From Neptunomonas japonica DSM 18939 (GTDB lineage Bacteria > Pseudomonadota > Gammaproteobacteria > Pseudomonadales > Balneatricaceae), in the NCBI RefSeq assembly GCF_000422765.1, contig NZ_AUGR01000009.1, positions 62,001 through 126,000 of the forward strand: 64,000 bases of DNA. Direction: 5' to 3'. Shown one piece after another: positions 1 to 64,000 of the stretch (within the stretch, counting starts at the first letter, position 1; the number at the start of each line of letters is the position of its first letter). The translations under genes and the position numbers were made by a program. The notes beneath the pieces were generated by a model, which saw only the letters and a program-made list of their open reading frames with translations, searched no databases and was not told the DNA's origin.

Positions 1-738
1 GTTTTTACTGGTCATAGGCGTTGTCAGACCATAGTTTGGCAATTCTTCCTCTTTTTGAAAGGTGCCGAACAGGCGATCCCAAATGATCAAAATTCCGCCG
101 AAGTTCTTATCGATATACTTCTTATCAGAGCCATGGTGTACACGGTGATGGGACGGCGTATTAAACAGCCATTCGATCGGCCCAAGCTTTCCGATCACCT
201 CATTATGGAGCCAGAACTGATAAGCCTGTACGAGTACTTCACCGGCAAATATCAAGATAGGGTTGAAGCCCATCAGCACCAGTGGCAGGTGGAACATCAC
301 CGAAACCATCGGATCGAACAAACTGAAACGAAAAGCGGTGGCAGTGTTCATCATAGATGAACTGTGATGTACTGAATGTGCCAGCCAGAACAGTCGGACT
401 TTGTGAATAACATAGTGTTCGATGTAATAGGTTAGGTCAGCGAGCATAAGCACCAGTAAACCGGTGTGACCGTTGACCGGAAGCTTCCAAGGGATCATTT
501 CATGGATCATGAAGTACAGATAAACCCCGGCGCCGAATATAAAGATCTCAGCCAAATAATAAGGTACTTGAGTAAGTATGCTGGAAAGCGTTTCCAGAAA
601 GCGTTCACCACTGAATCGTTTAGTTATCAGATCATCAGTTAGCTCTAGAGCGATAAAGAAGACTGCGAACACCAAGGTCCAGTCATAGATGTCAAAAGAT
701 ATGAACTCAAAAAATTCCAGCCAGAGTTGTTCGTTCAT
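1..738 (-). CDS. Sterol desaturase / fatty acid hydroxylase family membrane protein (C-terminus cut by window edge)
   Basis: The frame is open from ATG at 738 to the window edge (246 codons, no stop seen). The protein has several hydrophobic segments and the eight-histidine signature of membrane di-iron hydroxylases: H108xxxH112, H121-S-V-H124-H125, H178, and H197-H198-R-V-H201-H202. This is the fatty acid hydroxylase/sterol desaturase fold, which uses O2 to hydroxylate lipids; the actual lipid cannot be read from sequence. It is the last visible gene of a leftward operon that starts with a TetR regulator (gaps of 9-11 bp), so it is probably repressed by that regulator. Family assignment is firm; substrate is unknown. 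Confidence 0.85.
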   Translation of the reverse strand, partial: MNEQLWLEFFEFISFDIYDWTLVFAVFFIALELTDDLITKRFSGERFLETLSSILTQVPYYLAEIFIFGAGVYLYFMIHEMIPWKLPVNGHTGLLVLMLADLTYYIEHYVIHKVRLFWLAHSVHHSSSMMNTATAFRFSLFDPMVSVMFHLPLVLMGFNPILIFAGEVLVQAYQFWLHNEVIGKLGPIEWLFNTPSHHRVHHGSDKKYIDKNFGGILIIWDRLFGTFQKEEELPNYGLTTPMTSKN

Positions 739-748
739 TTTAATCCCC

Positions 749-1351
749 TTACTGAATAGCCATGTAGGCTGTAAATTGGTCAATCTGATAGTCTGGTGTT
801 AGAAGGTAGATTTCATAGTCACCTTTAAACTTAAGCTGATTTACAAATTGGTTGGCCTTTGCCCAACTATCTAGAACGTATCTATGTGGCAGGACTATAT
901 ACTGACCTGGGTCTACACTGACGGCATGAATACGGCCATTTAACTTGAAGTTTTTCGGTGCTGGATATCCTAGCGTGACACTGATTTGGTTCTTTTTCTG
1001 GTTATAGCTGTGGTAAACGGCAAAGACTCTAAGTGGGTCCTTTGCTGTTAAAGCAGAAGCAAGGTCTTGTTGCGCAAATTCTTGCCAACTTTGATCCAGC
1101 TGATGCTGCACATCAGCTGAAAGGTCAATGCGACTTTCAATACCTACTATCACCGCACCGTCACTCACATAGGCTGTTTTGGGTGTGAGTGATTTTGTGG
1201 TGGGTTGCTGTGATGTATTGGTACCTGCGCTTGTATATGGCTGCTCAGAGGTTAGCGATGCCTGAATCAGCCAACCGAAAAAACCAAACATTATCAGTAT
1301 TGCTACAAAGTAAATAAGTCGAATAAATCCATTGTGCTTTGGCAGTGCCAT
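749..1351 (-). CDS. Membrane-anchored protein with GyrI-like effector-binding domain (tentative)
   Basis: 200 aa. One N-terminal membrane segment (about residues 10-30) is followed by a Ser/Thr/Gln-rich linker and a soluble domain of about 140 residues. The soluble part has the pattern of GyrI/AraC-type effector-binding domains: a strand with 'VTLGYPAP', then 'VDPGQYIVLP', then 'SWAKANQF', and a terminal 'YEIYLLTPDYQID'. Such domains bind small hydrophobic molecules. The gene lies between a 56-aa membrane peptide and the sterol desaturase in the TetR operon, so it could bind or sense a lipid-like compound handled by its neighbours; that is inference. The fold call rests on pattern only. Confidence 0.5.
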   Translation of the reverse strand: MALPKHNGFIRLIYFVAILIMFGFFGWLIQASLTSEQPYTSAGTNTSQQPTTKSLTPKTAYVSDGAVIVGIESRIDLSADVQHQLDQSWQEFAQQDLASALTAKDPLRVFAVYHSYNQKKNQISVTLGYPAPKNFKLNGRIHAVSVDPGQYIVLPHRYVLDSWAKANQFVNQLKFKGDYEIYLLTPDYQIDQFTAYMAIQ

Positions 1352-1362
1352 TGTTCAATCTC

Positions 1363-1533
1363 CTACCAGTAGAAACAAGATACTGCGACCAGTATCCAAA
1401 CGAGAATTAGAATCCAATAGCTCCAAGGATCTTGATTTCGGAAATACTCACGGTGTAACCAGACGGAGCCTGCATACAGATCCCACGCAACCCAAAGTAG
1501 AAGTGCAATACCTAGAATAGATGTCCACGCCAT
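1363..1533 (-). CDS. Small two-helix membrane protein, 56 aa, unknown
   Basis: ATG at 1533, stop at 1363-1365. A strong ribosome site (AAGGAGACTG on the minus strand) precedes it by a few bases. The peptide is almost entirely hydrophobic: a first helix from 'SILGIALLLWVAW' and a second from 'WSYWILILVWILVAV', separated by a charged turn (HREYFRNQDP). It begins 11 bp after the TetR stop and ends 11 bp before the next gene, so it fits tightly in the operon. Unusually rich in tryptophan (7 of 56). No family recognised. Short, but position, ribosome site and composition support it. Confidence 0.6.
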   Translation of the reverse strand: MAWTSILGIALLLWVAWDLYAGSVWLHREYFRNQDPWSYWILILVWILVAVSCFYW

Positions 1534-1544
1534 GATCAGTCTCC

Positions 1545-2135
1545 TTATTTTGTCGCAGGAATTAACGTATTAACTAACAGCTCCGCTGCCCTGCGTGCAG
1601 AGGGACGGTATTGTGCGCTCATATTCAGCGGAGCCAGTGAATCAAGGTTGAAATAGATCGACACCAAGCCAAAGGCAATTGCATTAAGGTGTTCATCATC
1701 GGCTGATGGGTTGTCACGTAATAAGATAAATTTCATATCGTTGGTGAAGCGGCTCATCCATGCCTGCATCTGTTTACGTAATGGCTCATCCTGACCAGCA
1801 GCAAAGATCAAAGACTCGATAACCAAGACAAACTCAGCATCACTGTGATCCTCGGTAAACAGGCCATTGAGCAACGCAGAGGTAATATCTTGTTCAGGTA
1901 GGTAGCTGATGAATTCAGACCACTGTTTGTCTGATCGCTCAATTACCCGGTCGGCAAGCTGTGTTACTAGCTCTGTACGATTACCAGCAAAGTGTCGTAC
2001 TAAGCTTCGTTGTAATCCAGCTTCTTCAGAAATGCGTTCCAATGTGCTGCCTTCAAGGCCATAGCGCGCCACACAGCGCTGCAGGGCTTGTAATATCTGC
2101 TCGGTTCTCTCTGCTTTTTTACTCGGACGTCCCAT
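1545..2135 (-). CDS. TetR/AcrR family transcriptional regulator
   Basis: 196 aa, usual TetR length. The N-terminal 60 residues hold the helix-turn-helix: basic start (MGRPSKKAERTEQIL), 'YGLEGSTLERISEEAGLQRSLVRHFAGNRTEL'-type pattern with recognition helix near residues 42-50. The C-terminal ligand-binding domain is all-helical and not assignable to a ligand. It is first gene of the leftward operon and is divergent from an ABC membrane-domain gene at 2247. The 111-bp gap holds two copies of the same 20-bp palindrome, so it probably represses itself and both operons. Confidence 0.85.
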   Translation of the reverse strand: MGRPSKKAERTEQILQALQRCVARYGLEGSTLERISEEAGLQRSLVRHFAGNRTELVTQLADRVIERSDKQWSEFISYLPEQDITSALLNGLFTEDHSDAEFVLVIESLIFAAGQDEPLRKQMQAWMSRFTNDMKFILLRDNPSADDEHLNAIAFGLVSIYFNLDSLAPLNMSAQYRPSARRAAELLVNTLIPATK

Positions 2136-2164
2136 AGTTTTTACTCTGCTTTATAACTGTCTTT

Positions 2165-2184
2165 TATTATCAATAATGACAATA
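2165..2184. promoter_or_regulatory. Putative TetR operator, copy 1
   Basis: 20-bp palindrome TATTATCA-N4-TGACAATA, with one mismatch between the arms. It matches the copy at 2201-2220 in 15 of 16 arm positions and is 36 bp from it start to start. It lies in the intergenic region shared by the TetR gene and the divergent membrane gene. Confidence 0.65.
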
Positions 2185-2200
2185 TATAATGCAGATTATT

Positions 2201-2220
2201 TATTGTCAATTGTGACAATA
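2201..2220. promoter_or_regulatory. Putative TetR operator, copy 2
   Basis: Perfect 8-4-8 palindrome TATTGTCA-N4-TGACAATA, 27 bp before the ATG at 2247. Two such sites in an AT-rich divergent promoter region next to a TetR gene are the expected operator arrangement. Confidence 0.7.
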
Positions 2221-2246
2221 AATTTTTATAGAATAAAGGTAATGCT

Positions 2247-3110
2247 ATGCTGTCTGGTACGTTGAATCTAAAATTACTGTTAAGAAAATATTCGTCCGGT
2301 ATAGCTGTTACTTGGGGATTAGTGCTGCTAGAAAATTGCCTATTAGCTCTCATTCCGTTATTCATCGGCTTTTCAATTGATGATCTTCTGGCGGGAGTGA
2401 CGGATCAGTTGATGGTTCTCTTTATGGTAATGGTACTGCTGACAATCATTGCTGTACTGCGACGTATATATGACACCCGTATGTATGGAGCAATCAAAGT
2501 AGCGCTTGGGCTTGAACTCGATCAACGCAATACAATGCTTAATATTTCGATTCGTAGTGCTAGGCTCGACATGTCCCGGGAACTCGTCTGTTTTTTAGAA
2601 GATGGTGTGCCGGAACTAATCACCGGGCTTACTCAGATTATTATTTCGCTGGTCATACTGGCATCTTTTAGCTCCATACTTGCTGCAAACGCCGCCGGTA
2701 TGATTCTGATAATGGTAATACTCTATGGTTTTTTTCATCACTCATTCTTACGATTGAACCAGGCACTGAATAACCAAACTGAACGTCAGGTAGCGTTGCT
2801 GGCACTAGGGTTTAAAACAAGCTTGCACAAGCATTTGAGTTTACTGTTTCGCTGGGAAGTGAAACTGTCTGATCGGGAAGCCATTCTTTATGGTCTGATT
2901 TTTCTGGTGGTAACGGGATTTATTGTTGCTAATCTATGGGCTGCAACAGCAATGCCTGAGATCTCTGCAGGTACTATTTTTACTATCGTTACTTATTCAT
3001 GGGAGTTTGTGCAGGCAGCACTGGTACTCCCTATAACCCTGCAAGGGTTAACCCGATTACAAGAGATCACCTGTCGCATTAATCAAACAGACAGTTCTAA
3101 GGCTCAGTAA
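2247..3110 (+). CDS. ABC transporter six-transmembrane domain protein lacking an ATPase domain
   Basis: 287 aa. Ribosome site AAAGG lies seven bases before ATG 2247. Hydrophobic segments fit the type 1 exporter membrane domain ('TWGLVLLENCLLALIPLFIG' near the start, further segments near 55-75, 130-165 and 215-270), matching the ABC_membrane_3 type domain (PF13748). No Walker A, signature or Walker B motif follows; the gene stops at the end of the membrane domain. It is divergent from the TetR gene over shared operators. Either it works with an ATPase encoded elsewhere or it has a non-transport role. Confidence 0.7.
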   Translation: MLSGTLNLKLLLRKYSSGIAVTWGLVLLENCLLALIPLFIGFSIDDLLAGVTDQLMVLFMVMVLLTIIAVLRRIYDTRMYGAIKVALGLELDQRNTMLNISIRSARLDMSRELVCFLEDGVPELITGLTQIIISLVILASFSSILAANAAGMILIMVILYGFFHHSFLRLNQALNNQTERQVALLALGFKTSLHKHLSLLFRWEVKLSDREAILYGLIFLVVTGFIVANLWAATAMPEISAGTIFTIVTYSWEFVQAALVLPITLQGLTRLQEITCRINQTDSSKAQ

Positions 3111-3250
3111 TTAGCTGACAGAAAAAGTATGTTGAATACCTCAAGAAAAAAAGATCGCTTTGGGCCGACACCTGCCATTGTCTTTCGCCCATTCAACATT
3201 TGCTTTAATGGATTTAGGTGGCTGGACAAGGGTTTTTGGGGACTCGACGT

Positions 3251-4453
3251 TTATAACGCTATGCTGGCCTTTACGCCTCGGTAATAACAGTAGGCTGCCA
3301 GTAGCACCATGCTTAGCAGAACAAGAGGCAGTACAACCAGGCCCGTCTTCATTAGTAGCGGTGTTAGCTGAGCCATGAGTGAGCCTATCAACAGTTGAAG
3401 AAAGCCGAGCATGCCGGTAGCAGTAGCTTTGGCTCCGCTGGTAGCGGATATGGCACTGGCTTGGGCATTCGGTTGACTTAAGCCTCTGCCAAAAGTGAAC
3501 AGGGCCATCGGTAGGAACAAGCTCAAGTAGCTGGGGGAACCTGCTATGAACAGGCCCAGCATTAGTAGGCTGCCTATACCAGAAATATAGTTTCCTAGTT
3601 TGATCATTCGGTCGGTACCCACTTTTGCAGATACTTTTCCTGCGGTCAGGCTCCCTAACCAGAAACCGCCAGCAACCAGTATGAACCAGTTACCATAATC
3701 CACTGGGCTGCCTTGCATATGCTTAGCTACAACAAAGGGAGCGCTGGTAATAAAGATAAAGAAACCACACGCTATCATGGTGCAGGATAGGGCGTACCAG
3801 AGGTAACCGGGTGAAGACAAAACGCTGTTATAGCGTTTAAAGCTTTCAAGGAAACTTCTGTTTTGCTGATCGATCTGATTTGACTCTGGCAGGTAAAAAA
3901 GTGCTCCCAGCCACACGACTGATCCCAGAATCATCGAAAGCCAAAATACGCTTTGCCAACCTGCGAGTAGGTTAAGATAACCACCCATAGTGGGGGCAAT
4001 TGCTTGTGCGCTAGCGATCCCCAAGGTGATATAGCCGAGCATACCGGCAGCTTGGTCTTTTCCGTGTTGGTCCAAAACAATACTTCGTGCTAGTAGCATT
4101 CCAGTACAACCTCCGGCGGCTTGTAGCACACGTGCTAACAATAATTGCCAGACTTCAGTAGCCATAACACCGAGTAAACACCCCGCGATATGCAGGATAA
4201 AGCCCCACAGCAACACCGGCCTACGGCCATAACGATCGGCCAGAGGCCCGCTTATCAGCTGGCCGATCGCGAGTGTAAAAAGGTATAGGGTAAAGCCCAG
4301 CTGGATAGTGAAAGTACTGGTGTTAAATGTAACGGCTAGCTCCGGCATGACCGGAGCAAAGATATTAAGCGCAACAGGGCTGGCTATCGCCATGCCCGCG
4401 AGTAATGAAACTGGTGTTGTAGACGGCGCTTTATTCTTAAAGACTGAAAACAA
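3251..4453 (-). CDS. MFS transporter, Bcr/CflA (drug:H+ antiporter) type
   Basis: 400 aa with about 12 membrane segments. MFS motif A is present after TM2 ('GPLADRYGRRP', about residues 69-79), and the spacing and 'QLISGPLADRYGRRPVLL' context fit the Bcr/CflA group. The start appears to be TTG at 4453, because the first ATG in frame (residue 21) would remove half of TM1; an AGGA element precedes the TTG. The start overlaps the hpaD end by 17 bp, so the two are co-transcribed and probably translationally coupled. It may move an aromatic acid or a related compound; the substrate is not shown by sequence. Confidence 0.8.
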   Translation of the reverse strand: MFSVFKNKAPSTTPVSLLAGMAIASPVALNIFAPVMPELAVTFNTSTFTIQLGFTLYLFTLAIGQLISGPLADRYGRRPVLLWGFILHIAGCLLGVMATEVWQLLLARVLQAAGGCTGMLLARSIVLDQHGKDQAAGMLGYITLGIASAQAIAPTMGGYLNLLAGWQSVFWLSMILGSVVWLGALFYLPESNQIDQQNRSFLESFKRYNSVLSSPGYLWYALSCTMIACGFFIFITSAPFVVAKHMQGSPVDYGNWFILVAGGFWLGSLTAGKVSAKVGTDRMIKLGNYISGIGSLLMLGLFIAGSPSYLSLFLPMALFTFGRGLSQPNAQASAISATSGAKATATGMLGFLQLLIGSLMAQLTPLLMKTGLVVLPLVLLSMVLLAAYCYYRGVKASIAL

Positions 4454-5288
4454 CGTTTACTTGTCCTGTTCCTGAGCTAGGGAAATATTCACCAATTATC
4501 TCACCTTTACCCTGATACTCATCCCACCCCAGTGCGCCAAATAGCATGGCTGTATCATGCATACCGCCTTCGCCAGAACAAAGGTTTGCATAGTCAGGCA
4601 GCATCTTTAAGAAGGTGGCGTTATCGCCTTGTTGCCAAAGATCTAATACGCGAAGGTCAACCTGGCGGTTAAATTCTTTGGAGATAGTAAAGGTGCCGTT
4701 ATTTGCTTCGTAATCGTCATTAGCCCAAATCTGGTGAGATAACGACCCTGAAGCCAGTACCATTACTTTACTATCACTGGCTTCAATCGCTTCACGAATA
4801 GCTTCGCCAAGGATACGTGATGATTCAAGACTATGGACGCTACACCAACCGGAAATAGAGACGATTTTTAGGTCAGCTTCCTCATTCATATAATACATAG
4901 GCACTAAGGTGCCATATTCAAGTGTAAGCGAATCAACTTGATGGGAGAGGGTATAAACGCCTTTATCTGTCGCTTTCTTTGCTATTAAATCGCCAAGTTC
5001 AGGGTTACCTTGGTAATCGTATTCCATGTTCTGAATAAAGTGAGGAAACTCGTGGCTGGTGTAATTGCCTTTAAAACGGCTATTAGAATTTATATGGTAA
5101 CCGTTGTTCACAAGCCAGTGGGTGTCTATAACAACAACGGTATCAGCGCCCGCTTCGCGAGCACGGCGAGCAATCTCTTTATGTCCATCGATAGCTTGCT
5201 TGCGACAGCCCTCCAAACGTCCGGGCTGCTCCGATAACAGCATCGTTGGCACGTGAGTTATCTTCGCCGCCAGTACAATTTCGCCCAT
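4437..5288 (-). CDS. hpaD: 3,4-dihydroxyphenylacetate (homoprotocatechuate) 2,3-dioxygenase
   Basis: 283 aa, the same length as E. coli HpaD, and recognisable through its whole length ('AAKITHVPTMLLSE', 'AIDGHKEI', 'VVIDTHWLVN', 'PELGDLI', 'LEYGTLVPM', 'GSLSH', 'SSGTGQVN'). It is a LigB-type (class III) extradiol enzyme. Likely Fe(II) ligands are His12, His57 and Glu240. It cleaves the ring of homoprotocatechuate to 5-carboxymethyl-2-hydroxymuconic semialdehyde. The later pathway genes (hpaE, hpaF, hpaG, hpaH, hpaI) are absent nearby, which is odd: only a transporter and a MarR regulator accompany it. Confidence 0.9.
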   Translation of the reverse strand: MGEIVLAAKITHVPTMLLSEQPGRLEGCRKQAIDGHKEIARRAREAGADTVVVIDTHWLVNNGYHINSNSRFKGNYTSHEFPHFIQNMEYDYQGNPELGDLIAKKATDKGVYTLSHQVDSLTLEYGTLVPMYYMNEEADLKIVSISGWCSVHSLESSRILGEAIREAIEASDSKVMVLASGSLSHQIWANDDYEANNGTFTISKEFNRQVDLRVLDLWQQGDNATFLKMLPDYANLCSGEGGMHDTAMLFGALGWDEYQGKGEIIGEYFPSSGTGQVNVVFSL

Positions 5289-5379
5289 TGTGTTACCTCA
5301 CTTAGTATTGTTATCAGTATAAGCCATCTGACTGTGTGCTTTACACCTAACCAATATGGATGGCTAATGTGATTATTAG

Positions 5380-5421
5380 TTAATATATTAAGTACATGCT
5401 CAGAGATTAGTTAACATGTTA
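5380..5421. promoter_or_regulatory. Palindromes upstream of hpaD, candidate HpaR operator
   Basis: Two AT-rich palindromes, TTAATATATTAA (5380-5391) and TAACATGTTA (5412-5421), lie 92-133 bp upstream of the hpaD start in the hpaR-hpaD gap. MarR proteins usually bind such short symmetric AT-rich sites. Binding by HpaR is inferred from position only. Confidence 0.4.
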
Positions 5422-5506
5422 TCTATTGTCAATAGGCAAGGTAAAAATCAAATGTGCTGATTATCGTATGAAAGGTAATATAGGTGGTGTTGCGAATGAT
5501 ACTTTA

Positions 5507-5533
5507 AAACCCGATATGGTTATATGCGGGTTT
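5507..5533 (-). terminator. Probable rho-independent terminator of hpaR
   Basis: AAACCCG (5507-5513) pairs with CGGGTTT (5527-5533) over a 13-nt loop. Read on the minus strand it follows the hpaR stop by 17 bp and ends in TTTT. It separates hpaR from the hpaD promoter region. Confidence 0.55.
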
Positions 5534-5549
5534 GTAAAAGTAAGTTTCT

Positions 5550-5972
5550 TTACGGCTTGATTGAGGCGAGCTCTTGTAACAGTTTTGAAAGCTGATCTAG
5601 CTTTTCTGGACCAAAACGTTCTGCAAATAATTGATAGTGAGCGTCGACTTCTGGGCTAATTTGTTCGAACAGTTGTAAAGCCTGCTCAGTTAATTTTATC
5701 AGTGTACGGCGCTGGTCTTCAGCTGATTTACGCCTCTCTATGTAACCTTGTTGTTCAAGCCGCTTAATAATGCCTGTTAAACTCGGACTAAGGATGCAAC
5801 AAATGTCTGCGAGTTGTTTGGACTCAAGTTCGTCGTAAGCTTTTAGTGCTCGAAGAACACGCCATTGCTGCTCGGTTAGGTTGTTTTTCTGTAATAGCGG
5901 GCGGAAAAACTGCATGGATGCTTCGCGAGCTTTGAGCAATTGTAACGGGATCGAGTCTTCAAACTTGCGCAT
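5550..5972 (-). CDS. hpaR: MarR family regulator of homoprotocatechuate catabolism
   Basis: 140 aa from ATG 5972; GAGAAG lies seven bases upstream. A TTG five codons earlier is open but less likely. It aligns by eye with E. coli HpaR: 'LLKAREASMQFFRPLL', 'NLTEQQWRVLRAL', 'CILSPSLTGIIKRLEQQGYI', then the wing 'DQRRTLIKLT'. The winged helix covers about residues 35-105. It is upstream of hpaD in the same direction and is expected to repress it until an aromatic ligand binds. A near-palindrome TTCTCAATTAAGAA just before its start could serve autoregulation. Confidence 0.8.
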   Translation of the reverse strand: MRKFEDSIPLQLLKAREASMQFFRPLLQKNNLTEQQWRVLRALKAYDELESKQLADICCILSPSLTGIIKRLEQQGYIERRKSAEDQRRTLIKLTEQALQLFEQISPEVDAHYQLFAERFGPEKLDQLSKLLQELASIKP

Positions 5973-6110
5973 TATTAGTCTTCTCAATTAAGAATAGCTA
6001 ATTGTTACGGTTAAAAGGTTCTTCTGCAAGCGCTTCATGTGATTGCAGTCGCCTAAACATGTTGTCTTGCTTCTCGTTTAAGAAAAATTAAAGTCAGCTG
6101 TTCTCTATAG

Positions 6111-7577
6111 TTAGCTATCTTTCCAGCTATTACGTTTTCGATAAATTGTTGCTGCACTAATTTGCAGGTAGTGAGCAGCAGTGGGAATATTGCCTCCACA
6201 TAAGTCGATTGCATGCTCTATGGCTTCTCGTTCGATATCAGCAATAGGGCGAATGATAGTTGCGAGTTTATCTTGCATCCTTTGTTGCACTTCAACAGGC
6301 GAGTGACGTTCATGCATTGAAGTCGAGCGAGGAGTCGAAAAACCTGTATGTTCCTGGTTGATAACGTGAGTAGGGCGTACTTGAATAGCAGGAGTGTAGT
6401 TATCTAACGGCGCTGGCAACATATGAGGGGTGACACTCTCACCATTATTAAGCACGACGATATTACGGATGACGTTTTGTAGCTGTCTTACATTGCCTGG
6501 CCAGTCGTAATTGCTAAGAATGAGTTCTGTTTCTGTATCAAAACTGCAAAAATCCTTACCTTCTTCTTTTGTGTATTGTTCAAGAAAGCTACGGGAAATT
6601 TCAATAATATCGTTTTCCCGTTCTCTAAGCGGTGGAAGGTGAATCGGAAGCACATGAAGCCTGTAATAAAGATCTTCTCGAAAGTTACCGGCTTGGACTT
6701 CTGCCATAGGGTCTTTATTACTGGCGCAGAGAATTCTTACATCAACTTTTTCGGTTTTATTACTACCCACTTTTTGCAAGGTGCCGGTTTGCAGGAAACG
6801 TAATAATTTTGATTGGAGTGAGAGCTCCATTTCGCAAATTTCATCAAGAAATAAAGTACCGCCTTTAGCTGCACTCGCCGCTCCGTCTCTGTCACTGACC
6901 GCACCGGTGAAAGCACCTTTAACATGACCAAATATTTCGCTCTCAATTAAGTCTTTAGGAATGGCGCTACAATTCAGTGCAATAAACGCAGCTTTGTTTC
7001 GATCACTACGTTGATGGACAGCCTCAGCACAGACCTCTTTACCCGTGCCGCTTTCGCCAGTAATAAAGATGGTAGCGCGTGAGCTTGCAGCACTATCGAT
7101 AACTTGATAGACCCGCTGCATTGATAGAGAAGAGCCAATAAAACCACAAAAATTATTACGATCTATCTCTTCACGGTAAGTCTCGACTATCTGTTTAAGT
7201 TTATGATTTTCAAGAGTATTATCTAACGTTGTTAATAGCCTGTCTTTAGTGAATGGCTTGACTAGATAGTCTTTTGCACCCAACTGCATTGCTTCAATGG
7301 CGGTGTTCATAGAGCAGTCGCCAGTAGTGACAATGACTTCAACGAGCAGCTCTTGGGCTTTAATATGCTTAAGGATTTCTAGACCGTTCATATCGGGAAG
7401 GGTGAGATCCAATAGAATGGCGTCGAAGTTATTTGTTGCTATAGCCGATAGGGCATCTTGCCCTGTTTTCTCATGCTGTACCTGGTAGGCATTACCTGTC
7501 AGGTAGCTGCGGTAAACGGCAGCCATGGAAATATCATCTTCTATTAATAGAACTCTGGTTATATCAGGAACGGGCAT
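6111..7577 (-). CDS. Sigma-54-dependent response regulator, SypG/LuxO-like
   Basis: 488 aa in three domains. Receiver (about 8-120) with acidic pair E13-D14-D15, phospho-acceptor D57 ('LLDLTLPDMNG') and K107. AAA+ domain (about 145-375) with Walker A 'GESGTGKE' (174-181), the sigma-54 contact loop GAFTGA (221-226) and Walker B 'GTLFLDE'. C-terminal Fis-type helix-turn-helix (about 445-485, 'AAHYLQISAATIYRKR'). All residues needed for an active NtrC-type activator are present. It is divergent from the SypE-like gene and sits beside an exopolysaccharide locus with six sigma-54 promoters, the same arrangement as V. fischeri sypG. No cognate histidine kinase is adjacent. Confidence 0.85.
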   Translation of the reverse strand: MPVPDITRVLLIEDDISMAAVYRSYLTGNAYQVQHEKTGQDALSAIATNNFDAILLDLTLPDMNGLEILKHIKAQELLVEVIVTTGDCSMNTAIEAMQLGAKDYLVKPFTKDRLLTTLDNTLENHKLKQIVETYREEIDRNNFCGFIGSSLSMQRVYQVIDSAASSRATIFITGESGTGKEVCAEAVHQRSDRNKAAFIALNCSAIPKDLIESEIFGHVKGAFTGAVSDRDGAASAAKGGTLFLDEICEMELSLQSKLLRFLQTGTLQKVGSNKTEKVDVRILCASNKDPMAEVQAGNFREDLYYRLHVLPIHLPPLRERENDIIEISRSFLEQYTKEEGKDFCSFDTETELILSNYDWPGNVRQLQNVIRNIVVLNNGESVTPHMLPAPLDNYTPAIQVRPTHVINQEHTGFSTPRSTSMHERHSPVEVQQRMQDKLATIIRPIADIEREAIEHAIDLCGGNIPTAAHYLQISAATIYRKRNSWKDS

Positions 7578-7689
7578 TGGACATCCTCTCCAGCCAAATT
7601 GCTAACTTTAGACTAGGCTACAGGTAGGCGAGGCGCAACTGACAACGCATTGAATCTACGCGTTTAATTGAGTGATTGCGGTGAAATAT

Positions 7690-9213
7690 ATGAAGCAACT
7701 ATTAGCACAATGGCATTTACAACCCACACTCCTTGAAGCACGGCGTATTCGAGAAGCGCTATCCGAGGTATTAGCTCTGCATAAAGTGCCTGATGCGGAT
7801 CATTTTTTATTGGCCTGTGCTGAGCTAATTATTAACCTTTATCGTTACCCTGACCCTAAGCCAAGCAATGTCATTGTGCGATTTGGTAAAGATGATTTTC
7901 ATTGGTGCTTTGAGGTACTCGATAATGGCCCGACTTTTACTCAGTTTAGCCAACTGCTCAATGACACCGATCCTGCCATCGCTGCTGAAAACGGCATGGG
8001 TCTTAAGTTGCTCGCGCATTATTTTGCTGACTTTAACTATGTTCCCGCATGTTATCGGGATGATGCCTGCAATCTTATGTTGCTGTGTAAACCCTTAACA
8101 GCACAAGGGCAGCCACTAAACCGTATATTAATTGTTGATGATGACCCTACGTACCGCGCTGTGTTATCCGCTTATTTATCCGCTCACTATGTCGTTATTC
8201 AAGCGGACAGTGTGCCTCAAGCGCGCGAGCAGATTTTAAAATACAAACCCATATTGGTTATCTGCGATATCCGCATGCCGGGGCAAGATGGTACGGCATT
8301 ATTTGACCAGATAAGTTATATACCGGATGTTTCTAATACGGCGTTTGTTTATCTTTCGGGTTGCACAGAAGCTGCACTAATAGAACGTGCGGTGAGCCGA
8401 CCTATCGATGATTATTTATCAAAACCTGTCGATAAGGCGCTTCTTCTTGCGACTATCAAGCGTGTCTTGATGCGCCGCTCTTACCTAACGACTCAGCTAA
8501 TGAGAGTTCAGGATGAGAAAATAACACTGGGGTTACAGCCTAGTTTGCCTGAGGAGTTTTCTGGTTTTCGCAGTACTTTACGTAGTATCTGCCCAGAGCC
8601 CGGTGGTGGTGATCTTTTACAACTTAATGAAACCCCGAATGCTGCATTACTGGTGTTCGCAGATCTGATGGGCCATGGCGTTACCCCAAAAGGGTTTGCT
8701 TATGCGTTAGCGGGGTACCTTAAAGGTTTGTGCTCTGCCAGAGCTGACCTTCACAGTAATATTTGTGGTTTACTTGAACTCTTATCTAACAGCTTTGATT
8801 CTGACCCAGTCTTAAAAGAGACGCTGGCAACCCTGATGCTCTTATCGTTTTCATCCAAGGGTGAAATTTGTATTGCCAACGCAGGCCATCCTTTTCCGAT
8901 TTTGATGACTCGCAATAATGTTAAACAGATATCCGTTGATGGGCCTCTACCGGGATTAGGGCTGGCAAACTATGAAGAGCACTGCTTCACGTTGCACGAT
9001 AAAGAGCGATTGCTGGTGTTCTCTGATGGTTTTTTGGATGCAGGAGAGCCCATCTCGAATGAGTTATCTAAGATACTCAAACACAGTATGACGTTACCTA
9101 TCTCTGCTGCAGGAGATTACTTGCTGCAGTGGCGTTTAAATCATGGAATAGTGGCCGATGACCTAACGCTCATATTATTAGAAATAGATGAGGCAGCTAT
9201 AGCTCTTGATTAA
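7690..9213 (+). CDS. SypE-like switch protein: HATPase kinase, receiver and PP2C phosphatase in one chain
   Basis: 507 aa from ATG 7690, which has GGTGA six bases upstream; in-frame GTG codons at 7672 and 7681 are less likely. Residues 1-140 form an RsbW-like ATPase (N box 'ELIINLYRYP', G1 'LDNGP', G2 'NGMGL'). Residues 145-265 form a receiver with phospho-acceptor near D193 ('ICDIRMPG') and a lysine in 'LSKPVD'. Residues 290-505 form a SpoIIE/RsbU-type PP2C phosphatase with 'GGGDLL', 'DLMGHG', 'NAGHPF', 'SDGFLDAGE' and 'DDLTL', so the metal-binding aspartates are kept. The same kinase-receiver-phosphatase order is found in V. fischeri SypE, which phosphorylates and dephosphorylates the STAS protein SypA. 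The likely target here is the STAS protein at 12428. Confidence 0.85.
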   Translation: MKQLLAQWHLQPTLLEARRIREALSEVLALHKVPDADHFLLACAELIINLYRYPDPKPSNVIVRFGKDDFHWCFEVLDNGPTFTQFSQLLNDTDPAIAAENGMGLKLLAHYFADFNYVPACYRDDACNLMLLCKPLTAQGQPLNRILIVDDDPTYRAVLSAYLSAHYVVIQADSVPQAREQILKYKPILVICDIRMPGQDGTALFDQISYIPDVSNTAFVYLSGCTEAALIERAVSRPIDDYLSKPVDKALLLATIKRVLMRRSYLTTQLMRVQDEKITLGLQPSLPEEFSGFRSTLRSICPEPGGGDLLQLNETPNAALLVFADLMGHGVTPKGFAYALAGYLKGLCSARADLHSNICGLLELLSNSFDSDPVLKETLATLMLLSFSSKGEICIANAGHPFPILMTRNNVKQISVDGPLPGLGLANYEEHCFTLHDKERLLVFSDGFLDAGEPISNELSKILKHSMTLPISAAGDYLLQWRLNHGIVADDLTLILLEIDEAAIALD

Positions 9214-9934
9214 GTAACACCATACGGCTGAGGCGTTGGCGGATCTTTTCCATCCAGTTAGGAAAGAAGCGGTCTAGCCGATGGCTTTCACGTATGAGCT
9301 CTTGTTGTAAGCTGGGTGTGAAGCAGTCATTCATAATGACGCCTGCTAATACCGCTCCTGTTTGTTTAAGTATCTCATTGCTTTCATTAATCTGTGTTTC
9401 TGTCGTTACACCACTAATGATGGTCAGCAAGGTCGCTTTGCTAGCAGCGCACAGTGAATCGACACAGATAGCTTCTTCACGAATAATTAAGTCATCTTCA
9501 AATGTTTTTTTGCTGGCGAGCAATGGCGCTGCATCGCAAATGACTAAATCAAAACGTTGCTCACAGCTATCAAAAAATGCTTTCAGGGTTTCCTGATCTT
9601 TGAACTCAACACAATGGATAGACTTCTCGGGGCAAGAGAGCAACACTAAACCTGAGTATTGTGTTGCTTGTGCGGCATGCTCCCAATGGCCTGTTAAGGG
9701 TAACCACTCGTTGCGTACTAAGTTTAGTCGTTCGTGCAAGCACGGAGAGTAATGGCTAAGCTCAACTAATAATACATGCTTGCCAGACTCAGCTGCGCGT
9801 TTTGCTATGGCTAAAGCCAGCTCACTGTTACCGCTTTTTCTGTTGGTTCCGCATAGTGTTATTTGTCGCAAGTTAAGGCGCAACATACGTGAGTACACGG
9901 TTTCTAGTGCTTGAGTGTTATGTAGCTTATCCAT
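9197..9934 (-). CDS. SypD-like BY-kinase/ParA-type ATPase with degenerate nucleotide site
   Basis: 245 aa from ATG 9934 (GGAG eight bases upstream; ATG 9940 is too close). The fold is that of the cytoplasmic domain of bacterial tyrosine kinases of the CpsD/Wzc family: P-loop position 'GTNRKSGNSELALAIA', strand 'KHVLLVELS', and Walker B 'FDLVICDAAPLL'. The P-loop has Asn where the catalytic Lys of GK(S/T) belongs, and the Walker A' strand reads VEL instead of the usual acidic D-x-D. No C-terminal tyrosine cluster is present. It may be a structural co-polymerase partner rather than an active kinase. Ends with a 17-bp convergent overlap with the SypE-like gene. Confidence 0.7.
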   Translation of the reverse strand: MDKLHNTQALETVYSRMLRLNLRQITLCGTNRKSGNSELALAIAKRAAESGKHVLLVELSHYSPCLHERLNLVRNEWLPLTGHWEHAAQATQYSGLVLLSCPEKSIHCVEFKDQETLKAFFDSCEQRFDLVICDAAPLLASKKTFEDDLIIREEAICVDSLCAASKATLLTIISGVTTETQINESNEILKQTGAVLAGVIMNDCFTPSLQQELIRESHRLDRFFPNWMEKIRQRLSRMVLLNQEL

Positions 9935-9963
9935 TTGCATCGCTCCACGAAAAGGTAAGTATT

Positions 9964-12054
9964 TTATAAACCGATAAGGTGAGCAAAAGAGAACACAGTG
10001 ATGGACTCTTGCAGTGTGCTCACAAATCGATACCAGCCGCTTTGCTCTTTGCTTGGAACATATAAGGTATCTCCGGCACGGATTGCGGGCAGTTTGCTGA
10101 AGTCGCCTGTTTTAGCAAAATCTACCAAATCAAACAGTCGTGAGTGCGCTTCACCATCAACACGGTTGACTACCATAATGCGGTCCTGCAAGGCGCTATT
10201 CATTGGTCCACCAGCTTCAGCAAGCAGATCAAGGACTGTCATGTTGTCATCGAAGGTGTAACGGCCAGGGCGAGCAACGGCACCTAATACACGAATAACG
10301 GTTTCTTTGGGTTTTTCTAACCATGCTCGGTCACGTTTAGGGATAAAGATGACATCTTCGTTTTGTACGGTGGGTAACATGCTGTCATCGCCTGTTTGGA
10401 AATAACGATGAAGGTTGAGCTGGGATACATTGGTTTTTCCGTCACGGCGATGCGTAATACGAACATTTGCTAAGTCTGCATTACCCGTTGGCCCCTGTGC
10501 TGCGGATAAAATATCAAGAAAGTTAAGTTCATTGTTAAAGGCGTAACGGCCGGGAGCACCGACTTGTCCAAAAATGTAGATTGAACGGTCGCTTGATTGC
10601 CTTACCCATTGAGAGCGGTTGTCGTTAGGGTCTTTAGGAAGCTCAGGAATAACCACGGTATCACCTGCACGCACTACTGGGACCGTACGAATATCGCCAC
10701 CTTTATCGAGAAATTTCTTAAGATCAAAACTGACAGAGCGGGTAATGCCATCTGCGCTTGCTTTAAGTACTTGTAAGTGAGAAGTGTCAGCGCCAGCGAC
10801 CGGGCCGCCTGCATGAGCAATAAGGTCCATTAAGGTCATTTCCGTCGCCCACTCGTAGCGCCCTGGGCGGTTAACAGCACCAATGATACGTACCGCGCGA
10901 TTGGGATGAACTTTTAACCAGCTCTTTTCATTCATATCCGTTTTTTCAGGGACGAGAATCGCATCACCTGGCATAATTTGCGGTAAACGACCGCGCTTTT
11001 GTCCATCAACATAGCCTTGTAGATCAAAAGGAGTGACTTGACCGTTTGCACGTATTATTTTGATTTGTCGTGTTTCGGCGAAACGGGTTGGCCCACCAGC
11101 GGTCGCTAATAAGTCATAAAAACCACTGCCATCGCCCATTTCCATAGCGCCAGGTTTGAACACTTCACCCATAACATAAACCGTACGAGATCCATTCTTT
11201 ACTTGCTCTGTGGCTTGGGGAATAAAAATTACATCACCTTGGCGAATGCCTGGCATTAGCTTAGGGTTGCCTGTATCAAGGTATTCACGCATGTTAAATG
11301 GGAAGGGTTGGCCGTTATGGATAATGCGAATTTGTTCAATACCTGCGTAACGGGTAACACCACCGGCACGCATAATCATATCCATTACTGAAGCATCATT
11401 TTTAAACGCAAAAGTACCGGGACGATGCACTTCACCAAAAACCTTGATAGAGTCTCCTCCTGTGCCCGCATCACCGGATGCAGTTAGTGTTTTGGCATCA
11501 AACTCAACTTGTACGTTACCAATGAGAGGGGAGGCCGGTACAAAAATTTCATCCATAGGCTCTAGTGGAGGTAGGCTACTTGGGTCGCCACTATCTAGGT
11601 ATTCTTTGTAGTTGAACTCAATAAGGCCGCTGTTACGTCGGATCTGTAGCTTATCAAGCTGTGCACCTTGAGCTAGTCCTCCGGCACGGTTGATAGCCAT
11701 TTGCACATTAGAGCGCACTGGCAGATCAACAGAGCCTGGTTTTTTAACATAGCCCAGTACCATCACCGACAGACGTCTCTCTTTAAGAATAAGATTGAAG
11801 CGGCTTAAATCACGGTATACCGAACTTAGCTGTTCTTGCAGGAGTGTTTTCGATTCATTTAAAGAAAGCCCTTTCAGTGTGATAGAACCTATTTCAGGTA
11901 GGTTGATCTGACCTTCATTATTTATCTGAAAATTGCTTTCAAAGGCAGTCTCACCAGGTAGCTTGATTTGCAGTACATCACCAGGGCGCAGGGTTTGCGC
12001 ACTCACACTGAAGCTGACCACAAATATTAATAGGTATTTAATTAGCGCTTTCAT
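9964..12054 (-). CDS. Polysaccharide export protein with six SLBB domains, SypC/Wza-like
   Basis: 696 aa from ATG 12054. This ATG forms an ATGA overlap with the upstream gene and has GGGGAG eight bases before it; ATG 12060 is too close. A signal peptide ends near 'SVSAQ' with no lipobox cysteine. Residues about 20-110 are a Poly_export domain ('LRPGDVLQIKLPG'). Six SLBB repeats follow, each opening with (K/R/A)PG and ending with a 'GD(V/T)...P' element: KPGSVDL, RPGTFAF, KPGAMEM, RPGRYEW, APGRYAF, RPGRYTF. Wza itself has two to three, so this is an extended periplasmic collar. Expected to form the outer membrane export channel. Confidence 0.85.
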   Translation of the reverse strand: MKALIKYLLIFVVSFSVSAQTLRPGDVLQIKLPGETAFESNFQINNEGQINLPEIGSITLKGLSLNESKTLLQEQLSSVYRDLSRFNLILKERRLSVMVLGYVKKPGSVDLPVRSNVQMAINRAGGLAQGAQLDKLQIRRNSGLIEFNYKEYLDSGDPSSLPPLEPMDEIFVPASPLIGNVQVEFDAKTLTASGDAGTGGDSIKVFGEVHRPGTFAFKNDASVMDMIMRAGGVTRYAGIEQIRIIHNGQPFPFNMREYLDTGNPKLMPGIRQGDVIFIPQATEQVKNGSRTVYVMGEVFKPGAMEMGDGSGFYDLLATAGGPTRFAETRQIKIIRANGQVTPFDLQGYVDGQKRGRLPQIMPGDAILVPEKTDMNEKSWLKVHPNRAVRIIGAVNRPGRYEWATEMTLMDLIAHAGGPVAGADTSHLQVLKASADGITRSVSFDLKKFLDKGGDIRTVPVVRAGDTVVIPELPKDPNDNRSQWVRQSSDRSIYIFGQVGAPGRYAFNNELNFLDILSAAQGPTGNADLANVRITHRRDGKTNVSQLNLHRYFQTGDDSMLPTVQNEDVIFIPKRDRAWLEKPKETVIRVLGAVARPGRYTFDDNMTVLDLLAEAGGPMNSALQDRIMVVNRVDGEAHSRLFDLVDFAKTGDFSKLPAIRAGDTLYVPSKEQSGWYRFVSTLQESITVFSFAHLIGL

Positions 12055-12431
12055 AAACATATCTCCCCGTTGCTATTCTGCCCAGATCCTTGTTGAACCA
12101 TCACCAATGGTTTTTCCTGTTCAATTTGGCGTATTAAAGTCTCGGCCTGTTGCAGTGGGCTATCGACTGCTTGTAATAACTCAGCGTCATAGAGACGGCG
12201 GCTTTGAATCAGTAGTTGCTGAGCAATTTGATATCGTTCGGTGCGATGCTGAGTTGATGTGTGTTGTTGCATTTTTTGCTCACACATCAATAGACGAGAG
12301 GCAAGAGGGTGCTCATCTTCTGTAATAGGGAAACGCTCAGCAACGCCTCCTTGGCCTTCGGTAACCCAATAGAAACAACCACTGCATTGGCTTAAAGAAA
12401 GCACCAGTAATGTACTTGCGAGGGCGTTCAT
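12051..12431 (-). CDS. Small putative lipoprotein of the export operon
   Basis: 126 aa. It has ATGA overlaps with both neighbours (12428-12431 and 12051-12054), so it is translationally coupled between the STAS and export genes. The N-terminus is a short hydrophobic signal followed by cysteines at 'LSQCSGC'; either could be the lipidated residue, although neither fits the lipobox perfectly. The rest is a helical, Gln- and Glu-rich stretch (about residues 45-110) with heptad-like spacing. No family recognised. Its place suggests an envelope partner of the export channel. Confidence 0.6.
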   Translation of the reverse strand: MNALASTLLVLSLSQCSGCFYWVTEGQGGVAERFPITEDEHPLASRLLMCEQKMQQHTSTQHRTERYQIAQQLLIQSRRLYDAELLQAVDSPLQQAETLIRQIEQEKPLVMVQQGSGQNSNGEICL

Positions 12432-12748
12432 GATGCGGACTCAGATACTGAAATGGTTTGCTCAACACGTAAGTGCTTCATTAACTCTAGAGGTTGTCCG
12501 TGGGCACCTATAATGCTCAAGGACTGCTCAAGCGTTCGGAGGCGTTTGAAAAGAAAGACAATGGCACCAATACCGGATGAGTCGATGAAATGCACATTTT
12601 CGATGTTTAACACAACATCCGTTTTACCTTGTACTAACTCATCTAGTTGAGGGCGAAGAATTTCAACGGCTAAGGCATCGAATGAGTCATTGATCACAAA
12701 GTGAAGTGTGCTATTTGCGTTTTCGGTGGTGGTCGCTAAATTTGTCAT
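12428..12748 (-). CDS. STAS domain anti-sigma-antagonist-like protein, SypA-like
   Basis: 106 aa from ATG 12748, seven bases after AAGGAG; ATG 12754 is only one base from it. One STAS domain fills the protein. The phosphorylation loop reads 'FIDSSGIGAIVFL', and the first Ser after Asp corresponds to Ser58 of SpoIIAA and the regulatory serine of SypA. It is the first gene of the operon that carries the export (SypC-like) and SypD-like genes and is driven by a strong sigma-54 promoter. Inferred to be the partner that the SypE-like protein phosphorylates and dephosphorylates. Confidence 0.8.
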   Translation of the reverse strand: MTNLATTTENANSTLHFVINDSFDALAVEILRPQLDELVQGKTDVVLNIENVHFIDSSGIGAIVFLFKRLRTLEQSLSIIGAHGQPLELMKHLRVEQTISVSESAS

Positions 12749-12757
12749 GGTCATACT

Positions 12758-12792
12758 CCTTGCTCTTTTTAGTTACTAAAGAAAGAGCAAGG
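12758..12792. repeat. Perfect 11-bp inverted repeat over the SypA-like promoter and ribosome site
   Basis: CCTTGCTCTTT (12758-12768) and AAAGAGCAAGG (12782-12792) are exact complements separated by 13 bp. The right arm contains the -12 box of the sigma-54 promoter and the left arm contains the ribosome binding site, so one arm is upstream of the expected start of transcription. Confidence 0.7.
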
Positions 12793-12801
12793 TGCGTGCC
12801 A
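12786..12801 (-). promoter_or_regulatory. Sigma-54 promoter of the SypA-like operon
   Basis: On the minus strand TGGCAC-N5-TTGCT, identical to the sigma-54 consensus including GG at -24 and GC at -12. Transcription would begin near 12774, about 25 bases before ATG 12748. Confidence 0.85.
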
Positions 12802-12872
12802 CTAATTAATCTGTTGATTTTATTAGGTTTTTTTATTGCTTAAAAAATATTCAAAACTATTAATAAGAGCCT

Positions 12873-12885
12873 TCTCATTTTGAGA
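12873..12885. promoter_or_regulatory. Enhancer palindrome TCTCA-N3-TGAGA
   Basis: Perfect 5-3-5 palindrome, 71 bp upstream of the -24 box at 12801. The same motif stands upstream of the other sigma-54 promoters of the window. It resembles the SypG-binding sequence described in V. fischeri (TTCTCA-N3-TG type, recalled from memory). Confidence 0.65.
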
Positions 12886-12929
12886 GACAGAATGAAAGAG
12901 AAGGAGTGAGCCCATTTTATGAATACTCA

Positions 12930-13607
12930 CTATTGCCCTCGGCCAGTGACCATTACAATAACTGTTTGAAAAATGATTTGTAGATCAGAGAATATCCATG
13001 ACCTTAGGTTGCCTAATTGCAGTGCGTAAGCATGATCAAATGCCACTTTATTACGAACATCGTTAAGATCACGGTCATAGCCTTGGTTTACCTGAGCCAG
13101 ACCTGTGATACCTGGCTTAAGCCCCCAAGTGCGCTCCGCAAAGTAGGGGATTGCTGCCTCTAGTTTTTGATAAAAGCCGGGGCGCTCAGGGCGAGGGCCA
13201 ATTAATGACATGTCGCCAACTAATACATTGAACAACTGTGGAAGTTCATCCAAGCGGGTTTTACGCAAAAACCGGCCGAACATAGTCACTCGAGGGTCAT
13301 TCTTTGTCGCCCATACAGCGCCAGATGCAACCTCTGCATCTAACCGCATGGTACGGAATTTATACATCCAAAATATGTCTGTCTTATTTTTATCGGCTTG
13401 TCCGATTCTTAATTGTTGAAAGATAACGGGGCCTGGAGAAGTAAGAAAGATCAGACCAGCAATGATTGGAAACAGTGGTAAACATACACACAGCGCTATG
13501 AAAGAGAGGCTAATGTCCATGATCCTTTTCAAAACAAATACTTTAATAGGAATGTAATTATCCGTGTATTTATAACTTCTTATAAAAGAAAAGTTAAAAG
13601 CATTCAT
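12930..13607 (-). CDS. Polyprenyl-phosphate sugar-1-phosphate transferase (initiating enzyme), SypR/WcaJ-like
   Basis: 225 aa, the short monotopic phosphoglycosyltransferase form. An N-terminal membrane-embedded helix (about residues 25-55) is followed by the bacterial sugar transferase domain: 'SPGPVIFQQLRIG', 'MYKFRTMR', 'RKTRLDELPQL', 'GDMSLIGPRPE', 'KPGITGLAQV'. The D-E pair of 'LDELPQ' is the catalytic dyad of this family. It loads the first sugar phosphate on undecaprenyl phosphate. Last gene of the OmpA-like/Wzz/GT operon, with an ATGA overlap to the GT2 gene. The order Wzz-GT4-GT2-sugar transferase equals sypO-P-Q-R of V. fischeri. Confidence 0.85.
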   Translation of the reverse strand: MNAFNFSFIRSYKYTDNYIPIKVFVLKRIMDISLSFIALCVCLPLFPIIAGLIFLTSPGPVIFQQLRIGQADKNKTDIFWMYKFRTMRLDAEVASGAVWATKNDPRVTMFGRFLRKTRLDELPQLFNVLVGDMSLIGPRPERPGFYQKLEAAIPYFAERTWGLKPGITGLAQVNQGYDRDLNDVRNKVAFDHAYALQLGNLRSWIFSDLQIIFQTVIVMVTGRGQ

Positions 13608-14800
13608 GATGACACCTCCTTACTAGAAACGGGTTTCCAGCAGCCGCGTTCTAAGCCCAGTAAGTAACGCGTAATACCTATTAAACTACTGAAATAGCCA
13701 TTGACGAGATAAAAAATCAAATTGAGTGGGCGTGTGAATTTACTCTTTGAGAGTAACTTTTCTGGTAAAAACAAACTCAGTCTAGCCAGCGTTATGCCAC
13801 TCACTTCGGCTAAGAGTAAGAACAAAAACAGGCTTGATCCATTTGCTAACATTGCACACAAGAATAGCTGTAGCAGTATGATAAAGGGCATGAGTGTGCG
13901 CAGGGCTTTACCTGATAAAAATGCAAAGGCGGTTCCCCCTTGGCGCGGAGATAATAATGCAGGCAGGCGTAATAATTGCTGCATATTGCCTGCCGCTATT
14001 CGAATCCTGCGGCGCTGGTCCATTTCTAAATCCGCTTGCTCCAGCTCTAAAGCTATAATGCTACAGTCGTAAACTGCAGCATAACCGGCAGCAACCATTT
14101 GCATTGGTAGGATAAAATCATCATTAATCGTGTCGGGCTCAAGTGCTTTAAAGAGAGGACGTGAAAAGAAGTACAACGCACCATGAACGCCAATTGGGCT
14201 GCCAATAGCTGCTTCACCTTGTTTAACTTCAATCTGATATTTCCAGTATTTATTTTCACCGGCACTACCAGGGTTCAATAAACGATAGGTTGCAGCTACC
14301 ACCGCAACATCAGAGTTTGAGAAATGTTGATTGGCAATTTTAAGACCATCTATCGATATCAAGGCAGAGGCATCACTTAGCGCAACAATGTCTGTATCAA
14401 GCTGTTCTATCACTTGGTTTAATATTGCAACCTTGCCTTGGTTTTTATCTAAATCTAGAATCTCTATATTGAGCCAGCTATTTTCAGGCTCTTGAGCAAC
14501 TTGGCGAGCAATATCGGCAGTATCATCTTGGCAGCCATCACAGGCAATGATCAGTTTTACTAAATCAGCAGGGTAATCCAGTGCCGCTACATTACGAACC
14601 TTGTCGGCGATAACATCGGCTTCGTTATAAGCGGGTACGAGAATCGTTATGCTTTTAAAATCGATATCTGCTTCTAGGTTGCTTACTGGAGTATGAGCGT
14701 TGCGCTTTTGTATTTTTTTAAGAATCAAAGGGTAGATCACATGATGATAAATAATCAGCAACCAACACAGGACAATTAATAGCAGTAAAGAAAATGACAT
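13604..14800 (-). CDS. Glycosyltransferase family 2, membrane-bound, SypQ-like
   Basis: 398 aa. An N-terminal membrane helix is followed by a GT-A domain (about 50-290): 'ILVPAYNEADVI', acceptor 'CDGCQDDT', 'ALSDASAL', then 'NDDFILP' and 'QRRRI', which match the ED and QxxRW-type motifs of processive GT2 enzymes. Three to four membrane segments follow (about 300-385). Overlaps the downstream sugar-transferase gene by ATGA and starts one base after the upstream GT4 stop. It elongates the repeat unit at the inner membrane; donor sugar unknown. Confidence 0.8.
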   Translation of the reverse strand: MSFSLLLLIVLCWLLIIYHHVIYPLILKKIQKRNAHTPVSNLEADIDFKSITILVPAYNEADVIADKVRNVAALDYPADLVKLIIACDGCQDDTADIARQVAQEPENSWLNIEILDLDKNQGKVAILNQVIEQLDTDIVALSDASALISIDGLKIANQHFSNSDVAVVAATYRLLNPGSAGENKYWKYQIEVKQGEAAIGSPIGVHGALYFFSRPLFKALEPDTINDDFILPMQMVAAGYAAVYDCSIIALELEQADLEMDQRRRIRIAAGNMQQLLRLPALLSPRQGGTAFAFLSGKALRTLMPFIILLQLFLCAMLANGSSLFLFLLLAEVSGITLARLSLFLPEKLLSKSKFTRPLNLIFYLVNGYFSSLIGITRYLLGLERGCWKPVSSKEVSS

Positions 14801-14801
14801 A

Positions 14802-15911
14802 TCACACCTCCAAGGTGGGTTGTGAAGATAAATTGGGCTCTAAAAGTTGAAAGTAAGCTTGTGCCGTTTTAGTCAAATCGCCTTTGCTTAAAACAAACTG
14901 GCGTGGGCTTGTTCGTCGTGAAGATAGACTGTGGTGCAGTAGTGCTTCTTGTAGCTCTTTTATATTTCCAGCAGAGACTGTTATCCCGGTTTTAGGGCAA
15001 ACAATATTTTTGCAACCGCCAACATTAGTAACAATGACGGGCACACCGCAGGCTTGGGCTTCTAGGGGAGATAGCGGTAAACCTTCGTTCAACGAAGGCA
15101 AGCAGAAGAGGTCAATGGCATGATAAAAAGGCACCATATCATTTATGTTTCCAAGAAATGTAACTCGCTCAGCAATGCCTAATTTTTCTGCAAGATCTTC
15201 TAGTGAACTACGTAAGCTTCCATCACCTGCCAGTACTAGATGCACATCAAGGTGAGTTCTACTTAAAGCCTTGAGGAGAAACTTATGGCCTTTAACTGTT
15301 TCAAGGCGTGCAGCGCAACCGACGAGTAATGTTTGCTTAGGTATTTTTAAACGTGCTTTAGCAGACGCTTTTTGTTGCTTAGTTGGCGGTAAGAAATGCT
15401 GAGTATCAACACCATTGAGAATGATTTTGGGGGTTGTGGCAGGAAAATGTTTATTCAGTGCTGTTGCTACTTCTGAACAATCAGCGACTAACATCGGCTT
15501 TAACAAGTAGATCAGGGTGCGTTGAAGCCTTTTATTACTTTTCTTATTCAAGTGCCATGCATCATGTTCAGTATGAACATGTTTAAGTTTAAGGTATTTA
15601 GCCGCCATACCTGCGTATAAAAAAGGGCCTATGTGATGGCTATGTACTGAGCTTGCTTTAAGGTGTATTAGTCTGCGAATTAGCCGTTGTACTAGTGTTA
15701 GGTCTAGGCCGGCGGATTTGTCAAAAAAGTGCAGTCGGTGTGCTGTTTCGGCTAATCTTGGCCACTGCTTGATGGCAGATGCTTTATCTCCTTCAAGGCT
15801 GAAAATATGCACTTCTGCTTGTGAGTCTAGCTGCTTAAGTAAGTCTAATGCCATGGTTTCAATGCCACCAGGGCGTAGATGTTGTACGACTTGTACAATC
15901 ACTTTATTCAT
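14802..15911 (-). CDS. Glycosyltransferase family 4, SypP-like
   Basis: 369 aa, GT-B fold. N-terminal 'LRPGGIETMALDLL' is the acceptor-side motif; C-terminal Rossmann part has 'LNGVDTQHF', 'GCAARLETVKGHKFLL', 'LAGDGSLRSSLE' and the nucleotide-sugar loop 'NEGLPLSPLEAQACGVPVI' with the E-x7-E pattern of GT4. Overlaps the Wzz-like gene by 8 bp. Adds one sugar of the repeat unit from the cytoplasmic side. Confidence 0.8.
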   Translation of the reverse strand: MNKVIVQVVQHLRPGGIETMALDLLKQLDSQAEVHIFSLEGDKASAIKQWPRLAETAHRLHFFDKSAGLDLTLVQRLIRRLIHLKASSVHSHHIGPFLYAGMAAKYLKLKHVHTEHDAWHLNKKSNKRLQRTLIYLLKPMLVADCSEVATALNKHFPATTPKIILNGVDTQHFLPPTKQQKASAKARLKIPKQTLLVGCAARLETVKGHKFLLKALSRTHLDVHLVLAGDGSLRSSLEDLAEKLGIAERVTFLGNINDMVPFYHAIDLFCLPSLNEGLPLSPLEAQACGVPVIVTNVGGCKNIVCPKTGITVSAGNIKELQEALLHHSLSSRRTSPRQFVLSKGDLTKTAQAYFQLLEPNLSSQPTLEV

Positions 15912-17400
15912 AGGTTGGCTCCTTCTCTGTAGTATTGAGAGAATGATGAGAAAAAGGGGGGATGCGTGCTAAAACGGGTACATTAAGCATCGCGACAACG
16001 GTGTCTTTACGACGAATACTGGTATCGAGCAGTTCAGCAATGGTCGCCAGACCTATGCCTAAACCAATGCCTGCAATACTTCCGGCTATCACGAAAATAA
16101 TAAGTGGCATATTGATGGGGCCAAGTGGATCAAAAGGTGGGTCGATCAACTTTACGCGTTCGTGTTCTTCATTCTTGCCTAGCGAGCGTGTTACTCGTGC
16201 CATTTCATGACGCTCCGCAAGGTTCTCAAATACTTTTTGGCGTACTTGAATATCGCGCTCTAACTCTTTTAAGCGGCGCTCATGTTGCCCATAGCCATTA
16301 ACTTGCTGCTGCATACGATCAATTTCGGCTTGCAGTGACTTCACCTCGTTCATAAGGCGCTCGATATGATCATTCGCTTTTTGTAGGCGTTCTAATTGAG
16401 AGATGAGCAGTGGGTGCTTGTTATTACTTTGGTGTGTTTCTTGGCTCATAGTGGCAATAGCCCATAAGCGTTCTAGTTTCACGTTATCTAGGCTACCGCT
16501 ATTAAGAGAGTTCATTTCCATAAGAATGCGGCTGCGCTCTTTTTCCAACGAGCCTAAGCGAGCACGAATACTTTGAACTTGGCTATGTTCATCGGTATAG
16601 CGGGCCCGAAGCTGGGTGAGTTGCGCCATTTCATTGATAATGGACTCTTCAATTTTCCCTACCACAGGATTGGTTTGTGATAAGCGTAACGCGAGACTGG
16701 CCTGAGCCGCCTTTGCACCTTCCAGCTCAATGCTACGTTCAGCTAAGTAGGCTTTAAGCACGGATAAGCGCGCAACATTGGCTCCATGTAGCGCGGGGAG
16801 TTCACTCGCATATTTATTTTTATACTCAGCCAGTGTTTGTTCGGCATCTTGTAAGTTGGAGCGTCTTGCTTCCATTTCACCTGCAAGAAAGTTTTCAGAC
16901 TGCAATACAGATGAGCGCTGTGGTGCAAGTACGCGCTCCACAAAGTGCATGCTAATCATAGAAAGGGTTTCTTTGATTTTTAGGGAAGATCCTGCGCGAT
17001 AAGTGATCTTTATAAGGTTATCGCCGACAAGTTTTGCATTAAGTGCTTTTGAAAGGTCGGCAATGACATTGGCTTTGCTCTGCTCATCCATCTCGTCATT
17101 GAGCAAATTCATTTTCCAGGCAACACTGGCAAGGATATGTCGGCTATGGAGTAATGCATTGAGTGCTTCCATGCGGTTACGCAGGTTCGTTGCAATGGAT
17201 AGGTCTTCAAGAAAAGGGTTATGCTCTGATGCTTCTTGAAACAAAATAGTTGTGGTTGTTTCGTATTTTTTAGGTGATAAAGCACCAACAGTAAGCCCGA
17301 CAAAAGGCATCAATAAAATCGGAAGCATGATTAGATAACGACGACGCCATGCTGCCCATAAAATGGAAGCAATGTTCTTTATCAATAGGCTTCTAATCAT
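15904..17400 (-). CDS. Wzz-like chain-length regulator/co-polymerase, SypO-like
   Basis: 498 aa. An N-terminal membrane helix ('YLIMLPILLMPFVGLTVGAL') and Wzz-type segment to about residue 120 are followed by a long periplasmic coiled coil (about 180-420, many Glu, Arg, Gln heptads) and a second membrane helix (about 440-462, 'NMPLIIFVIAGSIAGIGLGI') with the Pro-rich entry 'PFDPLGPINMP' typical of co-polymerases. No kinase domain is attached; the SypD-like protein at 9197 is the candidate cytoplasmic partner. Second gene of the sigma-54 operon at 17948. Confidence 0.8.
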   Translation of the reverse strand: MIRSLLIKNIASILWAAWRRRYLIMLPILLMPFVGLTVGALSPKKYETTTTILFQEASEHNPFLEDLSIATNLRNRMEALNALLHSRHILASVAWKMNLLNDEMDEQSKANVIADLSKALNAKLVGDNLIKITYRAGSSLKIKETLSMISMHFVERVLAPQRSSVLQSENFLAGEMEARRSNLQDAEQTLAEYKNKYASELPALHGANVARLSVLKAYLAERSIELEGAKAAQASLALRLSQTNPVVGKIEESIINEMAQLTQLRARYTDEHSQVQSIRARLGSLEKERSRILMEMNSLNSGSLDNVKLERLWAIATMSQETHQSNNKHPLLISQLERLQKANDHIERLMNEVKSLQAEIDRMQQQVNGYGQHERRLKELERDIQVRQKVFENLAERHEMARVTRSLGKNEEHERVKLIDPPFDPLGPINMPLIIFVIAGSIAGIGLGIGLATIAELLDTSIRRKDTVVAMLNVPVLARIPPFSHHSLNTTEKEPTYE

Positions 17401-17424
17401 AAGTTTCTCTCTTGCGCTGTGTTG

Positions 17425-17907
17425 TTACTGTGAGATCTGTACACGGTCAGCCTGCAATTCAGGCTGCATAGAGATATTTGTTTTACGTGTACGTTTGCTA
17501 AGAAAGTCACTGACATGTTTGCAACGAGAAATGGCAAGAGATGCTGCAGTAAAAGGATCACTTAACCCACCGGGAGCACAAGCAACACTGACGGGTGTAT
17601 TAGCGAGGTTGGCAAAACGATGTAGCTGGTCTTCTTGTGTTGGTGTTAGGCGAGAAATTTTTCCAGAAAATGAGAGTGTTAATTCGTTTTGGTCGCTTTG
17701 AGAAGACGACTGTTGAGTAGTCTTACCGTTTCGAGCTTGGGCAAGAAGCTGCTCAACACTCATTGGCTTATGGCCATTGTTAGTTACTGCTTGGGGTTGA
17801 TTTATACCTAGTGAGGACAGGTTTATGTTGCTTAAAGATGTGGCGCAACCTGATAGCAGTCCGAGTGAGCTTAAAATGATTGAGTAACTTATCCAGGCCC
17901 TTTTCAT
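17425..17907 (-). CDS. OmpA-like lipoprotein, possibly SypB-like
   Basis: 160 aa. The signal peptide ends in lipobox 'LLSGC', Cys about residue 21. After a Ser/Gln-rich linker the last 75 residues look like a reduced OmpA-type peptidoglycan-binding domain: 'LTLSFSGKISRLTPTQEDQLHRFA', then 'AASLAISRCKHVSDFLSKR', corresponding to the helix that carries the conserved Arg. First gene after the sigma-54 promoter at 17948-17963, 24 bp before the Wzz-like gene. In V. fischeri SypB is also described as an OmpA-like protein; the equivalence is inference. Confidence 0.6.
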   Translation of the reverse strand: MKRAWISYSIILSSLGLLSGCATSLSNINLSSLGINQPQAVTNNGHKPMSVEQLLAQARNGKTTQQSSSQSDQNELTLSFSGKISRLTPTQEDQLHRFANLANTPVSVACAPGGLSDPFTAASLAISRCKHVSDFLSKRTRKTNISMQPELQADRVQISQ

Positions 17908-17947
17908 TATCTATCTCCAATACTTTTAAAGTGTGTAATAGAGATAA

Positions 17948-17963
17948 AGCAGGGATTGGGCCA
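17948..17963 (-). promoter_or_regulatory. Sigma-54 promoter of the OmpA-like/Wzz operon
   Basis: On the minus strand TGGCCC-N5-CTGCT with GG and GC ten bases apart. The start of transcription would lie near 17937, 30 bases before the ATG at 17907. It would drive five genes down to 12930. Confidence 0.7.
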
Positions 17964-18081
17964 AGATCTTCTAATTAATTTAAATTATTATAAATCATAT
18001 AGTTGCAGATATTTAGTGAAGTGTTATATGTTGCTAATATGTGTTTGAAACACTATTGAAGTAGCTCGTTATCAGAAAGAG

Positions 18082-18094
18082 TCGCAATTTGAGA
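18082..18094. promoter_or_regulatory. Enhancer palindrome variant TCGCA-N3-TGAGA
   Basis: One arm differs by one base from the TCTCA-N3-TGAGA copies. It lies 118 bp upstream of the -24 box at 17963. Confidence 0.5.
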
Positions 18095-18150
18095 GAAGAG
18101 CGCCAGGCGAGGCAATTGAGGGATTAAGGAGGGTTGTAGCAAGTAAGCTA

Positions 18151-18180
18151 CCCGTCACTCAACGTTATTCGAATGACGGG
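18151..18180. repeat. Inverted repeat after the repeat lipoprotein gene
   Basis: CCCGTCA (18151-18157) and TGACGGG (18174-18180) with a 16-bp loop, 20 bp beyond the stop of the gene at 18200. No T-run follows on either strand, so a rho-independent terminator is possible but not typical. Confidence 0.35.
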
Positions 18181-18199
18181 CGGCCTTGGCGTGTTCTCG

Positions 18200-18757
18200 T
18201 TATAAGTTGTAATGCTGCTTGAATTTCATCATTAGCGCTTCAGGCTTATACTTTTTATTTTGCTTGTTCAGTACATAAACCACGGTTTGCTTGTCAGGGC
18301 CTGTACCGATATCCGTATAACGGTAGGGTGCCTCACCAATCATACGCATGGCTTTCATATCTTCTAAGCTATCGAAAACATATAAACGGCCATCCTCAGC
18401 ACGGATTTCACCGTAAAATGGATCGGCTGCTTGTAATGATCCTTTAAACATCTCTTCTGCTGCTACGCCGCTTAGCTTCTTCTTATCAACGCCGCGCAGG
18501 CCGTAAACCAGTGTTTGTCCATTTGGACCACCGCCAATGAGCACTTTACGGTACGATGTTTCACCGACAGTCAGGAACTCTTGATAGACCTTAAAATCAT
18601 CAAAAACATAGTAACGGCCTTCATGAGATACTTCATAAAGATCTTGGTTATTAATCTCTGGAGCTGTAGCGACGTTATCCTTCACGCTAGTCGATTGGCA
18701 ACCATACAAGCTCAGTAGTGCTGCGACCGTCATCATTCCTGCAAACTGTTTTTTCAT
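18200..18757 (-). CDS. Lipoprotein with two tandem copies of an unknown ~60-residue repeat
   Basis: 185 aa. Signal peptide with lipobox 'LYGC' (Cys near residue 20). Two repeats follow. The first, about residues 40-95, has 'EGRYYVFDDFKVYQEF', 'ETSYRKVLIGGGPNGQTLVYGL'; the second, about 115-175, has 'DGRLYVFDSLEDMKAM', 'EAPYRYTDIGTGPDKQTVVYVL'. Shared pattern: YVFD-x5-10-(E)xxYR-x3-IG-x-GP-x2-QT-(L/V)VY-x-L. No named family recognised. No sigma-54 promoter found; the gene stands alone between two polysaccharide operons, so a link to the polysaccharide is only positional. Confidence 0.7.
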   Translation of the reverse strand: MKKQFAGMMTVAALLSLYGCQSTSVKDNVATAPEINNQDLYEVSHEGRYYVFDDFKVYQEFLTVGETSYRKVLIGGGPNGQTLVYGLRGVDKKKLSGVAAEEMFKGSLQAADPFYGEIRAEDGRLYVFDSLEDMKAMRMIGEAPYRYTDIGTGPDKQTVVYVLNKQNKKYKPEALMMKFKQHYNL

Positions 18758-18809
18758 TTCTGCCTCACAAGCATTGTTTCAACGTAATCACAGCACCATA
18801 GCGGCAGAA

Positions 18810-18829
18810 TATGACAGAATCATGTCATA
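18810..18829. promoter_or_regulatory. Perfect 7-6-7 palindrome upstream of the repeat lipoprotein
   Basis: TATGACA (18810-18816), six bases, TGTCATA (18823-18829). It overlaps the stop of the upstream glycosyltransferase gene and lies 53 bp before the lipoprotein ATG. Fits an operator; a terminator is unlikely since no T-run follows. Confidence 0.4.
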
Positions 18830-19958
18830 AAGATTGCAGTATATCTTTGAGTAACCTAGCTTGTTTGCTCCAACTTTCTTTGCTGAGGCGCTGTTGCCTC
18901 ATGCGTATGAATTGCTGGCTGTTTGACTGGTAAGAATGTTCAATCGCTTGTGCAAAGCCCCCCGCATCATTGCGAATGTCGATAAGATCCCTGTAACCAT
19001 CCAATGCAGGAAAATCGCTACTAACAACTGCAGAGCCTGCGGCTAAATACTCCCTTAGTTTTAAAGGGTTGCATGCCTCAATTTGGCGATTGTGCAAAAA
19101 CGGCAGCAAACCGACATCCCAATGTTGGCTATACCGAGGCAGTTCATGATGGGGCTTTGGCCCTAACCATTGAATGTTAGGTTCTTTCAATAACCCTTCT
19201 ATGTTGCAGCTTGCAGGGCCTATAAGTACAAACGTCCAGTGCGGCAAGTGGCGGGCTGTATCAATCATTAGGGCTTGATCAAACCATCTGGCGATTGATC
19301 CATAAAAACCAGCGACAGGGCCAATAGGTAGGTCAGTTGCACGTTCCGTAGGTGTTGAAAAGAGTTCGGTATCAACACCGTGGGGAAGAACGATTGTTTT
19401 TTGTGAAGGGAATTTCTCAGCGAGCTTGTTACTGGCAGTAATGATCAAGGTGCTCTTAATGACGAGCTCTTGCTCCATCTGTTGAATTGGCTGGTGGTCA
19501 ACGCCATCCAATGCCGAGAAATCATCACCGCAGTAGTAGATAGTAGCGCGTTCACCTAATCTGCCGACAACATCAACCGCTGACGGTAATGATGTCCAGA
19601 GTAATGGGCGCTGCTTGTTTTGTTTGAGCAAGGGTTTTAATTGCTGCGTAAGAATTGTCTGATTAATACGACGTGCTATTTGGCTTGCAGGCCAAGGTAT
19701 GGTGCAGGGCTGTAAAATTGAAGGCTGTGGCCCTTGTCGGTTATCTTGAGTAGATTCAGAAGAAAACGGGGTATGTAAAAGAGCGGTTAATTTATTCCAT
19801 ACTCTATGCATATCCCGTTGAGTGAATCTAGGCTTACGTAGCCCTAGGGAGTTCACCCAGAGGATCTCCTGCTCCGGGATTAGATGCTTAATTAAGTGTT
19901 GCGTACTGCTAGGGTGCCCGCCCCAGTCTTCGCCAAAAACCAACATATCAATATTCAT
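18825..19958 (-). CDS. Glycosyltransferase, GT-B fold (GT4-like), exopolysaccharide locus
   Basis: 377 aa. C-terminal half has the donor-binding signature: 'VLPHGVDTELF', 'PVAGFYGSIARWFD', 'FVLIGPASCNIEGL', 'NIQWLGPKPHHELP', and 'ACNPLKLREYLAAGSAVVSSD' with the conserved Lys/Glu. The N-terminal half starts 'MLVFGEDWGGHPSS', as in this type of teichuronic acid or capsule transferases. Start forms an ATGA overlap (19955-19958) with the acyltransferase upstream. Corresponds in role to one of SypH/I/J/N; which one cannot be told. Confidence 0.75.
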   Translation of the reverse strand: MNIDMLVFGEDWGGHPSSTQHLIKHLIPEQEILWVNSLGLRKPRFTQRDMHRVWNKLTALLHTPFSSESTQDNRQGPQPSILQPCTIPWPASQIARRINQTILTQQLKPLLKQNKQRPLLWTSLPSAVDVVGRLGERATIYYCGDDFSALDGVDHQPIQQMEQELVIKSTLIITASNKLAEKFPSQKTIVLPHGVDTELFSTPTERATDLPIGPVAGFYGSIARWFDQALMIDTARHLPHWTFVLIGPASCNIEGLLKEPNIQWLGPKPHHELPRYSQHWDVGLLPFLHNRQIEACNPLKLREYLAAGSAVVSSDFPALDGYRDLIDIRNDAGGFAQAIEHSYQSNSQQFIRMRQQRLSKESWSKQARLLKDILQSL

Positions 19959-20737
19959 GCGGCGTTCTCCGTGCTATGAGTACTCGCATGTGAACTGCTT
20001 TGAGGAGTATTAGGCGAAGTGCTGGTGGACGTATCGAGGGGTTTAATAATTTTTGCGGGTACGCCCGCGGCCAAAACAAAAGCAGGGAGGTTATGTGTTA
20101 CAACACTACCGGCAGCAACAATGGTGCCTGTGCCAATGGTGACACCTTTCATAACCGAAACGCCTGAACCGAGCCATACATCCTTTTCAAGAATAATATC
20201 GCCCACCTGGTCATCGCTTTCAGGTAACCCTTTAGCACGTGCAACAGGGTCAAGTGGGTGGCCGGGGTAACCCGCTAAAAAACCACGTCCGGCAATACGT
20301 ACATTATCGCCAATAATAACGTGTTGCCCAACAGCAATGGTGGTTTGCCAGCCGATACCGACGTTGTTTCCTATTGTTAGTTGGGGTGTTTGTTTGCTGC
20401 TCCAACGCCCCGAAAAAGTGGTTTGTCCCGAGATGCGACAATCATTACCTACCTCTATATCAAGGTTACCTTGAACAAGAGGCATGCCGCCATAAAGATA
20501 CAGATGCTTACTGTGGTTGCTTAGGCGTGTTTTAAAAAGAGGTGTCCAATAGAGCACGCGTGTTAGCGAGCTCAATAGATGGCAGATAAGCGTATGTAAA
20601 ATCAGAATAGGCTTGTAAATAAGCTTAACAGAAGGAACTTCGAAATTTTTAGCCCTAAGGTGCAGTTGTTTTATCAACTTAGCTAGTGGGTGGCTAGAGG
20701 TTTTTACCCATCGTTTGAGTGTTTGTAACGTATTCAT
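19955..20737 (-). CDS. Acyltransferase with left-handed beta-helix (hexapeptide repeats), SypM-like
   Basis: 260 aa. After about 100 residues with a hydrophobic stretch (LILHTLICHLLSSLTRVLYW), hexapeptide repeats run from about 100 to 235: 'VGNDCRISGQTTFSG', 'IGNNVGIGWQTTIAVG', 'VIIGDNVRIAGRG', then 'ILEKDVWLGSGVSVMKG', 'TIGTGTIVAAGSVVTHN', 'PAFVLAAGVPAKII', the usual end of the LacA/CysE acetyltransferase class. The tail is Ser/Thr/His-rich. It probably adds acetyl groups to the polysaccharide. First gene of an operon with its own sigma-54 promoter at 20782. Confidence 0.8.
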   Translation of the reverse strand: MNTLQTLKRWVKTSSHPLAKLIKQLHLRAKNFEVPSVKLIYKPILILHTLICHLLSSLTRVLYWTPLFKTRLSNHSKHLYLYGGMPLVQGNLDIEVGNDCRISGQTTFSGRWSSKQTPQLTIGNNVGIGWQTTIAVGQHVIIGDNVRIAGRGFLAGYPGHPLDPVARAKGLPESDDQVGDIILEKDVWLGSGVSVMKGVTIGTGTIVAAGSVVTHNLPAFVLAAGVPAKIIKPLDTSTSTSPNTPQSSSHASTHSTENAA

Positions 20738-20781
20738 CAGTACACCTACCTTATTAAAAAAAGTTGGGTTTATGATGAGCT

Positions 20782-20797
20782 TGCAGAAGCTGTGCCA
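20782..20797 (-). promoter_or_regulatory. Sigma-54 promoter of the acyltransferase operon
   Basis: On the minus strand TGGCAC-N5-CTGCA: exact -24 half and one change in the -12 half. Expected start near 20771, 34 bases before ATG 20737. Confidence 0.8.
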
Positions 20798-20857
20798 GAT
20801 TATTTAACTAATAAAATCAAATAGTTAGTTGTATTGCTTGTGTACGTATTTGTTACT

Positions 20858-20870
20858 TCGCATTTTGCGA
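20858..20870. promoter_or_regulatory. Enhancer palindrome variant TCGCA-N3-TGCGA
   Basis: Perfect 5-3-5 palindrome with G/C at the third and eleventh positions in place of T/A, 60 bp upstream of the -24 box at 20797. Confidence 0.55.
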
Positions 20871-20988
20871 CAAAGTTTGTGTGCCGAATCTAAAACGATC
20901 ACCCTGTAAGCACAGTAGGTATGCAGCATGTTTCTGCGGGCTTATATAAATAGAAATGCTACAAAAAAATGCTGAATCGAGGTGCCCA

Positions 20989-21336
20989 TCATTTTCTTGC
21001 TTTACGGATATCCCGATCTAAATCTTCTGGATGTACAACTAGACCTAGCTGATCTTCTTGAGGAGCAATTACCACATAGAATTCATCTTCTACAAGGCCT
21101 GCTGTCCAACGATGCTGCCACGTTTTTAATGTGATGGCTTCTGCTTCGCATGATTTCCATTCGCCATTAGCCCAGTTGCTCGCGTCAGCTTCACTCGCCC
21201 AAACTGGAACACAATCTTCATCGTCGGTATTGAGCATGACGCAACCATGAGTGTCGGTCAGAATCCAGATCTCCTGCTGGCTGCAAACTTGTTGCAGAAA
21301 TTGTTGATAATTTGCTTCGTAAGCTTGCTCGCTCAT
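20989..21336 (-). CDS. DUF2750 domain-containing protein
   Basis: 115 aa, acidic, soluble, no signal peptide. Recognisable DUF2750 features: N-terminal 'YEANYQQFLQQV', 'EIWILTDTHGCVMLNTDDEDCVPVWAS', 'WKSCEAEAITLKTW', and 'APQEDQLGLVVHPEDLDRDI'. Function of the family is unknown. It stands alone between the polysaccharide promoter at 20782 and the gene-cassette array. Confidence 0.75.
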   Translation of the reverse strand: MSEQAYEANYQQFLQQVCSQQEIWILTDTHGCVMLNTDDEDCVPVWASEADASNWANGEWKSCEAEAITLKTWQHRWTAGLVEDEFYVVIAPQEDQLGLVVHPEDLDRDIRKARK

Positions 21337-21787
21337 AGGGCACCGTTGTGAGAATTGTTACGCGAGAATGCGTAAGCTGTTATTAGGTGCGCATAGTGTC
21401 GGCTTGTACAGATGGTGTCAATTACAAACAGGTAATTTACCGGTTGAGTTGGTTGTTTTCTGTCGGTGCAGAGCCAGAAGGTGCTGGTATTGAAGGGCAA
21501 GGTCTCGGTTGGAAAAAATACGTACATTATCACCAATAATAACGCGCCAATGTTCTTTTGACTAAGAAATAAATGGCTAAGTTATTGATCTTTATAACTA
21601 ACAAACTATGATTCTAGAATAGGGATTGAATGTATTGGGCAAAGGATTGGCTCTTTTTTACAAAAACCACGTTCGTCTCAATCATCCTATCTCTTTGAAT
21701 TACAATAAATTAATGCTTATGGTGTTTTTACTTGGAACCCAATTAGTGCGCCAAAGTGATAGTAAGCCATAGGCTCTTGAATAAACT
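21337..21787. other. Gene-free stretch with a short relic resembling the acyltransferase gene
   Basis: No convincing gene. About 21518-21545 nearly repeats 20294-20321 inside the acyltransferase gene (26-27 of 28 bases alike). Read on the minus strand both encode 'VIIGDNVRI', a hexapeptide-repeat turn, after which the relic runs about 35 unrelated codons to a stop. It may be the remains of a second acyltransferase or a small duplication. The rest is AT-rich and contains presumably the promoter of the DUF2750 gene. Confidence 0.4.
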
Positions 21788-21801
21788 GTTATGCACAAAT
21801 T

Positions 21802-22155
21802 ATGTTGAATTACATCAAGCGAATAAATAGAGAGCGCAAGCAACTATCTAAAGGCTATAGAGTATTTTTAGATATACTCGGCTTCTTATGCGTTGTCATA
21901 GCGTATTTTTCTCTCACAGCTCTATCTAGATATTGTTTATGGCAAGATGCTTGTTCTTATCTACAACAAAATCAGGTAGTTTTTTGGGTAGTATTTCCAT
22001 TCGTATTTCTGCTATCAGTTTCACTAGTCCAATTTTTTGTCTTTGGCTTATGTAGCTTTTATTTTGTATTTTCAGGTCGCCTATCCAGTAAAGAGGCACT
22101 CAAGTTCACGTTTTTATATTACATGCCTCAAAGTTGGTTCAAACAAAATGCATAA
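21802..22155 (+). CDS. Cassette 1 gene: membrane protein of unknown function, 117 aa
   Basis: Starts eight bases after the cassette junction core (21788-21794), with almost no leader, as cassette genes often do. Basic N-terminus, then two or three membrane segments (about 26-46, 62-95). The stop codon TAA lies inside the inverse core GCATAAC of attC1. Not recognised. Confidence 0.6.
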   Translation: MLNYIKRINRERKQLSKGYRVFLDILGFLCVVIAYFSLTALSRYCLWQDACSYLQQNQVVFWVVFPFVFLLSVSLVQFFVFGLCSFYFVFSGRLSSKEALKFTFLYYMPQSWFKQNA

Positions 22156-22263
22156 CAAGCGCAATCACAAAGGACTAAATTCCCGTTGCACCTTTTGGCA
22201 TGGCTTCGCCATTATATGCAAAAAGGCTCCACTCCAATTTAGCCCGTGTTGCGAGCGTTAAAT
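22150..22263 (+). repeat. attC site of cassette 1
   Basis: From inverse core GCATAAC (22150-22156) to core GTTAAAT (22257-22263), 114 bp. The arms pair over much of their length: CTAAATT (22175-22181) with AATTTAG (22236-22242), GCGCAA with TTGCG near the ends, and an inner hairpin (CCTTTTG..CAT with ATGCAAAAAGG). Confidence 0.75.
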
Positions 22264-22531
22264 GCCAAACATGCGAAGCCGAGTTCAATATTTCTCAATT
22301 GCTACACTACTCTCAATACCAGCAGTAATAATTCCAGTTAATATCTGGCTCGGAGAACTACAAGCAACTATAATTTTTATAGTTTTGGTCGTATTACTAT
22401 TATTAGCTCAAGCAGTTTTGTTTAAGTGCCCCATCTGTTGGGAATGTATTTTTAAAATTAAAGGGAGTAAATACTATTTCACTTGGTATCGCGGAGCGTG
22501 TCGAAATTGTGGGCACAAATTCGAAGAGTAA
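22262..22531 (+). CDS. Cassette 2 gene: two-helix membrane protein with a zinc ribbon, 89 aa
   Basis: The ATG at 22262 overlaps the attC1 core (a second ATG at 22271 is also possible). Two adjacent membrane segments cover about residues 10-52, followed by a cytoplasmic tail with CPIC (about 55-58) and CRNCGH (about 80-85), together a CxxC-x20-CxxC zinc ribbon. Ends four bases before the attC2 inverse core. Not recognised as a named family. Confidence 0.55.
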   Translation: MPNMRSRVQYFSIATLLSIPAVIIPVNIWLGELQATIIFIVLVVLLLLAQAVLFKCPICWECIFKIKGSKYYFTWYRGACRNCGHKFEE

Positions 22532-22534
22532 GGC

Positions 22535-22613
22535 ATTTAACACATATGAGCCTTCTCAAGTAAATAAGTCGAAGTAACTCTTACGCGATGCGGCAGAGCT
22601 TTAGTCGTTAGGC
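22535..22613 (+). repeat. attC site of cassette 2
   Basis: Inverse core ATTTAAC (22535-22541) and core GTTAGGC (22607-22613), 79 bp. The inner arms pair only weakly by eye; the call rests on core pattern and on complementarity to the cassette's own start. Confidence 0.6.
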
Positions 22614-22632
22614 GAAGGAAAAACTACAGATT

Positions 22633-23151
22633 ATGATTGAAAACATTACCAGAAAAATTGCTCAGTCAGATGAGCTTTATAGGCTCCTTTCGATAGTACC
22701 TATATTTCTAGTTTTTGGGGTGATTTCCATGTATACAGCTGTACAAAAAGCCCTTCCAGAGAAGTTAGAGTTGATACCTATAGTTAGCAACATTACAGAT
22801 CTTAAAAATAACTCTGGATTAGTATCATTCGAGGGCAATCCTGAAAAACTAAGATTTCCATGCATTTGCGATTACGGATGGGGTTACAAAGCTTTCGATG
22901 GCTCTAAAACAATAAATGCACTTGTTCAAAGAAACTCTGATGCAGAGTTGTATGCATGGGAGCTATCTATTAATGACACATCTATATTTACCTACGAAGA
23001 ATTATATGCAGAACGAAAACAGGAAAAAGATGAGGCCATTCAGTTTGCTTTATATACATTAATAGGTTCAATAGTTGGCTTAGTTTTTTACGCTATCGTA
23101 TATTTCGCACGTAGCAGGTTTTCCGAAAGAGAAGAGCCAGAAATCGCCTAA
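22633..23151 (+). CDS. Cassette 3 gene: membrane protein of unknown function, 172 aa
   Basis: Starts 20 bases after the core at 22607. One membrane segment near residues 20-38, a soluble middle of about 95 residues ('GYKAFDGSKTINALVQRNSDAELYAWE'-like), and a second membrane segment near 138-158. N- and C-termini would face the same side. The stop lies within the attC3 inverse core GCCTAAC. Not recognised. Confidence 0.6.
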   Translation: MIENITRKIAQSDELYRLLSIVPIFLVFGVISMYTAVQKALPEKLELIPIVSNITDLKNNSGLVSFEGNPEKLRFPCICDYGWGYKAFDGSKTINALVQRNSDAELYAWELSINDTSIFTYEELYAERKQEKDEAIQFALYTLIGSIVGLVFYAIVYFARSRFSEREEPEIA

Positions 23152-23206
23152 CCAATCAAGTACACTCTCTACGGTCTAAGGATGTCGCTTATTCGGAGCG
23201 TTAGAA
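23146..23206 (+). repeat. attC site of cassette 3
   Basis: Inverse core GCCTAAC (23146-23152) to GTTAGAA (23200-23206), 61 bp, a usual length for short attC sites. The last base of the final core departs from the Y of GTTRRRY; downstream DNA is no longer cassette-like, so this is the array end. Confidence 0.55.
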
Positions 23207-23292
23207 GGCATTTAATTAAACTTTAAAAGCATCAAAAAAGTGGTAGGTTGTTGTTTAAACTCTCCGGTAATAATTCTAATCGACTCAAACAC

Positions 23293-24180
23293 ATGACTCA
23301 CAACTACATACCTATTGCTAAAGACTGGCTTTCTCTGCTGCTACTTATTCTGCTGTGGGGTACGTCATTTATGTTTACCGCTGTATCACTGGATAGCTTT
23401 AGTCCTGTAGGTATAGTCGCTCTTAGGGTGTTGATTGCTGCTGTTATTCTAACTCTTTTTATGTATGCCAAGGGTTTACGTTTGCCTGTCGACCCGTTGG
23501 CTTGGGCAGTGTTTTTGCTGCTGGGCATTATGGGTAACCTGTTGCCATTTCTTCTGATCTCAACAGGTCAGAAGGATGTTAGCTCGGGCATTGCGGGGTT
23601 GTTGATGGCATTTATGCCGCTGGTGACAATGATTTTGGCACATTATTTTGTGTTAGGTGAAAGCCTCAACCGCTTTAAAATACTCGGTTTTGTGTTGGGT
23701 ATTACTGGTGTGGCGATTGTGCTTTGGCCGTCGTTAGTAGGGACTCACAGCAACTTACTGAGTGGTCTACTGATTTTGTTAGCCACTTTTAGTTATGCAA
23801 TAAATGCCATTTTGGTGAGACGGTTGCCCTCCTATAACCCTGTTGTAACGGCAGCTGGTGTGATGATTGTTTCCAGCATCGCTATAGTGCCATTGTGGCT
23901 GTGGCAAGATCTACCGTGGCAACAAAGCTACTCTTTAAAGGCCACGTTATCTGTGTTGTGGTTAGGTATCGGCCCGACTGCGTTTGCCACCATTACTTTG
24001 TTTGCAGTTATCGCCACGGCAGGTCCTACGTTTCTTTCGTACATTAATTACGTGATTCCTGTAGTTGCGTACTTTACTGGCGCGCTTATTTTGGGCGAAG
24101 CCATTGAATGGCACAGCTTAGCGGCGTTGTTATTAATAATTTTAGGGATAGCGCTAACGCGCAAGCGGGTTGCTGGTTGA
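23293..24180 (+). CDS. EamA/RhaT family (DMT superfamily) permease
   Basis: 295 aa from ATG 23293; an upstream TTG at 23248 is open but poorly supported. Ten membrane segments arranged as two EamA repeats: 'LLLILLWGTSFMFTAVSL' opens the first and 'ILLATFSYAINAILVRRL' the second, with the 'GE...' ends 'VLGESLNRFKILGFVLGI' and 'ILGEAIEWHSLAALLLII' typical of the family. Exports metabolites or drugs; substrate not shown. It directly follows the cassette array and has no co-directional partner. Confidence 0.85.
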   Translation: MTHNYIPIAKDWLSLLLLILLWGTSFMFTAVSLDSFSPVGIVALRVLIAAVILTLFMYAKGLRLPVDPLAWAVFLLLGIMGNLLPFLLISTGQKDVSSGIAGLLMAFMPLVTMILAHYFVLGESLNRFKILGFVLGITGVAIVLWPSLVGTHSNLLSGLLILLATFSYAINAILVRRLPSYNPVVTAAGVMIVSSIAIVPLWLWQDLPWQQSYSLKATLSVLWLGIGPTAFATITLFAVIATAGPTFLSYINYVIPVVAYFTGALILGEAIEWHSLAALLLIILGIALTRKRVAG

Positions 24181-24235
24181 AGTAAGCTGATTCTTATTTT
24201 TTTGCGTTAGCACCCTTGGTTTTATTGGGAAATAT

Positions 24236-24862
24236 TCAAAGAACAATATTAACGGTTGCCACTTCTCCATGATCTGCGGGGAGGTATCTCATCAAAACAA
24301 ATTCAGCCTGATCGTCAGACATACGGCGAAACAAAGAGTCCTTAATGTTCTCGGGATTGTTGGCCTCGTAGAATTGTGTTGTCAGGAGTTCCCGCTTGCT
24401 ATCAAGCACTTTGACATGGATATGTGGTGTGCGGCCGGGGTACTTTCCTGGTTTGATAGTCCGAAAGCTGTAGCGCCCATCTGGCCCAGTGATATCGTGC
24501 CCAAAACCCTGAAAACTCTGATCATACATAACAGTGCGTGTATCTTCAGTATGTAGATACTTTCCGTTGAGGTCGCATTGCCAGATCTCGATGCGCAGCC
24601 CATTGAGCGGCGCGCCGTTTTGATCCTTGATGGTACCTTCCAGCGTGATTACCTCGCCAATTGCCTTGTGGTTATTCCCCTGAACTTTGACAAGGTCATT
24701 ATCAATGTCTTGTGTCCGCATTGATTCTGTTGGGTAGAATGGCCCTTCGGTGGCACGTGGTGTTGAATTTGATGCTTTAGCGCCTCTCAAAAAAATGAGA
24801 CCGCCAATGGTGACTGCTAACCCAGATAAAATAGAGCGACGCGATTTTGAGATTTTGTTCAT
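24236..24862 (-). CDS. Tat-exported intradiol ring-cleavage dioxygenase family protein
   Basis: 208 aa. N-terminal twin-arginine signal 'SKSRRSILSGLA' followed by a hydrophobic stretch and 'AKAS'. The body is an intradiol dioxygenase: 'TEGPFYPTES', 'GTIKDQNGAPLNGLRIEIWQCD', 'GKYLH', 'DGRYSFRTIKPGKYPGRTPHIHVKV'. The Fe(III) ligands of the family (Tyr, Tyr, His, His) correspond to the Tyr in 'GKYLH', the Tyr of 'KYPGRTPHIH' and its two His. Periplasmic location sets it apart from cytoplasmic protocatechuate dioxygenase. Substrate unknown; stands alone. Confidence 0.8.
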   Translation of the reverse strand: MNKISKSRRSILSGLAVTIGGLIFLRGAKASNSTPRATEGPFYPTESMRTQDIDNDLVKVQGNNHKAIGEVITLEGTIKDQNGAPLNGLRIEIWQCDLNGKYLHTEDTRTVMYDQSFQGFGHDITGPDGRYSFRTIKPGKYPGRTPHIHVKVLDSKRELLTTQFYEANNPENIKDSLFRRMSDDQAEFVLMRYLPADHGEVATVNIVL

Positions 24863-25208
24863 TTGGTTACACTCTTAATTCATCACTTAGGGTGTGATGA
24901 CCTATAAGTAACTAGTGATTTAATTATGATGTTCTCCTTAAATATATTTAAGGCATTTTTTAAAATAACATTATGCTAAATACAGTCAAGCACGCTGTGG
25001 TGGCTAATAAATTTAATTTATATTATTTAAAGTCTTTTTCTAAAAATAGAATGAGATCGGTAATGTCGCCCGAGCTTATGCCGCTGCCGTGGCCCTACTC
25101 TGAATCAATTCCACAATAATGGAGATGAGTGCTATGGTAGAAATATCATGGATATTCTGTTTTGCTGGTTTATGCCTTTCAACTTATCTTTAGAGTAGAG
25201 GATTGAAT
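24863..25208. other. Intergenic region between divergent genes, nothing recognised
   Basis: AT-rich, 346 bp, between the leftward dioxygenase gene and the rightward DUF1761 gene. No open frame of note, no sigma-54 element and no palindrome convincing enough to list. Presumably contains both promoters. Confidence 0.5.
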
Positions 25209-25604
25209 ATGCTTGAGGTAAACCTGTTAGGAGTCATAGCTGCAACCCTTGTGGGTATGCTTCTTGGTGCTTTATGGTATTCATCTATCGCATTTGGTGG
25301 AGCATGGATGAAGTGCGTTGGTAAAACACCCGAAACACTCGGTAAGCAAACTGCTCCATTGGTTGGCAGTATTATTTCGAGCTTGCTGACAGCCGTTGGT
25401 GTTTCATTGTTGTTTTCTTTACTTAATGTTTCTAATTTTGTAACCGCTATTAGTATTGGGGCTATTTTGGGGTTCTTGGTTATATTTCCCGCATTACTAT
25501 CAGATAATTTGTTTTGTGGCTGGGGAAGTAAACTTCTTATTATCCAATCCGGATATAGGGTTGTAAGCGTGTTTCTTATGTCTTTGGTTATCTATCTTGT
25601 TTAA
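25209..25604 (+). CDS. DUF1761 domain-containing membrane protein
   Basis: 131 aa from ATG 25209, with AGAGG eight to nine bases upstream. Four membrane segments; the start 'LLGVIAATLVGMLLGALWYSSIAFGGAWMK' and 'DNLFCGWGSKLLIIQSGYRV' are characteristic of DUF1761. Function of the family unknown. Isolated; convergent with the polysaccharide operon. Confidence 0.75.
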   Translation: MLEVNLLGVIAATLVGMLLGALWYSSIAFGGAWMKCVGKTPETLGKQTAPLVGSIISSLLTAVGVSLLFSLLNVSNFVTAISIGAILGFLVIFPALLSDNLFCGWGSKLLIIQSGYRVVSVFLMSLVIYLV

Positions 25605-25651
25605 TAGCGGATCCTGTTTAACACCCTCTATTGGTATCGAGTCTAGCTACT

Positions 25652-27022
25652 TTATAGCCTGATTATTTTTGTCTGTTGAGATAACGCGATAGCAAGCGCC
25701 AATAGAATGTAGATCGGCCAGGTAAAGCCCATTGTGAGAAAAGTCGCCGACACACAAAAGCCAGCGAGACCAGCCTGAACCGCTTGTGCGCATGCGTATA
25801 GCGTAGGTGAGTAGTGCTGCTGTATAGGTATTTGTGGTCTTAAGCGGTTAATACTGGTGTAGCTAATACGGGCAATCATAATAATCATGGTGGTAAATAA
25901 CATCAGGCCTAGAATACCGGTTTCGGCTAATACTCCAAACCAGGTGCTATGTACGGCGTGATTTTGACCGTCCCAGTGCGGGCTATATTCAAAATAGTTC
26001 GAGATAAAATTGTTGATGCCAACGCCCAGCAACGGATGGTGTAGAGCCATTCCCATCGCGGCCTGCCAAGCATAAATACGGCCCATGGCTGATTCATCAA
26101 TGCCTGCTTCTTGAGCGCCGCCTGAAGCACGATCACTAACGCCGGCTAAGGCAAAAAGCACCATGAGCGCCACTAGTCCTAAGCTGATTAATAGTGCTTT
26201 ATTTTTGACTCGACGCCATGCAAAAATTCCGGTGACAGCACAACTACCTAACAAGCCTCCACGGCTCTGTGTTGCAATAATTGCGCATACGATCGTAATA
26301 AAGCCGACTAACCCAAACAATTTCCAAAATTTACTTAAACCAGGCGTTAGAAACATCGCTAATGTGAAGCTGGCAGGAAACAGCAGTACTAACGATAGAT
26401 CATTAGGATCACCGAGCATTGAGCCAATATTGCGGCCAATAGTAACGCGGGTTCCTTCAACTAAGCCAATACCAGCATTTTTATTGTAAAGCGCTACAAC
26501 CGCAAGGCTAATACCGCAGACCGCCATACTGACTAAAAGCCCTTTAAATTGACGCTCTTTTTGCAGTAACCAGCTAATAGCCAGCACCATAGTGGCTATT
26601 TTTATATAGGTTCCATTTAACGAACTCATTGCTGCTCCGCGATTTGTCGCAAACAATGCGCCAATAACAACGAGCAAAAAGAAGCAGCTAAATACAGACA
26701 TTTCACGACACCAAAAAACATTAATGCGTTGTGTGATTAAGTTAACCAGTAAAGAGCCGAGAGTTCCCACTGCGAGTAGCTGAGGGATTTTAAGGGAATA
26801 AAGCGTTGGAAATACTTCATGCAAACGGAAAAATGAGAAGGCAATAAAAGCAAGGCAAAGCAAAAAGGGCATTTGTAACCCAGCAATGAGCAGTAAAGGC
26901 AGTAACGCAATGGCTGCAAGCGCAGGGTGTGGCAGTTGGTACCAAGTAAGCCCGATCATCAACACAGATATGAGTGCAATCAGTACTTGCTGCCAGCGGT
27001 TGATGATAAGGATATTATTCAT
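25652..27022 (-). CDS. O-antigen ligase/polymerase (Wzy) family protein, SypL-like
   Basis: 456 aa from ATG 27022 (a TTG at 27037 is also open). About 11-12 membrane segments with a large periplasmic loop near residues 300-375 carrying the Wzy_C signature: 'GRIYAWQAAMGMALHHPLLGVGINNF' and 'HAVHSTWFGVLAETGILGLMLF', including the conserved His and Arg. Polymerises repeat units in the periplasm. Follows the flippase gene by 11 bp; third gene of the DUF4114-Wzx-Wzy operon. Confidence 0.8.
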   Translation of the reverse strand: MNNILIINRWQQVLIALISVLMIGLTWYQLPHPALAAIALLPLLLIAGLQMPFLLCLAFIAFSFFRLHEVFPTLYSLKIPQLLAVGTLGSLLVNLITQRINVFWCREMSVFSCFFLLVVIGALFATNRGAAMSSLNGTYIKIATMVLAISWLLQKERQFKGLLVSMAVCGISLAVVALYNKNAGIGLVEGTRVTIGRNIGSMLGDPNDLSLVLLFPASFTLAMFLTPGLSKFWKLFGLVGFITIVCAIIATQSRGGLLGSCAVTGIFAWRRVKNKALLISLGLVALMVLFALAGVSDRASGGAQEAGIDESAMGRIYAWQAAMGMALHHPLLGVGINNFISNYFEYSPHWDGQNHAVHSTWFGVLAETGILGLMLFTTMIIMIARISYTSINRLRPQIPIQQHYSPTLYACAQAVQAGLAGFCVSATFLTMGFTWPIYILLALAIALSQQTKIIRL

Positions 27023-27033
27023 CAGTATCTTGC

Positions 27034-28479
27034 TCAATGCTTACTAGGGTGAGCCCGGTAAAAACGTTGTAACCAAGGCAAGGGTAAAGGGTTGAGCAAC
27101 GCGGCTACACCGGCAAAGCTGAGCATGATAACCAGTATTTGAATAGCCGTATCTATGCTGATAGGCGCTGAAGGTAATAGATAAATGCAAACAAGCATGC
27201 ATGCCGTTAGCAGTAGAAGTGATCTTAGTTGATAAGGGAGTTTTAAGGCGTGTTGGCTAATATAGTAGATGGCCGCTAAACGCAGACTGAGCGCTATGCT
27301 TGTTGCCAAAATTGCACCCCATGCGTAAAAGAGTGGAATCAGGACAAGGTAGCCGACTAATGCGATACCCGCCGCTGTGCCATCAACTAGCGCGGGGCGA
27401 ATGGTTGAGTCTTTGCTCATTGACCCAAAGCCAAGTGTTGATGTGGCATTGTGTAAAGCGGCAAGGCCAGCCAACCAAGGTATGTATTGAATAGCACCAT
27501 GGTAAGAGGAGGGCGTTAGCAAGCGTACTAATGTTGGCCCGATTGCTGTGATGATTAATGCTGACGCCATCGCAATAATGACACCTATGGTGGCGATATC
27601 TGCACAGCGTTTAAGGCCATTTACTTCTTTTAAACAGCTAAAGCGCTTTGCATGCCACCAAAGATCAAATGGCTGTACAAGAACAGCGGTAATTAAGCCG
27701 AACTTGGCCGCAATGGCGTATTGGGCCATTTCGGCTGTGCCAACCACGCTCGCCAGAATCCAACGATCAAAACTACCTAATACGAACCCCGCGATACCCA
27801 CAAAAATAAGCGGACCGCCATAGATCGAATACATTTTAAAACGAGCAAACTCAAAGCGAATGCCGGTAGTGTGGATCTGCTTTTTTATCAGCCATGCGCA
27901 TAGAACGATAGCCGAGAGTAGTGTGGCACAAAGAACGCCCATGACCCCAAATCCTAAAAATAGGAGAGGGATGGCAATAGCCACTTGCAAGGCAACTCGT
28001 CCTGCGGTGCCGGCAAAATAAGTCCATGGGCTGCCCTGCATGCGTAACCAAGCCAGTGGTACAAGAATAGTTCCGACAAGCGACAGGCTAGCAAGAATTA
28101 AGCGTGCTTCGGTTTCTTGTATATTGCCGGGTAACCACTGGCTGACTTGGGGGGCAATCAACTGACCAATGATGAGTGCAGTTGTCCCCACAACAATGGC
28201 CATACCGAATATATTTGCCACGGCTTGCTTCTGTTCTTGTTCATTATCTGCGCTGCCAGCAAAGCGGAAGAGGGTTTCAGCCAAACCCATGCCGATAACA
28301 ATGCTGAGTAAGTCTGCAAGCGTTTGAAGTACATCTAGCCGTCCATAATCTTCTGGCGTAAGAAAGTGTGTAGCTACGGGCACCATCACCAGTGCAAAGC
28401 CTTTAGATAATGCTAGCGCAGAAGCATATATAAGGCTGTGTTGCACCGCTTGTGGAAGCTTTGCAATACGGTTAATCAT
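27034..28479 (-). CDS. Polysaccharide flippase (Wzx/MATE-like), SypK-like
   Basis: 481 aa from ATG 28479, an ATGA overlap with the stop of the DUF4114 gene. Twelve to fourteen membrane segments; 'SLIYASALALSKGFALVMVPVATHFLTPEDYGRLDVL' at the N-terminus is the standard opening of polysaccharide_synt family flippases. Moves lipid-linked repeat units across the inner membrane, upstream of the polymerase at 25652. Confidence 0.85.
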   Translation of the reverse strand: MINRIAKLPQAVQHSLIYASALALSKGFALVMVPVATHFLTPEDYGRLDVLQTLADLLSIVIGMGLAETLFRFAGSADNEQEQKQAVANIFGMAIVVGTTALIIGQLIAPQVSQWLPGNIQETEARLILASLSLVGTILVPLAWLRMQGSPWTYFAGTAGRVALQVAIAIPLLFLGFGVMGVLCATLLSAIVLCAWLIKKQIHTTGIRFEFARFKMYSIYGGPLIFVGIAGFVLGSFDRWILASVVGTAEMAQYAIAAKFGLITAVLVQPFDLWWHAKRFSCLKEVNGLKRCADIATIGVIIAMASALIITAIGPTLVRLLTPSSYHGAIQYIPWLAGLAALHNATSTLGFGSMSKDSTIRPALVDGTAAGIALVGYLVLIPLFYAWGAILATSIALSLRLAAIYYISQHALKLPYQLRSLLLLTACMLVCIYLLPSAPISIDTAIQILVIMLSFAGVAALLNPLPLPWLQRFYRAHPSKH

Positions 28480-29465
28480 GACAAGCAATCTCCTTTGTCT
28501 GAGCGAGACTGCTGGCGGCGTAAAAATACCAGTGCACCCAATGTCAGCATGATGCCACCAGGTAGTCCAGTACCCATGCTAGGAGCAGGAGCGGCTTGTA
28601 AGCTAATAACTGATCCAGACGTAGGTACATCTGCAAACAATGCCTCTACTGGGTCGGTTCTTATACGAAATACAGCATCATTAAAATCATTATCACCTTG
28701 TGGCCTTACTAGATCTTCGAAGCCGAGAATGAGTTCATTTTCACCCGAAAGAGAGGTCATCATGGCCACATGACGTGAGTTGATATCAACATTATCCATG
28801 GTAGCTGATGCATTGTTTTCAGGATTAAGGAGATCAATAGTGTACATAGCAAGTGGATCAGCATTGTTATCCCAGCCTTTAACTTCTCTACCTGTCCATG
28901 CGTTTTGTAGTAAGAAGAAGCCAACATTGGTGCCTTCCGTAAATACTGAACCACCTGTCATGTTATAGTCAGTGCCATTAATATCGGTGATTTCAGTACC
29001 TAGTAAACCTACCGTATCTCCCGCAATTAATGAGCCGCCACCTCCAAGTTCTGATACATTATTAAAAACCATGCCTGTTTCAATTCCATCGATGGCTTGT
29101 AGCTCGTTAATGCCGATGTGTCCTGAACCATTCAGATCAAGATCACCGAAAGTTGATCCATCAAAGGCATTATCAGTAAAGGTGAAATAACCTAACGAGT
29201 TTCTGTAACCGGCCCCCTCATCAAGAAAAGTGACGCTCATATGAGCATCGCTTTGCAGTGTTATATTGGGGTTATATTCCAAGCTTAAATACTCTTTGTT
29301 GGCAACAACGCTCTCTGGTAATGCTTGCTGAACCTCTTGCAGTAATGCGGGGTCAAGATCAACATTGACCAGTGTGTCAGTTGCATCGGTAGCGGCATGC
29401 AGTAGGTCGGCACTGAGCAACAAGCTTAAACTCATGAGTGTTTTTTTATTAATTGGTGTTTTCAT
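28476..29465 (-). CDS. Secreted DUF4114 protein with C-terminal sorting-like tail
   Basis: 329 aa from ATG 29465, preceded by GGGAG; the frame is open further upstream without a good start. Signal peptide about 1-24, ending 'LLHA'. An EF-hand/dockerin-like loop 'DLDLNGSGHIGINEL' lies near residue 125. A DUF4114-type end of the ectodomain ('LGFEDLVRPQGDNDFNDAVFRI') lies near 255-275. The last 40 residues are tripartite: short 'APAPS' motif, hydrophobic helix 'GGIMLTLGALVFL' and 'RRQQSR', the layout of PEP-CTERM-like sorting signals. An exosortase-like protein is encoded 0.6 kb upstream in the adjacent operon. Shares transcription with Wzx and Wzy. Confidence 0.75.
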   Translation of the reverse strand: MKTPINKKTLMSLSLLLSADLLHAATDATDTLVNVDLDPALLQEVQQALPESVVANKEYLSLEYNPNITLQSDAHMSVTFLDEGAGYRNSLGYFTFTDNAFDGSTFGDLDLNGSGHIGINELQAIDGIETGMVFNNVSELGGGGSLIAGDTVGLLGTEITDINGTDYNMTGGSVFTEGTNVGFFLLQNAWTGREVKGWDNNADPLAMYTIDLLNPENNASATMDNVDINSRHVAMMTSLSGENELILGFEDLVRPQGDNDFNDAVFRIRTDPVEALFADVPTSGSVISLQAAPAPSMGTGLPGGIMLTLGALVFLRRQQSRSDKGDCLS

Positions 29466-29496
29466 AGTAATCTCCCATTCATTACACATAGGTAAA

Positions 29497-29512
29497 AGCA
29501 AGAAACGAACCA
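29497..29512 (-). promoter_or_regulatory. Sigma-54 promoter of the DUF4114-Wzx-Wzy operon
   Basis: On the minus strand TGGTTC-N5-TTGCT; GG and GC are ten bases apart, -12 half exact, -24 half with two changes. Expected start near 29486, 21 bases before ATG 29465. Confidence 0.65.
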
Positions 29513-29557
29513 ATATATAAGTTATTGAATTTAATAAGTTATATGAATAATGGTCAC

Positions 29558-29570
29558 TCTCATAATGAGA
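29558..29570. promoter_or_regulatory. Enhancer palindrome TCTCA-N3-TGAGA
   Basis: Perfect 5-3-5 palindrome 45 bp upstream of the -24 box at 29512, in the short gap before the next gene's end (29583). Confidence 0.65.
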
Positions 29571-29582
29571 AAAACCTTGGGT

Positions 29583-30101
29583 TTAATCAGATGTTTTCGC
29601 ATTTTGAGAAGCATCAGCAACGAGAGAGGCTGCGATGTTGCAGGTGCCTTTTTCGGCAAATGCTTGGGGATGTGGCGTAGCGTTTGACTCACGCGAAGAG
29701 GACGATAGCAATAACTGAAACTTATCAATGACGCGTTGCACAGTGAACTCCCACTGTGGGAAGCGTGAATAAATCCTGCCATTAAAAATCACACCGTATG
29801 ACATTTCATCGTCATTAATGATGGCTTTTAAAATATGGCTACCTTCTGCGTTTCGGTACAAAGTAAGCAGCGCGATACTACCTGCACAAAGGCGGTGTTG
29901 GTAACCGCGAATCTTATAGGGGCCTTGGTTAGCCGCTTGTATTGAACCAATGTCGATCAAGTCAGGATAACTAATAGCTGATATAGATAATGGCTGCTCT
30001 ACTGCTGGCCTGACGGTGGATTGATGTTTATAGATACGGCTAGCCGGTGCTAGCAATACGGCAGGTACTAATATAAAAAACACGGGGAGGTATTTTTTCA
30101 T
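29583..30101 (-). CDS. Unrecognised periplasmic partner of the exosortase-like protein
   Basis: 172 aa from ATG 30101, an ATGA overlap with the exosortase-like gene. An N-terminal membrane anchor/signal (KKYLPVFFILVPAVLLAP) is followed by a soluble domain with 'KIRGYQHRLCAGSIALLTLYRNAEGSHIL', 'YGVIFNGRIYSRFPQWEFTVQRVIDKF'. In many exosortase systems an EpsI-type periplasmic domain is fused to or follows the protease; this protein occupies that place, but similarity to EpsI could not be established by eye. Translational coupling implies a shared function. Confidence 0.55.
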   Translation of the reverse strand: MKKYLPVFFILVPAVLLAPASRIYKHQSTVRPAVEQPLSISAISYPDLIDIGSIQAANQGPYKIRGYQHRLCAGSIALLTLYRNAEGSHILKAIINDDEMSYGVIFNGRIYSRFPQWEFTVQRVIDKFQLLLSSSSRESNATPHPQAFAEKGTCNIAASLVADASQNAKTSD

Positions 30102-30925
30102 GACTTTTTCCATTTCACACAAGTCAGTGTCAGTAGCAATGTAATGGCTTCGATAAAGTCAGCTCCGTCACCTTCATGCAGCTGCAGATACCACTGTTCA
30201 TCAAGTGCCATTAATGAAAGTCTAATACTGTTAATGCTTAATATCAGAACAACAACACAAACAATGCGAAGGTAAGCACGAGTCGTGATTGTGTGATGTA
30301 AGTAAGTCGTTAAACTAAACCAAAGCAACATTGCCCAAGACAGGTTCCCTAAGGCTGAGCAGCCCGTCAGTATGAGTAAGCTATGACCACTTTCTTGGGT
30401 GATAAGGTTATTTTCTACAATGGCGTCAGGCGTTAATATTTGTAGAAAAATACCGCTAAACCAAGCATCAAAGTTAAGAATCTCATTCGAAAATAAACTG
30501 AGCAGTAGCTGGCAAACAGGGCTGCGAATTGATATCGCAAATAAAATGAGAACGGCAGACCTTTCTAAGATAGTGTGCTTACCATCTTGCCCACAAATCT
30601 GCTTAAGCCAAATGCCGCAACAAAGTGAGCACAAAACCCAACTGAGTGTTGCGTTAGGTAACACCATTAAGGTGCTAATAAGTGTTGCATATAGCAAGAA
30701 CCCGCGCGGTTGTGCTCTGTACTTTATTTGAGTGTTAGATAACAAGAATGCTGATAGAAACAGGCTAAACCATAAAACATAACTTTGGCCAAACCCGCTA
30801 CTTGCCGCCACCAACAACGGTTCGTTTAAGCTTTGCATAATGGCAGGCAAAAGAGCGTTGATGACTGCCATTAATGTGAGAACGGGCAGTAGCAAGCGCT
30901 TTGGATTAGCTTGCGGCATCATCAT
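30098..30925 (-). CDS. Exosortase-like transmembrane cysteine protease/transpeptidase
   Basis: 275 aa from ATG 30925, an ATGA overlap with the upstream glycosyltransferase. About eight membrane segments. It has the catalytic triad layout of exosortases: Cys189 in 'LTGCSALGNL', Arg235 in 'INSIRLSLMA', and His250 in 'WYLQLHEGDG', each at the end of a membrane segment facing the periplasm. In the family, the enzyme cleaves C-terminal sorting signals of secreted proteins in bacteria that make exopolysaccharide. The gene lies in the polysaccharide locus between a GT4 gene and its small partner, and the DUF4114 protein is the likely substrate. Overall sequence is divergent, so the subfamily is unassigned. 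Confidence 0.7.
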   Translation of the reverse strand: MMMPQANPKRLLLPVLTLMAVINALLPAIMQSLNEPLLVAASSGFGQSYVLWFSLFLSAFLLSNTQIKYRAQPRGFLLYATLISTLMVLPNATLSWVLCSLCCGIWLKQICGQDGKHTILERSAVLILFAISIRSPVCQLLLSLFSNEILNFDAWFSGIFLQILTPDAIVENNLITQESGHSLLILTGCSALGNLSWAMLLWFSLTTYLHHTITTRAYLRIVCVVVLILSINSIRLSLMALDEQWYLQLHEGDGADFIEAITLLLTLTCVKWKKS

Positions 30926-31968
30926 AATGAGTGATGCCTTGTGTGTGGCGATTGTTTGTTTACTTTTGGGAGGGCTCTTTGGTAAATGTCCACGATGCGT
31001 GGGCAAACGACATCATCAGTATAGTGTTGTTTTATATGGTCACTCGCCGCAACAGAGAGCGTTGTTTGCTGTGTGGTATTAAGCAATAACCACTCAGCAA
31101 TGGCTTGCTGGTACGCATCCTCATCTCCCGGCGAGATTAACCAGCCATTTTTGTGGTGAGTAATAAGTTGAGGCAGCCCACCAATGGCATAGCTAATAAC
31201 AGGAATACCTCGGGACATGGCTTCTAGTGCGACTAACGGAAGTCCTTCGGATTCGCTGGTAATGCAAAGCAAACCAATATCTTTCCAAAAGGCATCCATA
31301 TTGACTAAACCATGGCATTTAATATGCGGGTATTGAGTGAATTTGCTGCGTAAAGGTCCGTCGCCGTAGATATGAAAACCATGTAGGCTTGATATCCCTT
31401 GTGTAATACGAGCAAAGCTCTCAGGACCTTTTTCTTGCGAAAGACGACCAACAAAAGCAATCTGTTTTCCGTGTTTAGCTGTCAGCGGCTGCTCTTTTAC
31501 AAAGTTGTTTACTTGAGTTGAAGGGGAGGGGATCCGTTTATCTATTTCAGCACTAACGCTTAAATTTTGATTGGCAAGTCTTGAGGTTTGTAGATCTAAC
31601 CAGCTATAAATACGTACCTTGCCATTACCCAGGTCACCAGCATGAAAAGTAGATACAACCGGCACTCCCGCAAAATATGACAAGCTGCGACCGAGTACGC
31701 CTGCTTTATAGCCATGAGTGGTGACCAGTGAAGGTTGTTGTTTAATGATAGGTAGCAAATCAGAAGGCTTTTCTAAGTAGCGCCATCGTAACCCTAATAA
31801 AGATAACTGTTCTGCCAGAAGGTTGTCTGCGTAGCGCTTTAAGAACAGTACTTCGTTATTAAAACCATTACGCTCCAGCCAGCAAGATAATAGAAATACG
31901 TGTGTTTCAATTCCCCCACTGCCGCGACTATCGATAAGTTGATAAATGTTTCTTTGTTGTAATTTCAT
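30922..31968 (-). CDS. Glycosyltransferase family 4, exopolysaccharide locus
   Basis: 348 aa, GT-B fold: 'IDSRGSGGIETHVFLLSCWL' at the N-terminus, 'HGYKAGVLGR', then 'IAFVGRLSQEKGPESFARI', 'HIYGDGPLRSKF' and 'ESEGLPLVALEAMSRGIPVISY' with the E-x7-E motif. First gene of the operon GT4-exosortase-partner, with its own sigma-54 promoter at 32005. Donor and acceptor unknown. Confidence 0.8.
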   Translation of the reverse strand: MKLQQRNIYQLIDSRGSGGIETHVFLLSCWLERNGFNNEVLFLKRYADNLLAEQLSLLGLRWRYLEKPSDLLPIIKQQPSLVTTHGYKAGVLGRSLSYFAGVPVVSTFHAGDLGNGKVRIYSWLDLQTSRLANQNLSVSAEIDKRIPSPSTQVNNFVKEQPLTAKHGKQIAFVGRLSQEKGPESFARITQGISSLHGFHIYGDGPLRSKFTQYPHIKCHGLVNMDAFWKDIGLLCITSESEGLPLVALEAMSRGIPVISYAIGGLPQLITHHKNGWLISPGDEDAYQQAIAEWLLLNTTQQTTLSVAASDHIKQHYTDDVVCPRIVDIYQRALPKVNKQSPHTRHHSL

Positions 31969-32004
31969 ACTTGGCCTCTATGTGCTCTTTTATTCTTATA
32001 AGGG

Positions 32005-32020
32005 AGCAAATATGCAGCCA
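32005..32020 (-). promoter_or_regulatory. Sigma-54 promoter of the GT4-exosortase operon
   Basis: On the minus strand TGGCTG-N5-TTGCT, with GG and GC ten bases apart. Expected start near 31993, 25 bases before ATG 31968. Confidence 0.7.
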
Positions 32021-32137
32021 CTAAATATAATTTCTTTTTAAAACAGGCAATTAAATAAGTTATATAATCTAAAATATTAATAAAATAATCCACTTCTCTG
32101 TTAAATACTCACTTTTTACTAAAAACAACAAAGCGGC

Positions 32138-32150
32138 TCTCAATATGAGA
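32138..32150. promoter_or_regulatory. Enhancer palindrome TCTCA-N3-TGAGA shared by two divergent promoters
   Basis: Perfect 5-3-5 palindrome placed 62 bp upstream of the rightward -24 box (32213) and 117 bp upstream of the leftward one (32020). One activator site could therefore serve both operons. Confidence 0.7.
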
Positions 32151-32212
32151 CTCGATATGAAAAAGTAGAGAATTCTATGTTTATAGATCGTTGATTTTAA
32201 AGAGATAAAAGT

Positions 32213-32228
32213 TGGCAGACGTTTTGCT
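32213..32228 (+). promoter_or_regulatory. Sigma-54 promoter of the epimerase gene
   Basis: TGGCAG-N5-TTGCT, one change from consensus. Expected start near 32240, followed by AAGGAG and ATG 32263. Confidence 0.8.
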
Positions 32229-32262
32229 CTTTCTTATAAAAGACTAAAACAAGGAGCGCATA

Positions 32263-33186
32263 ATGAAATATCTCGTAACAGGAGGGTGTGGCTTTATAGG
32301 GTCGCATCTGTGTGATGCACTGGTAGATGCGGGGCATCAAGTCAGAGTGCTTGATGACCTGTCTACTGGTGTACAGGATAACCTTTCATCAGGAGTAGAG
32401 TTTTTATTGGGTAGCGTCATCGATAGGGAGCTGGTCAAAACAGCAATGAAGGGGGTTGATGGTTGCTTCCATTTAGCTGCCGTGGCTTCTGTTACATGTT
32501 CGATTAACGACTGGGTAGGTACTCATTGCAATAATCAGCAGGGCACAGTGAATTTATTGGATGCTGCTAGAAGAAATGGCGAAACGCCAACAATACCCGT
32601 GGTTTATGCGTCATCAGCTGCAGTATATGGTGATAATGCAGCAGTGCCTTTAAATGAATCGTCGATCCCTAGGCCCATTAGCGCATACGGCGCCGATAAG
32701 CTGGGCAGTGAGCATCATGCGCGTGTTGCTTGGTTGGCGCATGGTGTCTCAACTGTGTGTATGCGGTTTTTTAATGTGTATGGTCCACGACAGAATCCTA
32801 AATCTCCGTATTCGGGTGTCATCTCAATTTTTATTGACCGTCTTTTGAAAGGCCAACCGTTATCAATTCATGGCGATGGTAAGCAAACCAGAGATTTTAT
32901 TTATGTGGCTGATGTCGTGCGGTTTTTGATAGCAGCCATGCATAATCAAAAAGGTGAAGCATCCGTTTACAACGTCTGTACAGGCCAACCCACATCAATC
33001 TTGCAGTTGGCAAAAACCTTATCGATATTATCGGGTTGTGATCCACAGCTAAACAAAATGACCTGCAGGCAAGGGGATATTGTTGAGTCGTTGGGGGAGC
33101 CGCAAAGAGCCAATAGGCGCTACGGCTTTGCAGCAGAAGTTACACTGGGTGATGGCTTAAAATTTATGCTAGAGGATATGGCTTAA
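32263..33186 (+). CDS. NAD-dependent sugar-nucleotide epimerase (UDP-GlcNAc/UDP-Glc 4-epimerase type)
   Basis: 307 aa extended SDR. NAD-binding 'TGGCGFIGSH' at the N-terminus, acidic 'LDDLSTG' after strand 2, Ser in 'YASSAAVYGD', and catalytic Y-x3-K in 'YGADK'. 'MRFFNVYGPRQ' and 'DGKQTRDFIYVADV' are typical of the GalE/WbpP epimerase group. Provides an epimerised UDP-sugar for polysaccharide synthesis. Single gene under its own sigma-54 promoter with AAGGAG before the start. Exact substrate not determinable. Confidence 0.8.
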   Translation: MKYLVTGGCGFIGSHLCDALVDAGHQVRVLDDLSTGVQDNLSSGVEFLLGSVIDRELVKTAMKGVDGCFHLAAVASVTCSINDWVGTHCNNQQGTVNLLDAARRNGETPTIPVVYASSAAVYGDNAAVPLNESSIPRPISAYGADKLGSEHHARVAWLAHGVSTVCMRFFNVYGPRQNPKSPYSGVISIFIDRLLKGQPLSIHGDGKQTRDFIYVADVVRFLIAAMHNQKGEASVYNVCTGQPTSILQLAKTLSILSGCDPQLNKMTCRQGDIVESLGEPQRANRRYGFAAEVTLGDGLKFMLEDMA

Positions 33187-33421
33187 TGATTAGCCGATGT
33201 AGCATTGGTAATGCCTTCAACCAAGCAGGAAGGAGTATTGTCATTGTGTGCTTTATTTCACCAGCTTCTAGGTAAACAAGGTGGCAATATTAATTACTTA
33301 TAGGGTCAAGGGTGAGTGTTTCAAAAAGCTAAGCGAGGTACATATTTTTTATATGCTTGACTAGACCATGGTTAGAAATAGTCAATTCACAAGGAAGTTT
33401 TTTTGACATTTAAATATAAAT

Positions 33422-33440
33422 GAGTATGATTCGCATTATC
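33422..33440. promoter_or_regulatory. Fur box upstream of hemP
   Basis: A 19-bp site matching GATAATGATAATCATTATC in 14 positions, 24 bp before the hemP ATG. Implies iron repression of the haem-uptake genes that follow. Confidence 0.7.
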
Positions 33441-33463
33441 TTTTATGATTATGAAGTAATCAC

Positions 33464-33628
33464 ATGGAACAGATAGATGCTCTGCAGTCTAGGAATGAGG
33501 TGATCAATTTACGTCAAGTTTCTAGCCAAGAATTGTTAAAAAATCAAAAAGAATTATTGATTATACATAATGGACAACTCTACCACTTACGGGAAACACG
33601 TAACGGAAAATTGATACTCACAAAATAG
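33464..33628 (+). CDS. hemP: Hemin uptake protein HemP
   Basis: 54 aa, a usual HemP length. The C-terminal half carries the family signature: 'LLIIHNGQLYHLRETRNGKL' followed by ILTK at the end. Directly after a Fur box and 136 bp before the TonB receptor. HemP is a small conserved partner of haem uptake operons; in some bacteria it acts as an activator of the receptor gene. Too short for many automatic callers, but the motif is clear. Confidence 0.85.
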   Translation: MEQIDALQSRNEVINLRQVSSQELLKNQKELLIIHNGQLYHLRETRNGKLILTK

Positions 33629-33763
33629 CTTTACCCTCAAAGGCCTTTTGCAAGCCACCTTCGTTTAGATACAGGCAGCCAGCTACCGCCGATTGATTTT
33701 GACCACGATTATTTTACACAAAACTAATAGTCGTTCATTAACCAATAGCCGAAGTAGACTGAC

Positions 33764-35686
33764 ATGAAAAAAACACTCCCGCTGATCATTGCTGCAATGA
33801 TTTCTGCGCACGCTCAAGCCGACACCCCAGCTATACAAAACACGGTTGTAATTGCCGCCAAAGCCCCGGTTACCGCTAAAAACTTTGCCGGTTCCGTTAA
33901 CATCGTAACGGCTGCAGATATTGAGCTAAGTGGGGCTAATAACCTACTAGAAGCGATTGAGGGTTTGCCCGGTGTGTCTGCCAGTAATGTGGGTGGCGGC
34001 CGTAATGGGATCAGTATGCGTGGTATGGAAACTAACCATACGCTGATTCTTGTTGATGGTCGTCGTGTAAGTGATACCGACACCAACGTGCCATTCTCTG
34101 ATTATCAATTCAATTGGGTGCCCGTGCAGATGATCGAGCGCATCGAAGTGATTCGTGGGCCGATGTCTAACCTCTATGGCTCGTCTGCTCTGGGTGGCGT
34201 CATCAATATAGTGACTAAAAAAGCCGGTGGGAAATGGAGCACTTCGGTAACGGCACAAGGGCGCTCAACTTCGTCAGGAGAGGGCGGAGATGAGAAAGCC
34301 CTTATTGTTACCGCTGCAGGCCCGTTGGGAGAAAGGGCAGATTTGGCATTCAGTATAGAGCAGCGCAATGAAGATGCTTTTCGAAAAACGTTTCTTGGTG
34401 GTAATTCAACAGCCACTCAAGAAGGTAAAGAGATCACTAACCTTACCGCAGACCTAGGTATTTATGTTGGAGAAGAAAGCCATATAAATTTGAGTTTGAT
34501 TACTGGTGAAGAGGAACGAAAAAGCTTCCCTGATACGCTTTACTACGATATTGAACGTTATCAAGCTGCTGTTGATTTTTACACAAAGGTAGGTGAGTTC
34601 GATGTGAAGGCTCGTGTTTATCGATCGGATTCACAAAACCGTTATGTGGCCAGTAATTACTTTCATAATTTGACTGAAGATGTGGTGTCTGTCGATGTAA
34701 CCGGAGAGTTGACTAGTGGCCATCAGCTAATCGCAGGTGTTGAGTACTCCTCTGAAGAGTATGAAAAAGACTATGTTGCAAGCTCTAACAATGACTTTGC
34801 AGGTGACTTCCAAGCATGGTCTCTATTTGCGCAAGATGCAGTCGATCTGGGAGATGATTTCACACTAACGTTCGGTGGGCGTTACGACGATCACCAGCGC
34901 TTTGGTAGCAAGTTTAGCCCTAAAATATATTTGGGTTGGGACGTATCAAATGAGCTGCGATTGAAGGCAGGGTATGGAGAAGGTTTTAAAGCACCGGCAG
35001 TGCGAGAAGCGTCTGATGCCTATAGCTTTACCTACGGTTACCCAACAGGCCCCGGTATGTTCCGTATGAATAACTTTTTGGGCAATAGCGACTTAGAGCC
35101 AGAAACTAATAAATCAATAGAGCTGGGTGCTGTTTATAGTAAAGACGCGCTGACCGCGGGGCTAACAGTGTTCCGCAATGATGTAGATAACCTGATTGAG
35201 GCTCAACAGATTTCCAGTGTTACGTCAGGAGGTACTACTACGGTAACAAGCCGTTATGAAAATGTTGAAAATGCACTGATTACGGGCCTTGAAGCAGAGC
35301 TAGGGTATAGCTTTGCTAGCGGTTTAGATGTCGGCTTTAACTACACCTTCCTTGATCACGAAGACGAAGACTCTGGTAATTGGCTGACTAATCGTTCTCG
35401 TCATGAGGCGGCGCTTAAATTGACCCAGCATGTATCTTCAATCGATGCGAGTAGCCAGCTTGCGGTGCGTTATGTCGGTAAGCAATACACCGATGCTGCC
35501 AACACGGATGAGCGTCCAGGTCACACCGTTGTTGATGTGACCTTACGCAAAGAGTTTAACAAACACTTCACTGCTCGTGCAGGTGTCTACAACCTATTTG
35601 ATGACCTAGCAGCAGACAGTGATGACAACGGTTCTCACACTGAGGTGAGCCGTCAATTTGGCCTGAGCTTGACGGGTACCTTCTAA
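33764..35686 (+). CDS. TonB-dependent outer membrane receptor, probably haem
   Basis: 640 aa. Signal peptide 1-19 ('AHAQA'), TonB-box region 'NTVVIAA', plug domain about 40-150 ('SISMRGMETNHTLILVDGRRVSD', 'VIRGPMSNLYGSSALGGVINIVTKK'), then the 22-strand barrel ending in 'FGLSLTGTF' with a terminal Phe. 'GEGFKAPAVREASDAY' and 'LGNSDLEPETNKSIELG' are common to catecholate and haem receptors; the classical FRAP/NPNL haem pair is not clear. Haem is inferred from hemP before it and hmuSTUV after it. Confidence 0.8.
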   Translation: MKKTLPLIIAAMISAHAQADTPAIQNTVVIAAKAPVTAKNFAGSVNIVTAADIELSGANNLLEAIEGLPGVSASNVGGGRNGISMRGMETNHTLILVDGRRVSDTDTNVPFSDYQFNWVPVQMIERIEVIRGPMSNLYGSSALGGVINIVTKKAGGKWSTSVTAQGRSTSSGEGGDEKALIVTAAGPLGERADLAFSIEQRNEDAFRKTFLGGNSTATQEGKEITNLTADLGIYVGEESHINLSLITGEEERKSFPDTLYYDIERYQAAVDFYTKVGEFDVKARVYRSDSQNRYVASNYFHNLTEDVVSVDVTGELTSGHQLIAGVEYSSEEYEKDYVASSNNDFAGDFQAWSLFAQDAVDLGDDFTLTFGGRYDDHQRFGSKFSPKIYLGWDVSNELRLKAGYGEGFKAPAVREASDAYSFTYGYPTGPGMFRMNNFLGNSDLEPETNKSIELGAVYSKDALTAGLTVFRNDVDNLIEAQQISSVTSGGTTTVTSRYENVENALITGLEAELGYSFASGLDVGFNYTFLDHEDEDSGNWLTNRSRHEAALKLTQHVSSIDASSQLAVRYVGKQYTDAANTDERPGHTVVDVTLRKEFNKHFTARAGVYNLFDDLAADSDDNGSHTEVSRQFGLSLTGTF

Positions 35687-35796
35687 ATAAAAATTTGTTA
35701 GTAAGCATAATCACAAGAAAGCTGCGCCGTGGTGATATAAGGCATTGGTGCAGCTTCCAAAAGCCTTCCTAAAAGTAAGTAAAAAGCGAGAAAACT

Positions 35797-36882
35797 ATGA
35801 GCAATCTGGACAATCTATTTCAGCATGATGCAGACGAGTCGCCGCTATATATTCGATATAAGGGCTTACTAGCGACGGATCCTAAGTTGCGTCGTCGCGA
35901 TCAAGCCGCCGTACTGGGTGTAAGTGAAGCCGCAATGGTTGATCAGCAGTGTGGTATTCAGCGCGTACGTTTGAATAACCAGTTTGCTGAGTTAATTCGT
36001 CAGTTGCCAGATCTAGGCTACATCATGACCCTGACCCGCAATGAGCATTGTGTACATGAACGTAAGGGTGTTTATGAGAACGTGCGGATTACAGGTCCAA
36101 TGGGTCTAGTGATTGCTAAGGATCGCAAGGTGGATCTGAGAATCATTCTAAGTCGTTGGGCATTGGGTTTTGCCGTACGTGAAGATACGCCTCGTGGCGC
36201 GCGTTTCAGTTTTCAGTTTTTTGATAAAGCCGGTGTTGCAATCCAAAAGATATTTTTACAGCCCGATAGTAATGAAGAGGCTTACGCTGAATTGGTGGAT
36301 AAATACCGGGCAGAAGATCAGAGCACAGCTTTAGCGTATGAGGCGCTGACAGATGTCCCTGTTTATGTTGAAGATAGAGAAGTCGATCGTGATCAGTTAG
36401 TAGATGAGTGGGCTGCTATGACCGATATTCATCAGTTTTTTGGCATGTTGCGTCGCCACAAGATAAGCCGTGAACAGGCATTTCGAATTGTTGGCGGGCC
36501 ATGGGCGTTTCCATTTGATACCTCTCAACTGGAAGTGTTGTTGAACACAGCGGCGGGTCAAAAGTTGCCAATTATGTGTTTTGTCGGCAATCACGGGAAT
36601 ATTCAGATTCATACCGGCCCCGTAGAGAATATTAAAGTCATGGGTCCTTGGTTAAACGTGTTGGATCCTGAATTTAATTTACACCTGCAGCGTGAGGGCA
36701 TTACGAGTGGTTGGTTAATCCGTAAGCTAACGGAAGATGGCATGGTGACGTCGCTTGAACTCTATGATGCCGGTGGTGAAACCATTGCTCAGTTCTTTGG
36801 TGTTCGTGAAGAAGGTAGCCCTGAGAATCAGCAGTGGCGAAAACTGGCAGAAAGCATGCTGAGTGAAGAGCAAGCCGCCTGA
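35797..36882 (+). CDS. hmuS: Hemin-degrading factor HemS/HmuS
   Basis: 361 aa, full family length, with two homologous halves (about 1-170 and 190-355), each a HemS domain. Seen: 'LRRRDQAAVLGVSEAAMV' (N-terminal helix), 'TRNEHCVHERKGVYE', and in the second half 'RRHKISREQAFRIVGGPWAFPFD' and 'GNHGNIQIHTGPVENIKVMGPWLNVLDPEFNLHL'. The last contains the conserved His/Arg haem-pocket environment. Cytoplasmic haem acceptor or degrading enzyme. Ends one base into the hmuT start. Confidence 0.9.
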   Translation: MSNLDNLFQHDADESPLYIRYKGLLATDPKLRRRDQAAVLGVSEAAMVDQQCGIQRVRLNNQFAELIRQLPDLGYIMTLTRNEHCVHERKGVYENVRITGPMGLVIAKDRKVDLRIILSRWALGFAVREDTPRGARFSFQFFDKAGVAIQKIFLQPDSNEEAYAELVDKYRAEDQSTALAYEALTDVPVYVEDREVDRDQLVDEWAAMTDIHQFFGMLRRHKISREQAFRIVGGPWAFPFDTSQLEVLLNTAAGQKLPIMCFVGNHGNIQIHTGPVENIKVMGPWLNVLDPEFNLHLQREGITSGWLIRKLTEDGMVTSLELYDAGGETIAQFFGVREEGSPENQQWRKLAESMLSEEQAA

Positions 36883-37766
36883 TGAGACACATTACGTTGC
36901 AGTCCGTGCTGAGCGCGGCCATAACTTCGGCAGTGTTGTGTAGTGCTCTTTCTGTCTCTGGTGTGCAGGCGGCACCAGAGCGTATTGTGTCCGCCGATGG
37001 TGCTCTGACCGAAATCGTATATGCATTAGGCGAAGAGCGGCGCTTAGTTGGGGTGGATACAACGTCGTCTTATCCAGCAGCTGCCACTAAGTTACCGCAA
37101 ATTGGTTATAAACGTGCAATCTCAGCAGAGGGTGTACTGTCATTGTCACCTGATGTGATCATTGCTACTCAGGACTCGGGGCCGGATAAAGTGGTGGAGC
37201 AGTTAAAAGCGGCGGGGGTTGATTTTCGTGTATATAGCGAAGCACCTTCACTGGTTGCTGTAGAAGAAAAAATCATGCATGTCGCTGCGCTGCTGGATAA
37301 ACAGGTGGAAGGTAGCCAGTTATGGGCAGAGGTTAAGCGTAAAGTTGAAGATGCCAAAGCACAGGCGGTTAAAGCAGAGCAGCCATTACGTGTCTTGTTT
37401 GTGCTCAGTGCGGGAGATCGTTCGCCTTTGGTGGCCGGTGGTAATACCGGTGCAGATACCATGATTCATTTGGCAGGAGGGCTGAATGCCGTTGCAGGTT
37501 TTGATGGCTACAAACCTATGCCGGCAGAAGCGTTGGTAGCAGCGCGCCCCGATGTGATTTTAATGATGGCAAGGCAAGGTCATACCGTGAGTGCTGATCA
37601 GCTCTTTTCACAGGCCGGTTTCGCAATGACTCCCGCCGCAAAAGGTAAGCGATTGATCACTATGAATGGCCTTAAGCTGCTGGGTTTCGGCCCGCGTATC
37701 GGTGAAGCCATTAGCGAGTTAACTGAGGCGCTATACGGTGACTCTAGTGTTCAGGTTGTGCGATGA
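36882..37766 (+). CDS. hmuT: Haem ABC transporter periplasmic binding protein
   Basis: 294 aa. Signal peptide about 1-30 ('VSGVQAAPE'). Cluster III substrate-binding fold (BtuF/HmuT type): 'RIVSADGALTEIVYALGEERRLVGVDTTSSYPAA', 'LSLSPDVIIATQDSGPDKVVEQLKAAG', 'GNTGADTMIHLAGGLNA'. The Tyr in 'SSYPAA' is placed like the haem-ligating Tyr of the family. Delivers haem to HmuUV, whose genes follow with 4-bp overlaps. Confidence 0.88.
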   Translation: MRHITLQSVLSAAITSAVLCSALSVSGVQAAPERIVSADGALTEIVYALGEERRLVGVDTTSSYPAAATKLPQIGYKRAISAEGVLSLSPDVIIATQDSGPDKVVEQLKAAGVDFRVYSEAPSLVAVEEKIMHVAALLDKQVEGSQLWAEVKRKVEDAKAQAVKAEQPLRVLFVLSAGDRSPLVAGGNTGADTMIHLAGGLNAVAGFDGYKPMPAEALVAARPDVILMMARQGHTVSADQLFSQAGFAMTPAAKGKRLITMNGLKLLGFGPRIGEAISELTEALYGDSSVQVVR

Positions 37767-38818
37767 ATTTGCAGCATGAAATTCGGGGGCAATGGACGCT
37801 TGGGTTACTTGGTATCTTACTGCTATCCACGTTAATCATATCCGTGGGCGTGGGTCCTATGTCTTTGTCGATGTCGGAGTCCTTGCAAGTTGCCATTGCT
37901 CGTTTGGGGTTGAATGAGCTGAGTGTTCCTCAGCATGTTGTGATGGTTGTTGAGTCGATCCGCATGCCGCGTACTATTCTTGGTATGTTGGTTGGCGCCG
38001 CATTAGCGGTTAGTGGTGCAGCTATTCAAGGTTTGTTTCGTAACCCCTTGGCCGATCCTGGGTTGATTGGTGTGTCTGGCGGTGCGGCTTTTGCTGCAGT
38101 GGCCAGTATTGTACTGGGAGGCAGCGTCTTAAAGCCCTTACATGATCTGTTGGGAATTTATAGCCTGCCGATGATGGCATTTTTGGGTGGATTTATAACG
38201 ACTTTGTTAGTGGCTTGGATAGCTAATAGTCGTTTTGGTACCTCTATCACTACCATGCTGTTGGCGGGGATTGCGATTAATATCGTTACGGGTTCAGGTA
38301 TTGGTATTTTTACTTATATGGCAGACGATGCCATGTTGCGCACTCTTACGTTTTGGCAAATGGGCAGTTTGGGTGGAGCAACGTGGGACAATGTAACCGC
38401 CGCCGCAACAATGATTGCTGTGGCCGTGGTGCTTATTCTACGTTATGCAAAAAGCTTGAATGCACTGTTGTTGGGTGAATCAGAAGCGCGCCATCTGGGT
38501 GTTGATGTCAGCCGTATTAAGGTGCGTGTGGTTTTGTTGTCTGCACTGGCTGTAGGGGCGGCAGTTTCTGTCTCTGGAATGATTGGTTTTGTTGGGCTGG
38601 TGGTGCCGCACATTGTGCGAATGAGCCTGGGGCCTGATCATCGTTACTTGTTACCTGCTTCGGCGCTACTCGGTGCTTTATTTCTGTTGTTGGCTGATAT
38701 GTTATCACGCATCGTGATAGCACCGGCTGAGCTGCCTATCGGATTAATAACAGCCATAATCGGTGGCCCATTCTTTATTGGGCTGATTATTCTGCAAGCG
38801 CGAAAGGGGGGCTTATGA
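37763..38818 (+). CDS. hmuU: Haem ABC transporter permease
   Basis: 351 aa, FecCD/BtuC family with ten membrane segments. Characteristic: 'RMPRTILGMLVGAALAVSGAAIQGLFRNPLADPGLIGVSGGAA', 'LLLGESEARHLGVDVSRIKVR', 'VGFVGLVVPHIVRM', 'ADMLSRIVIAPAELPIGLITAIIGGPFFI'. Four-base overlaps with hmuT and hmuV. Confidence 0.9.
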   Translation: MNLQHEIRGQWTLGLLGILLLSTLIISVGVGPMSLSMSESLQVAIARLGLNELSVPQHVVMVVESIRMPRTILGMLVGAALAVSGAAIQGLFRNPLADPGLIGVSGGAAFAAVASIVLGGSVLKPLHDLLGIYSLPMMAFLGGFITTLLVAWIANSRFGTSITTMLLAGIAINIVTGSGIGIFTYMADDAMLRTLTFWQMGSLGGATWDNVTAAATMIAVAVVLILRYAKSLNALLLGESEARHLGVDVSRIKVRVVLLSALAVGAAVSVSGMIGFVGLVVPHIVRMSLGPDHRYLLPASALLGALFLLLADMLSRIVIAPAELPIGLITAIIGGPFFIGLIILQARKGGL

Positions 38819-39591
38819 GTTTTTCTGTAAGTCATCTTAGCCTTAGTGTAGGGCGTAAAACGCTACTGAATAACGTGGATTTTAGTATTAGCCCAGGCGA
38901 GCTGGTCGTGGTATTGGGACCTAATGGTGCGGGCAAATCATCCTTGCTAAAAGTGATGTCTGGTGAGTACAGCTTCTATGAAGGTGACCTACAACTTAAT
39001 GGTGCTAGGTATTCACGTTTACCGATTGGTGATATAGCCCGCATGGTGGGGGTATTGCCACAATCGTCGCAGCTTGTGTTTCCATTTTCAGTCTCAGAAG
39101 TCGTGATGCTGGGGCGCTTGCCGCATAGTTCTGGGCGAGCACGAGATGTGGAAATAGTGAAACAAGTGATAGATAAAGTAGATATGACTCACTTAATGGA
39201 TGCTTCTTATCCCTCTTTGTCGGGTGGCGAAAAGCAGCGAGTGCAGTTGGCTCGTGTTTTGGCTCAAATTTGGGAAAGGTCTGTATTCGGTCCACGTTAT
39301 TTATTGTTGGACGAACCCACTTCGGCACTTGATGTCGCTCACCAGCAACTCACCTTGCAGCTGGCGCGTGAATTAACTGAACAGGGGATTGGTGTGATGG
39401 CAATTTTGCATGACCTAAATCTCGCGGCTCAGTATGGTGACCGTATTGTTATGCTGCAGCAAGGCGAAATTGCTGCACAAGGCGCAGTGGAAGAGGTGCT
39501 TGCCCCAGAATTGATTCGCCAGCTGTTTTCTATTGATGTATCGATCATGCCGCATCCAACTTCACAACGACCTATGGTTGTAATGCTCTAA
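38815..39591 (+). CDS. hmuV: Haem ABC transporter ATP-binding protein
   Basis: 258 aa. Walker A 'GPNGAGKSS' near residue 35, Q-loop 'LPQSS', signature 'LSGGEKQR', Walker B 'YLLLDEPTS', H-loop 'LHDLN'. The insert 'AQIWERSVFGPRYLLLDEP' before Walker B is typical of HmuV. Powers HmuU. Confidence 0.9.
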   Translation: MSFSVSHLSLSVGRKTLLNNVDFSISPGELVVVLGPNGAGKSSLLKVMSGEYSFYEGDLQLNGARYSRLPIGDIARMVGVLPQSSQLVFPFSVSEVVMLGRLPHSSGRARDVEIVKQVIDKVDMTHLMDASYPSLSGGEKQRVQLARVLAQIWERSVFGPRYLLLDEPTSALDVAHQQLTLQLARELTEQGIGVMAILHDLNLAAQYGDRIVMLQQGEIAAQGAVEEVLAPELIRQLFSIDVSIMPHPTSQRPMVVML

Positions 39592-39615
39592 AAAATATCA
39601 AAAGGAAATGTTGAT

Positions 39616-40209
39616 ATGTCATATGCAAATAAAGTTTCTCCTGGCGTTGTTACTGCACTTATCTGCTCTACCAGTATTGGTATAGGCGCGAGTATCGGGG
39701 TTGCATTAGATAACTTGCCAGTTTGGCTTGTGGTGGGAGCTTGTGCAGGATCCGCTATCGGTGGCGCTCTTCTAATTAGCGGGCGCCTTAACCGCTTTAT
39801 TTTTGTATTGCTGCTCACCGCAATCAGCTCTGTCTTATTGGTCTCGCTGAGTTATGCCAATAGCGGGCGCGTGATTAAAGTAAATCTGAGTGTTCAAGAA
39901 GGGGTGGCGTTTAGCCAAGATTGGCCGGTATTTGTCTATGCGTCAGCACCGGGCAGTAAATTGCCATTGAGCTCTACTCGAGTAAAGCTGAGTGAGTTGC
40001 CGGCAACGCTTGTGCTCACTGAAGCGATGTATGTCTTGCCTAATATGACCATGAAAGGTCACAAAGAATTGGTTGTGACCGCTAAGGTGTCTTCTAGCAG
40101 TGATGTTCATGAAACAGGCCCCGAAGATACTTACAGCTTAAGTTCAGTATTGCAGTTCTCTGGACCAGAGAAGCGTACCGTAGCTTTGTTAATCAAGGCG
40201 GCAGAATGA
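39616..40209 (+). CDS. Membrane protein with a CcmI/CycH C-terminal-like domain
   Basis: 197 aa. Three membrane segments (about 10-28, 34-55, 60-80) are followed by a periplasmic domain (about 88-197). That domain resembles the C-terminal domain of the cytochrome c biogenesis factor CcmI/CycH: 'VIKVNLSVQEGVAFSQDWPVFVYASAPGSKLPLSSTRVKLSELP' pattern, then 'TLVLTEAMYVLP' and 'VVTAKVSSSSDV'. In CcmI this domain binds apocytochrome. Here it stands free of the rest of the ccm genes, between hmuV and an ABC exporter that overlaps it by four bases. A role in haem handling or trafficking is an attractive inference. Confidence 0.6.
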   Translation: MSYANKVSPGVVTALICSTSIGIGASIGVALDNLPVWLVVGACAGSAIGGALLISGRLNRFIFVLLLTAISSVLLVSLSYANSGRVIKVNLSVQEGVAFSQDWPVFVYASAPGSKLPLSSTRVKLSELPATLVLTEAMYVLPNMTMKGHKELVVTAKVSSSSDVHETGPEDTYSLSSVLQFSGPEKRTVALLIKAAE

Positions 40210-42020
40210 ACGCATTTTCATCAAATGCTGAATCTAACAGAGAAGTTCCCGTTTATAATTGGCAGTATATTCGCAGTATTGCATTAGAGCATAAGCGTGA
40301 TCTAGTGGTGGCAAATCTGATTGCTGTTTTTGCAGCAGCGGCGCTAGTGCCTTTGCCCTTGCTTATGCCATTGCTTGTTGATGAAGTGCTACTTAATCAA
40401 CCTGCAAAGATGGTGGCTCTTGTTAATGGATCAACACCACAAAACTGGCACGGCCCGTTGCTTTATGTGGGGGCTATATTACTGCTGACGTTGTCATTGC
40501 GTTTAGTGGCGTTGCTATTGAACGTCTGGCAGGCACGAAAATTTACGCTGATAGCCAAAGAAGTTACTTATCGTATGCGCAGCGCAATGTTGCAGCAGCT
40601 ACAGCGAATTTCAATGGCGGAGTATGAAAACCTAGGAAGCGGCAGTGTAAATGCTCATTTTGTCACAGATTTAGATACAGTTGATAAGTTTATAGGATCA
40701 ACTGTCAGTAGGCTACTCGTGGCCATATTGTCGGTGCTAGGTACTGCATTTATTCTGTTATGGATACATTGGCAGTTAGCTTTATTTATTTTGCTAATGA
40801 ATCCTTTGGTTATTTATGCGACTCGCTTGGTAGGCAAGCGAGTTAAGCACTTAAAGACGAAAGAGAATAAAGCTTATGAACTGTTCCAGGGGTTGCTGAC
40901 AGAAACACTAGATGGTATTCAGCAGCTGCGGGCTGCCAACCGTGAAAAACACTACATTGATGAGCTGCGAGGCAGTGCTAAACAAGTGCGGGATAATGCA
41001 GCTGCCTTTGCCTGGAAAAGCGATGCGGCAGGGCGGTTTAGCTTTAGTTTGTTCTTGCTGGGTTTTGAGTTGTTTCGTGCTGTTGCTATGTTGATGGTGG
41101 TATTTTCCGACCTCAGTGTGGGAGAGATGATGGCTGTATTTGGTTATCTCTGGTTCATGATGGGGCCGGTGCAAGAAATTTTAGGAATTCAGTACAGTTG
41201 GTATGGTGCCAAAGCTGCATTGGCACGTATTAATCGCCTGATGTCGTTGACACAAGAGCCTTATTATCCGCCGTATAAAGATCCTTTTCGCGATCGCAAT
41301 ACAGTGAGTATAGAACTAAGAGACATTCATTTTGCTTACCAAGCAGATAAGCCAATTCTTAACGGTATATCTCTCAAAATCCCTGAAGGCCAAACAGTAG
41401 CGCTAGTCGGGGCCAGTGGTGGCGGAAAGTCTACCTTGGTTCAGGTGTTGTTGGGCCTATATCCAGTCAGTCTGGGGCAGGTTGCTTATGCGGGTGTCCC
41501 GGTTCAAGAAATTGGTTACCAGCAGGTTCGCGAAAACGTTGTCACAGTGTTGCAACACCCTGCTTTATTTAATGGCAGCATTCGTAGCAATCTGGGTATG
41601 GGGCGCGAGTTTGAGGAAGATAAATTGTGGAAGGCTTTGGACATTGCTCAACTAAAAGAGTTTGTGCAAGGGTTGGAACAGCAATTAGATACTGCTGTAG
41701 GGCGCAGTGGTGTGCGTTTATCAGGTGGTCAGCGGCAGCGTTTGGCTATTGCTCGCATGGTGTTATCTGACCCAAAAGTTGTGATTTTAGATGAAGCAAC
41801 CTCTGCCCTGGATATGGAAACAGAGCAAAAGCTTCATAGTGCATTATCTACGTTTCTTTGCGGGCGAACCACGCTGATTGTGGCACATCGCTTAAGTGCG
41901 GTGAAGCAAGCCGACCATGTGTATGTTTTTGACGGTGGTTATATTGCTGAGCAGGGCAGTCATGAGGCATTAATTGGAGCTGATGGTTATTATGCATCGC
42001 TCTATAGCAAAGCCGTTTAA
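40206..42020 (+). CDS. ABC exporter, fused membrane and ATPase domains
   Basis: 604 aa type 1 half-exporter. Six membrane segments in residues 20-330, with the motif 'YENLGSGSVNAHFVTDLDTVDKFI' of the first coupling region. ATPase about 355-600: Walker A 'GASGGGKST' near 402, signature 'LSGGQRQRLAIARM', Walker B 'VVILDEATSALD', H-loop 'VAHRLS'. Acts as a dimer. Translationally coupled to the CcmI-domain protein and at the end of the haem operon, so its cargo may be haem-related or a siderophore; not shown by sequence. Confidence 0.85.
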   Translation: MNAFSSNAESNREVPVYNWQYIRSIALEHKRDLVVANLIAVFAAAALVPLPLLMPLLVDEVLLNQPAKMVALVNGSTPQNWHGPLLYVGAILLLTLSLRLVALLLNVWQARKFTLIAKEVTYRMRSAMLQQLQRISMAEYENLGSGSVNAHFVTDLDTVDKFIGSTVSRLLVAILSVLGTAFILLWIHWQLALFILLMNPLVIYATRLVGKRVKHLKTKENKAYELFQGLLTETLDGIQQLRAANREKHYIDELRGSAKQVRDNAAAFAWKSDAAGRFSFSLFLLGFELFRAVAMLMVVFSDLSVGEMMAVFGYLWFMMGPVQEILGIQYSWYGAKAALARINRLMSLTQEPYYPPYKDPFRDRNTVSIELRDIHFAYQADKPILNGISLKIPEGQTVALVGASGGGKSTLVQVLLGLYPVSLGQVAYAGVPVQEIGYQQVRENVVTVLQHPALFNGSIRSNLGMGREFEEDKLWKALDIAQLKEFVQGLEQQLDTAVGRSGVRLSGGQRQRLAIARMVLSDPKVVILDEATSALDMETEQKLHSALSTFLCGRTTLIVAHRLSAVKQADHVYVFDGGYIAEQGSHEALIGADGYYASLYSKAV

Positions 42021-42121
42021 ATAGTTTAGTTTAGTTTGAGTGCTATCCAGCCTTCTTTGGATGTTTTGTCATTGATCTAGGGTTTGTAATAAATGTAAAG
42101 ATGTTTGATTCAGTATTGTCA

Positions 42122-42140
42122 TGATATAATAATCATTCTC
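42122..42140. promoter_or_regulatory. Fur box upstream of the TonB2-type operon
   Basis: A 19-bp window matching the Fur consensus in 13 positions, best in the right part ('ATAATCATT'), 29 bp before ATG 42169. Confidence 0.55.
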
Positions 42141-42168
42141 ATTTGCATTACTATTCGGATTTGATTCA

Positions 42169-42936
42169 ATGATGTCTTTTATGAAATTCTGTCATTTGTT
42201 AGGGCTGTTGATACTTGCTTCGCAGGCATTGCAAGCAGGCCAGCTTACCAGCGGTGAAGTAAAAACAACTAAAGGCCATGCGGGAGCGCAACAGTCCCAG
42301 CATCGTATTGATAACATTGATGTTGCGATACAAGAAGCTCGTGCTGAATATCTTGATAATGAGCGCATGGCGGATGTGACCGATGCTTATAATCGTCAGA
42401 TAAGCTTGTTGGTTGAATCTCAACAGCGTGAACTGACTGACCTTCAAGAGCAGTTGAAGTCGATAGAAGAGACCGATCAAGCGGTGCTACCGATGTTGAA
42501 TCGGATGCTGGATACCGTGCAGCGTTTTACCCGTATCGATTTACCTTTTTTACCAGAAGAGCGTAGTAAACGGCTCAATAAACTTGAAGGTTTATTGCTG
42601 CGTGCTGACGTAAGTGTAGCTGAGAAGTATCGTCAGATTGTTGAGGCTTATATGGTTGAGGTTCAGTACGGGCAGACCTTTGAAGCTTACAGTGGCGGGC
42701 TTGATGAAGGCGGTAAGCGACGTCAGGTTAATTTCTTACGGTTGGGGCGTACGGCACTTTACTATCAGACATTAGGAGGTCAAGAAAGTGGCCTGTGGTT
42801 GCAAGGTGAAGAGCGTTGGCAGTTATTAACAGAGGAGCAAAACCTCTCCCTGCGCAAAGCTATACAAATTGCATTACAGCAGCAAGTTCCTAGCCTTATC
42901 GACCTTGCGTTACCATCGCCGGAGGCTCGGTCATGA
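42169..42936 (+). CDS. DUF3450 periplasmic protein of the TonB2 system
   Basis: 255 aa; ATG 42169, 42172 and 42181 are all possible starts. Signal peptide about to 'LQAGQ'. A coiled coil (about 45-110, 'QISLLVESQQRELTDLQEQL') precedes the DUF3450 core: 'LPMLNRMLDTVQRFTRIDLPFLPEERSKRLNKLEGLLLRADVS' pattern, 'YRQIVEAYMVEVQYG', 'LRLGRTALYYQT'. In Vibrio and relatives the family sits upstream of ttpC-exbB2-exbD2-tonB2. Four-base overlap with the next gene. Confidence 0.85.
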   Translation: MMSFMKFCHLLGLLILASQALQAGQLTSGEVKTTKGHAGAQQSQHRIDNIDVAIQEARAEYLDNERMADVTDAYNRQISLLVESQQRELTDLQEQLKSIEETDQAVLPMLNRMLDTVQRFTRIDLPFLPEERSKRLNKLEGLLLRADVSVAEKYRQIVEAYMVEVQYGQTFEAYSGGLDEGGKRRQVNFLRLGRTALYYQTLGGQESGLWLQGEERWQLLTEEQNLSLRKAIQIALQQQVPSLIDLALPSPEARS

Positions 42937-44297
42937 TCAAGAAAGTTCTACTAACCATTGCTTTGTCCCTCAATGCAAATATGGCAGTAGCGGCTGCCAA
43001 TGCCTCTGTCACTCTCGATGGACTGCTGCAGGAAGTGCGTGAGTTTACAGCCACAGATCGTAGCCTTAATAAGAAGCGAGAGCAGTTATTTAATAGTGAC
43101 CTGAAGCAGCAAAAGAGTTTGCTGCTTCAAAGTCAGCAAAGATTGAAGAGTGCGGAAGCTGAACAAGAGAAGTTAAAGACATCCTTTGACGCCAACGATG
43201 TGAAGCTGGCTGAAATCGCTGCGCTTATTGAGCAGCGTTCTGGCCAATTGGGTGAGGTATTTGGCGTAGCTAAAGAGGAGGCGGGCAAGTTGCGCTCCTT
43301 ACTTGAGGACTCGTTAGTGAGTGCCGAGCGTCCAGGTCGGGCAGAGCAGCTTGCTTTTGCCGAGCTGAATAGAGTGCCTACGCTGAAAGAACTAGAAACA
43401 CTCTGGTATCAATTGCAGTTAGAAATGACAGAGTCCGGGCGTATTAGTCGTTTTCAGGCGCCTGTTGTAGCCGTTGATGGTCATTCTAAAATACAGGAAG
43501 TGGTACGTTTTGGTTTGTTTGGTGCCGCCAGCAAAGATGGTGAATTCCTTAATTGGAATGTTTCACAGCAAGTGCTTTCGGTGTTACCTACTCAGCCCGC
43601 TGGCGCTCGATCTTCACTGCTGGATTATTTAGCCGGTAATTCAGATGAAGTGACTGTTGATCCGACCCGAGGGGGGTTATTTATGCTGTTGGACCGCGAG
43701 CCCAAACTGCTGGAGCGTATTCAGCAAGGGGGGGAAGTTGGTTATCTCATTCTAGTGCTCGGAGCGTTAGGGCTGCTGGTGGCCTTTCTACAGATGATAT
43801 TAATGCTGCGTAATGAATTTCAGATTCGTACCCAGCTGCGCCATGGTTCTGAGTTGAATTCGAATAATGCGTTAGGGCGAGTTTTATTGTCTTTGCAAGG
43901 GCAGGATCTATCAAATGAGCAGCGTGAGCTGAAGGTCGATGAAGCAATTTTGCAAGAGCTGCCTAGGCTGGAACGAGGCCAGAGCTTTATTAAATTATTG
44001 GCAGCAGTTGCACCTTTACTAGGGTTGCTAGGGACTGTTATCGGTATGATTGCGACATTCCAAAGCATTACTTTGTTTGGAACGAGTGATCCTAAACTGA
44101 TGGCTGGAGGGATTTCTCAGGCATTGATGACCACTGTATTAGGCTTGGTTGTAGCGATCCCGTTATTGTTTTGCCATAGCTACTTGGCCACAAGGGGGCG
44201 CCGTCTTACACAAGTTTTGCAAGAAAAAAGCTTAGGCTTGCTGGCAGAAACAACAACGTCTGATTCAAACATAGGCGCTTTTGACCGTGCTGCCTGA
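42933..44297 (+). CDS. ttpC: TtpC-like MotA/TolQ/ExbB family protein with long periplasmic extension
   Basis: 454 aa. Signal peptide about 1-22, then a coiled-coil periplasmic region of about 230 residues, and finally a MotA/TolQ/ExbB domain with three membrane segments: about 270-290 ('GEVGYLILVLGALGLLVAFLQMIL'), 345-370 ('SFIKLLAAVAPLLGLLGTVIGMI') and 390-415. This is the architecture of Vibrio TtpC, an extra component required by TonB2. Second gene of the operon. Confidence 0.85.
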   Translation: MIKKVLLTIALSLNANMAVAAANASVTLDGLLQEVREFTATDRSLNKKREQLFNSDLKQQKSLLLQSQQRLKSAEAEQEKLKTSFDANDVKLAEIAALIEQRSGQLGEVFGVAKEEAGKLRSLLEDSLVSAERPGRAEQLAFAELNRVPTLKELETLWYQLQLEMTESGRISRFQAPVVAVDGHSKIQEVVRFGLFGAASKDGEFLNWNVSQQVLSVLPTQPAGARSSLLDYLAGNSDEVTVDPTRGGLFMLLDREPKLLERIQQGGEVGYLILVLGALGLLVAFLQMILMLRNEFQIRTQLRHGSELNSNNALGRVLLSLQGQDLSNEQRELKVDEAILQELPRLERGQSFIKLLAAVAPLLGLLGTVIGMIATFQSITLFGTSDPKLMAGGISQALMTTVLGLVVAIPLLFCHSYLATRGRRLTQVLQEKSLGLLAETTTSDSNIGAFDRAA

Positions 44298-44307
44298 GCT
44301 GCCCAGG

Positions 44308-44817
44308 ATGCATGACTGGCTGTTCGCTTTGGGGCAGTTTTTTCAGACGGGTGGTTGGGTTTTATATCCGATCTTATTGGTCAGCATGCTGATGTTTGTA
44401 TTGATCATAGAGCGCCTGATCTATCGTGGTTTTAGTTATCCGGTAGAGCGTCGTGACACACTGTTGGCGTTAGCGGCTGAGCCGCTGGCGCAAAGGCGTT
44501 TAAGTTTGGCCTGTGACTTGGATTTAGCACTGAAAAGCCAGTTTTCACTTATTAAAACCCTCATTGCTTTGTGCCCCCTAATTGGTTTGTTGGGGACAGT
44601 CACTGGGATGATTCAGGTATTTGACAGTCTAGCGCTATATGGCACTGGTAACCCACGGTTAATGGCGGCGGGTGTCGCCAGTGCTACTTTTCCTACGATG
44701 ACTGGTATGGCTGTTGCCGTGTCTGGCTTGTTGTTTCATAACCGATTATCTCGTTGGTCAGAGGCTGAGCGACAGCAACTGCGATTGGCGTTGAGTCGGA
44801 ACCAGAGAATACTGTAA
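44308..44817 (+). CDS. exbB: ExbB-type proton channel protein of the TonB2 system
   Basis: 169 aa from ATG 44308; open TTG (44281) and GTG (44287) starts overlap the previous gene and are possible. Three membrane segments: 'GGWVLYPILLVSMLMFVLIIERLIYR', 'LIKTLIALCPLIGLLGTVTGMIQVFDSL' with the conserved pore Thr/Pro/Gly pattern, and 'ATFPTMTGMAVAVSGLLFHNRLSRW'. Stop and exbD start overlap by one base. Confidence 0.9.
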   Translation: MHDWLFALGQFFQTGGWVLYPILLVSMLMFVLIIERLIYRGFSYPVERRDTLLALAAEPLAQRRLSLACDLDLALKSQFSLIKTLIALCPLIGLLGTVTGMIQVFDSLALYGTGNPRLMAAGVASATFPTMTGMAVAVSGLLFHNRLSRWSEAERQQLRLALSRNQRIL

Positions 44818-45224
44818 TGCGTCAACGATTTAATTTATCTCAACAGCAGGACGATGCTGAAATCAACATGACGCCCATGCTAGATGTGGTATTTATCATG
44901 TTGATCTTTTTCATTGTTTCTACCTCCTTTGTTCGCGAGTCAGGTATCGATGTGAATCGCCCAACCGCTGATAGCAGTGATGCTCAAAATAAAGCGGCGG
45001 TGCTGATAGCGATCTCCTCTGATGATGATATCTGGCTTGACCGTAAACCATTAGATATACGCATGGTGAGGCCCGCGATTGAGCGGCTACGCAGCGAGCA
45101 ATCAGAAGTTAATGTGGTAATTCAGGCGGATGAGCAATCCAGTACAGGCCAGTTGGTCAGCGTCATTGATCAATTACGTCTGGCAAAAGTGCAATACACG
45201 GTTGCTACTACAGGTGGGGAGTAA
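44817..45224 (+). CDS. exbD: ExbD-type protein of the TonB2 system
   Basis: 135 aa. Short cytoplasmic N-terminus with 'AEINMTPMLDVVFIMLIFFIVST': Asp23 in the single membrane helix is the conserved proton-carrying residue. Periplasmic domain with 'VNVVIQADEQSSTGQLVSVIDQLRLAKV', typical of ExbD/TolR. One-base overlaps both sides. Confidence 0.92.
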   Translation: MRQRFNLSQQQDDAEINMTPMLDVVFIMLIFFIVSTSFVRESGIDVNRPTADSSDAQNKAAVLIAISSDDDIWLDRKPLDIRMVRPAIERLRSEQSEVNVVIQADEQSSTGQLVSVIDQLRLAKVQYTVATTGGE

Positions 45225-45910
45225 TGATTACTCGGACTTTGGTCTCGGTCCCTTTGGCGTTCTTATTGTCATTACTGCTGTTTTATACCTTGGCACTGAT
45301 CACTCGTATGGGAGATGGCCTGGCTGATGAGCGGCAGGTTAACCCCAACCTAGATTTTTCAATGCACGTTCAGGAGTCGGAAATAGCACTTCGTGAGCGA
45401 CGTTTACCGGATGAGCCTGAAGAGTTAGTGCAGCAACAACCCGCAATGCCGCAGGTTAAAACTGAGATGGCATCAACACTTAATGCGTCGTTACCTGATA
45501 TTAGCATTCCGGATATCGACGTAGGTGTGAAGTTGTCACCATCGTTTAGTAGCTTGTCTTTTCCGGCTCCGGCGGTATCAGTGAATACCAATGTCACCAG
45601 TTTAGCGATGCCCACACCGATGATGACCATAGATACGAATCCAACGGTTATGAGCCAAGTGCCGCCACGTTATCCGCAGCGTGCGCTTCGTCGACGACAA
45701 GAAGGACGGGTATTAGTGGAATTTGTCATTACTGCGACAGGTACGGTGAAACCAGGATCAATGAAAGTTATCGAATCTATCCCTAAAGGGGTGTTCGATA
45801 AAACAGTGTTGCGTTCAATGCAGCGATGGCGCTTTAAAACCCGTTTAGCAAATGGGCAGCCGTCTGAGTATCGGGCTCGTCAGGAATTGGAATTCAAACT
45901 GGAGAAGTAA
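45224..45910 (+). CDS. tonB: TonB-family energy transducer (TonB2-like)
   Basis: 228 aa. N-terminal membrane anchor about 5-27, an extended central region with only modest proline content, and a C-terminal TonB domain: 'QVPPRYPQRALRRRQEGRVLVEFVI', 'VIESIPKGVFDKTVLRSMQRWRFK'. The short spacer and missing Lys/Pro repeats are usual for TonB2. Carries energy to receptors such as the one at 33764. Confidence 0.9.
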   Translation: MITRTLVSVPLAFLLSLLLFYTLALITRMGDGLADERQVNPNLDFSMHVQESEIALRERRLPDEPEELVQQQPAMPQVKTEMASTLNASLPDISIPDIDVGVKLSPSFSSLSFPAPAVSVNTNVTSLAMPTPMMTIDTNPTVMSQVPPRYPQRALRRRQEGRVLVEFVITATGTVKPGSMKVIESIPKGVFDKTVLRSMQRWRFKTRLANGQPSEYRARQELEFKLEK

Positions 45911-45911
45911 T

Positions 45912-47117
45912 ATGCGTAACCTTCAGATAATGCTTTTTTTGTTATTGTTACCGTTGTTTTCAAATGCTCAAGAGCAGCTGTCTCAGCGTGATTTTGCATT
46001 GCTCAAACCTGCGTTTGAAGCGATTGATGAGGGTAAGCTTAAAGTCGCTCAGCAGCAGTTTCTTAAGGCAAAAAAACAGGTCCGTAGCAGCTATGCTAAG
46101 GCGCTACTGTTATCAAACTTAGGTCAACTTGAATTGCAATGGCAGCGCTATAGTAAGGCACTACCCTATCTTACTCAGGCTTATCAATTAAAAGCTTTAC
46201 CGGCCGAGCAACAGGTCGGTCTAGGCCACACGCTAGCTCAAGTGCACTGTGTCAAAGAGAAATGGCGCTCTTGCATTCGCTATATGAATCAGTGGATCCC
46301 CGTGAGTGCCAACAAAGTTACAGGCCAAGATTATTTGATGCTGGCGCAGGCTTATAGTCAGCTAAACCAGTGGAAAAAAGTAATTCAACCGATTACTACT
46401 GCAATCAATAGTCGCTCTGTTGCTCCTCAGAGTTGGTTTCAGCTGAAAGTGGTCGCTTATATTCAATTAAAACAGTGGTCACGTGCGATAAAAGCCCAGC
46501 AGCGACTGCTTAAACACTATGCCGCAAAAGGTGATAACTGGAGACAACTGGTGTCCTTACAGTTACAGGCGGGTAGGCATAAAGCGGCGTTGGCGAGTCA
46601 GCGAATGGGGTATGAGCGTGGTGTTTTAGTAGACGCTGCCGACTACCGCTTGTTAGCACAGATGTTGGTACAGGCGAATATCCCTTTTTATGCTGGCCAA
46701 GTGCTCGAGCAAGGTGTGAAAAGCGGCACACTAAAAGCTAATAGAAAAACACTACAGCTGCTCAGTGATTGTTGGGTAAAAGCACGTGAGGCAAAAAAAG
46801 CCGTTGCTGTATTGGTGCGTTTAAATCGCGCTTCTCCGTCTAATAAAAGCTTGCAACAGCAAGCACATATGCAAATGCAGTTACGCGACTGGCGTTCTGC
46901 TGAATTAACACTGCAACAGTTAACAAAACGATCCAAGGCGGAACAGTCTGAAGCTCAATTGTTACTGGGTATTGTAAGAATAAAATTGAAGCGCTTTCAC
47001 AAAGCGCGACAAGCATTATTGCTGGCAGCAAAGAGTAAGCGACAGCAACCAGCCGCAGAAAGTTGGATGCGCTACCTTGAGCAGATTCAGCCTCCGCAAA
47101 TGATGGGAATGAGTTAA
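45912..47117 (+). CDS. TPR-repeat periplasmic protein of the TonB2 operon
   Basis: 401 aa from ATG 45912 with GGAGAAG directly upstream. Signal peptide 1-20 ('FSNAQ'). Multiple TPR-like repeats run through the rest ('AFEAIDEGKLKVAQQQFLKAKKQV', 'YSKALPYLTQAYQLKALP', 'WSRAIKAQQRLLKHYAAKGD', 'RFHKARQALLLAAKSK'). Very Gln- and Lys-rich. A TPR gene ends the TonB2 operon in many marine gammaproteobacteria; its role is probably protein contact in the periplasm. Confidence 0.8.
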   Translation: MRNLQIMLFLLLLPLFSNAQEQLSQRDFALLKPAFEAIDEGKLKVAQQQFLKAKKQVRSSYAKALLLSNLGQLELQWQRYSKALPYLTQAYQLKALPAEQQVGLGHTLAQVHCVKEKWRSCIRYMNQWIPVSANKVTGQDYLMLAQAYSQLNQWKKVIQPITTAINSRSVAPQSWFQLKVVAYIQLKQWSRAIKAQQRLLKHYAAKGDNWRQLVSLQLQAGRHKAALASQRMGYERGVLVDAADYRLLAQMLVQANIPFYAGQVLEQGVKSGTLKANRKTLQLLSDCWVKAREAKKAVAVLVRLNRASPSNKSLQQQAHMQMQLRDWRSAELTLQQLTKRSKAEQSEAQLLLGIVRIKLKRFHKARQALLLAAKSKRQQPAAESWMRYLEQIQPPQMMGMS

Positions 47118-47141
47118 TTAAGTGAATAAATCGTGCACATT

Positions 47142-47864
47142 ATGAATGCTGAAGCATCAGCCAATAAGCCGTTTCAACCAGCGCGCATCCTGTTGATTGA
47201 GGATGATAAAACCGTAAATGATAGCCTAGCAGATGCCTTGCAAAGTCGGGGCTATCAAGTACGACAATGTTTTGATGGTCGTGACGGTCTTTTAACCGCT
47301 ATTAACCAGTCGTTTCATTTGATATTGCTGGATAAATTACTGCCAGTGATTGATGGGCTAGAGGTATTACTAAGATTGCGTCAATACCGTGATACGCCGG
47401 TTATTATGTTAACAGCATGTGGTGCGGAGCAAGATAGGATTGATGGCTTTAGTAGTGGCGCTGATGACTACCTGCCCAAGCCTTTTAATATGACCGAACT
47501 GCAATTACGCATCGAAGCGCTCCTGCGACGAAGCATGCGCCTGATGGAAGACGACCCGTTGGCACCTGAACTGCTTAGAGATGGTGTTTTACAGCTCGAC
47601 GCTGTGTCTCAAACCGCTTGCTGTGCAGGAAAAGAGATTAATTTAACGCCGATTGAATACTGCTTACTAGAAGTGTTTTTACGCCAGCGAGATGAAGTGC
47701 TATCTAAACCTTATTTATATCAGTTGGTACTTAGCAAGCCTTTTAGTCGCTATGATCGTAGTTTAGATATGCATATCAGTAACTTGCGAGCTAAATTGGT
47801 TAAAGTGATTCCTGAGAAAAAGCTCATTAAAACAGTTCACGGTAAAGGGTACTGTTACCAATGA
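47142..47864 (+). CDS. OmpR/PhoB-family response regulator
   Basis: 240 aa from ATG 47142 (GTG 47133 is open). Receiver with 'LLIEDDK', phospho-acceptor Asp near residue 63 ('LLDKLLPVIDG'), Thr in 'VIMLTACG' and Lys in 'LPKPFN'. Winged-helix DNA-binding domain from about 140 ('LTPIEYCLLEVFLRQRDEVLSK', 'DMHISNLRAKL', 'IKTVHGKGYCY'). Overlaps the kinase gene by four bases. Follows the TonB2 operon by 24 bp, so the pair may be co-expressed with it. Confidence 0.9.
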   Translation: MNAEASANKPFQPARILLIEDDKTVNDSLADALQSRGYQVRQCFDGRDGLLTAINQSFHLILLDKLLPVIDGLEVLLRLRQYRDTPVIMLTACGAEQDRIDGFSSGADDYLPKPFNMTELQLRIEALLRRSMRLMEDDPLAPELLRDGVLQLDAVSQTACCAGKEINLTPIEYCLLEVFLRQRDEVLSKPYLYQLVLSKPFSRYDRSLDMHISNLRAKLVKVIPEKKLIKTVHGKGYCYQ

Positions 47865-49210
47865 GCCGTCGTTTTTTTTGGAAAATGGTATTGGGTTTGT
47901 TAGCGGTATCACTCATGTTGTTCTCTGTAGCGCATGAGGTTTCTTACCAAGTAACGTCATGGATGACTGAGATTAAACCGCAGCACCGCCAATCCCTTAT
48001 TAATTATTCAGAAAGGGCGGAGCAGGCTTATATTAAGGGTGACTCAGAAGCGTTTTTGGAGTTAACAGAAGAGGTGGAGAGTAGTCTTGGGGTATGGTCT
48101 GCTGTAAGAGATGCAGATGGAACCTTGCACTCTAATAAGCCCTTGCCTGAAAGCTTAGCTGACAAATTGGGGTTTCAACGTCAGGTTGATTGGCCTGTAC
48201 ATACCTTTATGGACAAAGTGTTGATTGGTTTTCCTTTGTCGCAAAAGAAGTCGTTTATTATCGAGCTCCCGAAGGCTATGCACCCCAGACCCAATACCTC
48301 TGTCGTTCATACGCTGCTGGCAATGGTTGCACCTTCACTCATGCTGATGTTCTTTTGCTGTTTACTCTATCGCTACCTAATGCGGCCTCTTGAGGCGTTG
48401 AACCAGGCGACCTTGAAATTGGCGGGAGGTTGTCTTGATGCGCGCGTAGGGCCGCAAATGCCCAAGCGGCGTCGTGATGAAATTACACAATTAGCTTCCT
48501 CATTCGACAGCATGGCGGAGCGTTTACAGCGTTTAATTAACTCGCAGCGCCAATTATTGGGTGATCTTTCTCATGAACTGAGAACACCGCTAACGCGGAT
48601 TGAACTCGCTTTGGATCTGTGCCGAGTTGATGAGCAAAAAGCATTAATATTACTGCCCAGAATCGGCCGTGAAACAGAATTGATGCAACAGTTGGTTAGT
48701 GATGCTTTAACGCTAGCCTGGTTAGATGGTAAGCCTCAAATCGAGTGTGTTGATAGCTTTAATTTAGCCACACTATTAGATCTGTTATGTGAGGACGCCA
48801 GCTTTGAGTACCCAAATCACAAGGTTGTACGTGACTATGAGATGGATTGTCCTGTAGAGCTCAGTAACCAGCGTGCATTAGCGCAGGCGATCGAGAATGT
48901 GTTGCGTAATGCTCTAAGGTATTCGCCACCTAATACAGAGATTACTTTGCGTTGCCAGCTAAGGGCTGAACAGTTTTTTCGTGTAGAAATTCTAGATCAA
49001 GGAGAAGGTGTTGCAGAAGAGCAGCTGGAAAAAATCTTTGAACCTTTTTTCCGTACAGATAAAGCACGTACTCGAGAACAAGGAGGCGTAGGTCTTGGTT
49101 TAGCATTGGTAAGGCGGCAAGTTGAGGCAGTGGGAGGGAGTGTGTACGCCTCAAATAATAATCCTAAGGGGCTGCGAGTGGTGCTGGAGTTTCCATGCTC
49201 TGGTTTTTAG
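47861..49210 (+). CDS. Sensor histidine kinase, CpxA/QseC-type layout
   Basis: 449 aa. TM1 about 7-28, a periplasmic sensor of roughly 115 residues, TM2 about 150-172, HAMP about 173-225, HisKA with His near 237 ('LLGDLSHELRTPLTRIEL'), and HATPase with N box 'QAIENVLRNALRYSP', G1 'LDQGEGV', F box 'FEPFFRTDKA' and G2 'GGVGLGLALVRR'. Complete active kinase. Partner of the preceding regulator. Signal unknown. Confidence 0.9.
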   Translation: MSRRFFWKMVLGLLAVSLMLFSVAHEVSYQVTSWMTEIKPQHRQSLINYSERAEQAYIKGDSEAFLELTEEVESSLGVWSAVRDADGTLHSNKPLPESLADKLGFQRQVDWPVHTFMDKVLIGFPLSQKKSFIIELPKAMHPRPNTSVVHTLLAMVAPSLMLMFFCCLLYRYLMRPLEALNQATLKLAGGCLDARVGPQMPKRRRDEITQLASSFDSMAERLQRLINSQRQLLGDLSHELRTPLTRIELALDLCRVDEQKALILLPRIGRETELMQQLVSDALTLAWLDGKPQIECVDSFNLATLLDLLCEDASFEYPNHKVVRDYEMDCPVELSNQRALAQAIENVLRNALRYSPPNTEITLRCQLRAEQFFRVEILDQGEGVAEEQLEKIFEPFFRTDKARTREQGGVGLGLALVRRQVEAVGGSVYASNNNPKGLRVVLEFPCSGF

Positions 49211-49267
49211 CTTAGCAGCGTGTAAAGAATGTAAATTAAATCGATACTCTAACAGCGATAATTAAAA

Positions 49268-49282
49268 TGATAACGATTGTCA
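49268..49282. promoter_or_regulatory. Fur- or Zur-like box upstream of the third metal operon
   Basis: TGATAACGATTGTCA matches the 7-1-7 Fur consensus TGATAATnATTATCA in 13 of 14 defined positions minus one (two mismatches), 24 bp before a small ORF at 49307. Flanking AATGA/TCATT symmetry would also suit a Zur site, and zinc-type transport genes follow. Confidence 0.6.
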
Positions 49283-49306
49283 TTTAGATTGAGTTGCGAG
49301 AGTTCG

Positions 49307-49456
49307 ATGAGCAAAAAAAATTTACCATGGATTACTACAATTACCAGTCCATCGTTTTTCCTGAATGATGTAGATCTTGCATTGAAAAAAGAAGGTGGTT
49401 TGAATCGCGGTCAATCACCTAGCAATAATCGTCCTTCAGCTTCTTATGTTCTTTGA
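49307..49456 (+). CDS. Small ORF, 49 aa, first in the third metal operon
   Basis: ATG 49307 follows the Fur/Zur box by 24 bp. The predicted peptide starts MSKKNLPWITTITSPSFFLN and ends in a Ser/Asn-rich tail; no membrane helix. Its stop is two bases before the next small ORF, which in turn overlaps the PepSY gene. Tight packing argues for translation, but the sequence resembles nothing known to me and it could be a leader peptide. Confidence 0.4.
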   Translation: MSKKNLPWITTITSPSFFLNDVDLALKKEGGLNRGQSPSNNRPSASYVL

Positions 49457-49458
49457 TT

Positions 49459-49548
49459 ATGGGCACTGATTTTTTTCCCCTTCGACGAAGTGGTAGTGGG
49501 CAGCGTTGTGGAGAGTGCCATCAATTTACATGGCGTGACGAGAGATGA
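49459..49548 (+). CDS. Tiny ORF, 29 aa, with CxxC motif, coupled to the PepSY gene
   Basis: ATG 49459; its TGA (49546-49548) forms an ATGA overlap with the start of the PepSY protein at 49545. The peptide is basic and includes 'RCGECHQ', a CxxC(H) pair that could bind a metal. Length and lack of known relatives keep confidence low; the overlaps on both sides are what support it. Confidence 0.35.
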   Translation: MGTDFFPLRRSGSGQRCGECHQFTWRDER

Positions 49549-50189
49549 AGCAGCGCTTTATATCAAGTGGGAAAAAGCAATCAAAGGCTAGGTATGGTCA
49601 GCGTGTTGCTCGCATGTTGCATGTGTACACCTCGCTGCTGATGTTAATCATTATGCTGTTTTTTACTCTAACCGGATTGACCTTAAATCATCGTGACTGG
49701 TTACCCGATGCGCCGACACCAGAGCGAGTTGAGCTGGTATTACCTTCAATGTTAAGTGATTCAAGTGTCTGGAGGCGCTCTCCGATAGATCATGCTGAAC
49801 AGGTACGCCGCTGGTTGGTTGAAGAGCATAACCTTTACGGCAATCAGGTTAGCTATGACTGGCAGGAAGATGAACAACTAATGTTAATCGATGTGAAGCG
49901 TCCGGGTGGTTATAGCCTAGTTGAAGTGCTTCCAGCAGAAGGGATAGTGCTATTGGAGCATCAGTACTATGGTGCCACTTCGGTATTGAATGATCTACAT
50001 ATGGGGCGTAATAGCGGTGCTATATGGAGTGTGTTTATTGATATTTCAGCCTTGCTAATGCTGCTATTTACCTTGACGGGCTTTTGGTTGGTGATACCGC
50101 AGAAAAAACGCCGGATGCGTCTGTTTTCGCTTGCAGCTGTTGGGGCTTTTGTCATGTTTCTTGGTTATAGGGCGGTGCTGGTCTTTTGA
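49545..50189 (+). CDS. PepSY-associated transmembrane protein
   Basis: 214 aa. First membrane helix about 25-48 ('RMLHVYTSLLMLIIMLFFTLTGLTLNH', with the conserved H-x3-S pattern of the PepSY_TM family), a periplasmic domain of about 105 residues ending in 'ATSVLNDLHMGRNSGAIWSVFID', then two helices (about 160-180, 190-210). Relatives occur beside DUF2271/DUF4198 genes in metal-uptake clusters and are thought to be membrane electron carriers or reductases; that role is inference. Confidence 0.75.
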   Translation: MKQRFISSGKKQSKARYGQRVARMLHVYTSLLMLIIMLFFTLTGLTLNHRDWLPDAPTPERVELVLPSMLSDSSVWRRSPIDHAEQVRRWLVEEHNLYGNQVSYDWQEDEQLMLIDVKRPGGYSLVEVLPAEGIVLLEHQYYGATSVLNDLHMGRNSGAIWSVFIDISALLMLLFTLTGFWLVIPQKKRRMRLFSLAAVGAFVMFLGYRAVLVF

Positions 50190-50200
50190 ATGAGGTATGT

Positions 50201-50707
50201 ATGAAGCGCATTATTTTATTGCCATTGCTGGTTGGGTGTTTGTCTATCAGCACGGCTCAAGCTGAGCCAGTTAGTGTTGAGCTGCAACTTCCAGTTATTG
50301 GTTCGGGCCAATATAAACGGCCCTTTGTTGCCGTATGGGTTGAACGTAAAGGGGAGCGTAAGGCCTTACAAACGCTAGCGCTATGGTATGACGATAAGAA
50401 GTGGCTTAAGGATGTCCGTCGATGGTGGCGTAAAGCTGGTCGTTACGAGATTGCAAAAGATAGCGTGAGTTTTGATGGTGTTACTGCGGCGACTCGAGCA
50501 CCGGGTAAATACACCATCAAGTGGGATGGGCGTAACAAAGACGGTGAGCTACTCAGCGGTGCACACCTTATTTATATGGAATCAGTACGTGAGCATGGGA
50601 ACCGCACGCTGTTGAAACAGGAAGTGCACTTGGGTGATAGACCACATCAATATGAAATAACAGCGGGCACGGAGTTAGGGCCGGTTCAAATTAAGGTTGG
50701 AGAGTAA
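50201..50707 (+). CDS. DUF2271 domain-containing periplasmic protein
   Basis: 168 aa from ATG 50201, five bases after GAGG; the upstream TTG is discarded. Signal peptide 1-22 ('STAQAEP'). DUF2271 pattern: 'YKRPFVAVWVERKGERKALQTLALWYDDKKWLKDVRRWWRKAG', then 'PGKYTIKWDGRNKDGELLSGAHLIYMESVREHG', a FlgD-like beta-sandwich. Two bases before the DUF4198 gene. Family function unknown. Confidence 0.8.
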   Translation: MKRIILLPLLVGCLSISTAQAEPVSVELQLPVIGSGQYKRPFVAVWVERKGERKALQTLALWYDDKKWLKDVRRWWRKAGRYEIAKDSVSFDGVTAATRAPGKYTIKWDGRNKDGELLSGAHLIYMESVREHGNRTLLKQEVHLGDRPHQYEITAGTELGPVQIKVGE

Positions 50708-50709
50708 CA

Positions 50710-51543
50710 ATGAGAATGATCAAACAGCGACTGGGTTACTTGGCGTTAGCGAGTAGTGTTTTGTTGGCAGGAGCGTCTGCTTCTGTTCAGGCACACCCGA
50801 TGTGGATATTGCCCAGTGAGTTTTCTATTTCTGGGGACGCTAGCCAGTGGCTAACCTTTGATGTGACTGCGTCGCATGCCGTCTTCGGGTTTGATAAAGG
50901 CGTGTCTGCCGATAACATTGAAGTAACCTCTCCTGATGGCGACCAGAACCGACTGGGGAGCTTTTTTAAGGGGCATCGCCGCAGCGTATTTGATGTGGAG
51001 TTAACTCAAGAAGGAACCTACAGGGTTCAAGGGCAGCGCCCACCATTCTACTTCACAAGTTATAAATCGGGTAAGCGTGATACACCAAAGCGCATGATGG
51101 CAGATAAGATTAACGCAAAAGACAAATTACCTGCTGATGCGCGTGATATTAAAACCGAACTCATTGATATGTCAACGGTCGTTTATGTCAGCCGTAATGC
51201 TCCAACCGATACTGTATTTAAACCAAAGGGAAAAGGCTTAGAACTGACACCGGTAACGCATCCTAACGATATCGTTCGGGGTGAAGAAGCTAGCTTTATA
51301 TTAAGCCTACATGGTGAGCCAGTAGCAGGGGTAGAAGTAGAGATCACACCAGGGGGCACCCGTTACCGTAATGATCGTAATAGTATTAAATTAACCACGG
51401 ATGCTAGCGGTGAGGTTAATTTCACACCAAAGCAAGCGGGCCCTTGGCTAATGTACGCAGCACTTGCTGCTCCGTCTGACTCTCCGTTGGCTGATGAAGT
51501 GTGGTCTGGGCGCTATCTGACTTTTGAAGTGATTTTAGAATGA
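50710..51543 (+). CDS. DUF4198 domain-containing periplasmic protein
   Basis: 277 aa; GGAGAG lies five bases before ATG 50710. Signal peptide 1-28 ending 'VQAHP', so the mature protein starts His-Pro-Met-Trp, usual for this family ('HPMWILPSEF'). Central 'FTSYKSGKRDT' and C-terminal carboxypeptidase-like beta domain ('LSLHGEPVAGVEVEITPGG', 'TTDASGEVNFTPKQAGPWLMYA'). Relatives lie in nickel/cobalt and iron uptake clusters. Overlaps the next gene by four bases. Confidence 0.8.
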   Translation: MRMIKQRLGYLALASSVLLAGASASVQAHPMWILPSEFSISGDASQWLTFDVTASHAVFGFDKGVSADNIEVTSPDGDQNRLGSFFKGHRRSVFDVELTQEGTYRVQGQRPPFYFTSYKSGKRDTPKRMMADKINAKDKLPADARDIKTELIDMSTVVYVSRNAPTDTVFKPKGKGLELTPVTHPNDIVRGEEASFILSLHGEPVAGVEVEITPGGTRYRNDRNSIKLTTDASGEVNFTPKQAGPWLMYAALAAPSDSPLADEVWSGRYLTFEVILE

Positions 51544-51851
51544 TCTTGAGCAAGTGGTTGCCCGCGATATTACTCACCGGGTTACTACAAAGCACAACTG
51601 TGTATGCGCACTATCCGTTGATGTTTTGTGAATCAAATCTAGAGGTGATTAGTTGTGAAGTAGGTTTTACCGATGGCAGTAAAGCCATTGGTAAAGTCGT
51701 ACGCCTATTTGATTATGATGAAAACCTGCTACAAGAAAAGAAGTCAGATAAGTTTTCTAAAGTAGAGTTTTCACGCCCCTCAGGGGAGTACTACCTGCAG
51801 TTTGATTCTGGGCATGAGTTTCCTGTGGAGGTAGATGTTGGTGAACTCTGA
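51540..51851 (+). CDS. Small periplasmic protein of the metal operon, unknown
   Basis: 103 aa. Signal peptide 1-23 ('TTVYAHYP'), so again a mature N-terminal His. Two Cys (in 'MFCESNLEVISCEVGF') could form a disulfide. The rest is a small beta domain with 'SKAIGKVVRLFDYDENLLQEKK' and 'GEYYLQFDSGHEFPVEV'. Resembles a shortened DUF4198/carboxypeptidase-regulatory-like fold. Overlaps the following gene by 17 bp. Confidence 0.6.
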   Translation: MILSKWLPAILLTGLLQSTTVYAHYPLMFCESNLEVISCEVGFTDGSKAIGKVVRLFDYDENLLQEKKSDKFSKVEFSRPSGEYYLQFDSGHEFPVEVDVGEL

Positions 51852-52344
51852 AGGCTATAGCGAGCGTGTTACGCCAGATAATGGTCGCAAGGAAACTACG
51901 GGGGTATTTTTAGCAATTGTCGTGATCTTGTTGTTGGGTGGTTTTTGGGGTTCTCAAAATCAAGTAGATGTTACGCCGCCACCCAAGCATCTGAGTTTAA
52001 GTGTGATAGAGAAAGCTGTTCTGGTTGCGCTAATAAATGCCGGAGACGAGATTCTATTTATGGCAGAAAACGGAGATTCTCTTCCTCAAATAGATGAACT
52101 AATAGCCTCTGACCTGCCTCCTTTTTCATCACAAATACAAGATGTTGCGAGCTACCGCTGGCAACAGTTAAAGGGTTGTTATTTGGGCATACCAGAACGT
52201 GCTGAGTCGTCAGCTCAGTTTATGTTGACGTTTGATGGAGGGATCAATGTCTACTGGTCTTCTTTAGTCACTGCTGTTGAGCACACACTAGAAACAAAAA
52301 ATTGTCACCCCGATGCAAGTTGGCAGGTATTTAACAATGCGTAA
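51835..52344 (+). CDS. DUF6162-like membrane-anchored protein
   Basis: 169 aa. One membrane helix about 24-40 ('GVFLAIVVILLLGGFWGS'), then a periplasmic domain with 'HLSLSVIEKAVLVALINAGDEILFMAE', 'GCYLGIPERAESSAQFMLTFD' and 'CHPDASWQ'. This pattern and its place directly before a zinc-type binding protein agree with DUF6162. ATG 51835 is close to GGAGG; GTG 51841 is an alternative. Function unknown. Confidence 0.55.
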   Translation: MLVNSEGYSERVTPDNGRKETTGVFLAIVVILLLGGFWGSQNQVDVTPPPKHLSLSVIEKAVLVALINAGDEILFMAENGDSLPQIDELIASDLPPFSSQIQDVASYRWQQLKGCYLGIPERAESSAQFMLTFDGGINVYWSSLVTAVEHTLETKNCHPDASWQVFNNA

Positions 52345-53254
52345 TTTTACACTTCTCTTGGTGCTGCTAGCGAGTATGCCGGCTGTTGCCGATAAATTAC
52401 GCGTGGGTATTACTTTGCATCCCTACTATAGCTATGTCAGTCACGTAATCGGTGATCGAGCAGAGATCGTACCTTTAGTGGACGCGGGTTTTAATCCCCA
52501 TAGCTATGAGATGCAGCCAGCAGATCTAAAGCGACTAATGACTATGGATGCCTTGGTTGTTAATGGTATTGGTCATGATGAGTTTGCTTTTCGTGCGTTA
52601 GACACTCTGCAAAGCCAGCTCGGTGAAGGAAGCAACCTCACAGTCATTAAAGCTAATGCTGACGTACCATTGTTAGCATCCGCTAATAGCCAGGGAGCTT
52701 GGAACCCGCATACTTTTGTTTCTATCAGTGCGGCCGTCCGACAGGTTTATTCGATTGCACGTGAGCTTGCCAAGCTGGACCCAGATAACGGCCGTTATTA
52801 TAAAAAAAATGCCGTTCAGTTTGCCCGTGATATGCGCAATATGAAAAAACGTTACGCAGAACAATTATTCGGTCTGGATCTTAAGGGTATCCGTATTGCT
52901 AGCACTCATAATGCCTATGGCTATTTACTTCAGGAGTTTGGTATTTCTATTGATACCGTTATTGAGCCTGCTCATGGAGTAGAGCCCAGTGCTAGTCAGT
53001 TGCAAAAAACCATCGATAGGATCCGTAAGGCGGATGTTCAGGTTTTGTTTACTGAGCTTAATATGGATAACCGATATGTGAAGATTATTGAGCAGGCAAC
53101 GGGTATCCGTATCTATCACTTTTCTCATATGACCTATGGCGCATACGACCGTGACCAGTTCAGTCGTGAGATGGAGCAGAATTTAAGAACACTAGTGTTG
53201 GCATTTCGACAATATGCTGGAAACTCAGCAAGTATAGCGGGAGGCTCTCAGTGA
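52337..53254 (+). CDS. Metal ABC transporter substrate-binding protein (ZnuA-like, cluster A-I)
   Basis: 305 aa from ATG 52337. Signal peptide 1-19. Metal-site residues of the ZnuA/PsaA fold: His in 'LHPYYSYVSHVIG', His in 'AGFNPHSYEMQP', His in 'NPHTFVSISAA', and a C-terminal 'TELNMDNRYV' where an acidic ligand is expected. No His-rich loop typical of ZnuA, so Zn, Mn or Fe are all possible. GTGA overlap with the ATPase gene. Confidence 0.82.
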   Translation: MRNFTLLLVLLASMPAVADKLRVGITLHPYYSYVSHVIGDRAEIVPLVDAGFNPHSYEMQPADLKRLMTMDALVVNGIGHDEFAFRALDTLQSQLGEGSNLTVIKANADVPLLASANSQGAWNPHTFVSISAAVRQVYSIARELAKLDPDNGRYYKKNAVQFARDMRNMKKRYAEQLFGLDLKGIRIASTHNAYGYLLQEFGISIDTVIEPAHGVEPSASQLQKTIDRIRKADVQVLFTELNMDNRYVKIIEQATGIRIYHFSHMTYGAYDRDQFSREMEQNLRTLVLAFRQYAGNSASIAGGSQ

Positions 53255-53952
53255 TCGGCCCCTCAATTATGCTTAAAGATGTTGGCCTGACCTTAAATGG
53301 CAACTGCATACTTGCACCCATCAATGCAGAGCTTGCGGCAGGAAACTTACACCTATTGATTGGCCCTAACGGTGCTGGAAAAACCTCATTGCTAAAAACA
53401 ATGCTGGGCTTACAACCGCATCGTGGAGAGGTCATAAGGTGCTGGCCTGATAAGAAAAATGCTACTAACAAGCCTGCATATATACCTCAACAACCGCTAT
53501 TTGATGCAGTGCTTCCCGTTACTGTGGCAGATTATTTAATGGCAAGTATCAGTAAAAGGCCCTTATTTTTTAGACAGTCTTCGACAGTATTTGAGCGTGT
53601 ACATGCGTTGTTACAGCAAGTGGGAATGGATGATAAGCAGCAATTGCAGTTGGGCGAATTGTCCGGTGGCGAACGACAGCGCCTGATGTTTGCACAGGCA
53701 TTACATTGGGACTCACCTTTATGGTTTATGGATGAACCTCTGTCGGGCTTGGATGGAGAAGGGCAGGAAATCATTATGGCGTTGATAAACCGTCTTCGAG
53801 CAGAGGGGCGCACCTTAGTTATGGTGCATCACGATATGGATTATGTACGACGTTATGCCGATAACTTATTGCTGATCGATGGTGGCCTGAAGGCCACGGG
53901 TAGTGCAGAGCAAGTGTTAGGTCGCACTAATCTGACCGCTGAGGTTGCTTGA
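53251..53952 (+). CDS. Metal ABC transporter ATP-binding protein (ZnuC-like)
   Basis: 233 aa from GTG 53251, forming GTGA with the previous stop; ATG 53269 is an alternative. Walker A 'GPNGAGKTS', 'YIPQQP' Q-loop, signature 'LSGGERQR', Walker B 'LWFMDEPLSGLD', H-loop 'VHHDM'. Energises the permease encoded next. Confidence 0.85.
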   Translation: MIGPSIMLKDVGLTLNGNCILAPINAELAAGNLHLLIGPNGAGKTSLLKTMLGLQPHRGEVIRCWPDKKNATNKPAYIPQQPLFDAVLPVTVADYLMASISKRPLFFRQSSTVFERVHALLQQVGMDDKQQLQLGELSGGERQRLMFAQALHWDSPLWFMDEPLSGLDGEGQEIIMALINRLRAEGRTLVMVHHDMDYVRRYADNLLLIDGGLKATGSAEQVLGRTNLTAEVA

Positions 53953-54830
53953 TGGAATTCATACGTAGTTATTTATTTGAATTACAAGCCAGTGGGTATT
54001 TACCTGAGATGTTTCAATATGGTTTTTTAATTAATGCCTTAATCGCAGCACTTATGATTGGCCCCTTACTGGGCGGGATGGGCAGTCTGGTCGTGATTAA
54101 ACGATTAGCTTTTTTTTCTGAGGCAGTAGGCCATGCTGCATTAACAGGTATTTCGATAGGTATTCTATTAGGAGAGCCTGCGTCACATCCTTTTGCGGCA
54201 TTGTTTAGTTTTTGTCTTATATTTGCCTTGTTATTGCACTGGGTTAAGAGTCGAACTGCTGTGCCTTATGATGCACTGGTCGGCGTTTTCTTAGCCGTCG
54301 CTATTGCTATGGGAGCCGCGTTATTACTCTATGTTGCCCGTAAGGTGAATATTCATATCCTAGAAAACGTATTGTTTGGTTCCATCTTAACGGTTCAAGA
54401 TATTGATCTGGCCATTCTAGCCTTGATCGCAGCGCTTTGTATTTTGGCTATGTTAGTGTTTGGTAATAGGGCGCTAGTAGCTACACTTAACCCTGAGCTT
54501 GCTCGTGTTAGTGGTATTAATGTACGAGTTTATGACTATGTGTTTGTCGTGTTAATTGCATTGATTACCGTAGCCGCAGTAAAGATTGCTGGAGCCATTT
54601 TAGTGGGAGCTATGTTGCTGATACCAGCGACCACAGCGCGCCTTGTTACCCGTAATGTGATGCAATTTTTTTGGACCAATATTCTACTTTCAACCCTTTG
54701 TTGTATCGCAGGCATTTTATTGCCAATGGCTTTTGATCTGCCGCTTCCATCGGGTGCCTCAATTGTGTTGCTTGCAAGCGTTGGGTTTATTGTTGCGGTA
54801 CTGGTAAATAGATTAAAAACAATGATTTAA
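53952..54830 (+). CDS. Metal ABC transporter permease (ZnuB-like)
   Basis: 292 aa from ATG 53952, overlapping the previous stop by one base. About eight membrane segments of the ABC-3 family: 'GPLLGGMGSLVVIKRLAFFSEAVGHAALTG', 'YDALVGVFLAVAIAMGAALL', 'LARVSGINVRVYDYVFVVLIALITVAAVKIAGAILVGAMLLIPA'. All characteristic. Confidence 0.88.
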   Translation: MEFIRSYLFELQASGYLPEMFQYGFLINALIAALMIGPLLGGMGSLVVIKRLAFFSEAVGHAALTGISIGILLGEPASHPFAALFSFCLIFALLLHWVKSRTAVPYDALVGVFLAVAIAMGAALLLYVARKVNIHILENVLFGSILTVQDIDLAILALIAALCILAMLVFGNRALVATLNPELARVSGINVRVYDYVFVVLIALITVAAVKIAGAILVGAMLLIPATTARLVTRNVMQFFWTNILLSTLCCIAGILLPMAFDLPLPSGASIVLLASVGFIVAVLVNRLKTMI

Positions 54831-54870
54831 ATTTATTTTTTAAAGTGATGTAGTTGATGAGTGTTTATAA

Positions 54871-55686
54871 ATGAAGCTATTGTGGCCAACGCTAACTCTT
54901 GTGTTTTTATTCGTTTTTCAACCTTTACAGGCCGCTGACAAAACTAGGATCGCTACTACATTGCCTATCTCTCAAGCGCTAGCTGAGAGCCTTTTGATAG
55001 GTACCGGTATTACGCCAGTTTATCTTCCTCCGTCTCGATTACCGGTTAAGCGTATTGCTAACTGGTTACAGCATAAGAGTGGTCAACGTATTGAGCACAG
55101 TAGTCCGTATCAGGCTGTGATTACTGTGGAATCAATTTGGCCTCGTTATCGCGTGTACGGCAAATTACGTAGCCAGAATATACGCATAGTGCCAATTGAT
55201 ATTGCGAGAGAGCTTGATATACCTGGAAGCCAGATAAGTCTTAGTGCCGATCCGGTACGACAGCAGGATTATTTTTGGTTAGCCCCTGATAACTTGCTGG
55301 TTATGTCGCGTATTCTTGCACATGACTTGAGTCGTCTCTGGCCAGAAAAATCCGAAATGATACATAGTAACCAACAACAGTTACGCCTACAGGTTTTAAA
55401 TTACTCATCGCAGCTGGATCAGTATTTGATGAGTGAAGGTCCGATGGCTATCTGTGTAATGAGCCCCGAACTTAATCCACTGGCTCAAGCTTTGTTCTTG
55501 CCTATAGAAGAGAAAGGTGGCTGTAGTGATGGGGCATTACAGTTGCTTAAGTATGAAAATAATAACTCTGAAAACACTAATAGCCAATGGAGTCTTGATG
55601 CTGCTGAAAAACCGCTAAAATCAGGTATAGAGGCTTGGCTGAAGATGAATATTAAAGCACTGGCTAAAGGGCTAGAAGGTGGTTAG
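54871..55686 (+). CDS. Divergent periplasmic protein related to metal-binding ABC proteins
   Basis: 271 aa. Signal peptide 1-22 ('LQAAD'). The layout ('RIATTLPISQALAESLLIGTGITPVYLPPSRLPVKRI' type start, 'RIVPIDIARELDIPGSQISL', 'FWLAPDNLLVMSRILAHDLSRLWPE') recalls the ZnuA-type fold, but the metal-binding histidines are missing at the expected places. 40 bp after the permease gene, so probably in the same operon. It may have lost metal binding or changed ligand. Moderate confidence in the relation. Confidence 0.5.
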   Translation: MKLLWPTLTLVFLFVFQPLQAADKTRIATTLPISQALAESLLIGTGITPVYLPPSRLPVKRIANWLQHKSGQRIEHSSPYQAVITVESIWPRYRVYGKLRSQNIRIVPIDIARELDIPGSQISLSADPVRQQDYFWLAPDNLLVMSRILAHDLSRLWPEKSEMIHSNQQQLRLQVLNYSSQLDQYLMSEGPMAICVMSPELNPLAQALFLPIEEKGGCSDGALQLLKYENNNSENTNSQWSLDAAEKPLKSGIEAWLKMNIKALAKGLEGG

Positions 55687-55692
55687 ACATTA

Positions 55693-55974
55693 TTAATCTT
55701 CAACAGACTCATCAAAACTAAAACTTGGCACATTCGCTTTAGCGATAATAATTAACACAAAACCCGTTGTGAAAAAGAAAAAAGCAGAGGCCATATAGCT
55801 GGCAGAAATGACATCTTCCATACCTAGCTCTTGCGCTTTAATAACAAGCATTACAAGACAGAACACGCAAAGTAATTCGCTGATAATACCTGCGACCAGA
55901 GAGGTTTTTTGTAGAAAGCCTTTTTTCTTCATGAGAGTGCTGCTGCCTAGTCGGAAGGTATGAGTGTTGATCAT
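55693..55974 (-). CDS. Small two-helix membrane protein, unknown
   Basis: 93 aa from ATG 55974 (ATG 55932 also possible). Two membrane helices, about 26-46 and 60-80 ('SAFFFFTTGFVLIIIA'), and an acidic tail. Convergent with the metal operon. Not recognised; ribosome site weak. Confidence 0.45.
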   Translation of the reverse strand: MINTHTFRLGSSTLMKKKGFLQKTSLVAGIISELLCVFCLVMLVIKAQELGMEDVISASYMASAFFFFTTGFVLIIIAKANVPSFSFDESVED

Positions 55975-56176
55975 ATCACTTAGGTTGTGCGAGTAAATCC
56001 CTCCGTGTATAGATGCCCGTTATATATTTGAAAGAAACAGTGCTTAAAGCGTTTAGCGCTACACAGCAAAGACCAGATTAATGATTCGTGAAAAATGTAC
56101 TTTATATTACATAATAATGACAAAAAAACGACACAAATCATTGATAGAAGCCCTGAATGCCGTTACCGTTCCGGTT

Positions 56177-56247
56177 ATGCCTAAAAAGCAATGTCAGTAT
56201 GAATTTTAAGCGTGTTTGAACCGACAAAGTTTGGGTCGGTTAGGCAT
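56177..56247 (+). promoter_or_regulatory. Nested inverted repeats in the pitA leader
   Basis: The 317-bp gap before the phosphate transporter contains an outer pair ATGCCTAA (56177-56184) / TTAGGCAT (56240-56247) and inside it AACCGAC (56219-56225) / GTCGGTT (56235-56241); the inner and outer right arms share two bases, so the two stems compete at the base. No PHO box was recognised. Rest of the gap is AT-rich with nothing notable. Confidence 0.45.
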
Positions 56248-56291
56248 TATTAACTTGTAACAATAGTAACTTTTAAGCAGGTAATGGTTTT

Positions 56292-57863
56292 ATGGATATT
56301 AACAACCTTCATCATTTAGAAGCAGCCTCTGGCCATGGGCGTAAAGAGCTTTTTCGAAGTGGAACGGCGTTGCTTTTTATTGTGGGCATCATGCTGTATA
56401 CAAGCCGGATAGGAATGGATAGCACAGACCATGTAATGCTCGTGGTTGCCGCTATGATCGGCGGGTACATGGCGATGAACATTGGTGCCAATGATGTGGC
56501 TAACAATGTAGGGCCTGCTGTAGGCTCAAAAGCATTAACAATGACCGGTGCTATTTTAATAGCGATCATATTTGAAGCCAGCGGCGCTTTAATTGCTGGC
56601 GGTGATGTGGTGAGTACCATCAAGAAGGGGATTATTGATCCCTCTCTTATACCCAGCAGCCAAACGTTTATTTGGTTAATGATGGCGGCGTTGTTGGCCG
56701 GTGCTATTTGGTTAAACTTAGCCACTATTGCAGGTGCTCCGGTTTCAACTACACACTCAATAGTCGGCGGTATATTGGGCGCGGGTATTGCTGCTGGCGG
56801 ATGGGAAATAGCCAATTGGCCACAGCTTGGCAGCATTGCGGCAAGCTGGGTTATATCTCCTGTTTTTGGCGGAATGATTGCCGCTGCATTTCTCTTATTA
56901 ATTAAGCGAACGATTACCTATCAAGACGATATGATTGCGGCAGCTAAGCGTATGGTGCCATTATTGGTTCTCTTTATGTCATGGGCGTTTAGCACTTACT
57001 TAATGATGAAAGGCTTTAAAAAGATCTGGAAGGTCGACTTGGTAACCGCTTTATTGATAGGTGCGGCTGTTGCTGGCGTTGTTTATTTTTTGGTAAGACC
57101 ACTTATTCAGCGCGCTGCCGATCTTCTCAGCAACGATAAAGAGAGCGTTAACAGTTTATTTACAGTGCCTTTGATTTTTGCGGCTGCACTCCTAAGTTTT
57201 GCCCACGGCGGAAATGATGTTGCCAACGCCGTAGGTCCATTAGCGGCAATCAATGATGCGGTTTTAAGTGGCGGGCTTGCAACAAAAGCGTCTATACCAC
57301 TCTGGGTTATGTTGATTGGGGCCGTAGGTATTGCTATAGGGTTGGCGCTCTATGGACCAAAGCTCATTCGTACTGTAGGAAGTGAAATCACTGAACTGGA
57401 TAAGATGCGCGCTTTTTGCATTGCTATGGCTGCAGCCATTACGGTGATTATTGCTTCGCAACTAGGCTTACCCGTTAGCTCTACGCATATTGCTGTAGGC
57501 GGTGTTTTCGGTGTTGGTTTTTTGCGAGAATTTTTAAAGGCAAGCTACACTGAAATGACCATAGAGATTATGCACCATCATGAAAATGATAACCCTGTAG
57601 AAGTAGAAGCCTATCTAGCTGAGTTTGGACAAGCATCCATTAAGACAAAAGGGGAAATGTTACAACAGCTTAAGAAAAGCTCTAATAAAGAGCATTTATC
57701 TAAAAAAGAACGCAAGGAGCTGCGTAAAGTCTATAAAACAGAGTTAGTAAAGCGCTCAGCACTGCTGAAAATTGCCGCTGCTTGGGTTATTACAGTACCT
57801 GCATCGGGTGTGATGGCGGCCATAATTTACTTTACTATCAGAGGGATGATGCTGCCACAGTGA
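56292..57863 (+). CDS. pitA: Inorganic phosphate transporter, PitA family
   Basis: 523 aa, PHO4 family. The two signature repeats are present: 'GANDVANNVGPAVGS' (about 65-80) and 'GGNDVANAVGPL' (about 305-317). About ten membrane segments in two blocks separated by a loop. A C-terminal hydrophilic insert (about 425-490, Lys/Glu-rich) precedes a last membrane helix, longer than E. coli PitA. Low-affinity uptake of metal-phosphate coupled to protons. Confidence 0.88.
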   Translation: MDINNLHHLEAASGHGRKELFRSGTALLFIVGIMLYTSRIGMDSTDHVMLVVAAMIGGYMAMNIGANDVANNVGPAVGSKALTMTGAILIAIIFEASGALIAGGDVVSTIKKGIIDPSLIPSSQTFIWLMMAALLAGAIWLNLATIAGAPVSTTHSIVGGILGAGIAAGGWEIANWPQLGSIAASWVISPVFGGMIAAAFLLLIKRTITYQDDMIAAAKRMVPLLVLFMSWAFSTYLMMKGFKKIWKVDLVTALLIGAAVAGVVYFLVRPLIQRAADLLSNDKESVNSLFTVPLIFAAALLSFAHGGNDVANAVGPLAAINDAVLSGGLATKASIPLWVMLIGAVGIAIGLALYGPKLIRTVGSEITELDKMRAFCIAMAAAITVIIASQLGLPVSSTHIAVGGVFGVGFLREFLKASYTEMTIEIMHHHENDNPVEVEAYLAEFGQASIKTKGEMLQQLKKSSNKEHLSKKERKELRKVYKTELVKRSALLKIAAAWVITVPASGVMAAIIYFTIRGMMLPQ

Positions 57864-57935
57864 TGGCTTTCAGAGTCTATTATTAGTAATAAGATATGTT
57901 GAATGTAATATAGAAAATTTGACTGATAGGTTTGT

Positions 57936-59759
57936 ATGGTTAAAAAAATATTTTTACCTACAATTTTTTTATTATTAACTTACGGGTTTTGGCTTAGCCC
58001 TGACTTTAAGGTCATTACTGCGGGCGTGGCCATTTTCCTGTTTGGAATGCTAGCCCTTGAGCAAGGCTTTAATGCATTCGCAGGCGGGGCTCTTGAAAGG
58101 AGCCTGCGTAAAAGTACCAACAAAATGTGGAAAAGCCTGACGTTTGGTTTTACCGCGGCAACTGTGATGCAATCCAGTTCATTGGTGTCTGTTATTACTA
58201 TCTCGTTTCTCAGTGCAGGCCTTATCGGGCTGGTTGAGGGTATGGGTATTATTTTTGGCGCCAATGTTGGTAGTACCACTGGAGCTTGGCTGATTGCAGG
58301 CTTTGGCTTGAAGGTGAAAATTTCTGCTTATGCAATGCCAATACTGGTGTTTGGTGTCATTTTTATTTTTCAAAAAGCAAAAATCCTGAAGGGGTTTGGC
58401 TACATCCTAGCTGGGTTAGGTTTTCTTTTCCTCGGCATTCACTATATGAAAGAGGGCTTTGAGGCCTTCCAAAATCAAATCAGCCTAACTGATTATGCCA
58501 TGGAAGGCTTTGTTGGGGTGCTGGTCTTTACGCTGATAGGCATTGTGGCGACTATTATTATGCAGTCTAGCCATGCGACGCTAGTGCTGGTCATTACCGC
58601 GCTTTCGGTACAGCAGGTCACTTATGGGAATGCTCTTGCTTTAGTGATTGGTGCCAATGTGGGTACCACTATCACTGCTGTGTTAGGGTCGCTGACATCT
58701 AATACTGACGGAAAGCGGCTTGCGTTATCTGATGTGCTCTTCAAAGTTGCAGCTGGTGTTTTTTTCATGCTGGCTATAAATCCTGTTACTGATTTGGTAG
58801 ACATGGTGTCCACCACAATAGGTATTGCTGAAGATGATTACACACTCAAGCTAGCCGTATTCCACACCATTTTTAATATCACCGGTGTCATTATTATGGT
58901 GCCATTTACAGAGAGGTTAGTCTCACTTCTTGAGCGTGTGCTGCCAGTTCAGGCCCCACAAATTGAAAAATCTCGCTATCTCTCTTCTGCATCAGCAGAG
59001 ATCCCTGCCGCTGCTATAGAAGCGGTTAGAAAAGAGACAGTACGCCTTTATGATTTGTCGGTAGATATCATCATTCAAGGTCTAAGTTTAAATAGAAGTG
59101 TGCTTGCTCCAGAAAATGAAATTGAAGATATCATTAATAGCTCGGGTAAAATTATTTTGCAGCAAGATATTGATGATGTATACGAAAGACGCATCAAGTC
59201 TATTTATGCAGACATCGTGGCATTTATTAGTCAGTCTCAAAACTCAGTAGGGGCAGCAGGCCACTTGGATAGACTCTTGTTACTGAGAGAAGTTGGTCGC
59301 GACCTAGTTGAGACCATTAAAGGTATCAAACATCTGCAAAAAAACCTGAAGCTTTATAGTATTTCGGCGAACTCGGATATTCGCCAAGAATATAACAATA
59401 TGCGTATTCAAATATGTTGCGTGCTGCAGGAATTAGAAGTTATACGAGCCGGAGACGATGAGTCAGCAACGATTTTATCACTTGATCAGCTTAAAGTAGA
59501 AATAAAAGAGGGAGACATTATTAAAACAGGGAGGTTGGATCGACTGATTCGCGAGCACCGTATCAGCGCAGCAATGGCAATCTCTCTTATGAATGATAGT
59601 GCTTACTATCAGGATATCTGTCGAAACCTTATTCATATGGGAGGAATTCTATTTACCTCTTCAGATCAAGATGATGAGGTGGCAGAAAATAGTGTTGCTC
59701 TTGATGAGGTAGAGATCAAAGAGGTTGTAGATGGGTATGTTGAGGATACAAGTAAATGA
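57936..59759 (+). CDS. Na+/phosphate cotransporter family protein with PhoU-like domain
   Basis: 607 aa. Membrane part about 1-340 with two inverted Na_Pi_cotrans repeats: 'MQSSSLVSV' with 'GANVGSTTGAWL', then 'MQSSHATLVLV' with 'GANVGTTITAVL'; the QSS and NVG-T elements bind sodium and phosphate. The C-terminal part (about 355-590) is helical and PhoU-like. Four-base ATGA overlap with the next gene and 72 bp after pitA, so the phosphate genes may form one operon. Confidence 0.85.
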   Translation: MVKKIFLPTIFLLLTYGFWLSPDFKVITAGVAIFLFGMLALEQGFNAFAGGALERSLRKSTNKMWKSLTFGFTAATVMQSSSLVSVITISFLSAGLIGLVEGMGIIFGANVGSTTGAWLIAGFGLKVKISAYAMPILVFGVIFIFQKAKILKGFGYILAGLGFLFLGIHYMKEGFEAFQNQISLTDYAMEGFVGVLVFTLIGIVATIIMQSSHATLVLVITALSVQQVTYGNALALVIGANVGTTITAVLGSLTSNTDGKRLALSDVLFKVAAGVFFMLAINPVTDLVDMVSTTIGIAEDDYTLKLAVFHTIFNITGVIIMVPFTERLVSLLERVLPVQAPQIEKSRYLSSASAEIPAAAIEAVRKETVRLYDLSVDIIIQGLSLNRSVLAPENEIEDIINSSGKIILQQDIDDVYERRIKSIYADIVAFISQSQNSVGAAGHLDRLLLLREVGRDLVETIKGIKHLQKNLKLYSISANSDIRQEYNNMRIQICCVLQELEVIRAGDDESATILSLDQLKVEIKEGDIIKTGRLDRLIREHRISAAMAISLMNDSAYYQDICRNLIHMGGILFTSSDQDDEVAENSVALDEVEIKEVVDGYVEDTSK

Positions 59760-60013
59760 ATACTAATGATTTGTTAAAAAAAGTGAAGAGCTTTCTCGGT
59801 ACGGATAGGCGCGAACAAATTACAAAGTATGAGTCACTAAAACGCCTTCTGAAAAAGCTAAAGATAAAACAAAATCTACTTAAAGATAAGGTTAAGAAGG
59901 AGAGTAATAAAAAAACTAAAAAAAGGCTTGAAGAAAAGCTAAGAGTTATTAAAGCACAGCGAAAGAAAGGCTTGAAATTACTAAAAGAACTTAAGAGTGA
60001 AATACATAAATAG
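59756..60013 (+). CDS. Lysine-rich coiled-coil protein coupled to the phosphate transporter
   Basis: 85 aa, ATGA overlap with the cotransporter gene. About one third Lys/Arg, no membrane segment; a continuous helix with heptads ('YESLKRLLKKLKIKQNLLKDKVKKE') is predicted by eye. No named family. The high positive charge and coupling suggest contact with phosphate-rich polymers or with the transporter's cytoplasmic domain; both are speculation. Confidence 0.6.
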   Translation: MNTNDLLKKVKSFLGTDRREQITKYESLKRLLKKLKIKQNLLKDKVKKESNKKTKKRLEEKLRVIKAQRKKGLKLLKELKSEIHK

Positions 60014-60073
60014 GTTAAAATACGGGTAGGAGTAAGGGCTGGCTGTGTATTCACTCATCATCAGTAAATACTC

Positions 60074-60574
60074 TTAAGGTTTTTTATCCACCTCAAGGAA
60101 GCCAAACCATAGTCCAAGTATTGATGACGTAGGAATAACAACAGAATACAATATATTCAAAGCGTTTTTTATGAAAAATGCAGATCCAGTGCATATAAAA
60201 AATCCATAAATAGACACTCCGTATAAAATGCTAAGACATATAATACTGATAACTTTTATATTATTATTTAATCCATAATTTGAAATGCAACTTAAATATG
60301 GCTTGATAGAGATAGATAAAAGCAATGAATATATTAATATTGGTAGTGTGGCAGTAAAGTTATTGAAGATGGAGGCTATAACAAAAAAATATGAAAAAAA
60401 CACTGTCCAGTATATTAACGTTTGCCCACTGTCTAGCCATCTTGTAATAAGAACAGAATCTCCTGAAAGAAGAACTATTATTAAGCTACTGAATACAAAT
60501 GAAATTGCGCTAATCATAGGCCCAAATATTAAACACGTGAAAAATATCCCTTTGTTTATATTTATGCTGAGCAT
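60074..60574 (-). CDS. Integral membrane protein of unknown function
   Basis: 166 aa with four or five membrane segments (about 8-35, 50-72, 76-95, 105-128, 138-160). Very AT-rich and Ile/Ser-rich compared with neighbouring genes, which hints at recent acquisition. Convergent with the coiled-coil gene. Not recognised. Confidence 0.5.
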   Translation of the reverse strand: MLSININKGIFFTCLIFGPMISAISFVFSSLIIVLLSGDSVLITRWLDSGQTLIYWTVFFSYFFVIASIFNNFTATLPILIYSLLLSISIKPYLSCISNYGLNNNIKVISIICLSILYGVSIYGFFICTGSAFFIKNALNILYSVVIPTSSILGLWFGFLEVDKKP

Positions 60575-60660
60575 TTACTGATTCCAATAGCTTCTTGTAT
60601 TTACTTTTACGACACGCTGTCTTCACGAGCATGATTTATAAAATGATAAAAATTCTATAA

Positions 60661-60693
60661 ACCTTGTAATCATTTTATAGGTAATTACAAGGT
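60661..60693 (-). terminator. Rho-independent terminator of the nickel SOD operon
   Basis: ACCTTGTAAT (60661-60670) pairs fully with ATTACAAGGT (60684-60693) over a 13-nt loop. On the minus strand it begins 13 bp after the sodX stop and is followed by a T-rich run. Confidence 0.7.
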
Positions 60694-60705
60694 CTATTTC
60701 TCGTA

Positions 60706-61029
60706 CTATCTGAAATCGATGTGCTGAACAGGTTGCTCTTCTTTATAAGGTATATGCCACAGCAATTTACCTATTATTAGTTGTTTGGGTTGCCTCCCTA
60801 TCTTTTCGCTGGAAGTACTAGCCGGATTATCACCGGCTAACAACACGGCTCCTGCATTATCGATATCAATAATTCGCTTGATAATGGAGCCATATATGGG
60901 GTGGCGTACGATTACCACATCATTGACACGATATCGACTAAAGCGCCAGCTGAAGCTCACAATATAATCGCCGTCCCGAAAAATGGGATCCATACTACGA
61001 CCACGAACAGAGTGGATACGTACGCCCAT
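60706..61029 (-). CDS. sodX: Nickel-type superoxide dismutase maturation protease
   Basis: 107 aa, S26/S24 peptidase fold. Catalytic Ser in 'VRGRSMDPIFRDGD' and Lys in 'GSIIKRIIDID', followed by 'LAGDNPASTSSEKIG', as in signal-peptidase-like enzymes. Four bases after the sodN stop. In known operons SodX removes the SodN leader to free the nickel-binding His1. Confidence 0.85.
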   Translation of the reverse strand: MGVRIHSVRGRSMDPIFRDGDYIVSFSWRFSRYRVNDVVIVRHPIYGSIIKRIIDIDNAGAVLLAGDNPASTSSEKIGRQPKQLIIGKLLWHIPYKEEQPVQHIDFR

Positions 61030-61033
61030 TTGG

Positions 61034-61534
61034 TTACCCCAATTTTGGATAGATTACTGGCATTGATGGGGGGTATGGGCAGTCAGCTGAGAAGGTTGAA
61101 ATTCCCTTCGTGGCCCAAAAGTTGGCTGAAAATTCATTTACTAGTTTAAGTAATTTTTCACCATGATCACGACTGATATGTTGCTTGCAGCTAGAAGCGG
61201 TTAGCATAATGTTGTGCACTAATGCGTTGGTGTCTGGAAATTGCGTAAACTGAGGCTGTTTAAAATAGTCGCCCCAAATAACGCGAATTTCTTCTTTCAC
61301 CTTGGTTGCGTGACTCTCTTTTTCCTGTACTAAGCGACTTAAAGTGGCTTGTTCTGCTAGTGTTAGTTTATCTTTTTTTTCCAACTCCTGAATTAAATCA
61401 ATGAAGCGAATAACACTTAATGTTGCTATTTGAGCAACTTGAGGGTCGTATATTTTACATGGAATATCGCAGTGGGCATCTGCAGGAGTAAAATCCATTA
61501 CTAGATCAAGGGATTTAAATATGGAGTAGATCAT
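61034..61534 (-). CDS. sodN: Nickel superoxide dismutase
   Basis: 166 aa. A 20-residue leader precedes the nickel hook H21-C22-D-I-P-C26-K-I-Y29-D-P, which gives mature His1, Cys2, Cys6 and the conserved Tyr9. The rest is helical ('ELEKKDKLTLAEQATLSRLVQEKESHATKVKEEIRVIWGDYFK' pattern), as in the four-helix SodN subunit, ending 'KLVNEFSANFWATKG'. Hexameric cytoplasmic enzyme that disproportionates superoxide. Overlaps the upstream gene by four bases. Confidence 0.92.
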   Translation of the reverse strand: MIYSIFKSLDLVMDFTPADAHCDIPCKIYDPQVAQIATLSVIRFIDLIQELEKKDKLTLAEQATLSRLVQEKESHATKVKEEIRVIWGDYFKQPQFTQFPDTNALVHNIMLTASSCKQHISRDHGEKLLKLVNEFSANFWATKGISTFSADCPYPPSMPVIYPKLG

Positions 61535-61737
61535 TGTTGGTACTCCTTCGCATTTTTTTTACGTTTAACTTTTACTGTCCATATCGTGGCTGTGACAGCA
61601 GTTAAAGCTATCACGCAGTAAAACAACATGTGAATTGGCTCGCTACTCCAGTGGTTATGATCATGCCCTACGTGAGCTGATGCACTACTACTGGCAAGTA
61701 GTAGGCAGAAAGTGAGTAATATATTGTTATGCTTCAT
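61531..61737 (-). CDS. Small His-rich membrane protein of the sodN operon
   Basis: 68 aa. Signal peptide to about residue 21 ('SSASAHVG'), so the mature end would be 'HVGHDHNHW' with four His in nine residues, then one membrane helix (about 36-56) and a basic cytoplasmic tail. ATGA overlap with sodN. A nickel-binding or nickel-delivery role is suggested by the His cluster and neighbour; not a known family to me. Confidence 0.6.
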   Translation of the reverse strand: MKHNNILLTFCLLLASSSASAHVGHDHNHWSSEPIHMLFYCVIALTAVTATIWTVKVKRKKNAKEYQQ

Positions 61738-61745
61738 AATTATCC

Positions 61746-62174
61746 TTAGTTAATGGAGCTGGTTTTTGTAGTAGGTTCAGTGAACCAGGGTTGCGCGGTG
61801 GGAATAGGGGGGTTCTCTTGTGAATAATGTACTGCTATAAATTGAAGTAAGGCTGTGTAGCTGCGTCGCAGACCGTTACGAATTGCTGGTTCACGGTCAC
61901 CGTCGGCATTTTCTTTTAACGCTTGAAGTAAGTATGTGTGAAGGTTTTGTAATTCGTGTTCTGCTTGTTGAAAATGTTGCCTGTGAGAATGCAAATCAGC
62001 CATGTTTAGTTGGCTTACAACGATGGCTGCTATAGCTTCTTCAGCATTATTCCAATTATTGAGTAGGTCTCTCGCACATGTTTTAGCTTGTAGGTAGTAG
62101 TTAGTTGCTTCGCTATACTGTTGTAGATCGAAGAGCTGATTCCCAGCTAATATGTTCTTTTTCCATTGTTTCAT
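61746..62174 (-). CDS. Helical TPR-like protein, first gene of the sodN operon
   Basis: 142 aa, soluble, helical pairs resembling TPRs: 'GNQLFDLQQYSEATNYYLQAKTCARDLL' and 'SQLNMADLHSHRQHFQQAEHELQNLHTYLLQAL'. It begins the visible operon and ends eight bases before the His-rich gene. Resembles the DUF2753-type proteins of Vibrio, which I cannot confirm by eye. Also contains several His. Confidence 0.6.
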   Translation of the reverse strand: MKQWKKNILAGNQLFDLQQYSEATNYYLQAKTCARDLLNNWNNAEEAIAAIVVSQLNMADLHSHRQHFQQAEHELQNLHTYLLQALKENADGDREPAIRNGLRRSYTALLQFIAVHYSQENPPIPTAQPWFTEPTTKTSSIN

Positions 62175-62855
62175 TTTTGGGCTCTCTTGTTTCTCACAAC
62201 TGATGCCTGTTGACTACTATCTAGACTCTGCAAGTTATTTTTTACCAAACTTTTTATGCCACACTGATAACTGTGTTCTTTGCACTAGAGAATCGAGGAC
62301 GCCTAAAAAGTAAGTTTTTAAATTGTGAGTGGAGCGTCGTGCTCTTGTATGAGTAGAGCCGGTCCGCTCTATGATTTTCTTGGGGCCGTACAGGAGTATT
62401 TTAGGGTTATCCAGACACCTATCATGGCGGACATTTAGTTCTAGATAAGATAAGAGAAATAGCCAAATATTCATTTTAATGCTAACAGTAATGATAATGA
62501 TAATGATAATGATAATGATTATTATTTATAAATCATAAGTTGGACCTGAGTCAAGGCTTTACAGAAGAATAAACGAAAGATGAAGATATCTAAGGTGTTT
62601 TGTATGAATAGTATTGATGCACGATTCTTGAACAGAGATTGTATACTGCAGAGGTGGGCTCATTTCTCCTGACCCACCCAGGTCGATTTAATTTTTGACG
62701 AAAACTCAATCCCAGAAAAAGGCGACCAAGCACAATGGTATAAGCTGTTCTCGTGCTTGTTTTTCCAGTAAGTCCAAGCCAGTAAACCAAATGGTGCTTA
62801 CTGGTGTCTTGGTAGCCCTGTCACTATAAAATGCTAGCTCTATTTGGCATCTGAA
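62175..62855. other. Long intergenic region before the nickel SOD operon
   Basis: 681 bp between two leftward transcription units. It holds the GATAAT array at 62493-62527. Two minus-strand frames, 62235-62474 and 62590-62790, are open but their predicted peptides have atypical composition and no recognised domain, so they are not called as genes. Downstream of the array a leader of about 300 bases would precede the gene at 62174. Confidence 0.5.
62493..62527. promoter_or_regulatory. Tandem GATAAT hexamers, extended Fur-binding array
   Basis: Four exact GATAAT hexamers in a row (62493-62516) followed by GATTATTATTT. The Fur consensus is built from repeats of this hexamer. Position suggests iron control of the leftward sodN operon. 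Confidence 0.6.
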
Positions 62856-64000
62856 TTATAGAACATTTACACCTCCGCCAAATGCCTGATAAATACCCAC
62901 TAAACGAGTAAAGGTTTGTTGTTCTAGTTGCGCTTTTTGATCACGACTGCGTAGCAATTCGCGCTCAGCATCTAATAGATCAAGAAACTCACCACTACCG
63001 GCGTTATAACGTTGGCGAGCAATACGAACGGCTTTCTGGCTCGCTTCACGCTGTTGTATTGTCATTATCTCTTGTTGACGGCTTAGATTGTAATTTTTAA
63101 GTGATAGCGACATCTCATTAAGAGCAGTAAATACACTTTGTTCAAAATCAGCCAAAGCCATGCGTGAACTGGCTTTAGCTGAATTAATGCGTGCTCTTAC
63201 CGAGCTTAAATCAGCTGCTTGCCAACTAAGTGTTGGGGCTATCGACCAACTTTGACTAGCACTATTTAACGAAAACCCAGGGCCAGATAAGAAGCCCAGA
63301 AAACCGCCAATAGATAAATTAGGATATAAATCTGCTGTAGCGACACCTATTAGAGCAGTACTTGCAGCAAGCGCACGCTCACTACTGGCAACGTCTGCAC
63401 GATAGCGTAGGTAGTTTTCACCTTGTACAATCGTGACAGGTTTTTGTAATTGCGGGAGTTGTATGAGTTGAGGTGAGTTTTTACTCTCGTCTAAAGCGAG
63501 CTGTCCAGGGCTTTGTGCAAGTAACGAGGAAAGTGTCGCGTCGGCTGATTGTAGTTGGCTTTCGTAGGCGGGGATGTTTGCTTTTACTTCGTAAAGTTGA
63601 GCATCCATACGTGCTAGTTCAAGCTCTGATGCCATGCCGACCTGTAAACGAGCAAGAACGATGGCTCTGCTCTGTTCGAGGTTATCAAGATTCTCTTGGG
63701 CGACCTGTAGACGCAATTGTGCGCCTCGATAGTCACCGTAGCTGACAGCTACCTGGCTTATGATCTGTAGTTGTGCATCGTGCCATAAAATATTCGCTTG
63801 CTGTAGATTGGCTTGAGCCGCTTCGCTGGCGCGTTGGATCTTGCCAAACAGATCTATATCCCACGATAGGCTAGCCCCCGTTGTGTAGCCACGGCTAATG
63901 ACGCCATCATTACTCGAGGCTAAAGTGCTGTTCTCATAAGCTTGATAACCTGAATCCAAGGTGCCCGTTGGCAAGCTGTTATTGTCTGTATCCTTAAAGA
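62856..64000 (-). CDS. RND efflux outer membrane factor (OprM/NodT family), N-terminus beyond the window
   Basis: 381 codons visible and open to the window edge. Two OEP repeats typical of the TolC/OprM fold: 'GASLSWDIDLFGKIQRASEAAQANLQQA', 'VAVSYGDYRGAQLRLQVAQENL', 'VGMASELELARMDAQLYEVKANIP', then 'SIAPTLSWQAADLSSVRARINSAKA', 'ALNEMSLSLKNY' and 'RYNAGSGEFLDLLDAERELLRSRDQ'. About 100 residues including the lipoprotein signal are missing. Partner pump genes should lie outside the window. Confidence 0.88.
   Translation of the reverse strand, partial: FKDTDNNSLPTGTLDSGYQAYENSTLASSNDGVISRGYTTGASLSWDIDLFGKIQRASEAAQANLQQANILWHDAQLQIISQVAVSYGDYRGAQLRLQVAQENLDNLEQSRAIVLARLQVGMASELELARMDAQLYEVKANIPAYESQLQSADATLSSLLAQSPGQLALDESKNSPQLIQLPQLQKPVTIVQGENYLRYRADVASSERALAASTALIGVATADLYPNLSIGGFLGFLSGPGFSLNSASQSWSIAPTLSWQAADLSSVRARINSAKASSRMALADFEQSVFTALNEMSLSLKNYNLSRQQEIMTIQQREASQKAVRIARQRYNAGSGEFLDLLDAERELLRSRDQKAQLEQQTFTRLVGIYQAFGGGVNVL

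Follow-up and report, generated by a model that had tools for sequence, protein, structure and literature searches.

Does one regulator govern all six units of the polysaccharide locus of the marine bacterium Neptunomonas japonica DSM 18939, including the exosortase-like operon among them? Within the window (the whole stretch of 64,000 nucleotides analysed here), a sequence-only reading had described six −24/−12 elements with upstream palindromes, and had assigned all six units to the regulator encoded at 6111. All six elements are present where that reading placed them, each with the form TGG-N10-GC:

12786..12801, minus strand: sigma-54 promoter of unit 1 (sypA), TGGCACGCACCTTGCT
17948..17963, minus strand: sigma-54 promoter of unit 2
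20782..20797, minus strand: sigma-54 promoter of unit 3
29497..29512, minus strand: sigma-54 promoter of unit 4
32005..32020, minus strand: sigma-54 promoter of unit 5 (exosortase unit)
32213..32228, plus strand: sigma-54 promoter of unit 6

Counted from the C in the GC boxes, the expected transcript starts lie 21, 30, 34, 21, 26 and 24 bp from the respective ATG, in agreement with the range of 21–34 bp given before. As strict elements are abundant in the window (52, compared to 23.4 in plain shuffles) and most are not close to a palindrome, they count as evidence only in a pair with one. The five palindromes already described, at 12873, 18082, 20858, 29558 and 32138, were all recovered by pattern search, but a sixth, at 29597–29609, had been overlooked:

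12873..12885, no strand: palindrome 1, TCTCATTTTGAGA
18082..18094, no strand: palindrome 2, TCGCAATTTGAGA
20858..20870, no strand: palindrome 3, TCGCATTTTGCGA
29558..29570, no strand: palindrome 4a, TCTCATAATGAGA
29597..29609, no strand: palindrome 4b, TCGCATTTTGAGA, within the 3' end of the partner gene
32138..32150, no strand: palindrome 5, TCTCAATATGAGA, common to two divergent promoters

The distances from palindrome to −24 box are 71, 118, 60, 45, 117 and 62 bp with the promoters in order, which reproduces the reported 45–118 bp. The overlooked site lies 39 bp upstream of the one at 29558 and serves the same promoter; an equal double spacing is seen in relative L042. Six matches to TCKCANNNTGMGA were found in the window against 0.17 expected, a number reached in none of 100 shuffles, and the spacer is purely A/T in every one of them. 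All six have a strict sigma-54 element at 40–135 bp, scoring 18–22 of 22, compared to 7.4% of random positions, although with two palindromes on one promoter this amounts to about five independent pairing events. Two one-mismatch palindromes in the window (7869 and 35633) were dropped, a sigma-54 element being absent at both.

In the whole genome (4.39 Mb), TCKCANNNTGMGA has 13 sites, six of them within one 19-kb stretch of the window, so the palindrome is not equally frequent elsewhere; the reversed-pattern control gave seven. Restricting the spacer to A/T left seven sites, with two for the control. The expected clustering at sigma-54 promoters held for the six window sites but not for the seven others, which were rejected as regulon members since their best element scores at most 17.5 of 22. 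Five of these seven fall inside ORFs of at least 100 amino acids, the exceptions being L011 and L012.

The candidate regulator is encoded beside a second regulatory gene and close to unit 1:

6111..7577, minus strand: SypG/LuxO-like sigma-54 activator with receiver, AAA+ and Fis-type HTH domains, the predicted reader of the palindrome
7672..9213, plus strand: SypE-architecture protein with HATPase_c_2, receiver and SpoIIE/PP2C phosphatase domains
9197..9940, minus strand: tyrosine-autokinase-like ATPase of the export machinery, sypA unit (TIGR01007, below cut-off)
9964..12060, minus strand: polysaccharide export protein with repeated domains, sypA unit (TIGR03027, 201.9 bits, cut-off 180)
12051..12431, minus strand: small lipoprotein-like protein, sypA unit, with homologues in relatives and no match in family searches
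12428..12754, minus strand: STAS-domain SypA-like protein, first gene of unit 1

By family profiles and domain architecture, the product of 6111–7577 is a SypG/LuxO-type sigma-54 response regulator. LuxO (NF041946), with its TTGCAWWWTGCAA site, is the closest curated family and has equal half-site spacing; however, this best NCBIfam match reaches 634 bits, below the cut-off of 800 (the runner-up in the genome has 367), and the half-site here is TC(T/G)CA rather than TTGCA. The closest solved chain by sequence is 5ep0, and the recognition helix reads ISAATIYRKR. No palindrome was found by pattern search in the 94 bp separating the SypG-like and SypE-like genes, which leaves self-control of the regulator unsupported here; in one Rhodospirillales MAG a palindrome does lie upstream of the SypG-like gene (L061).

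The palindrome could instead be read by a different sigma-54 activator, since about 19 proteins of the genome match the AAA+ activator. A true PrsR (G000:C13:8863, 691.5 bits) belongs to a canonical PEP-CTERM/PrsR set elsewhere in the genome, and a motif also precedes the sigma-54 site of PrsR-linked PEP-CTERM genes, at a distance of about 63 bp (PMC1569441). The seed that led to that motif, TTTACA (PMC1569441), does not resemble the palindrome, and the regulator of the window scores 347 bits against TIGR02915 (PrsR), below its cut-off of 502.6. Moreover, the SypG-like and SypE-like genes are neighbours in all 14 family relatives, and across 116 family genomes the palindrome counts follow SypG and SypE. 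The mean is 5.2 per genome in the 15 SypE-positive genomes, 3.0 in the 13 that have a SypG-like protein and lack SypE, and 0.98 in the 88 with neither, and the reversed-pattern control does not differ among the three classes. Single genomes deviate: G002 has five copies and G107, 86% complete and carrying part of an exosortase, has six, with neither protein detected in either, and the SypE-positive G036 (71% complete) has none. We consider reading by PrsR or another such activator very unlikely. The in-silico tests favour control of all six units, the exosortase operon included, by the regulator at 6111, and the locus is very probably a Syp-type exopolysaccharide regulon in which one SypG-like activator acts on the palindromes of six sigma-54 promoters.

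The remaining units encode the following products, together with the exosortase group treated below:

12930..17907, minus strand: unit 2, with OmpA-like lipoprotein, Wzz chain-length protein, GT4, GT2 and sugar-phosphate transferase
18200..20737, minus strand: unit 3, with hexapeptide acetyltransferase, glycosyltransferase and a 185-aa lipoprotein-like protein
25652..28488, minus strand: distal part of unit 4, with O-antigen-ligase-like protein (TIGR03097, 141.7 bits, cut-off 188.1) and flippase
30922..31968, minus strand: glycosyltransferase, first gene of unit 5 (family search)
32263..33186, plus strand: unit 6, presumably an NDP-sugar epimerase-like protein, a name taken from sequence reading and recall

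The OmpA-like lipoprotein, without a match in family searches, may by analogy correspond to SypB.

Conservation was scored in the 450 bp preceding each orthologous gene. At sypA, 15 of 18 genomes have the exact palindrome and all 18 have it with at most one mismatch, and a 19th genome added afterwards (G461) has a one-mismatch copy. The palindrome was also found in 9/9 genomes at the OmpA-like gene, in 9/9 at the divergent GT4/epimerase region and in 8/8 (the window and seven relatives) at the acetyltransferase unit, whose starts, initially set by eye near palindromes already seen, were placed by homology when the count was repeated. Shuffled upstream regions contained an exact palindrome in 0–0.3% of cases. 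At the DUF4114 gene it is missing in two of eight genomes, and a third (G108) has a palindrome with no nearby element; in G037 the element at sypA is weak. At sypA, G036 was dropped (contig ends). At the other promoters, genomes were dropped where the contig ended or the gene was unmatched, among them G112 at the OmpA-like gene, where L047 nevertheless has a palindrome, and G068, in which no DUF4114 match exists. For G114 the start of the acetyltransferase unit could not be placed, but reading L045 and L044 together puts a palindrome about 150 bp ahead of the acetyltransferase. We counted 42 A/T-spacer palindromes in 445 kb taken from 14 relatives, compared to an average of 0.36 matches for 59 permuted palindromes, and 35 of the 42 have a strict sigma-54 element against 8.8% of random positions. 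A looser sigma-54 pattern, present at 40 of the 42, was dropped as evidence because it also occurs at near 40% of random positions.

Such conservation might reflect only the shared descent of a recently spread island, its sites being under no selection, and the distribution is indeed patchy: SypE homologues occur in 15 of the 116 family genomes, this one included, and in one of eight in its own genus. Nevertheless, the 13-bp motif is retained in place, with varying spacer bases, among genomes whose SypE-like proteins have diverged to 44–56% identity. In the window and in G108, moreover, unit 3 is without the SIS-domain gene with which it begins in six relatives, yet both palindrome and promoter remain. 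We hold shared descent alone to be highly improbable.

The palindrome might also be the operator of another factor and lie upstream of the promoters by chance. It is a perfect short palindrome, and a MarR-type ORF (5550–5987, typed by reading its sequence) adjoins the regulator gene. A distance of 45–174 bp from the −24 box, tight at three promoters, fits an enhancer better: it is 71–75 bp at sypA in 12 of 15 family genomes (61 in two), 51–74 bp at the acetyltransferase unit, and 61–65 bp on the epimerase side of the divergent region with 106–128 bp on the other, and is looser (84–174 bp) at the OmpA-like gene. The half-site sequence also goes with the recognition helix of SypG. S-x-A-T helices accompany TC(T/G)CA half-sites and S-x-S-T helices TTGCA/TCGCA, in 19 and 20 genomes of which 18 and eight had sites; TCTCA makes up 44 of 126 half-sites against 0 of 24, and, as the genomes share ancestry, the Fisher values cannot be read as independent tests. 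Partial exceptions to the pattern are G014 and G140. Operator function for an unrelated factor thus appears scarcely credible, and enhancer sites for the SypG-like activator remain the preferred reading.

Three genes of units 4 and 5 concern a possible sorting system:

28476..29465, minus strand: DUF4114 protein, first gene of unit 4, with a QAAPxPxxG, hydrophobic and basic tail
29583..30101, minus strand: small exported protein, partner of the exosortase; in L039 and L042 the two are fused
30098..31006, minus strand: divergent exosortase-like membrane protein with invariant Cys/Arg/His

The start of the DUF4114 gene was set at ATG 29465, beyond the promoter, which the TTG start of the ORF at 29513 would overlap. 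C216, R262 and H277 of the exosortase are invariant in seven sequences. One search gave 31.5 bits against PF09721 (cut-off 25.7), whereas a separate Pfam search reported no match; TIGR04178 gave 20.0 bits (cut-off 23), and two of four relatives reach 23.2. The structure model of the exosortase is helical (pLDDT 69.7), with nothing in the PDB at E 0.001 or better; that of the partner has pLDDT 64.7. In relatives, the exosortase co-occurs with SypE. Its likely substrate is the DUF4114 protein, to judge from the sorting-signal-like tail. XrtA/PEP-CTERM systems with PrsK/PrsR also combine an exosortase, polysaccharide genes, a sorted-protein tail and sigma-54 with an upstream enhancer-like motif (PMC9850573, PMC1569441), but here the regulator is SypG/LuxO-like and the exosortase far from EpsH. 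More tentatively, and short of an even chance in our estimate, these genes may form a new dedicated exosortase subtype with its partner and DUF4114 substrate, attaching or releasing a matrix protein in step with the polysaccharide, and regulators of the S-x-A-T class would read TC(T/G)CA and those of the S-x-S-T class TTGCA/TCGCA, so that one residue may set Syp-type or LuxO-type promoter choice.

The syp locus of the squid symbiont V. fischeri (Aliivibrio fischeri) likewise has a LuxO-like sigma-54 regulator, a HATPase-receiver-PP2C protein, a STAS protein and an HPt hybrid kinase, with several operons for one polysaccharide and an upstream TCTCA-N3-TGM-type site. The published SypG site, TTCTCANNNTGMDWN (PMC10162802), is matched exactly by three of the six window palindromes, the other three being close variants. 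As none of 369 class genomes exceeded the LuxO cut-off in a Vibrio control, Vibrio sites were taken from published work. In contrast to the four operons of syp (PMC8941931), the present locus has six promoters, a strict palindrome that also permits TCGCA, an unlinked kinase, and the divergent exosortase, its partner and the DUF4114 protein within the regulon. Syp-like scv loci are described in 28 genera, including scv of V. parahaemolyticus and rbd of V. vulnificus, and share SypG-orthologue control and horizontal spread, with Oceanospirillales and Rhodospirillales included (PMC8941931); V. parahaemolyticus and V. vulnificus are reported without SypE (PMC4517449). The queries for scv loci were ScvC, ScvL and ScvO (PMC8941931), which the window genes resemble by gene type only. 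Bowmanella sp. JS7-9, a named scv carrier (PMC8941931), has the same module with exosortase (L062). Exosortase, PEP-CTERM and DUF4114 have zero occurrences in the main text of that paper, and no paper pairing an exosortase with SypG or SypE was found in a search covering few subscription journals. Syp/Scv loci are thus already known, and what differs is the cargo.

In the Syp scheme, SypF acts on SypG and SypE, and SypE on Ser56 of SypA (PMC4517449). The corresponding SypF-like hybrid kinase with HPt lies outside the window, unlinked and 42.6 kb away (G000:C7:22736-25489, 937 bits compared to 275 for the runner-up), and adjoins sypG in all three loci inspected (L030, L032 and L036); the STAS proteins of relatives keep a DSSG(I/V)GA motif. 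By analogy, we infer that this kinase probably supplies phosphate to the SypG-like and SypE-like proteins. The phosphorylated regulator would bind TC(T/G)CA-WWW-TG(A/C)GA 45–118 bp upstream of the six promoters and turn on export, chain-length, glycosyltransferase, acetyltransferase, flippase and ligase genes as one block, together with the exosortase and the DUF4114 protein. SypE, alternating phosphorylation and dephosphorylation of SypA, would act as a second, post-transcriptional brake. The sequence-only reading had no mention of the SypE/SypA layer, the kinase encoded elsewhere, conservation among relatives or the scv loci already described.

For a Syp-type regulon outside Vibrio, the locus provides a full map that can be put to the test, and it would tie an exosortase to SypG control. 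Some records of the family bear the title Osedax symbiont. Whether SypG and LuxO share or avoid each other's promoters has been raised and left open (PMC10162802); the helix and half-site pattern offers a one-residue test of it. Finally, since the cell carries a pair of exosortase sets, with two candidate sigma-54 activators for them, a single strain could reveal what separates them.

The six -24/-12 elements proposed by the sequence-only reading are each present as TGG-N10-GC, and recomputation at all six promoters returned the claimed 21–34 bp between the expected transcript start and the ATG. The palindromes it reported were likewise recovered, each window site lying the claimed 45–118 bp from its element (element scores 18–22 of 22); a sixth copy, at 29597, had been overlooked. 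The palindrome TCKCANNNTGMGA occurs 6 times in the 64 kb against 0.17 expected, and a strict sigma-54 element was found 40–135 bp from 6/6 sites versus 7.4% of random positions. In the whole 4.39-Mb genome there are 13 copies (6 inside the window) versus 7 of the reversed control, and the version with an A/T-only spacer is present in 7 copies versus 2. At the seven palindromes outside the window, the genome scan found no sigma-54 element scoring above 17.5 of 22.

The predicted domain architectures of the regulator, the divergently encoded protein and the STAS protein are those of SypG, SypE and SypA of Vibrio fischeri.

Features of the window and, in the last line, of the whole genome (G000; C, contig)
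6111-7577: SypG/LuxO-like regulator, 634 bits against the LuxO model (cut-off 800)
Divergent from the regulator gene: SypE-like protein, domains HATPase_c_2, receiver and SpoIIE
First gene of unit 1: STAS protein, from the domain search
30098-31006: exosortase-like protein, 302 aa
G000:C6:209492, C13:8863 and 14 places elsewhere: canonical EpsH/PEP-CTERM/PrsR system

Against the PrsR model the regulator scored 360 bits (cut-off 502.6). The polysaccharide genes of the units specify glycosyltransferases and an acetyltransferase, alongside a Wzz-type protein, a flippase, a ligase-like protein, an export protein and an autokinase-like ATPase; further products are the exosortase-like protein and a DUF4114 protein. 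Between unit 3 and the ligase gene, about 4.6 kb (20989-25604) holds genes without evident link, among them those for a DUF2750 protein and, by sequence reading, a DMT-type transporter and an intradiol-dioxygenase-like protein; in several relatives, unlike the window, the ligase gene is close by. In six relatives unit 3 starts with a SIS-domain gene, which is missing from that place in the window and in genome G108.

The palindrome is conserved at orthologous promoters. At the sypA promoter it is exact in 15/18 genomes and within one mismatch in 18/18, with one mismatch in a 19th; its distance to the -24 box is 71–75 bp in 12 of 15 family genomes and 61 bp in two, and in G037 it stands without a convincing sigma-54 element. 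It is kept, window counted, in 9/9 genomes both at the OmpA-like promoter and in the divergent GT4/epimerase region, and lies upstream of the DUF4114 gene in 6/8, where the double site 39 bp apart was found again in locus L042. For the acetyltransferase unit, homology-placed gene starts gave a palindrome in 7/7 relatives plus the window; the other count, 9/9, used starts set by eye. Spacing is tight at sypA, at the acetyltransferase unit (51–74 bp) and in the divergent region (61–65 bp on one side, 106–128 on the other), and loose at the OmpA-like gene (84–174 bp). In 445 kb from 14 relatives the A/T-spacer motif has 42 copies, compared with a mean of 0.36 for 59 permuted palindromes, the top one of which (7 copies) overlaps the real motif; of the 42, 35 are paired with a strict sigma-54 element, versus 8.8% of random positions.

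The SypE-like protein was detected in 15/116 family genomes, its own included, in 1/8 of the window's genus, and in 3/368 other genomes of a class-wide sample (E ≤1e-60). By a scan of named genomes, the family is the one that includes Amphritea, Aliamphritea, Neptuniibacter, Pontibacterium, Marinobacterium and Osedax symbiont Rs2; the scan showed the module in Bowmanella sp. JS7-9 as well, and likewise in a Rhodospirillales MAG. Neptuniibacter caesariensis MED92, which can be cultured, is one relative with the locus (L053 and L034/L035). Over the 116 genomes, mean palindrome counts were 5.2 with SypE, 3.0 with SypG and no SypE, and 0.98 in the rest (Mann-Whitney versus rest, p 6e-8 and 9e-5, respectively), the reversed control giving p 0.29 for SypE-positive genomes versus the rest. 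Exceptions are G002 (neither protein detected, 5 copies) and G107 (6); G036, SypE-positive yet 71% complete, has none. Palindrome pairs 22 bp apart were seen in two genomes of another genus (G047:C1:2309760-2309794 and G048:C5:70842-70876), the first far from its own SypG-like gene and the second on a different contig from its own, with no good sigma-54 element (L128).

The primary source for the SypG site is Ray 2013. We scanned half-sites with positions 2 and 3 left free. Loci encoding a regulator with an S-x-A-T helix gave TCGCA (63) or TCTCA (44) at 107/126 half-sites, and other-helix loci, nearly all S-x-S-T, gave TTGCA 12, TCGCA 9 and TCTCA 0 of 24 half-sites, a small number from 8/20 genomes; loci within groups share ancestry. 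These counts, together with the reported sites for LuxO (TTGCAWWWTGCAA) and SypG (TTCTCANNNTGMDWN) (PMC10162802), fit a recognition helix that would set the half-site sequence. An S-x-A-T helix is predicted for V. fischeri SypG. Distant SypG-like regulators occur near TTGCA/TCGCA-type palindromes at sigma-54 elements in loci L110, L111, L112, L114, L117, L125 and L131.

A SypF-like hybrid kinase with PAS domains, HisKA, HATPase, two receivers and an HPt domain adjoins the sypG-like gene in all three loci examined (L030, L032, L036). Its orthologue in the window's genome (G000:C7:22736-25489; 937 bits versus 275 for the next best) lies 42.6 kb from the regulator, beyond the window, and is preceded, as in L030, by a receiver-HD-domain protein. 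This pair spans G000:C7:21416-25498 (L107:6416-10498) and stands beside sypG in L030. In V. fischeri, SypF is reported as the upstream kinase of SypG, in a phosphorelay that controls SypE too (PMC4517449).

The exosortase-like protein has Cys, Arg and His invariant across 7 homologues, and scored 31.5 bits with PF09721 (six-frame; cut-off 25.7) and 20.0 with TIGR04178, below the cut-off of 23; a separate Pfam search gave no hit. It occurs in 14/116 family genomes, 12 of them with SypE (Fisher p 6e-12); three SypE-positive genomes lack it and two SypE-negative ones have it. Its small partner protein (29583-30101) is joined to it in one ORF in L039:11582-13111 and L042:12441-13898. At the end of the DUF4114 protein, a QAAPxPxxG-like sequence is followed by a hydrophobic stretch and then, in most copies, by basic residues. 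Elsewhere in the same genome, scores reached 241.7 bits for a canonical EpsH-type protein and 691.5 bits for a true PrsR, and there are 14 PEP-CTERM matches over cut-off, by a short model that passes its own cut-off in 2/14 control genomes too. Because this canonical set sits elsewhere in the genome, the window exosortase looks like part of a second, separately regulated set.

Loci of the scv/syp type have been reported in 28 genera, Oceanospirillales and Rhodospirillales among them, with ScvE, the SypG orthologue, activating their transcription (PMC8941931); this kind of locus is therefore known. The main text of that paper makes no mention of exosortase, PEP-CTERM or DUF4114, and a literature search, most subscription journals lying outside it, returned no paper pairing SypG or SypE with an exosortase. 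The SypG-like HTH domain is predicted to bind TCKCAWWWTGMGA upstream of the units, and control of all units by the regulator at 6111, as first proposed, is still the best explanation, now within a fuller circuit including SypE-, SypA- and SypF-like parts; from sequence we infer regulator binding, phosphorelay and sorting. The control logic is shared with Syp/Scv loci, whereas the extra exosortase cargo and the strictly palindromic site differ. Judged by its genes and sites, the locus is a variant within the Syp/Scv kind, new in these two respects.
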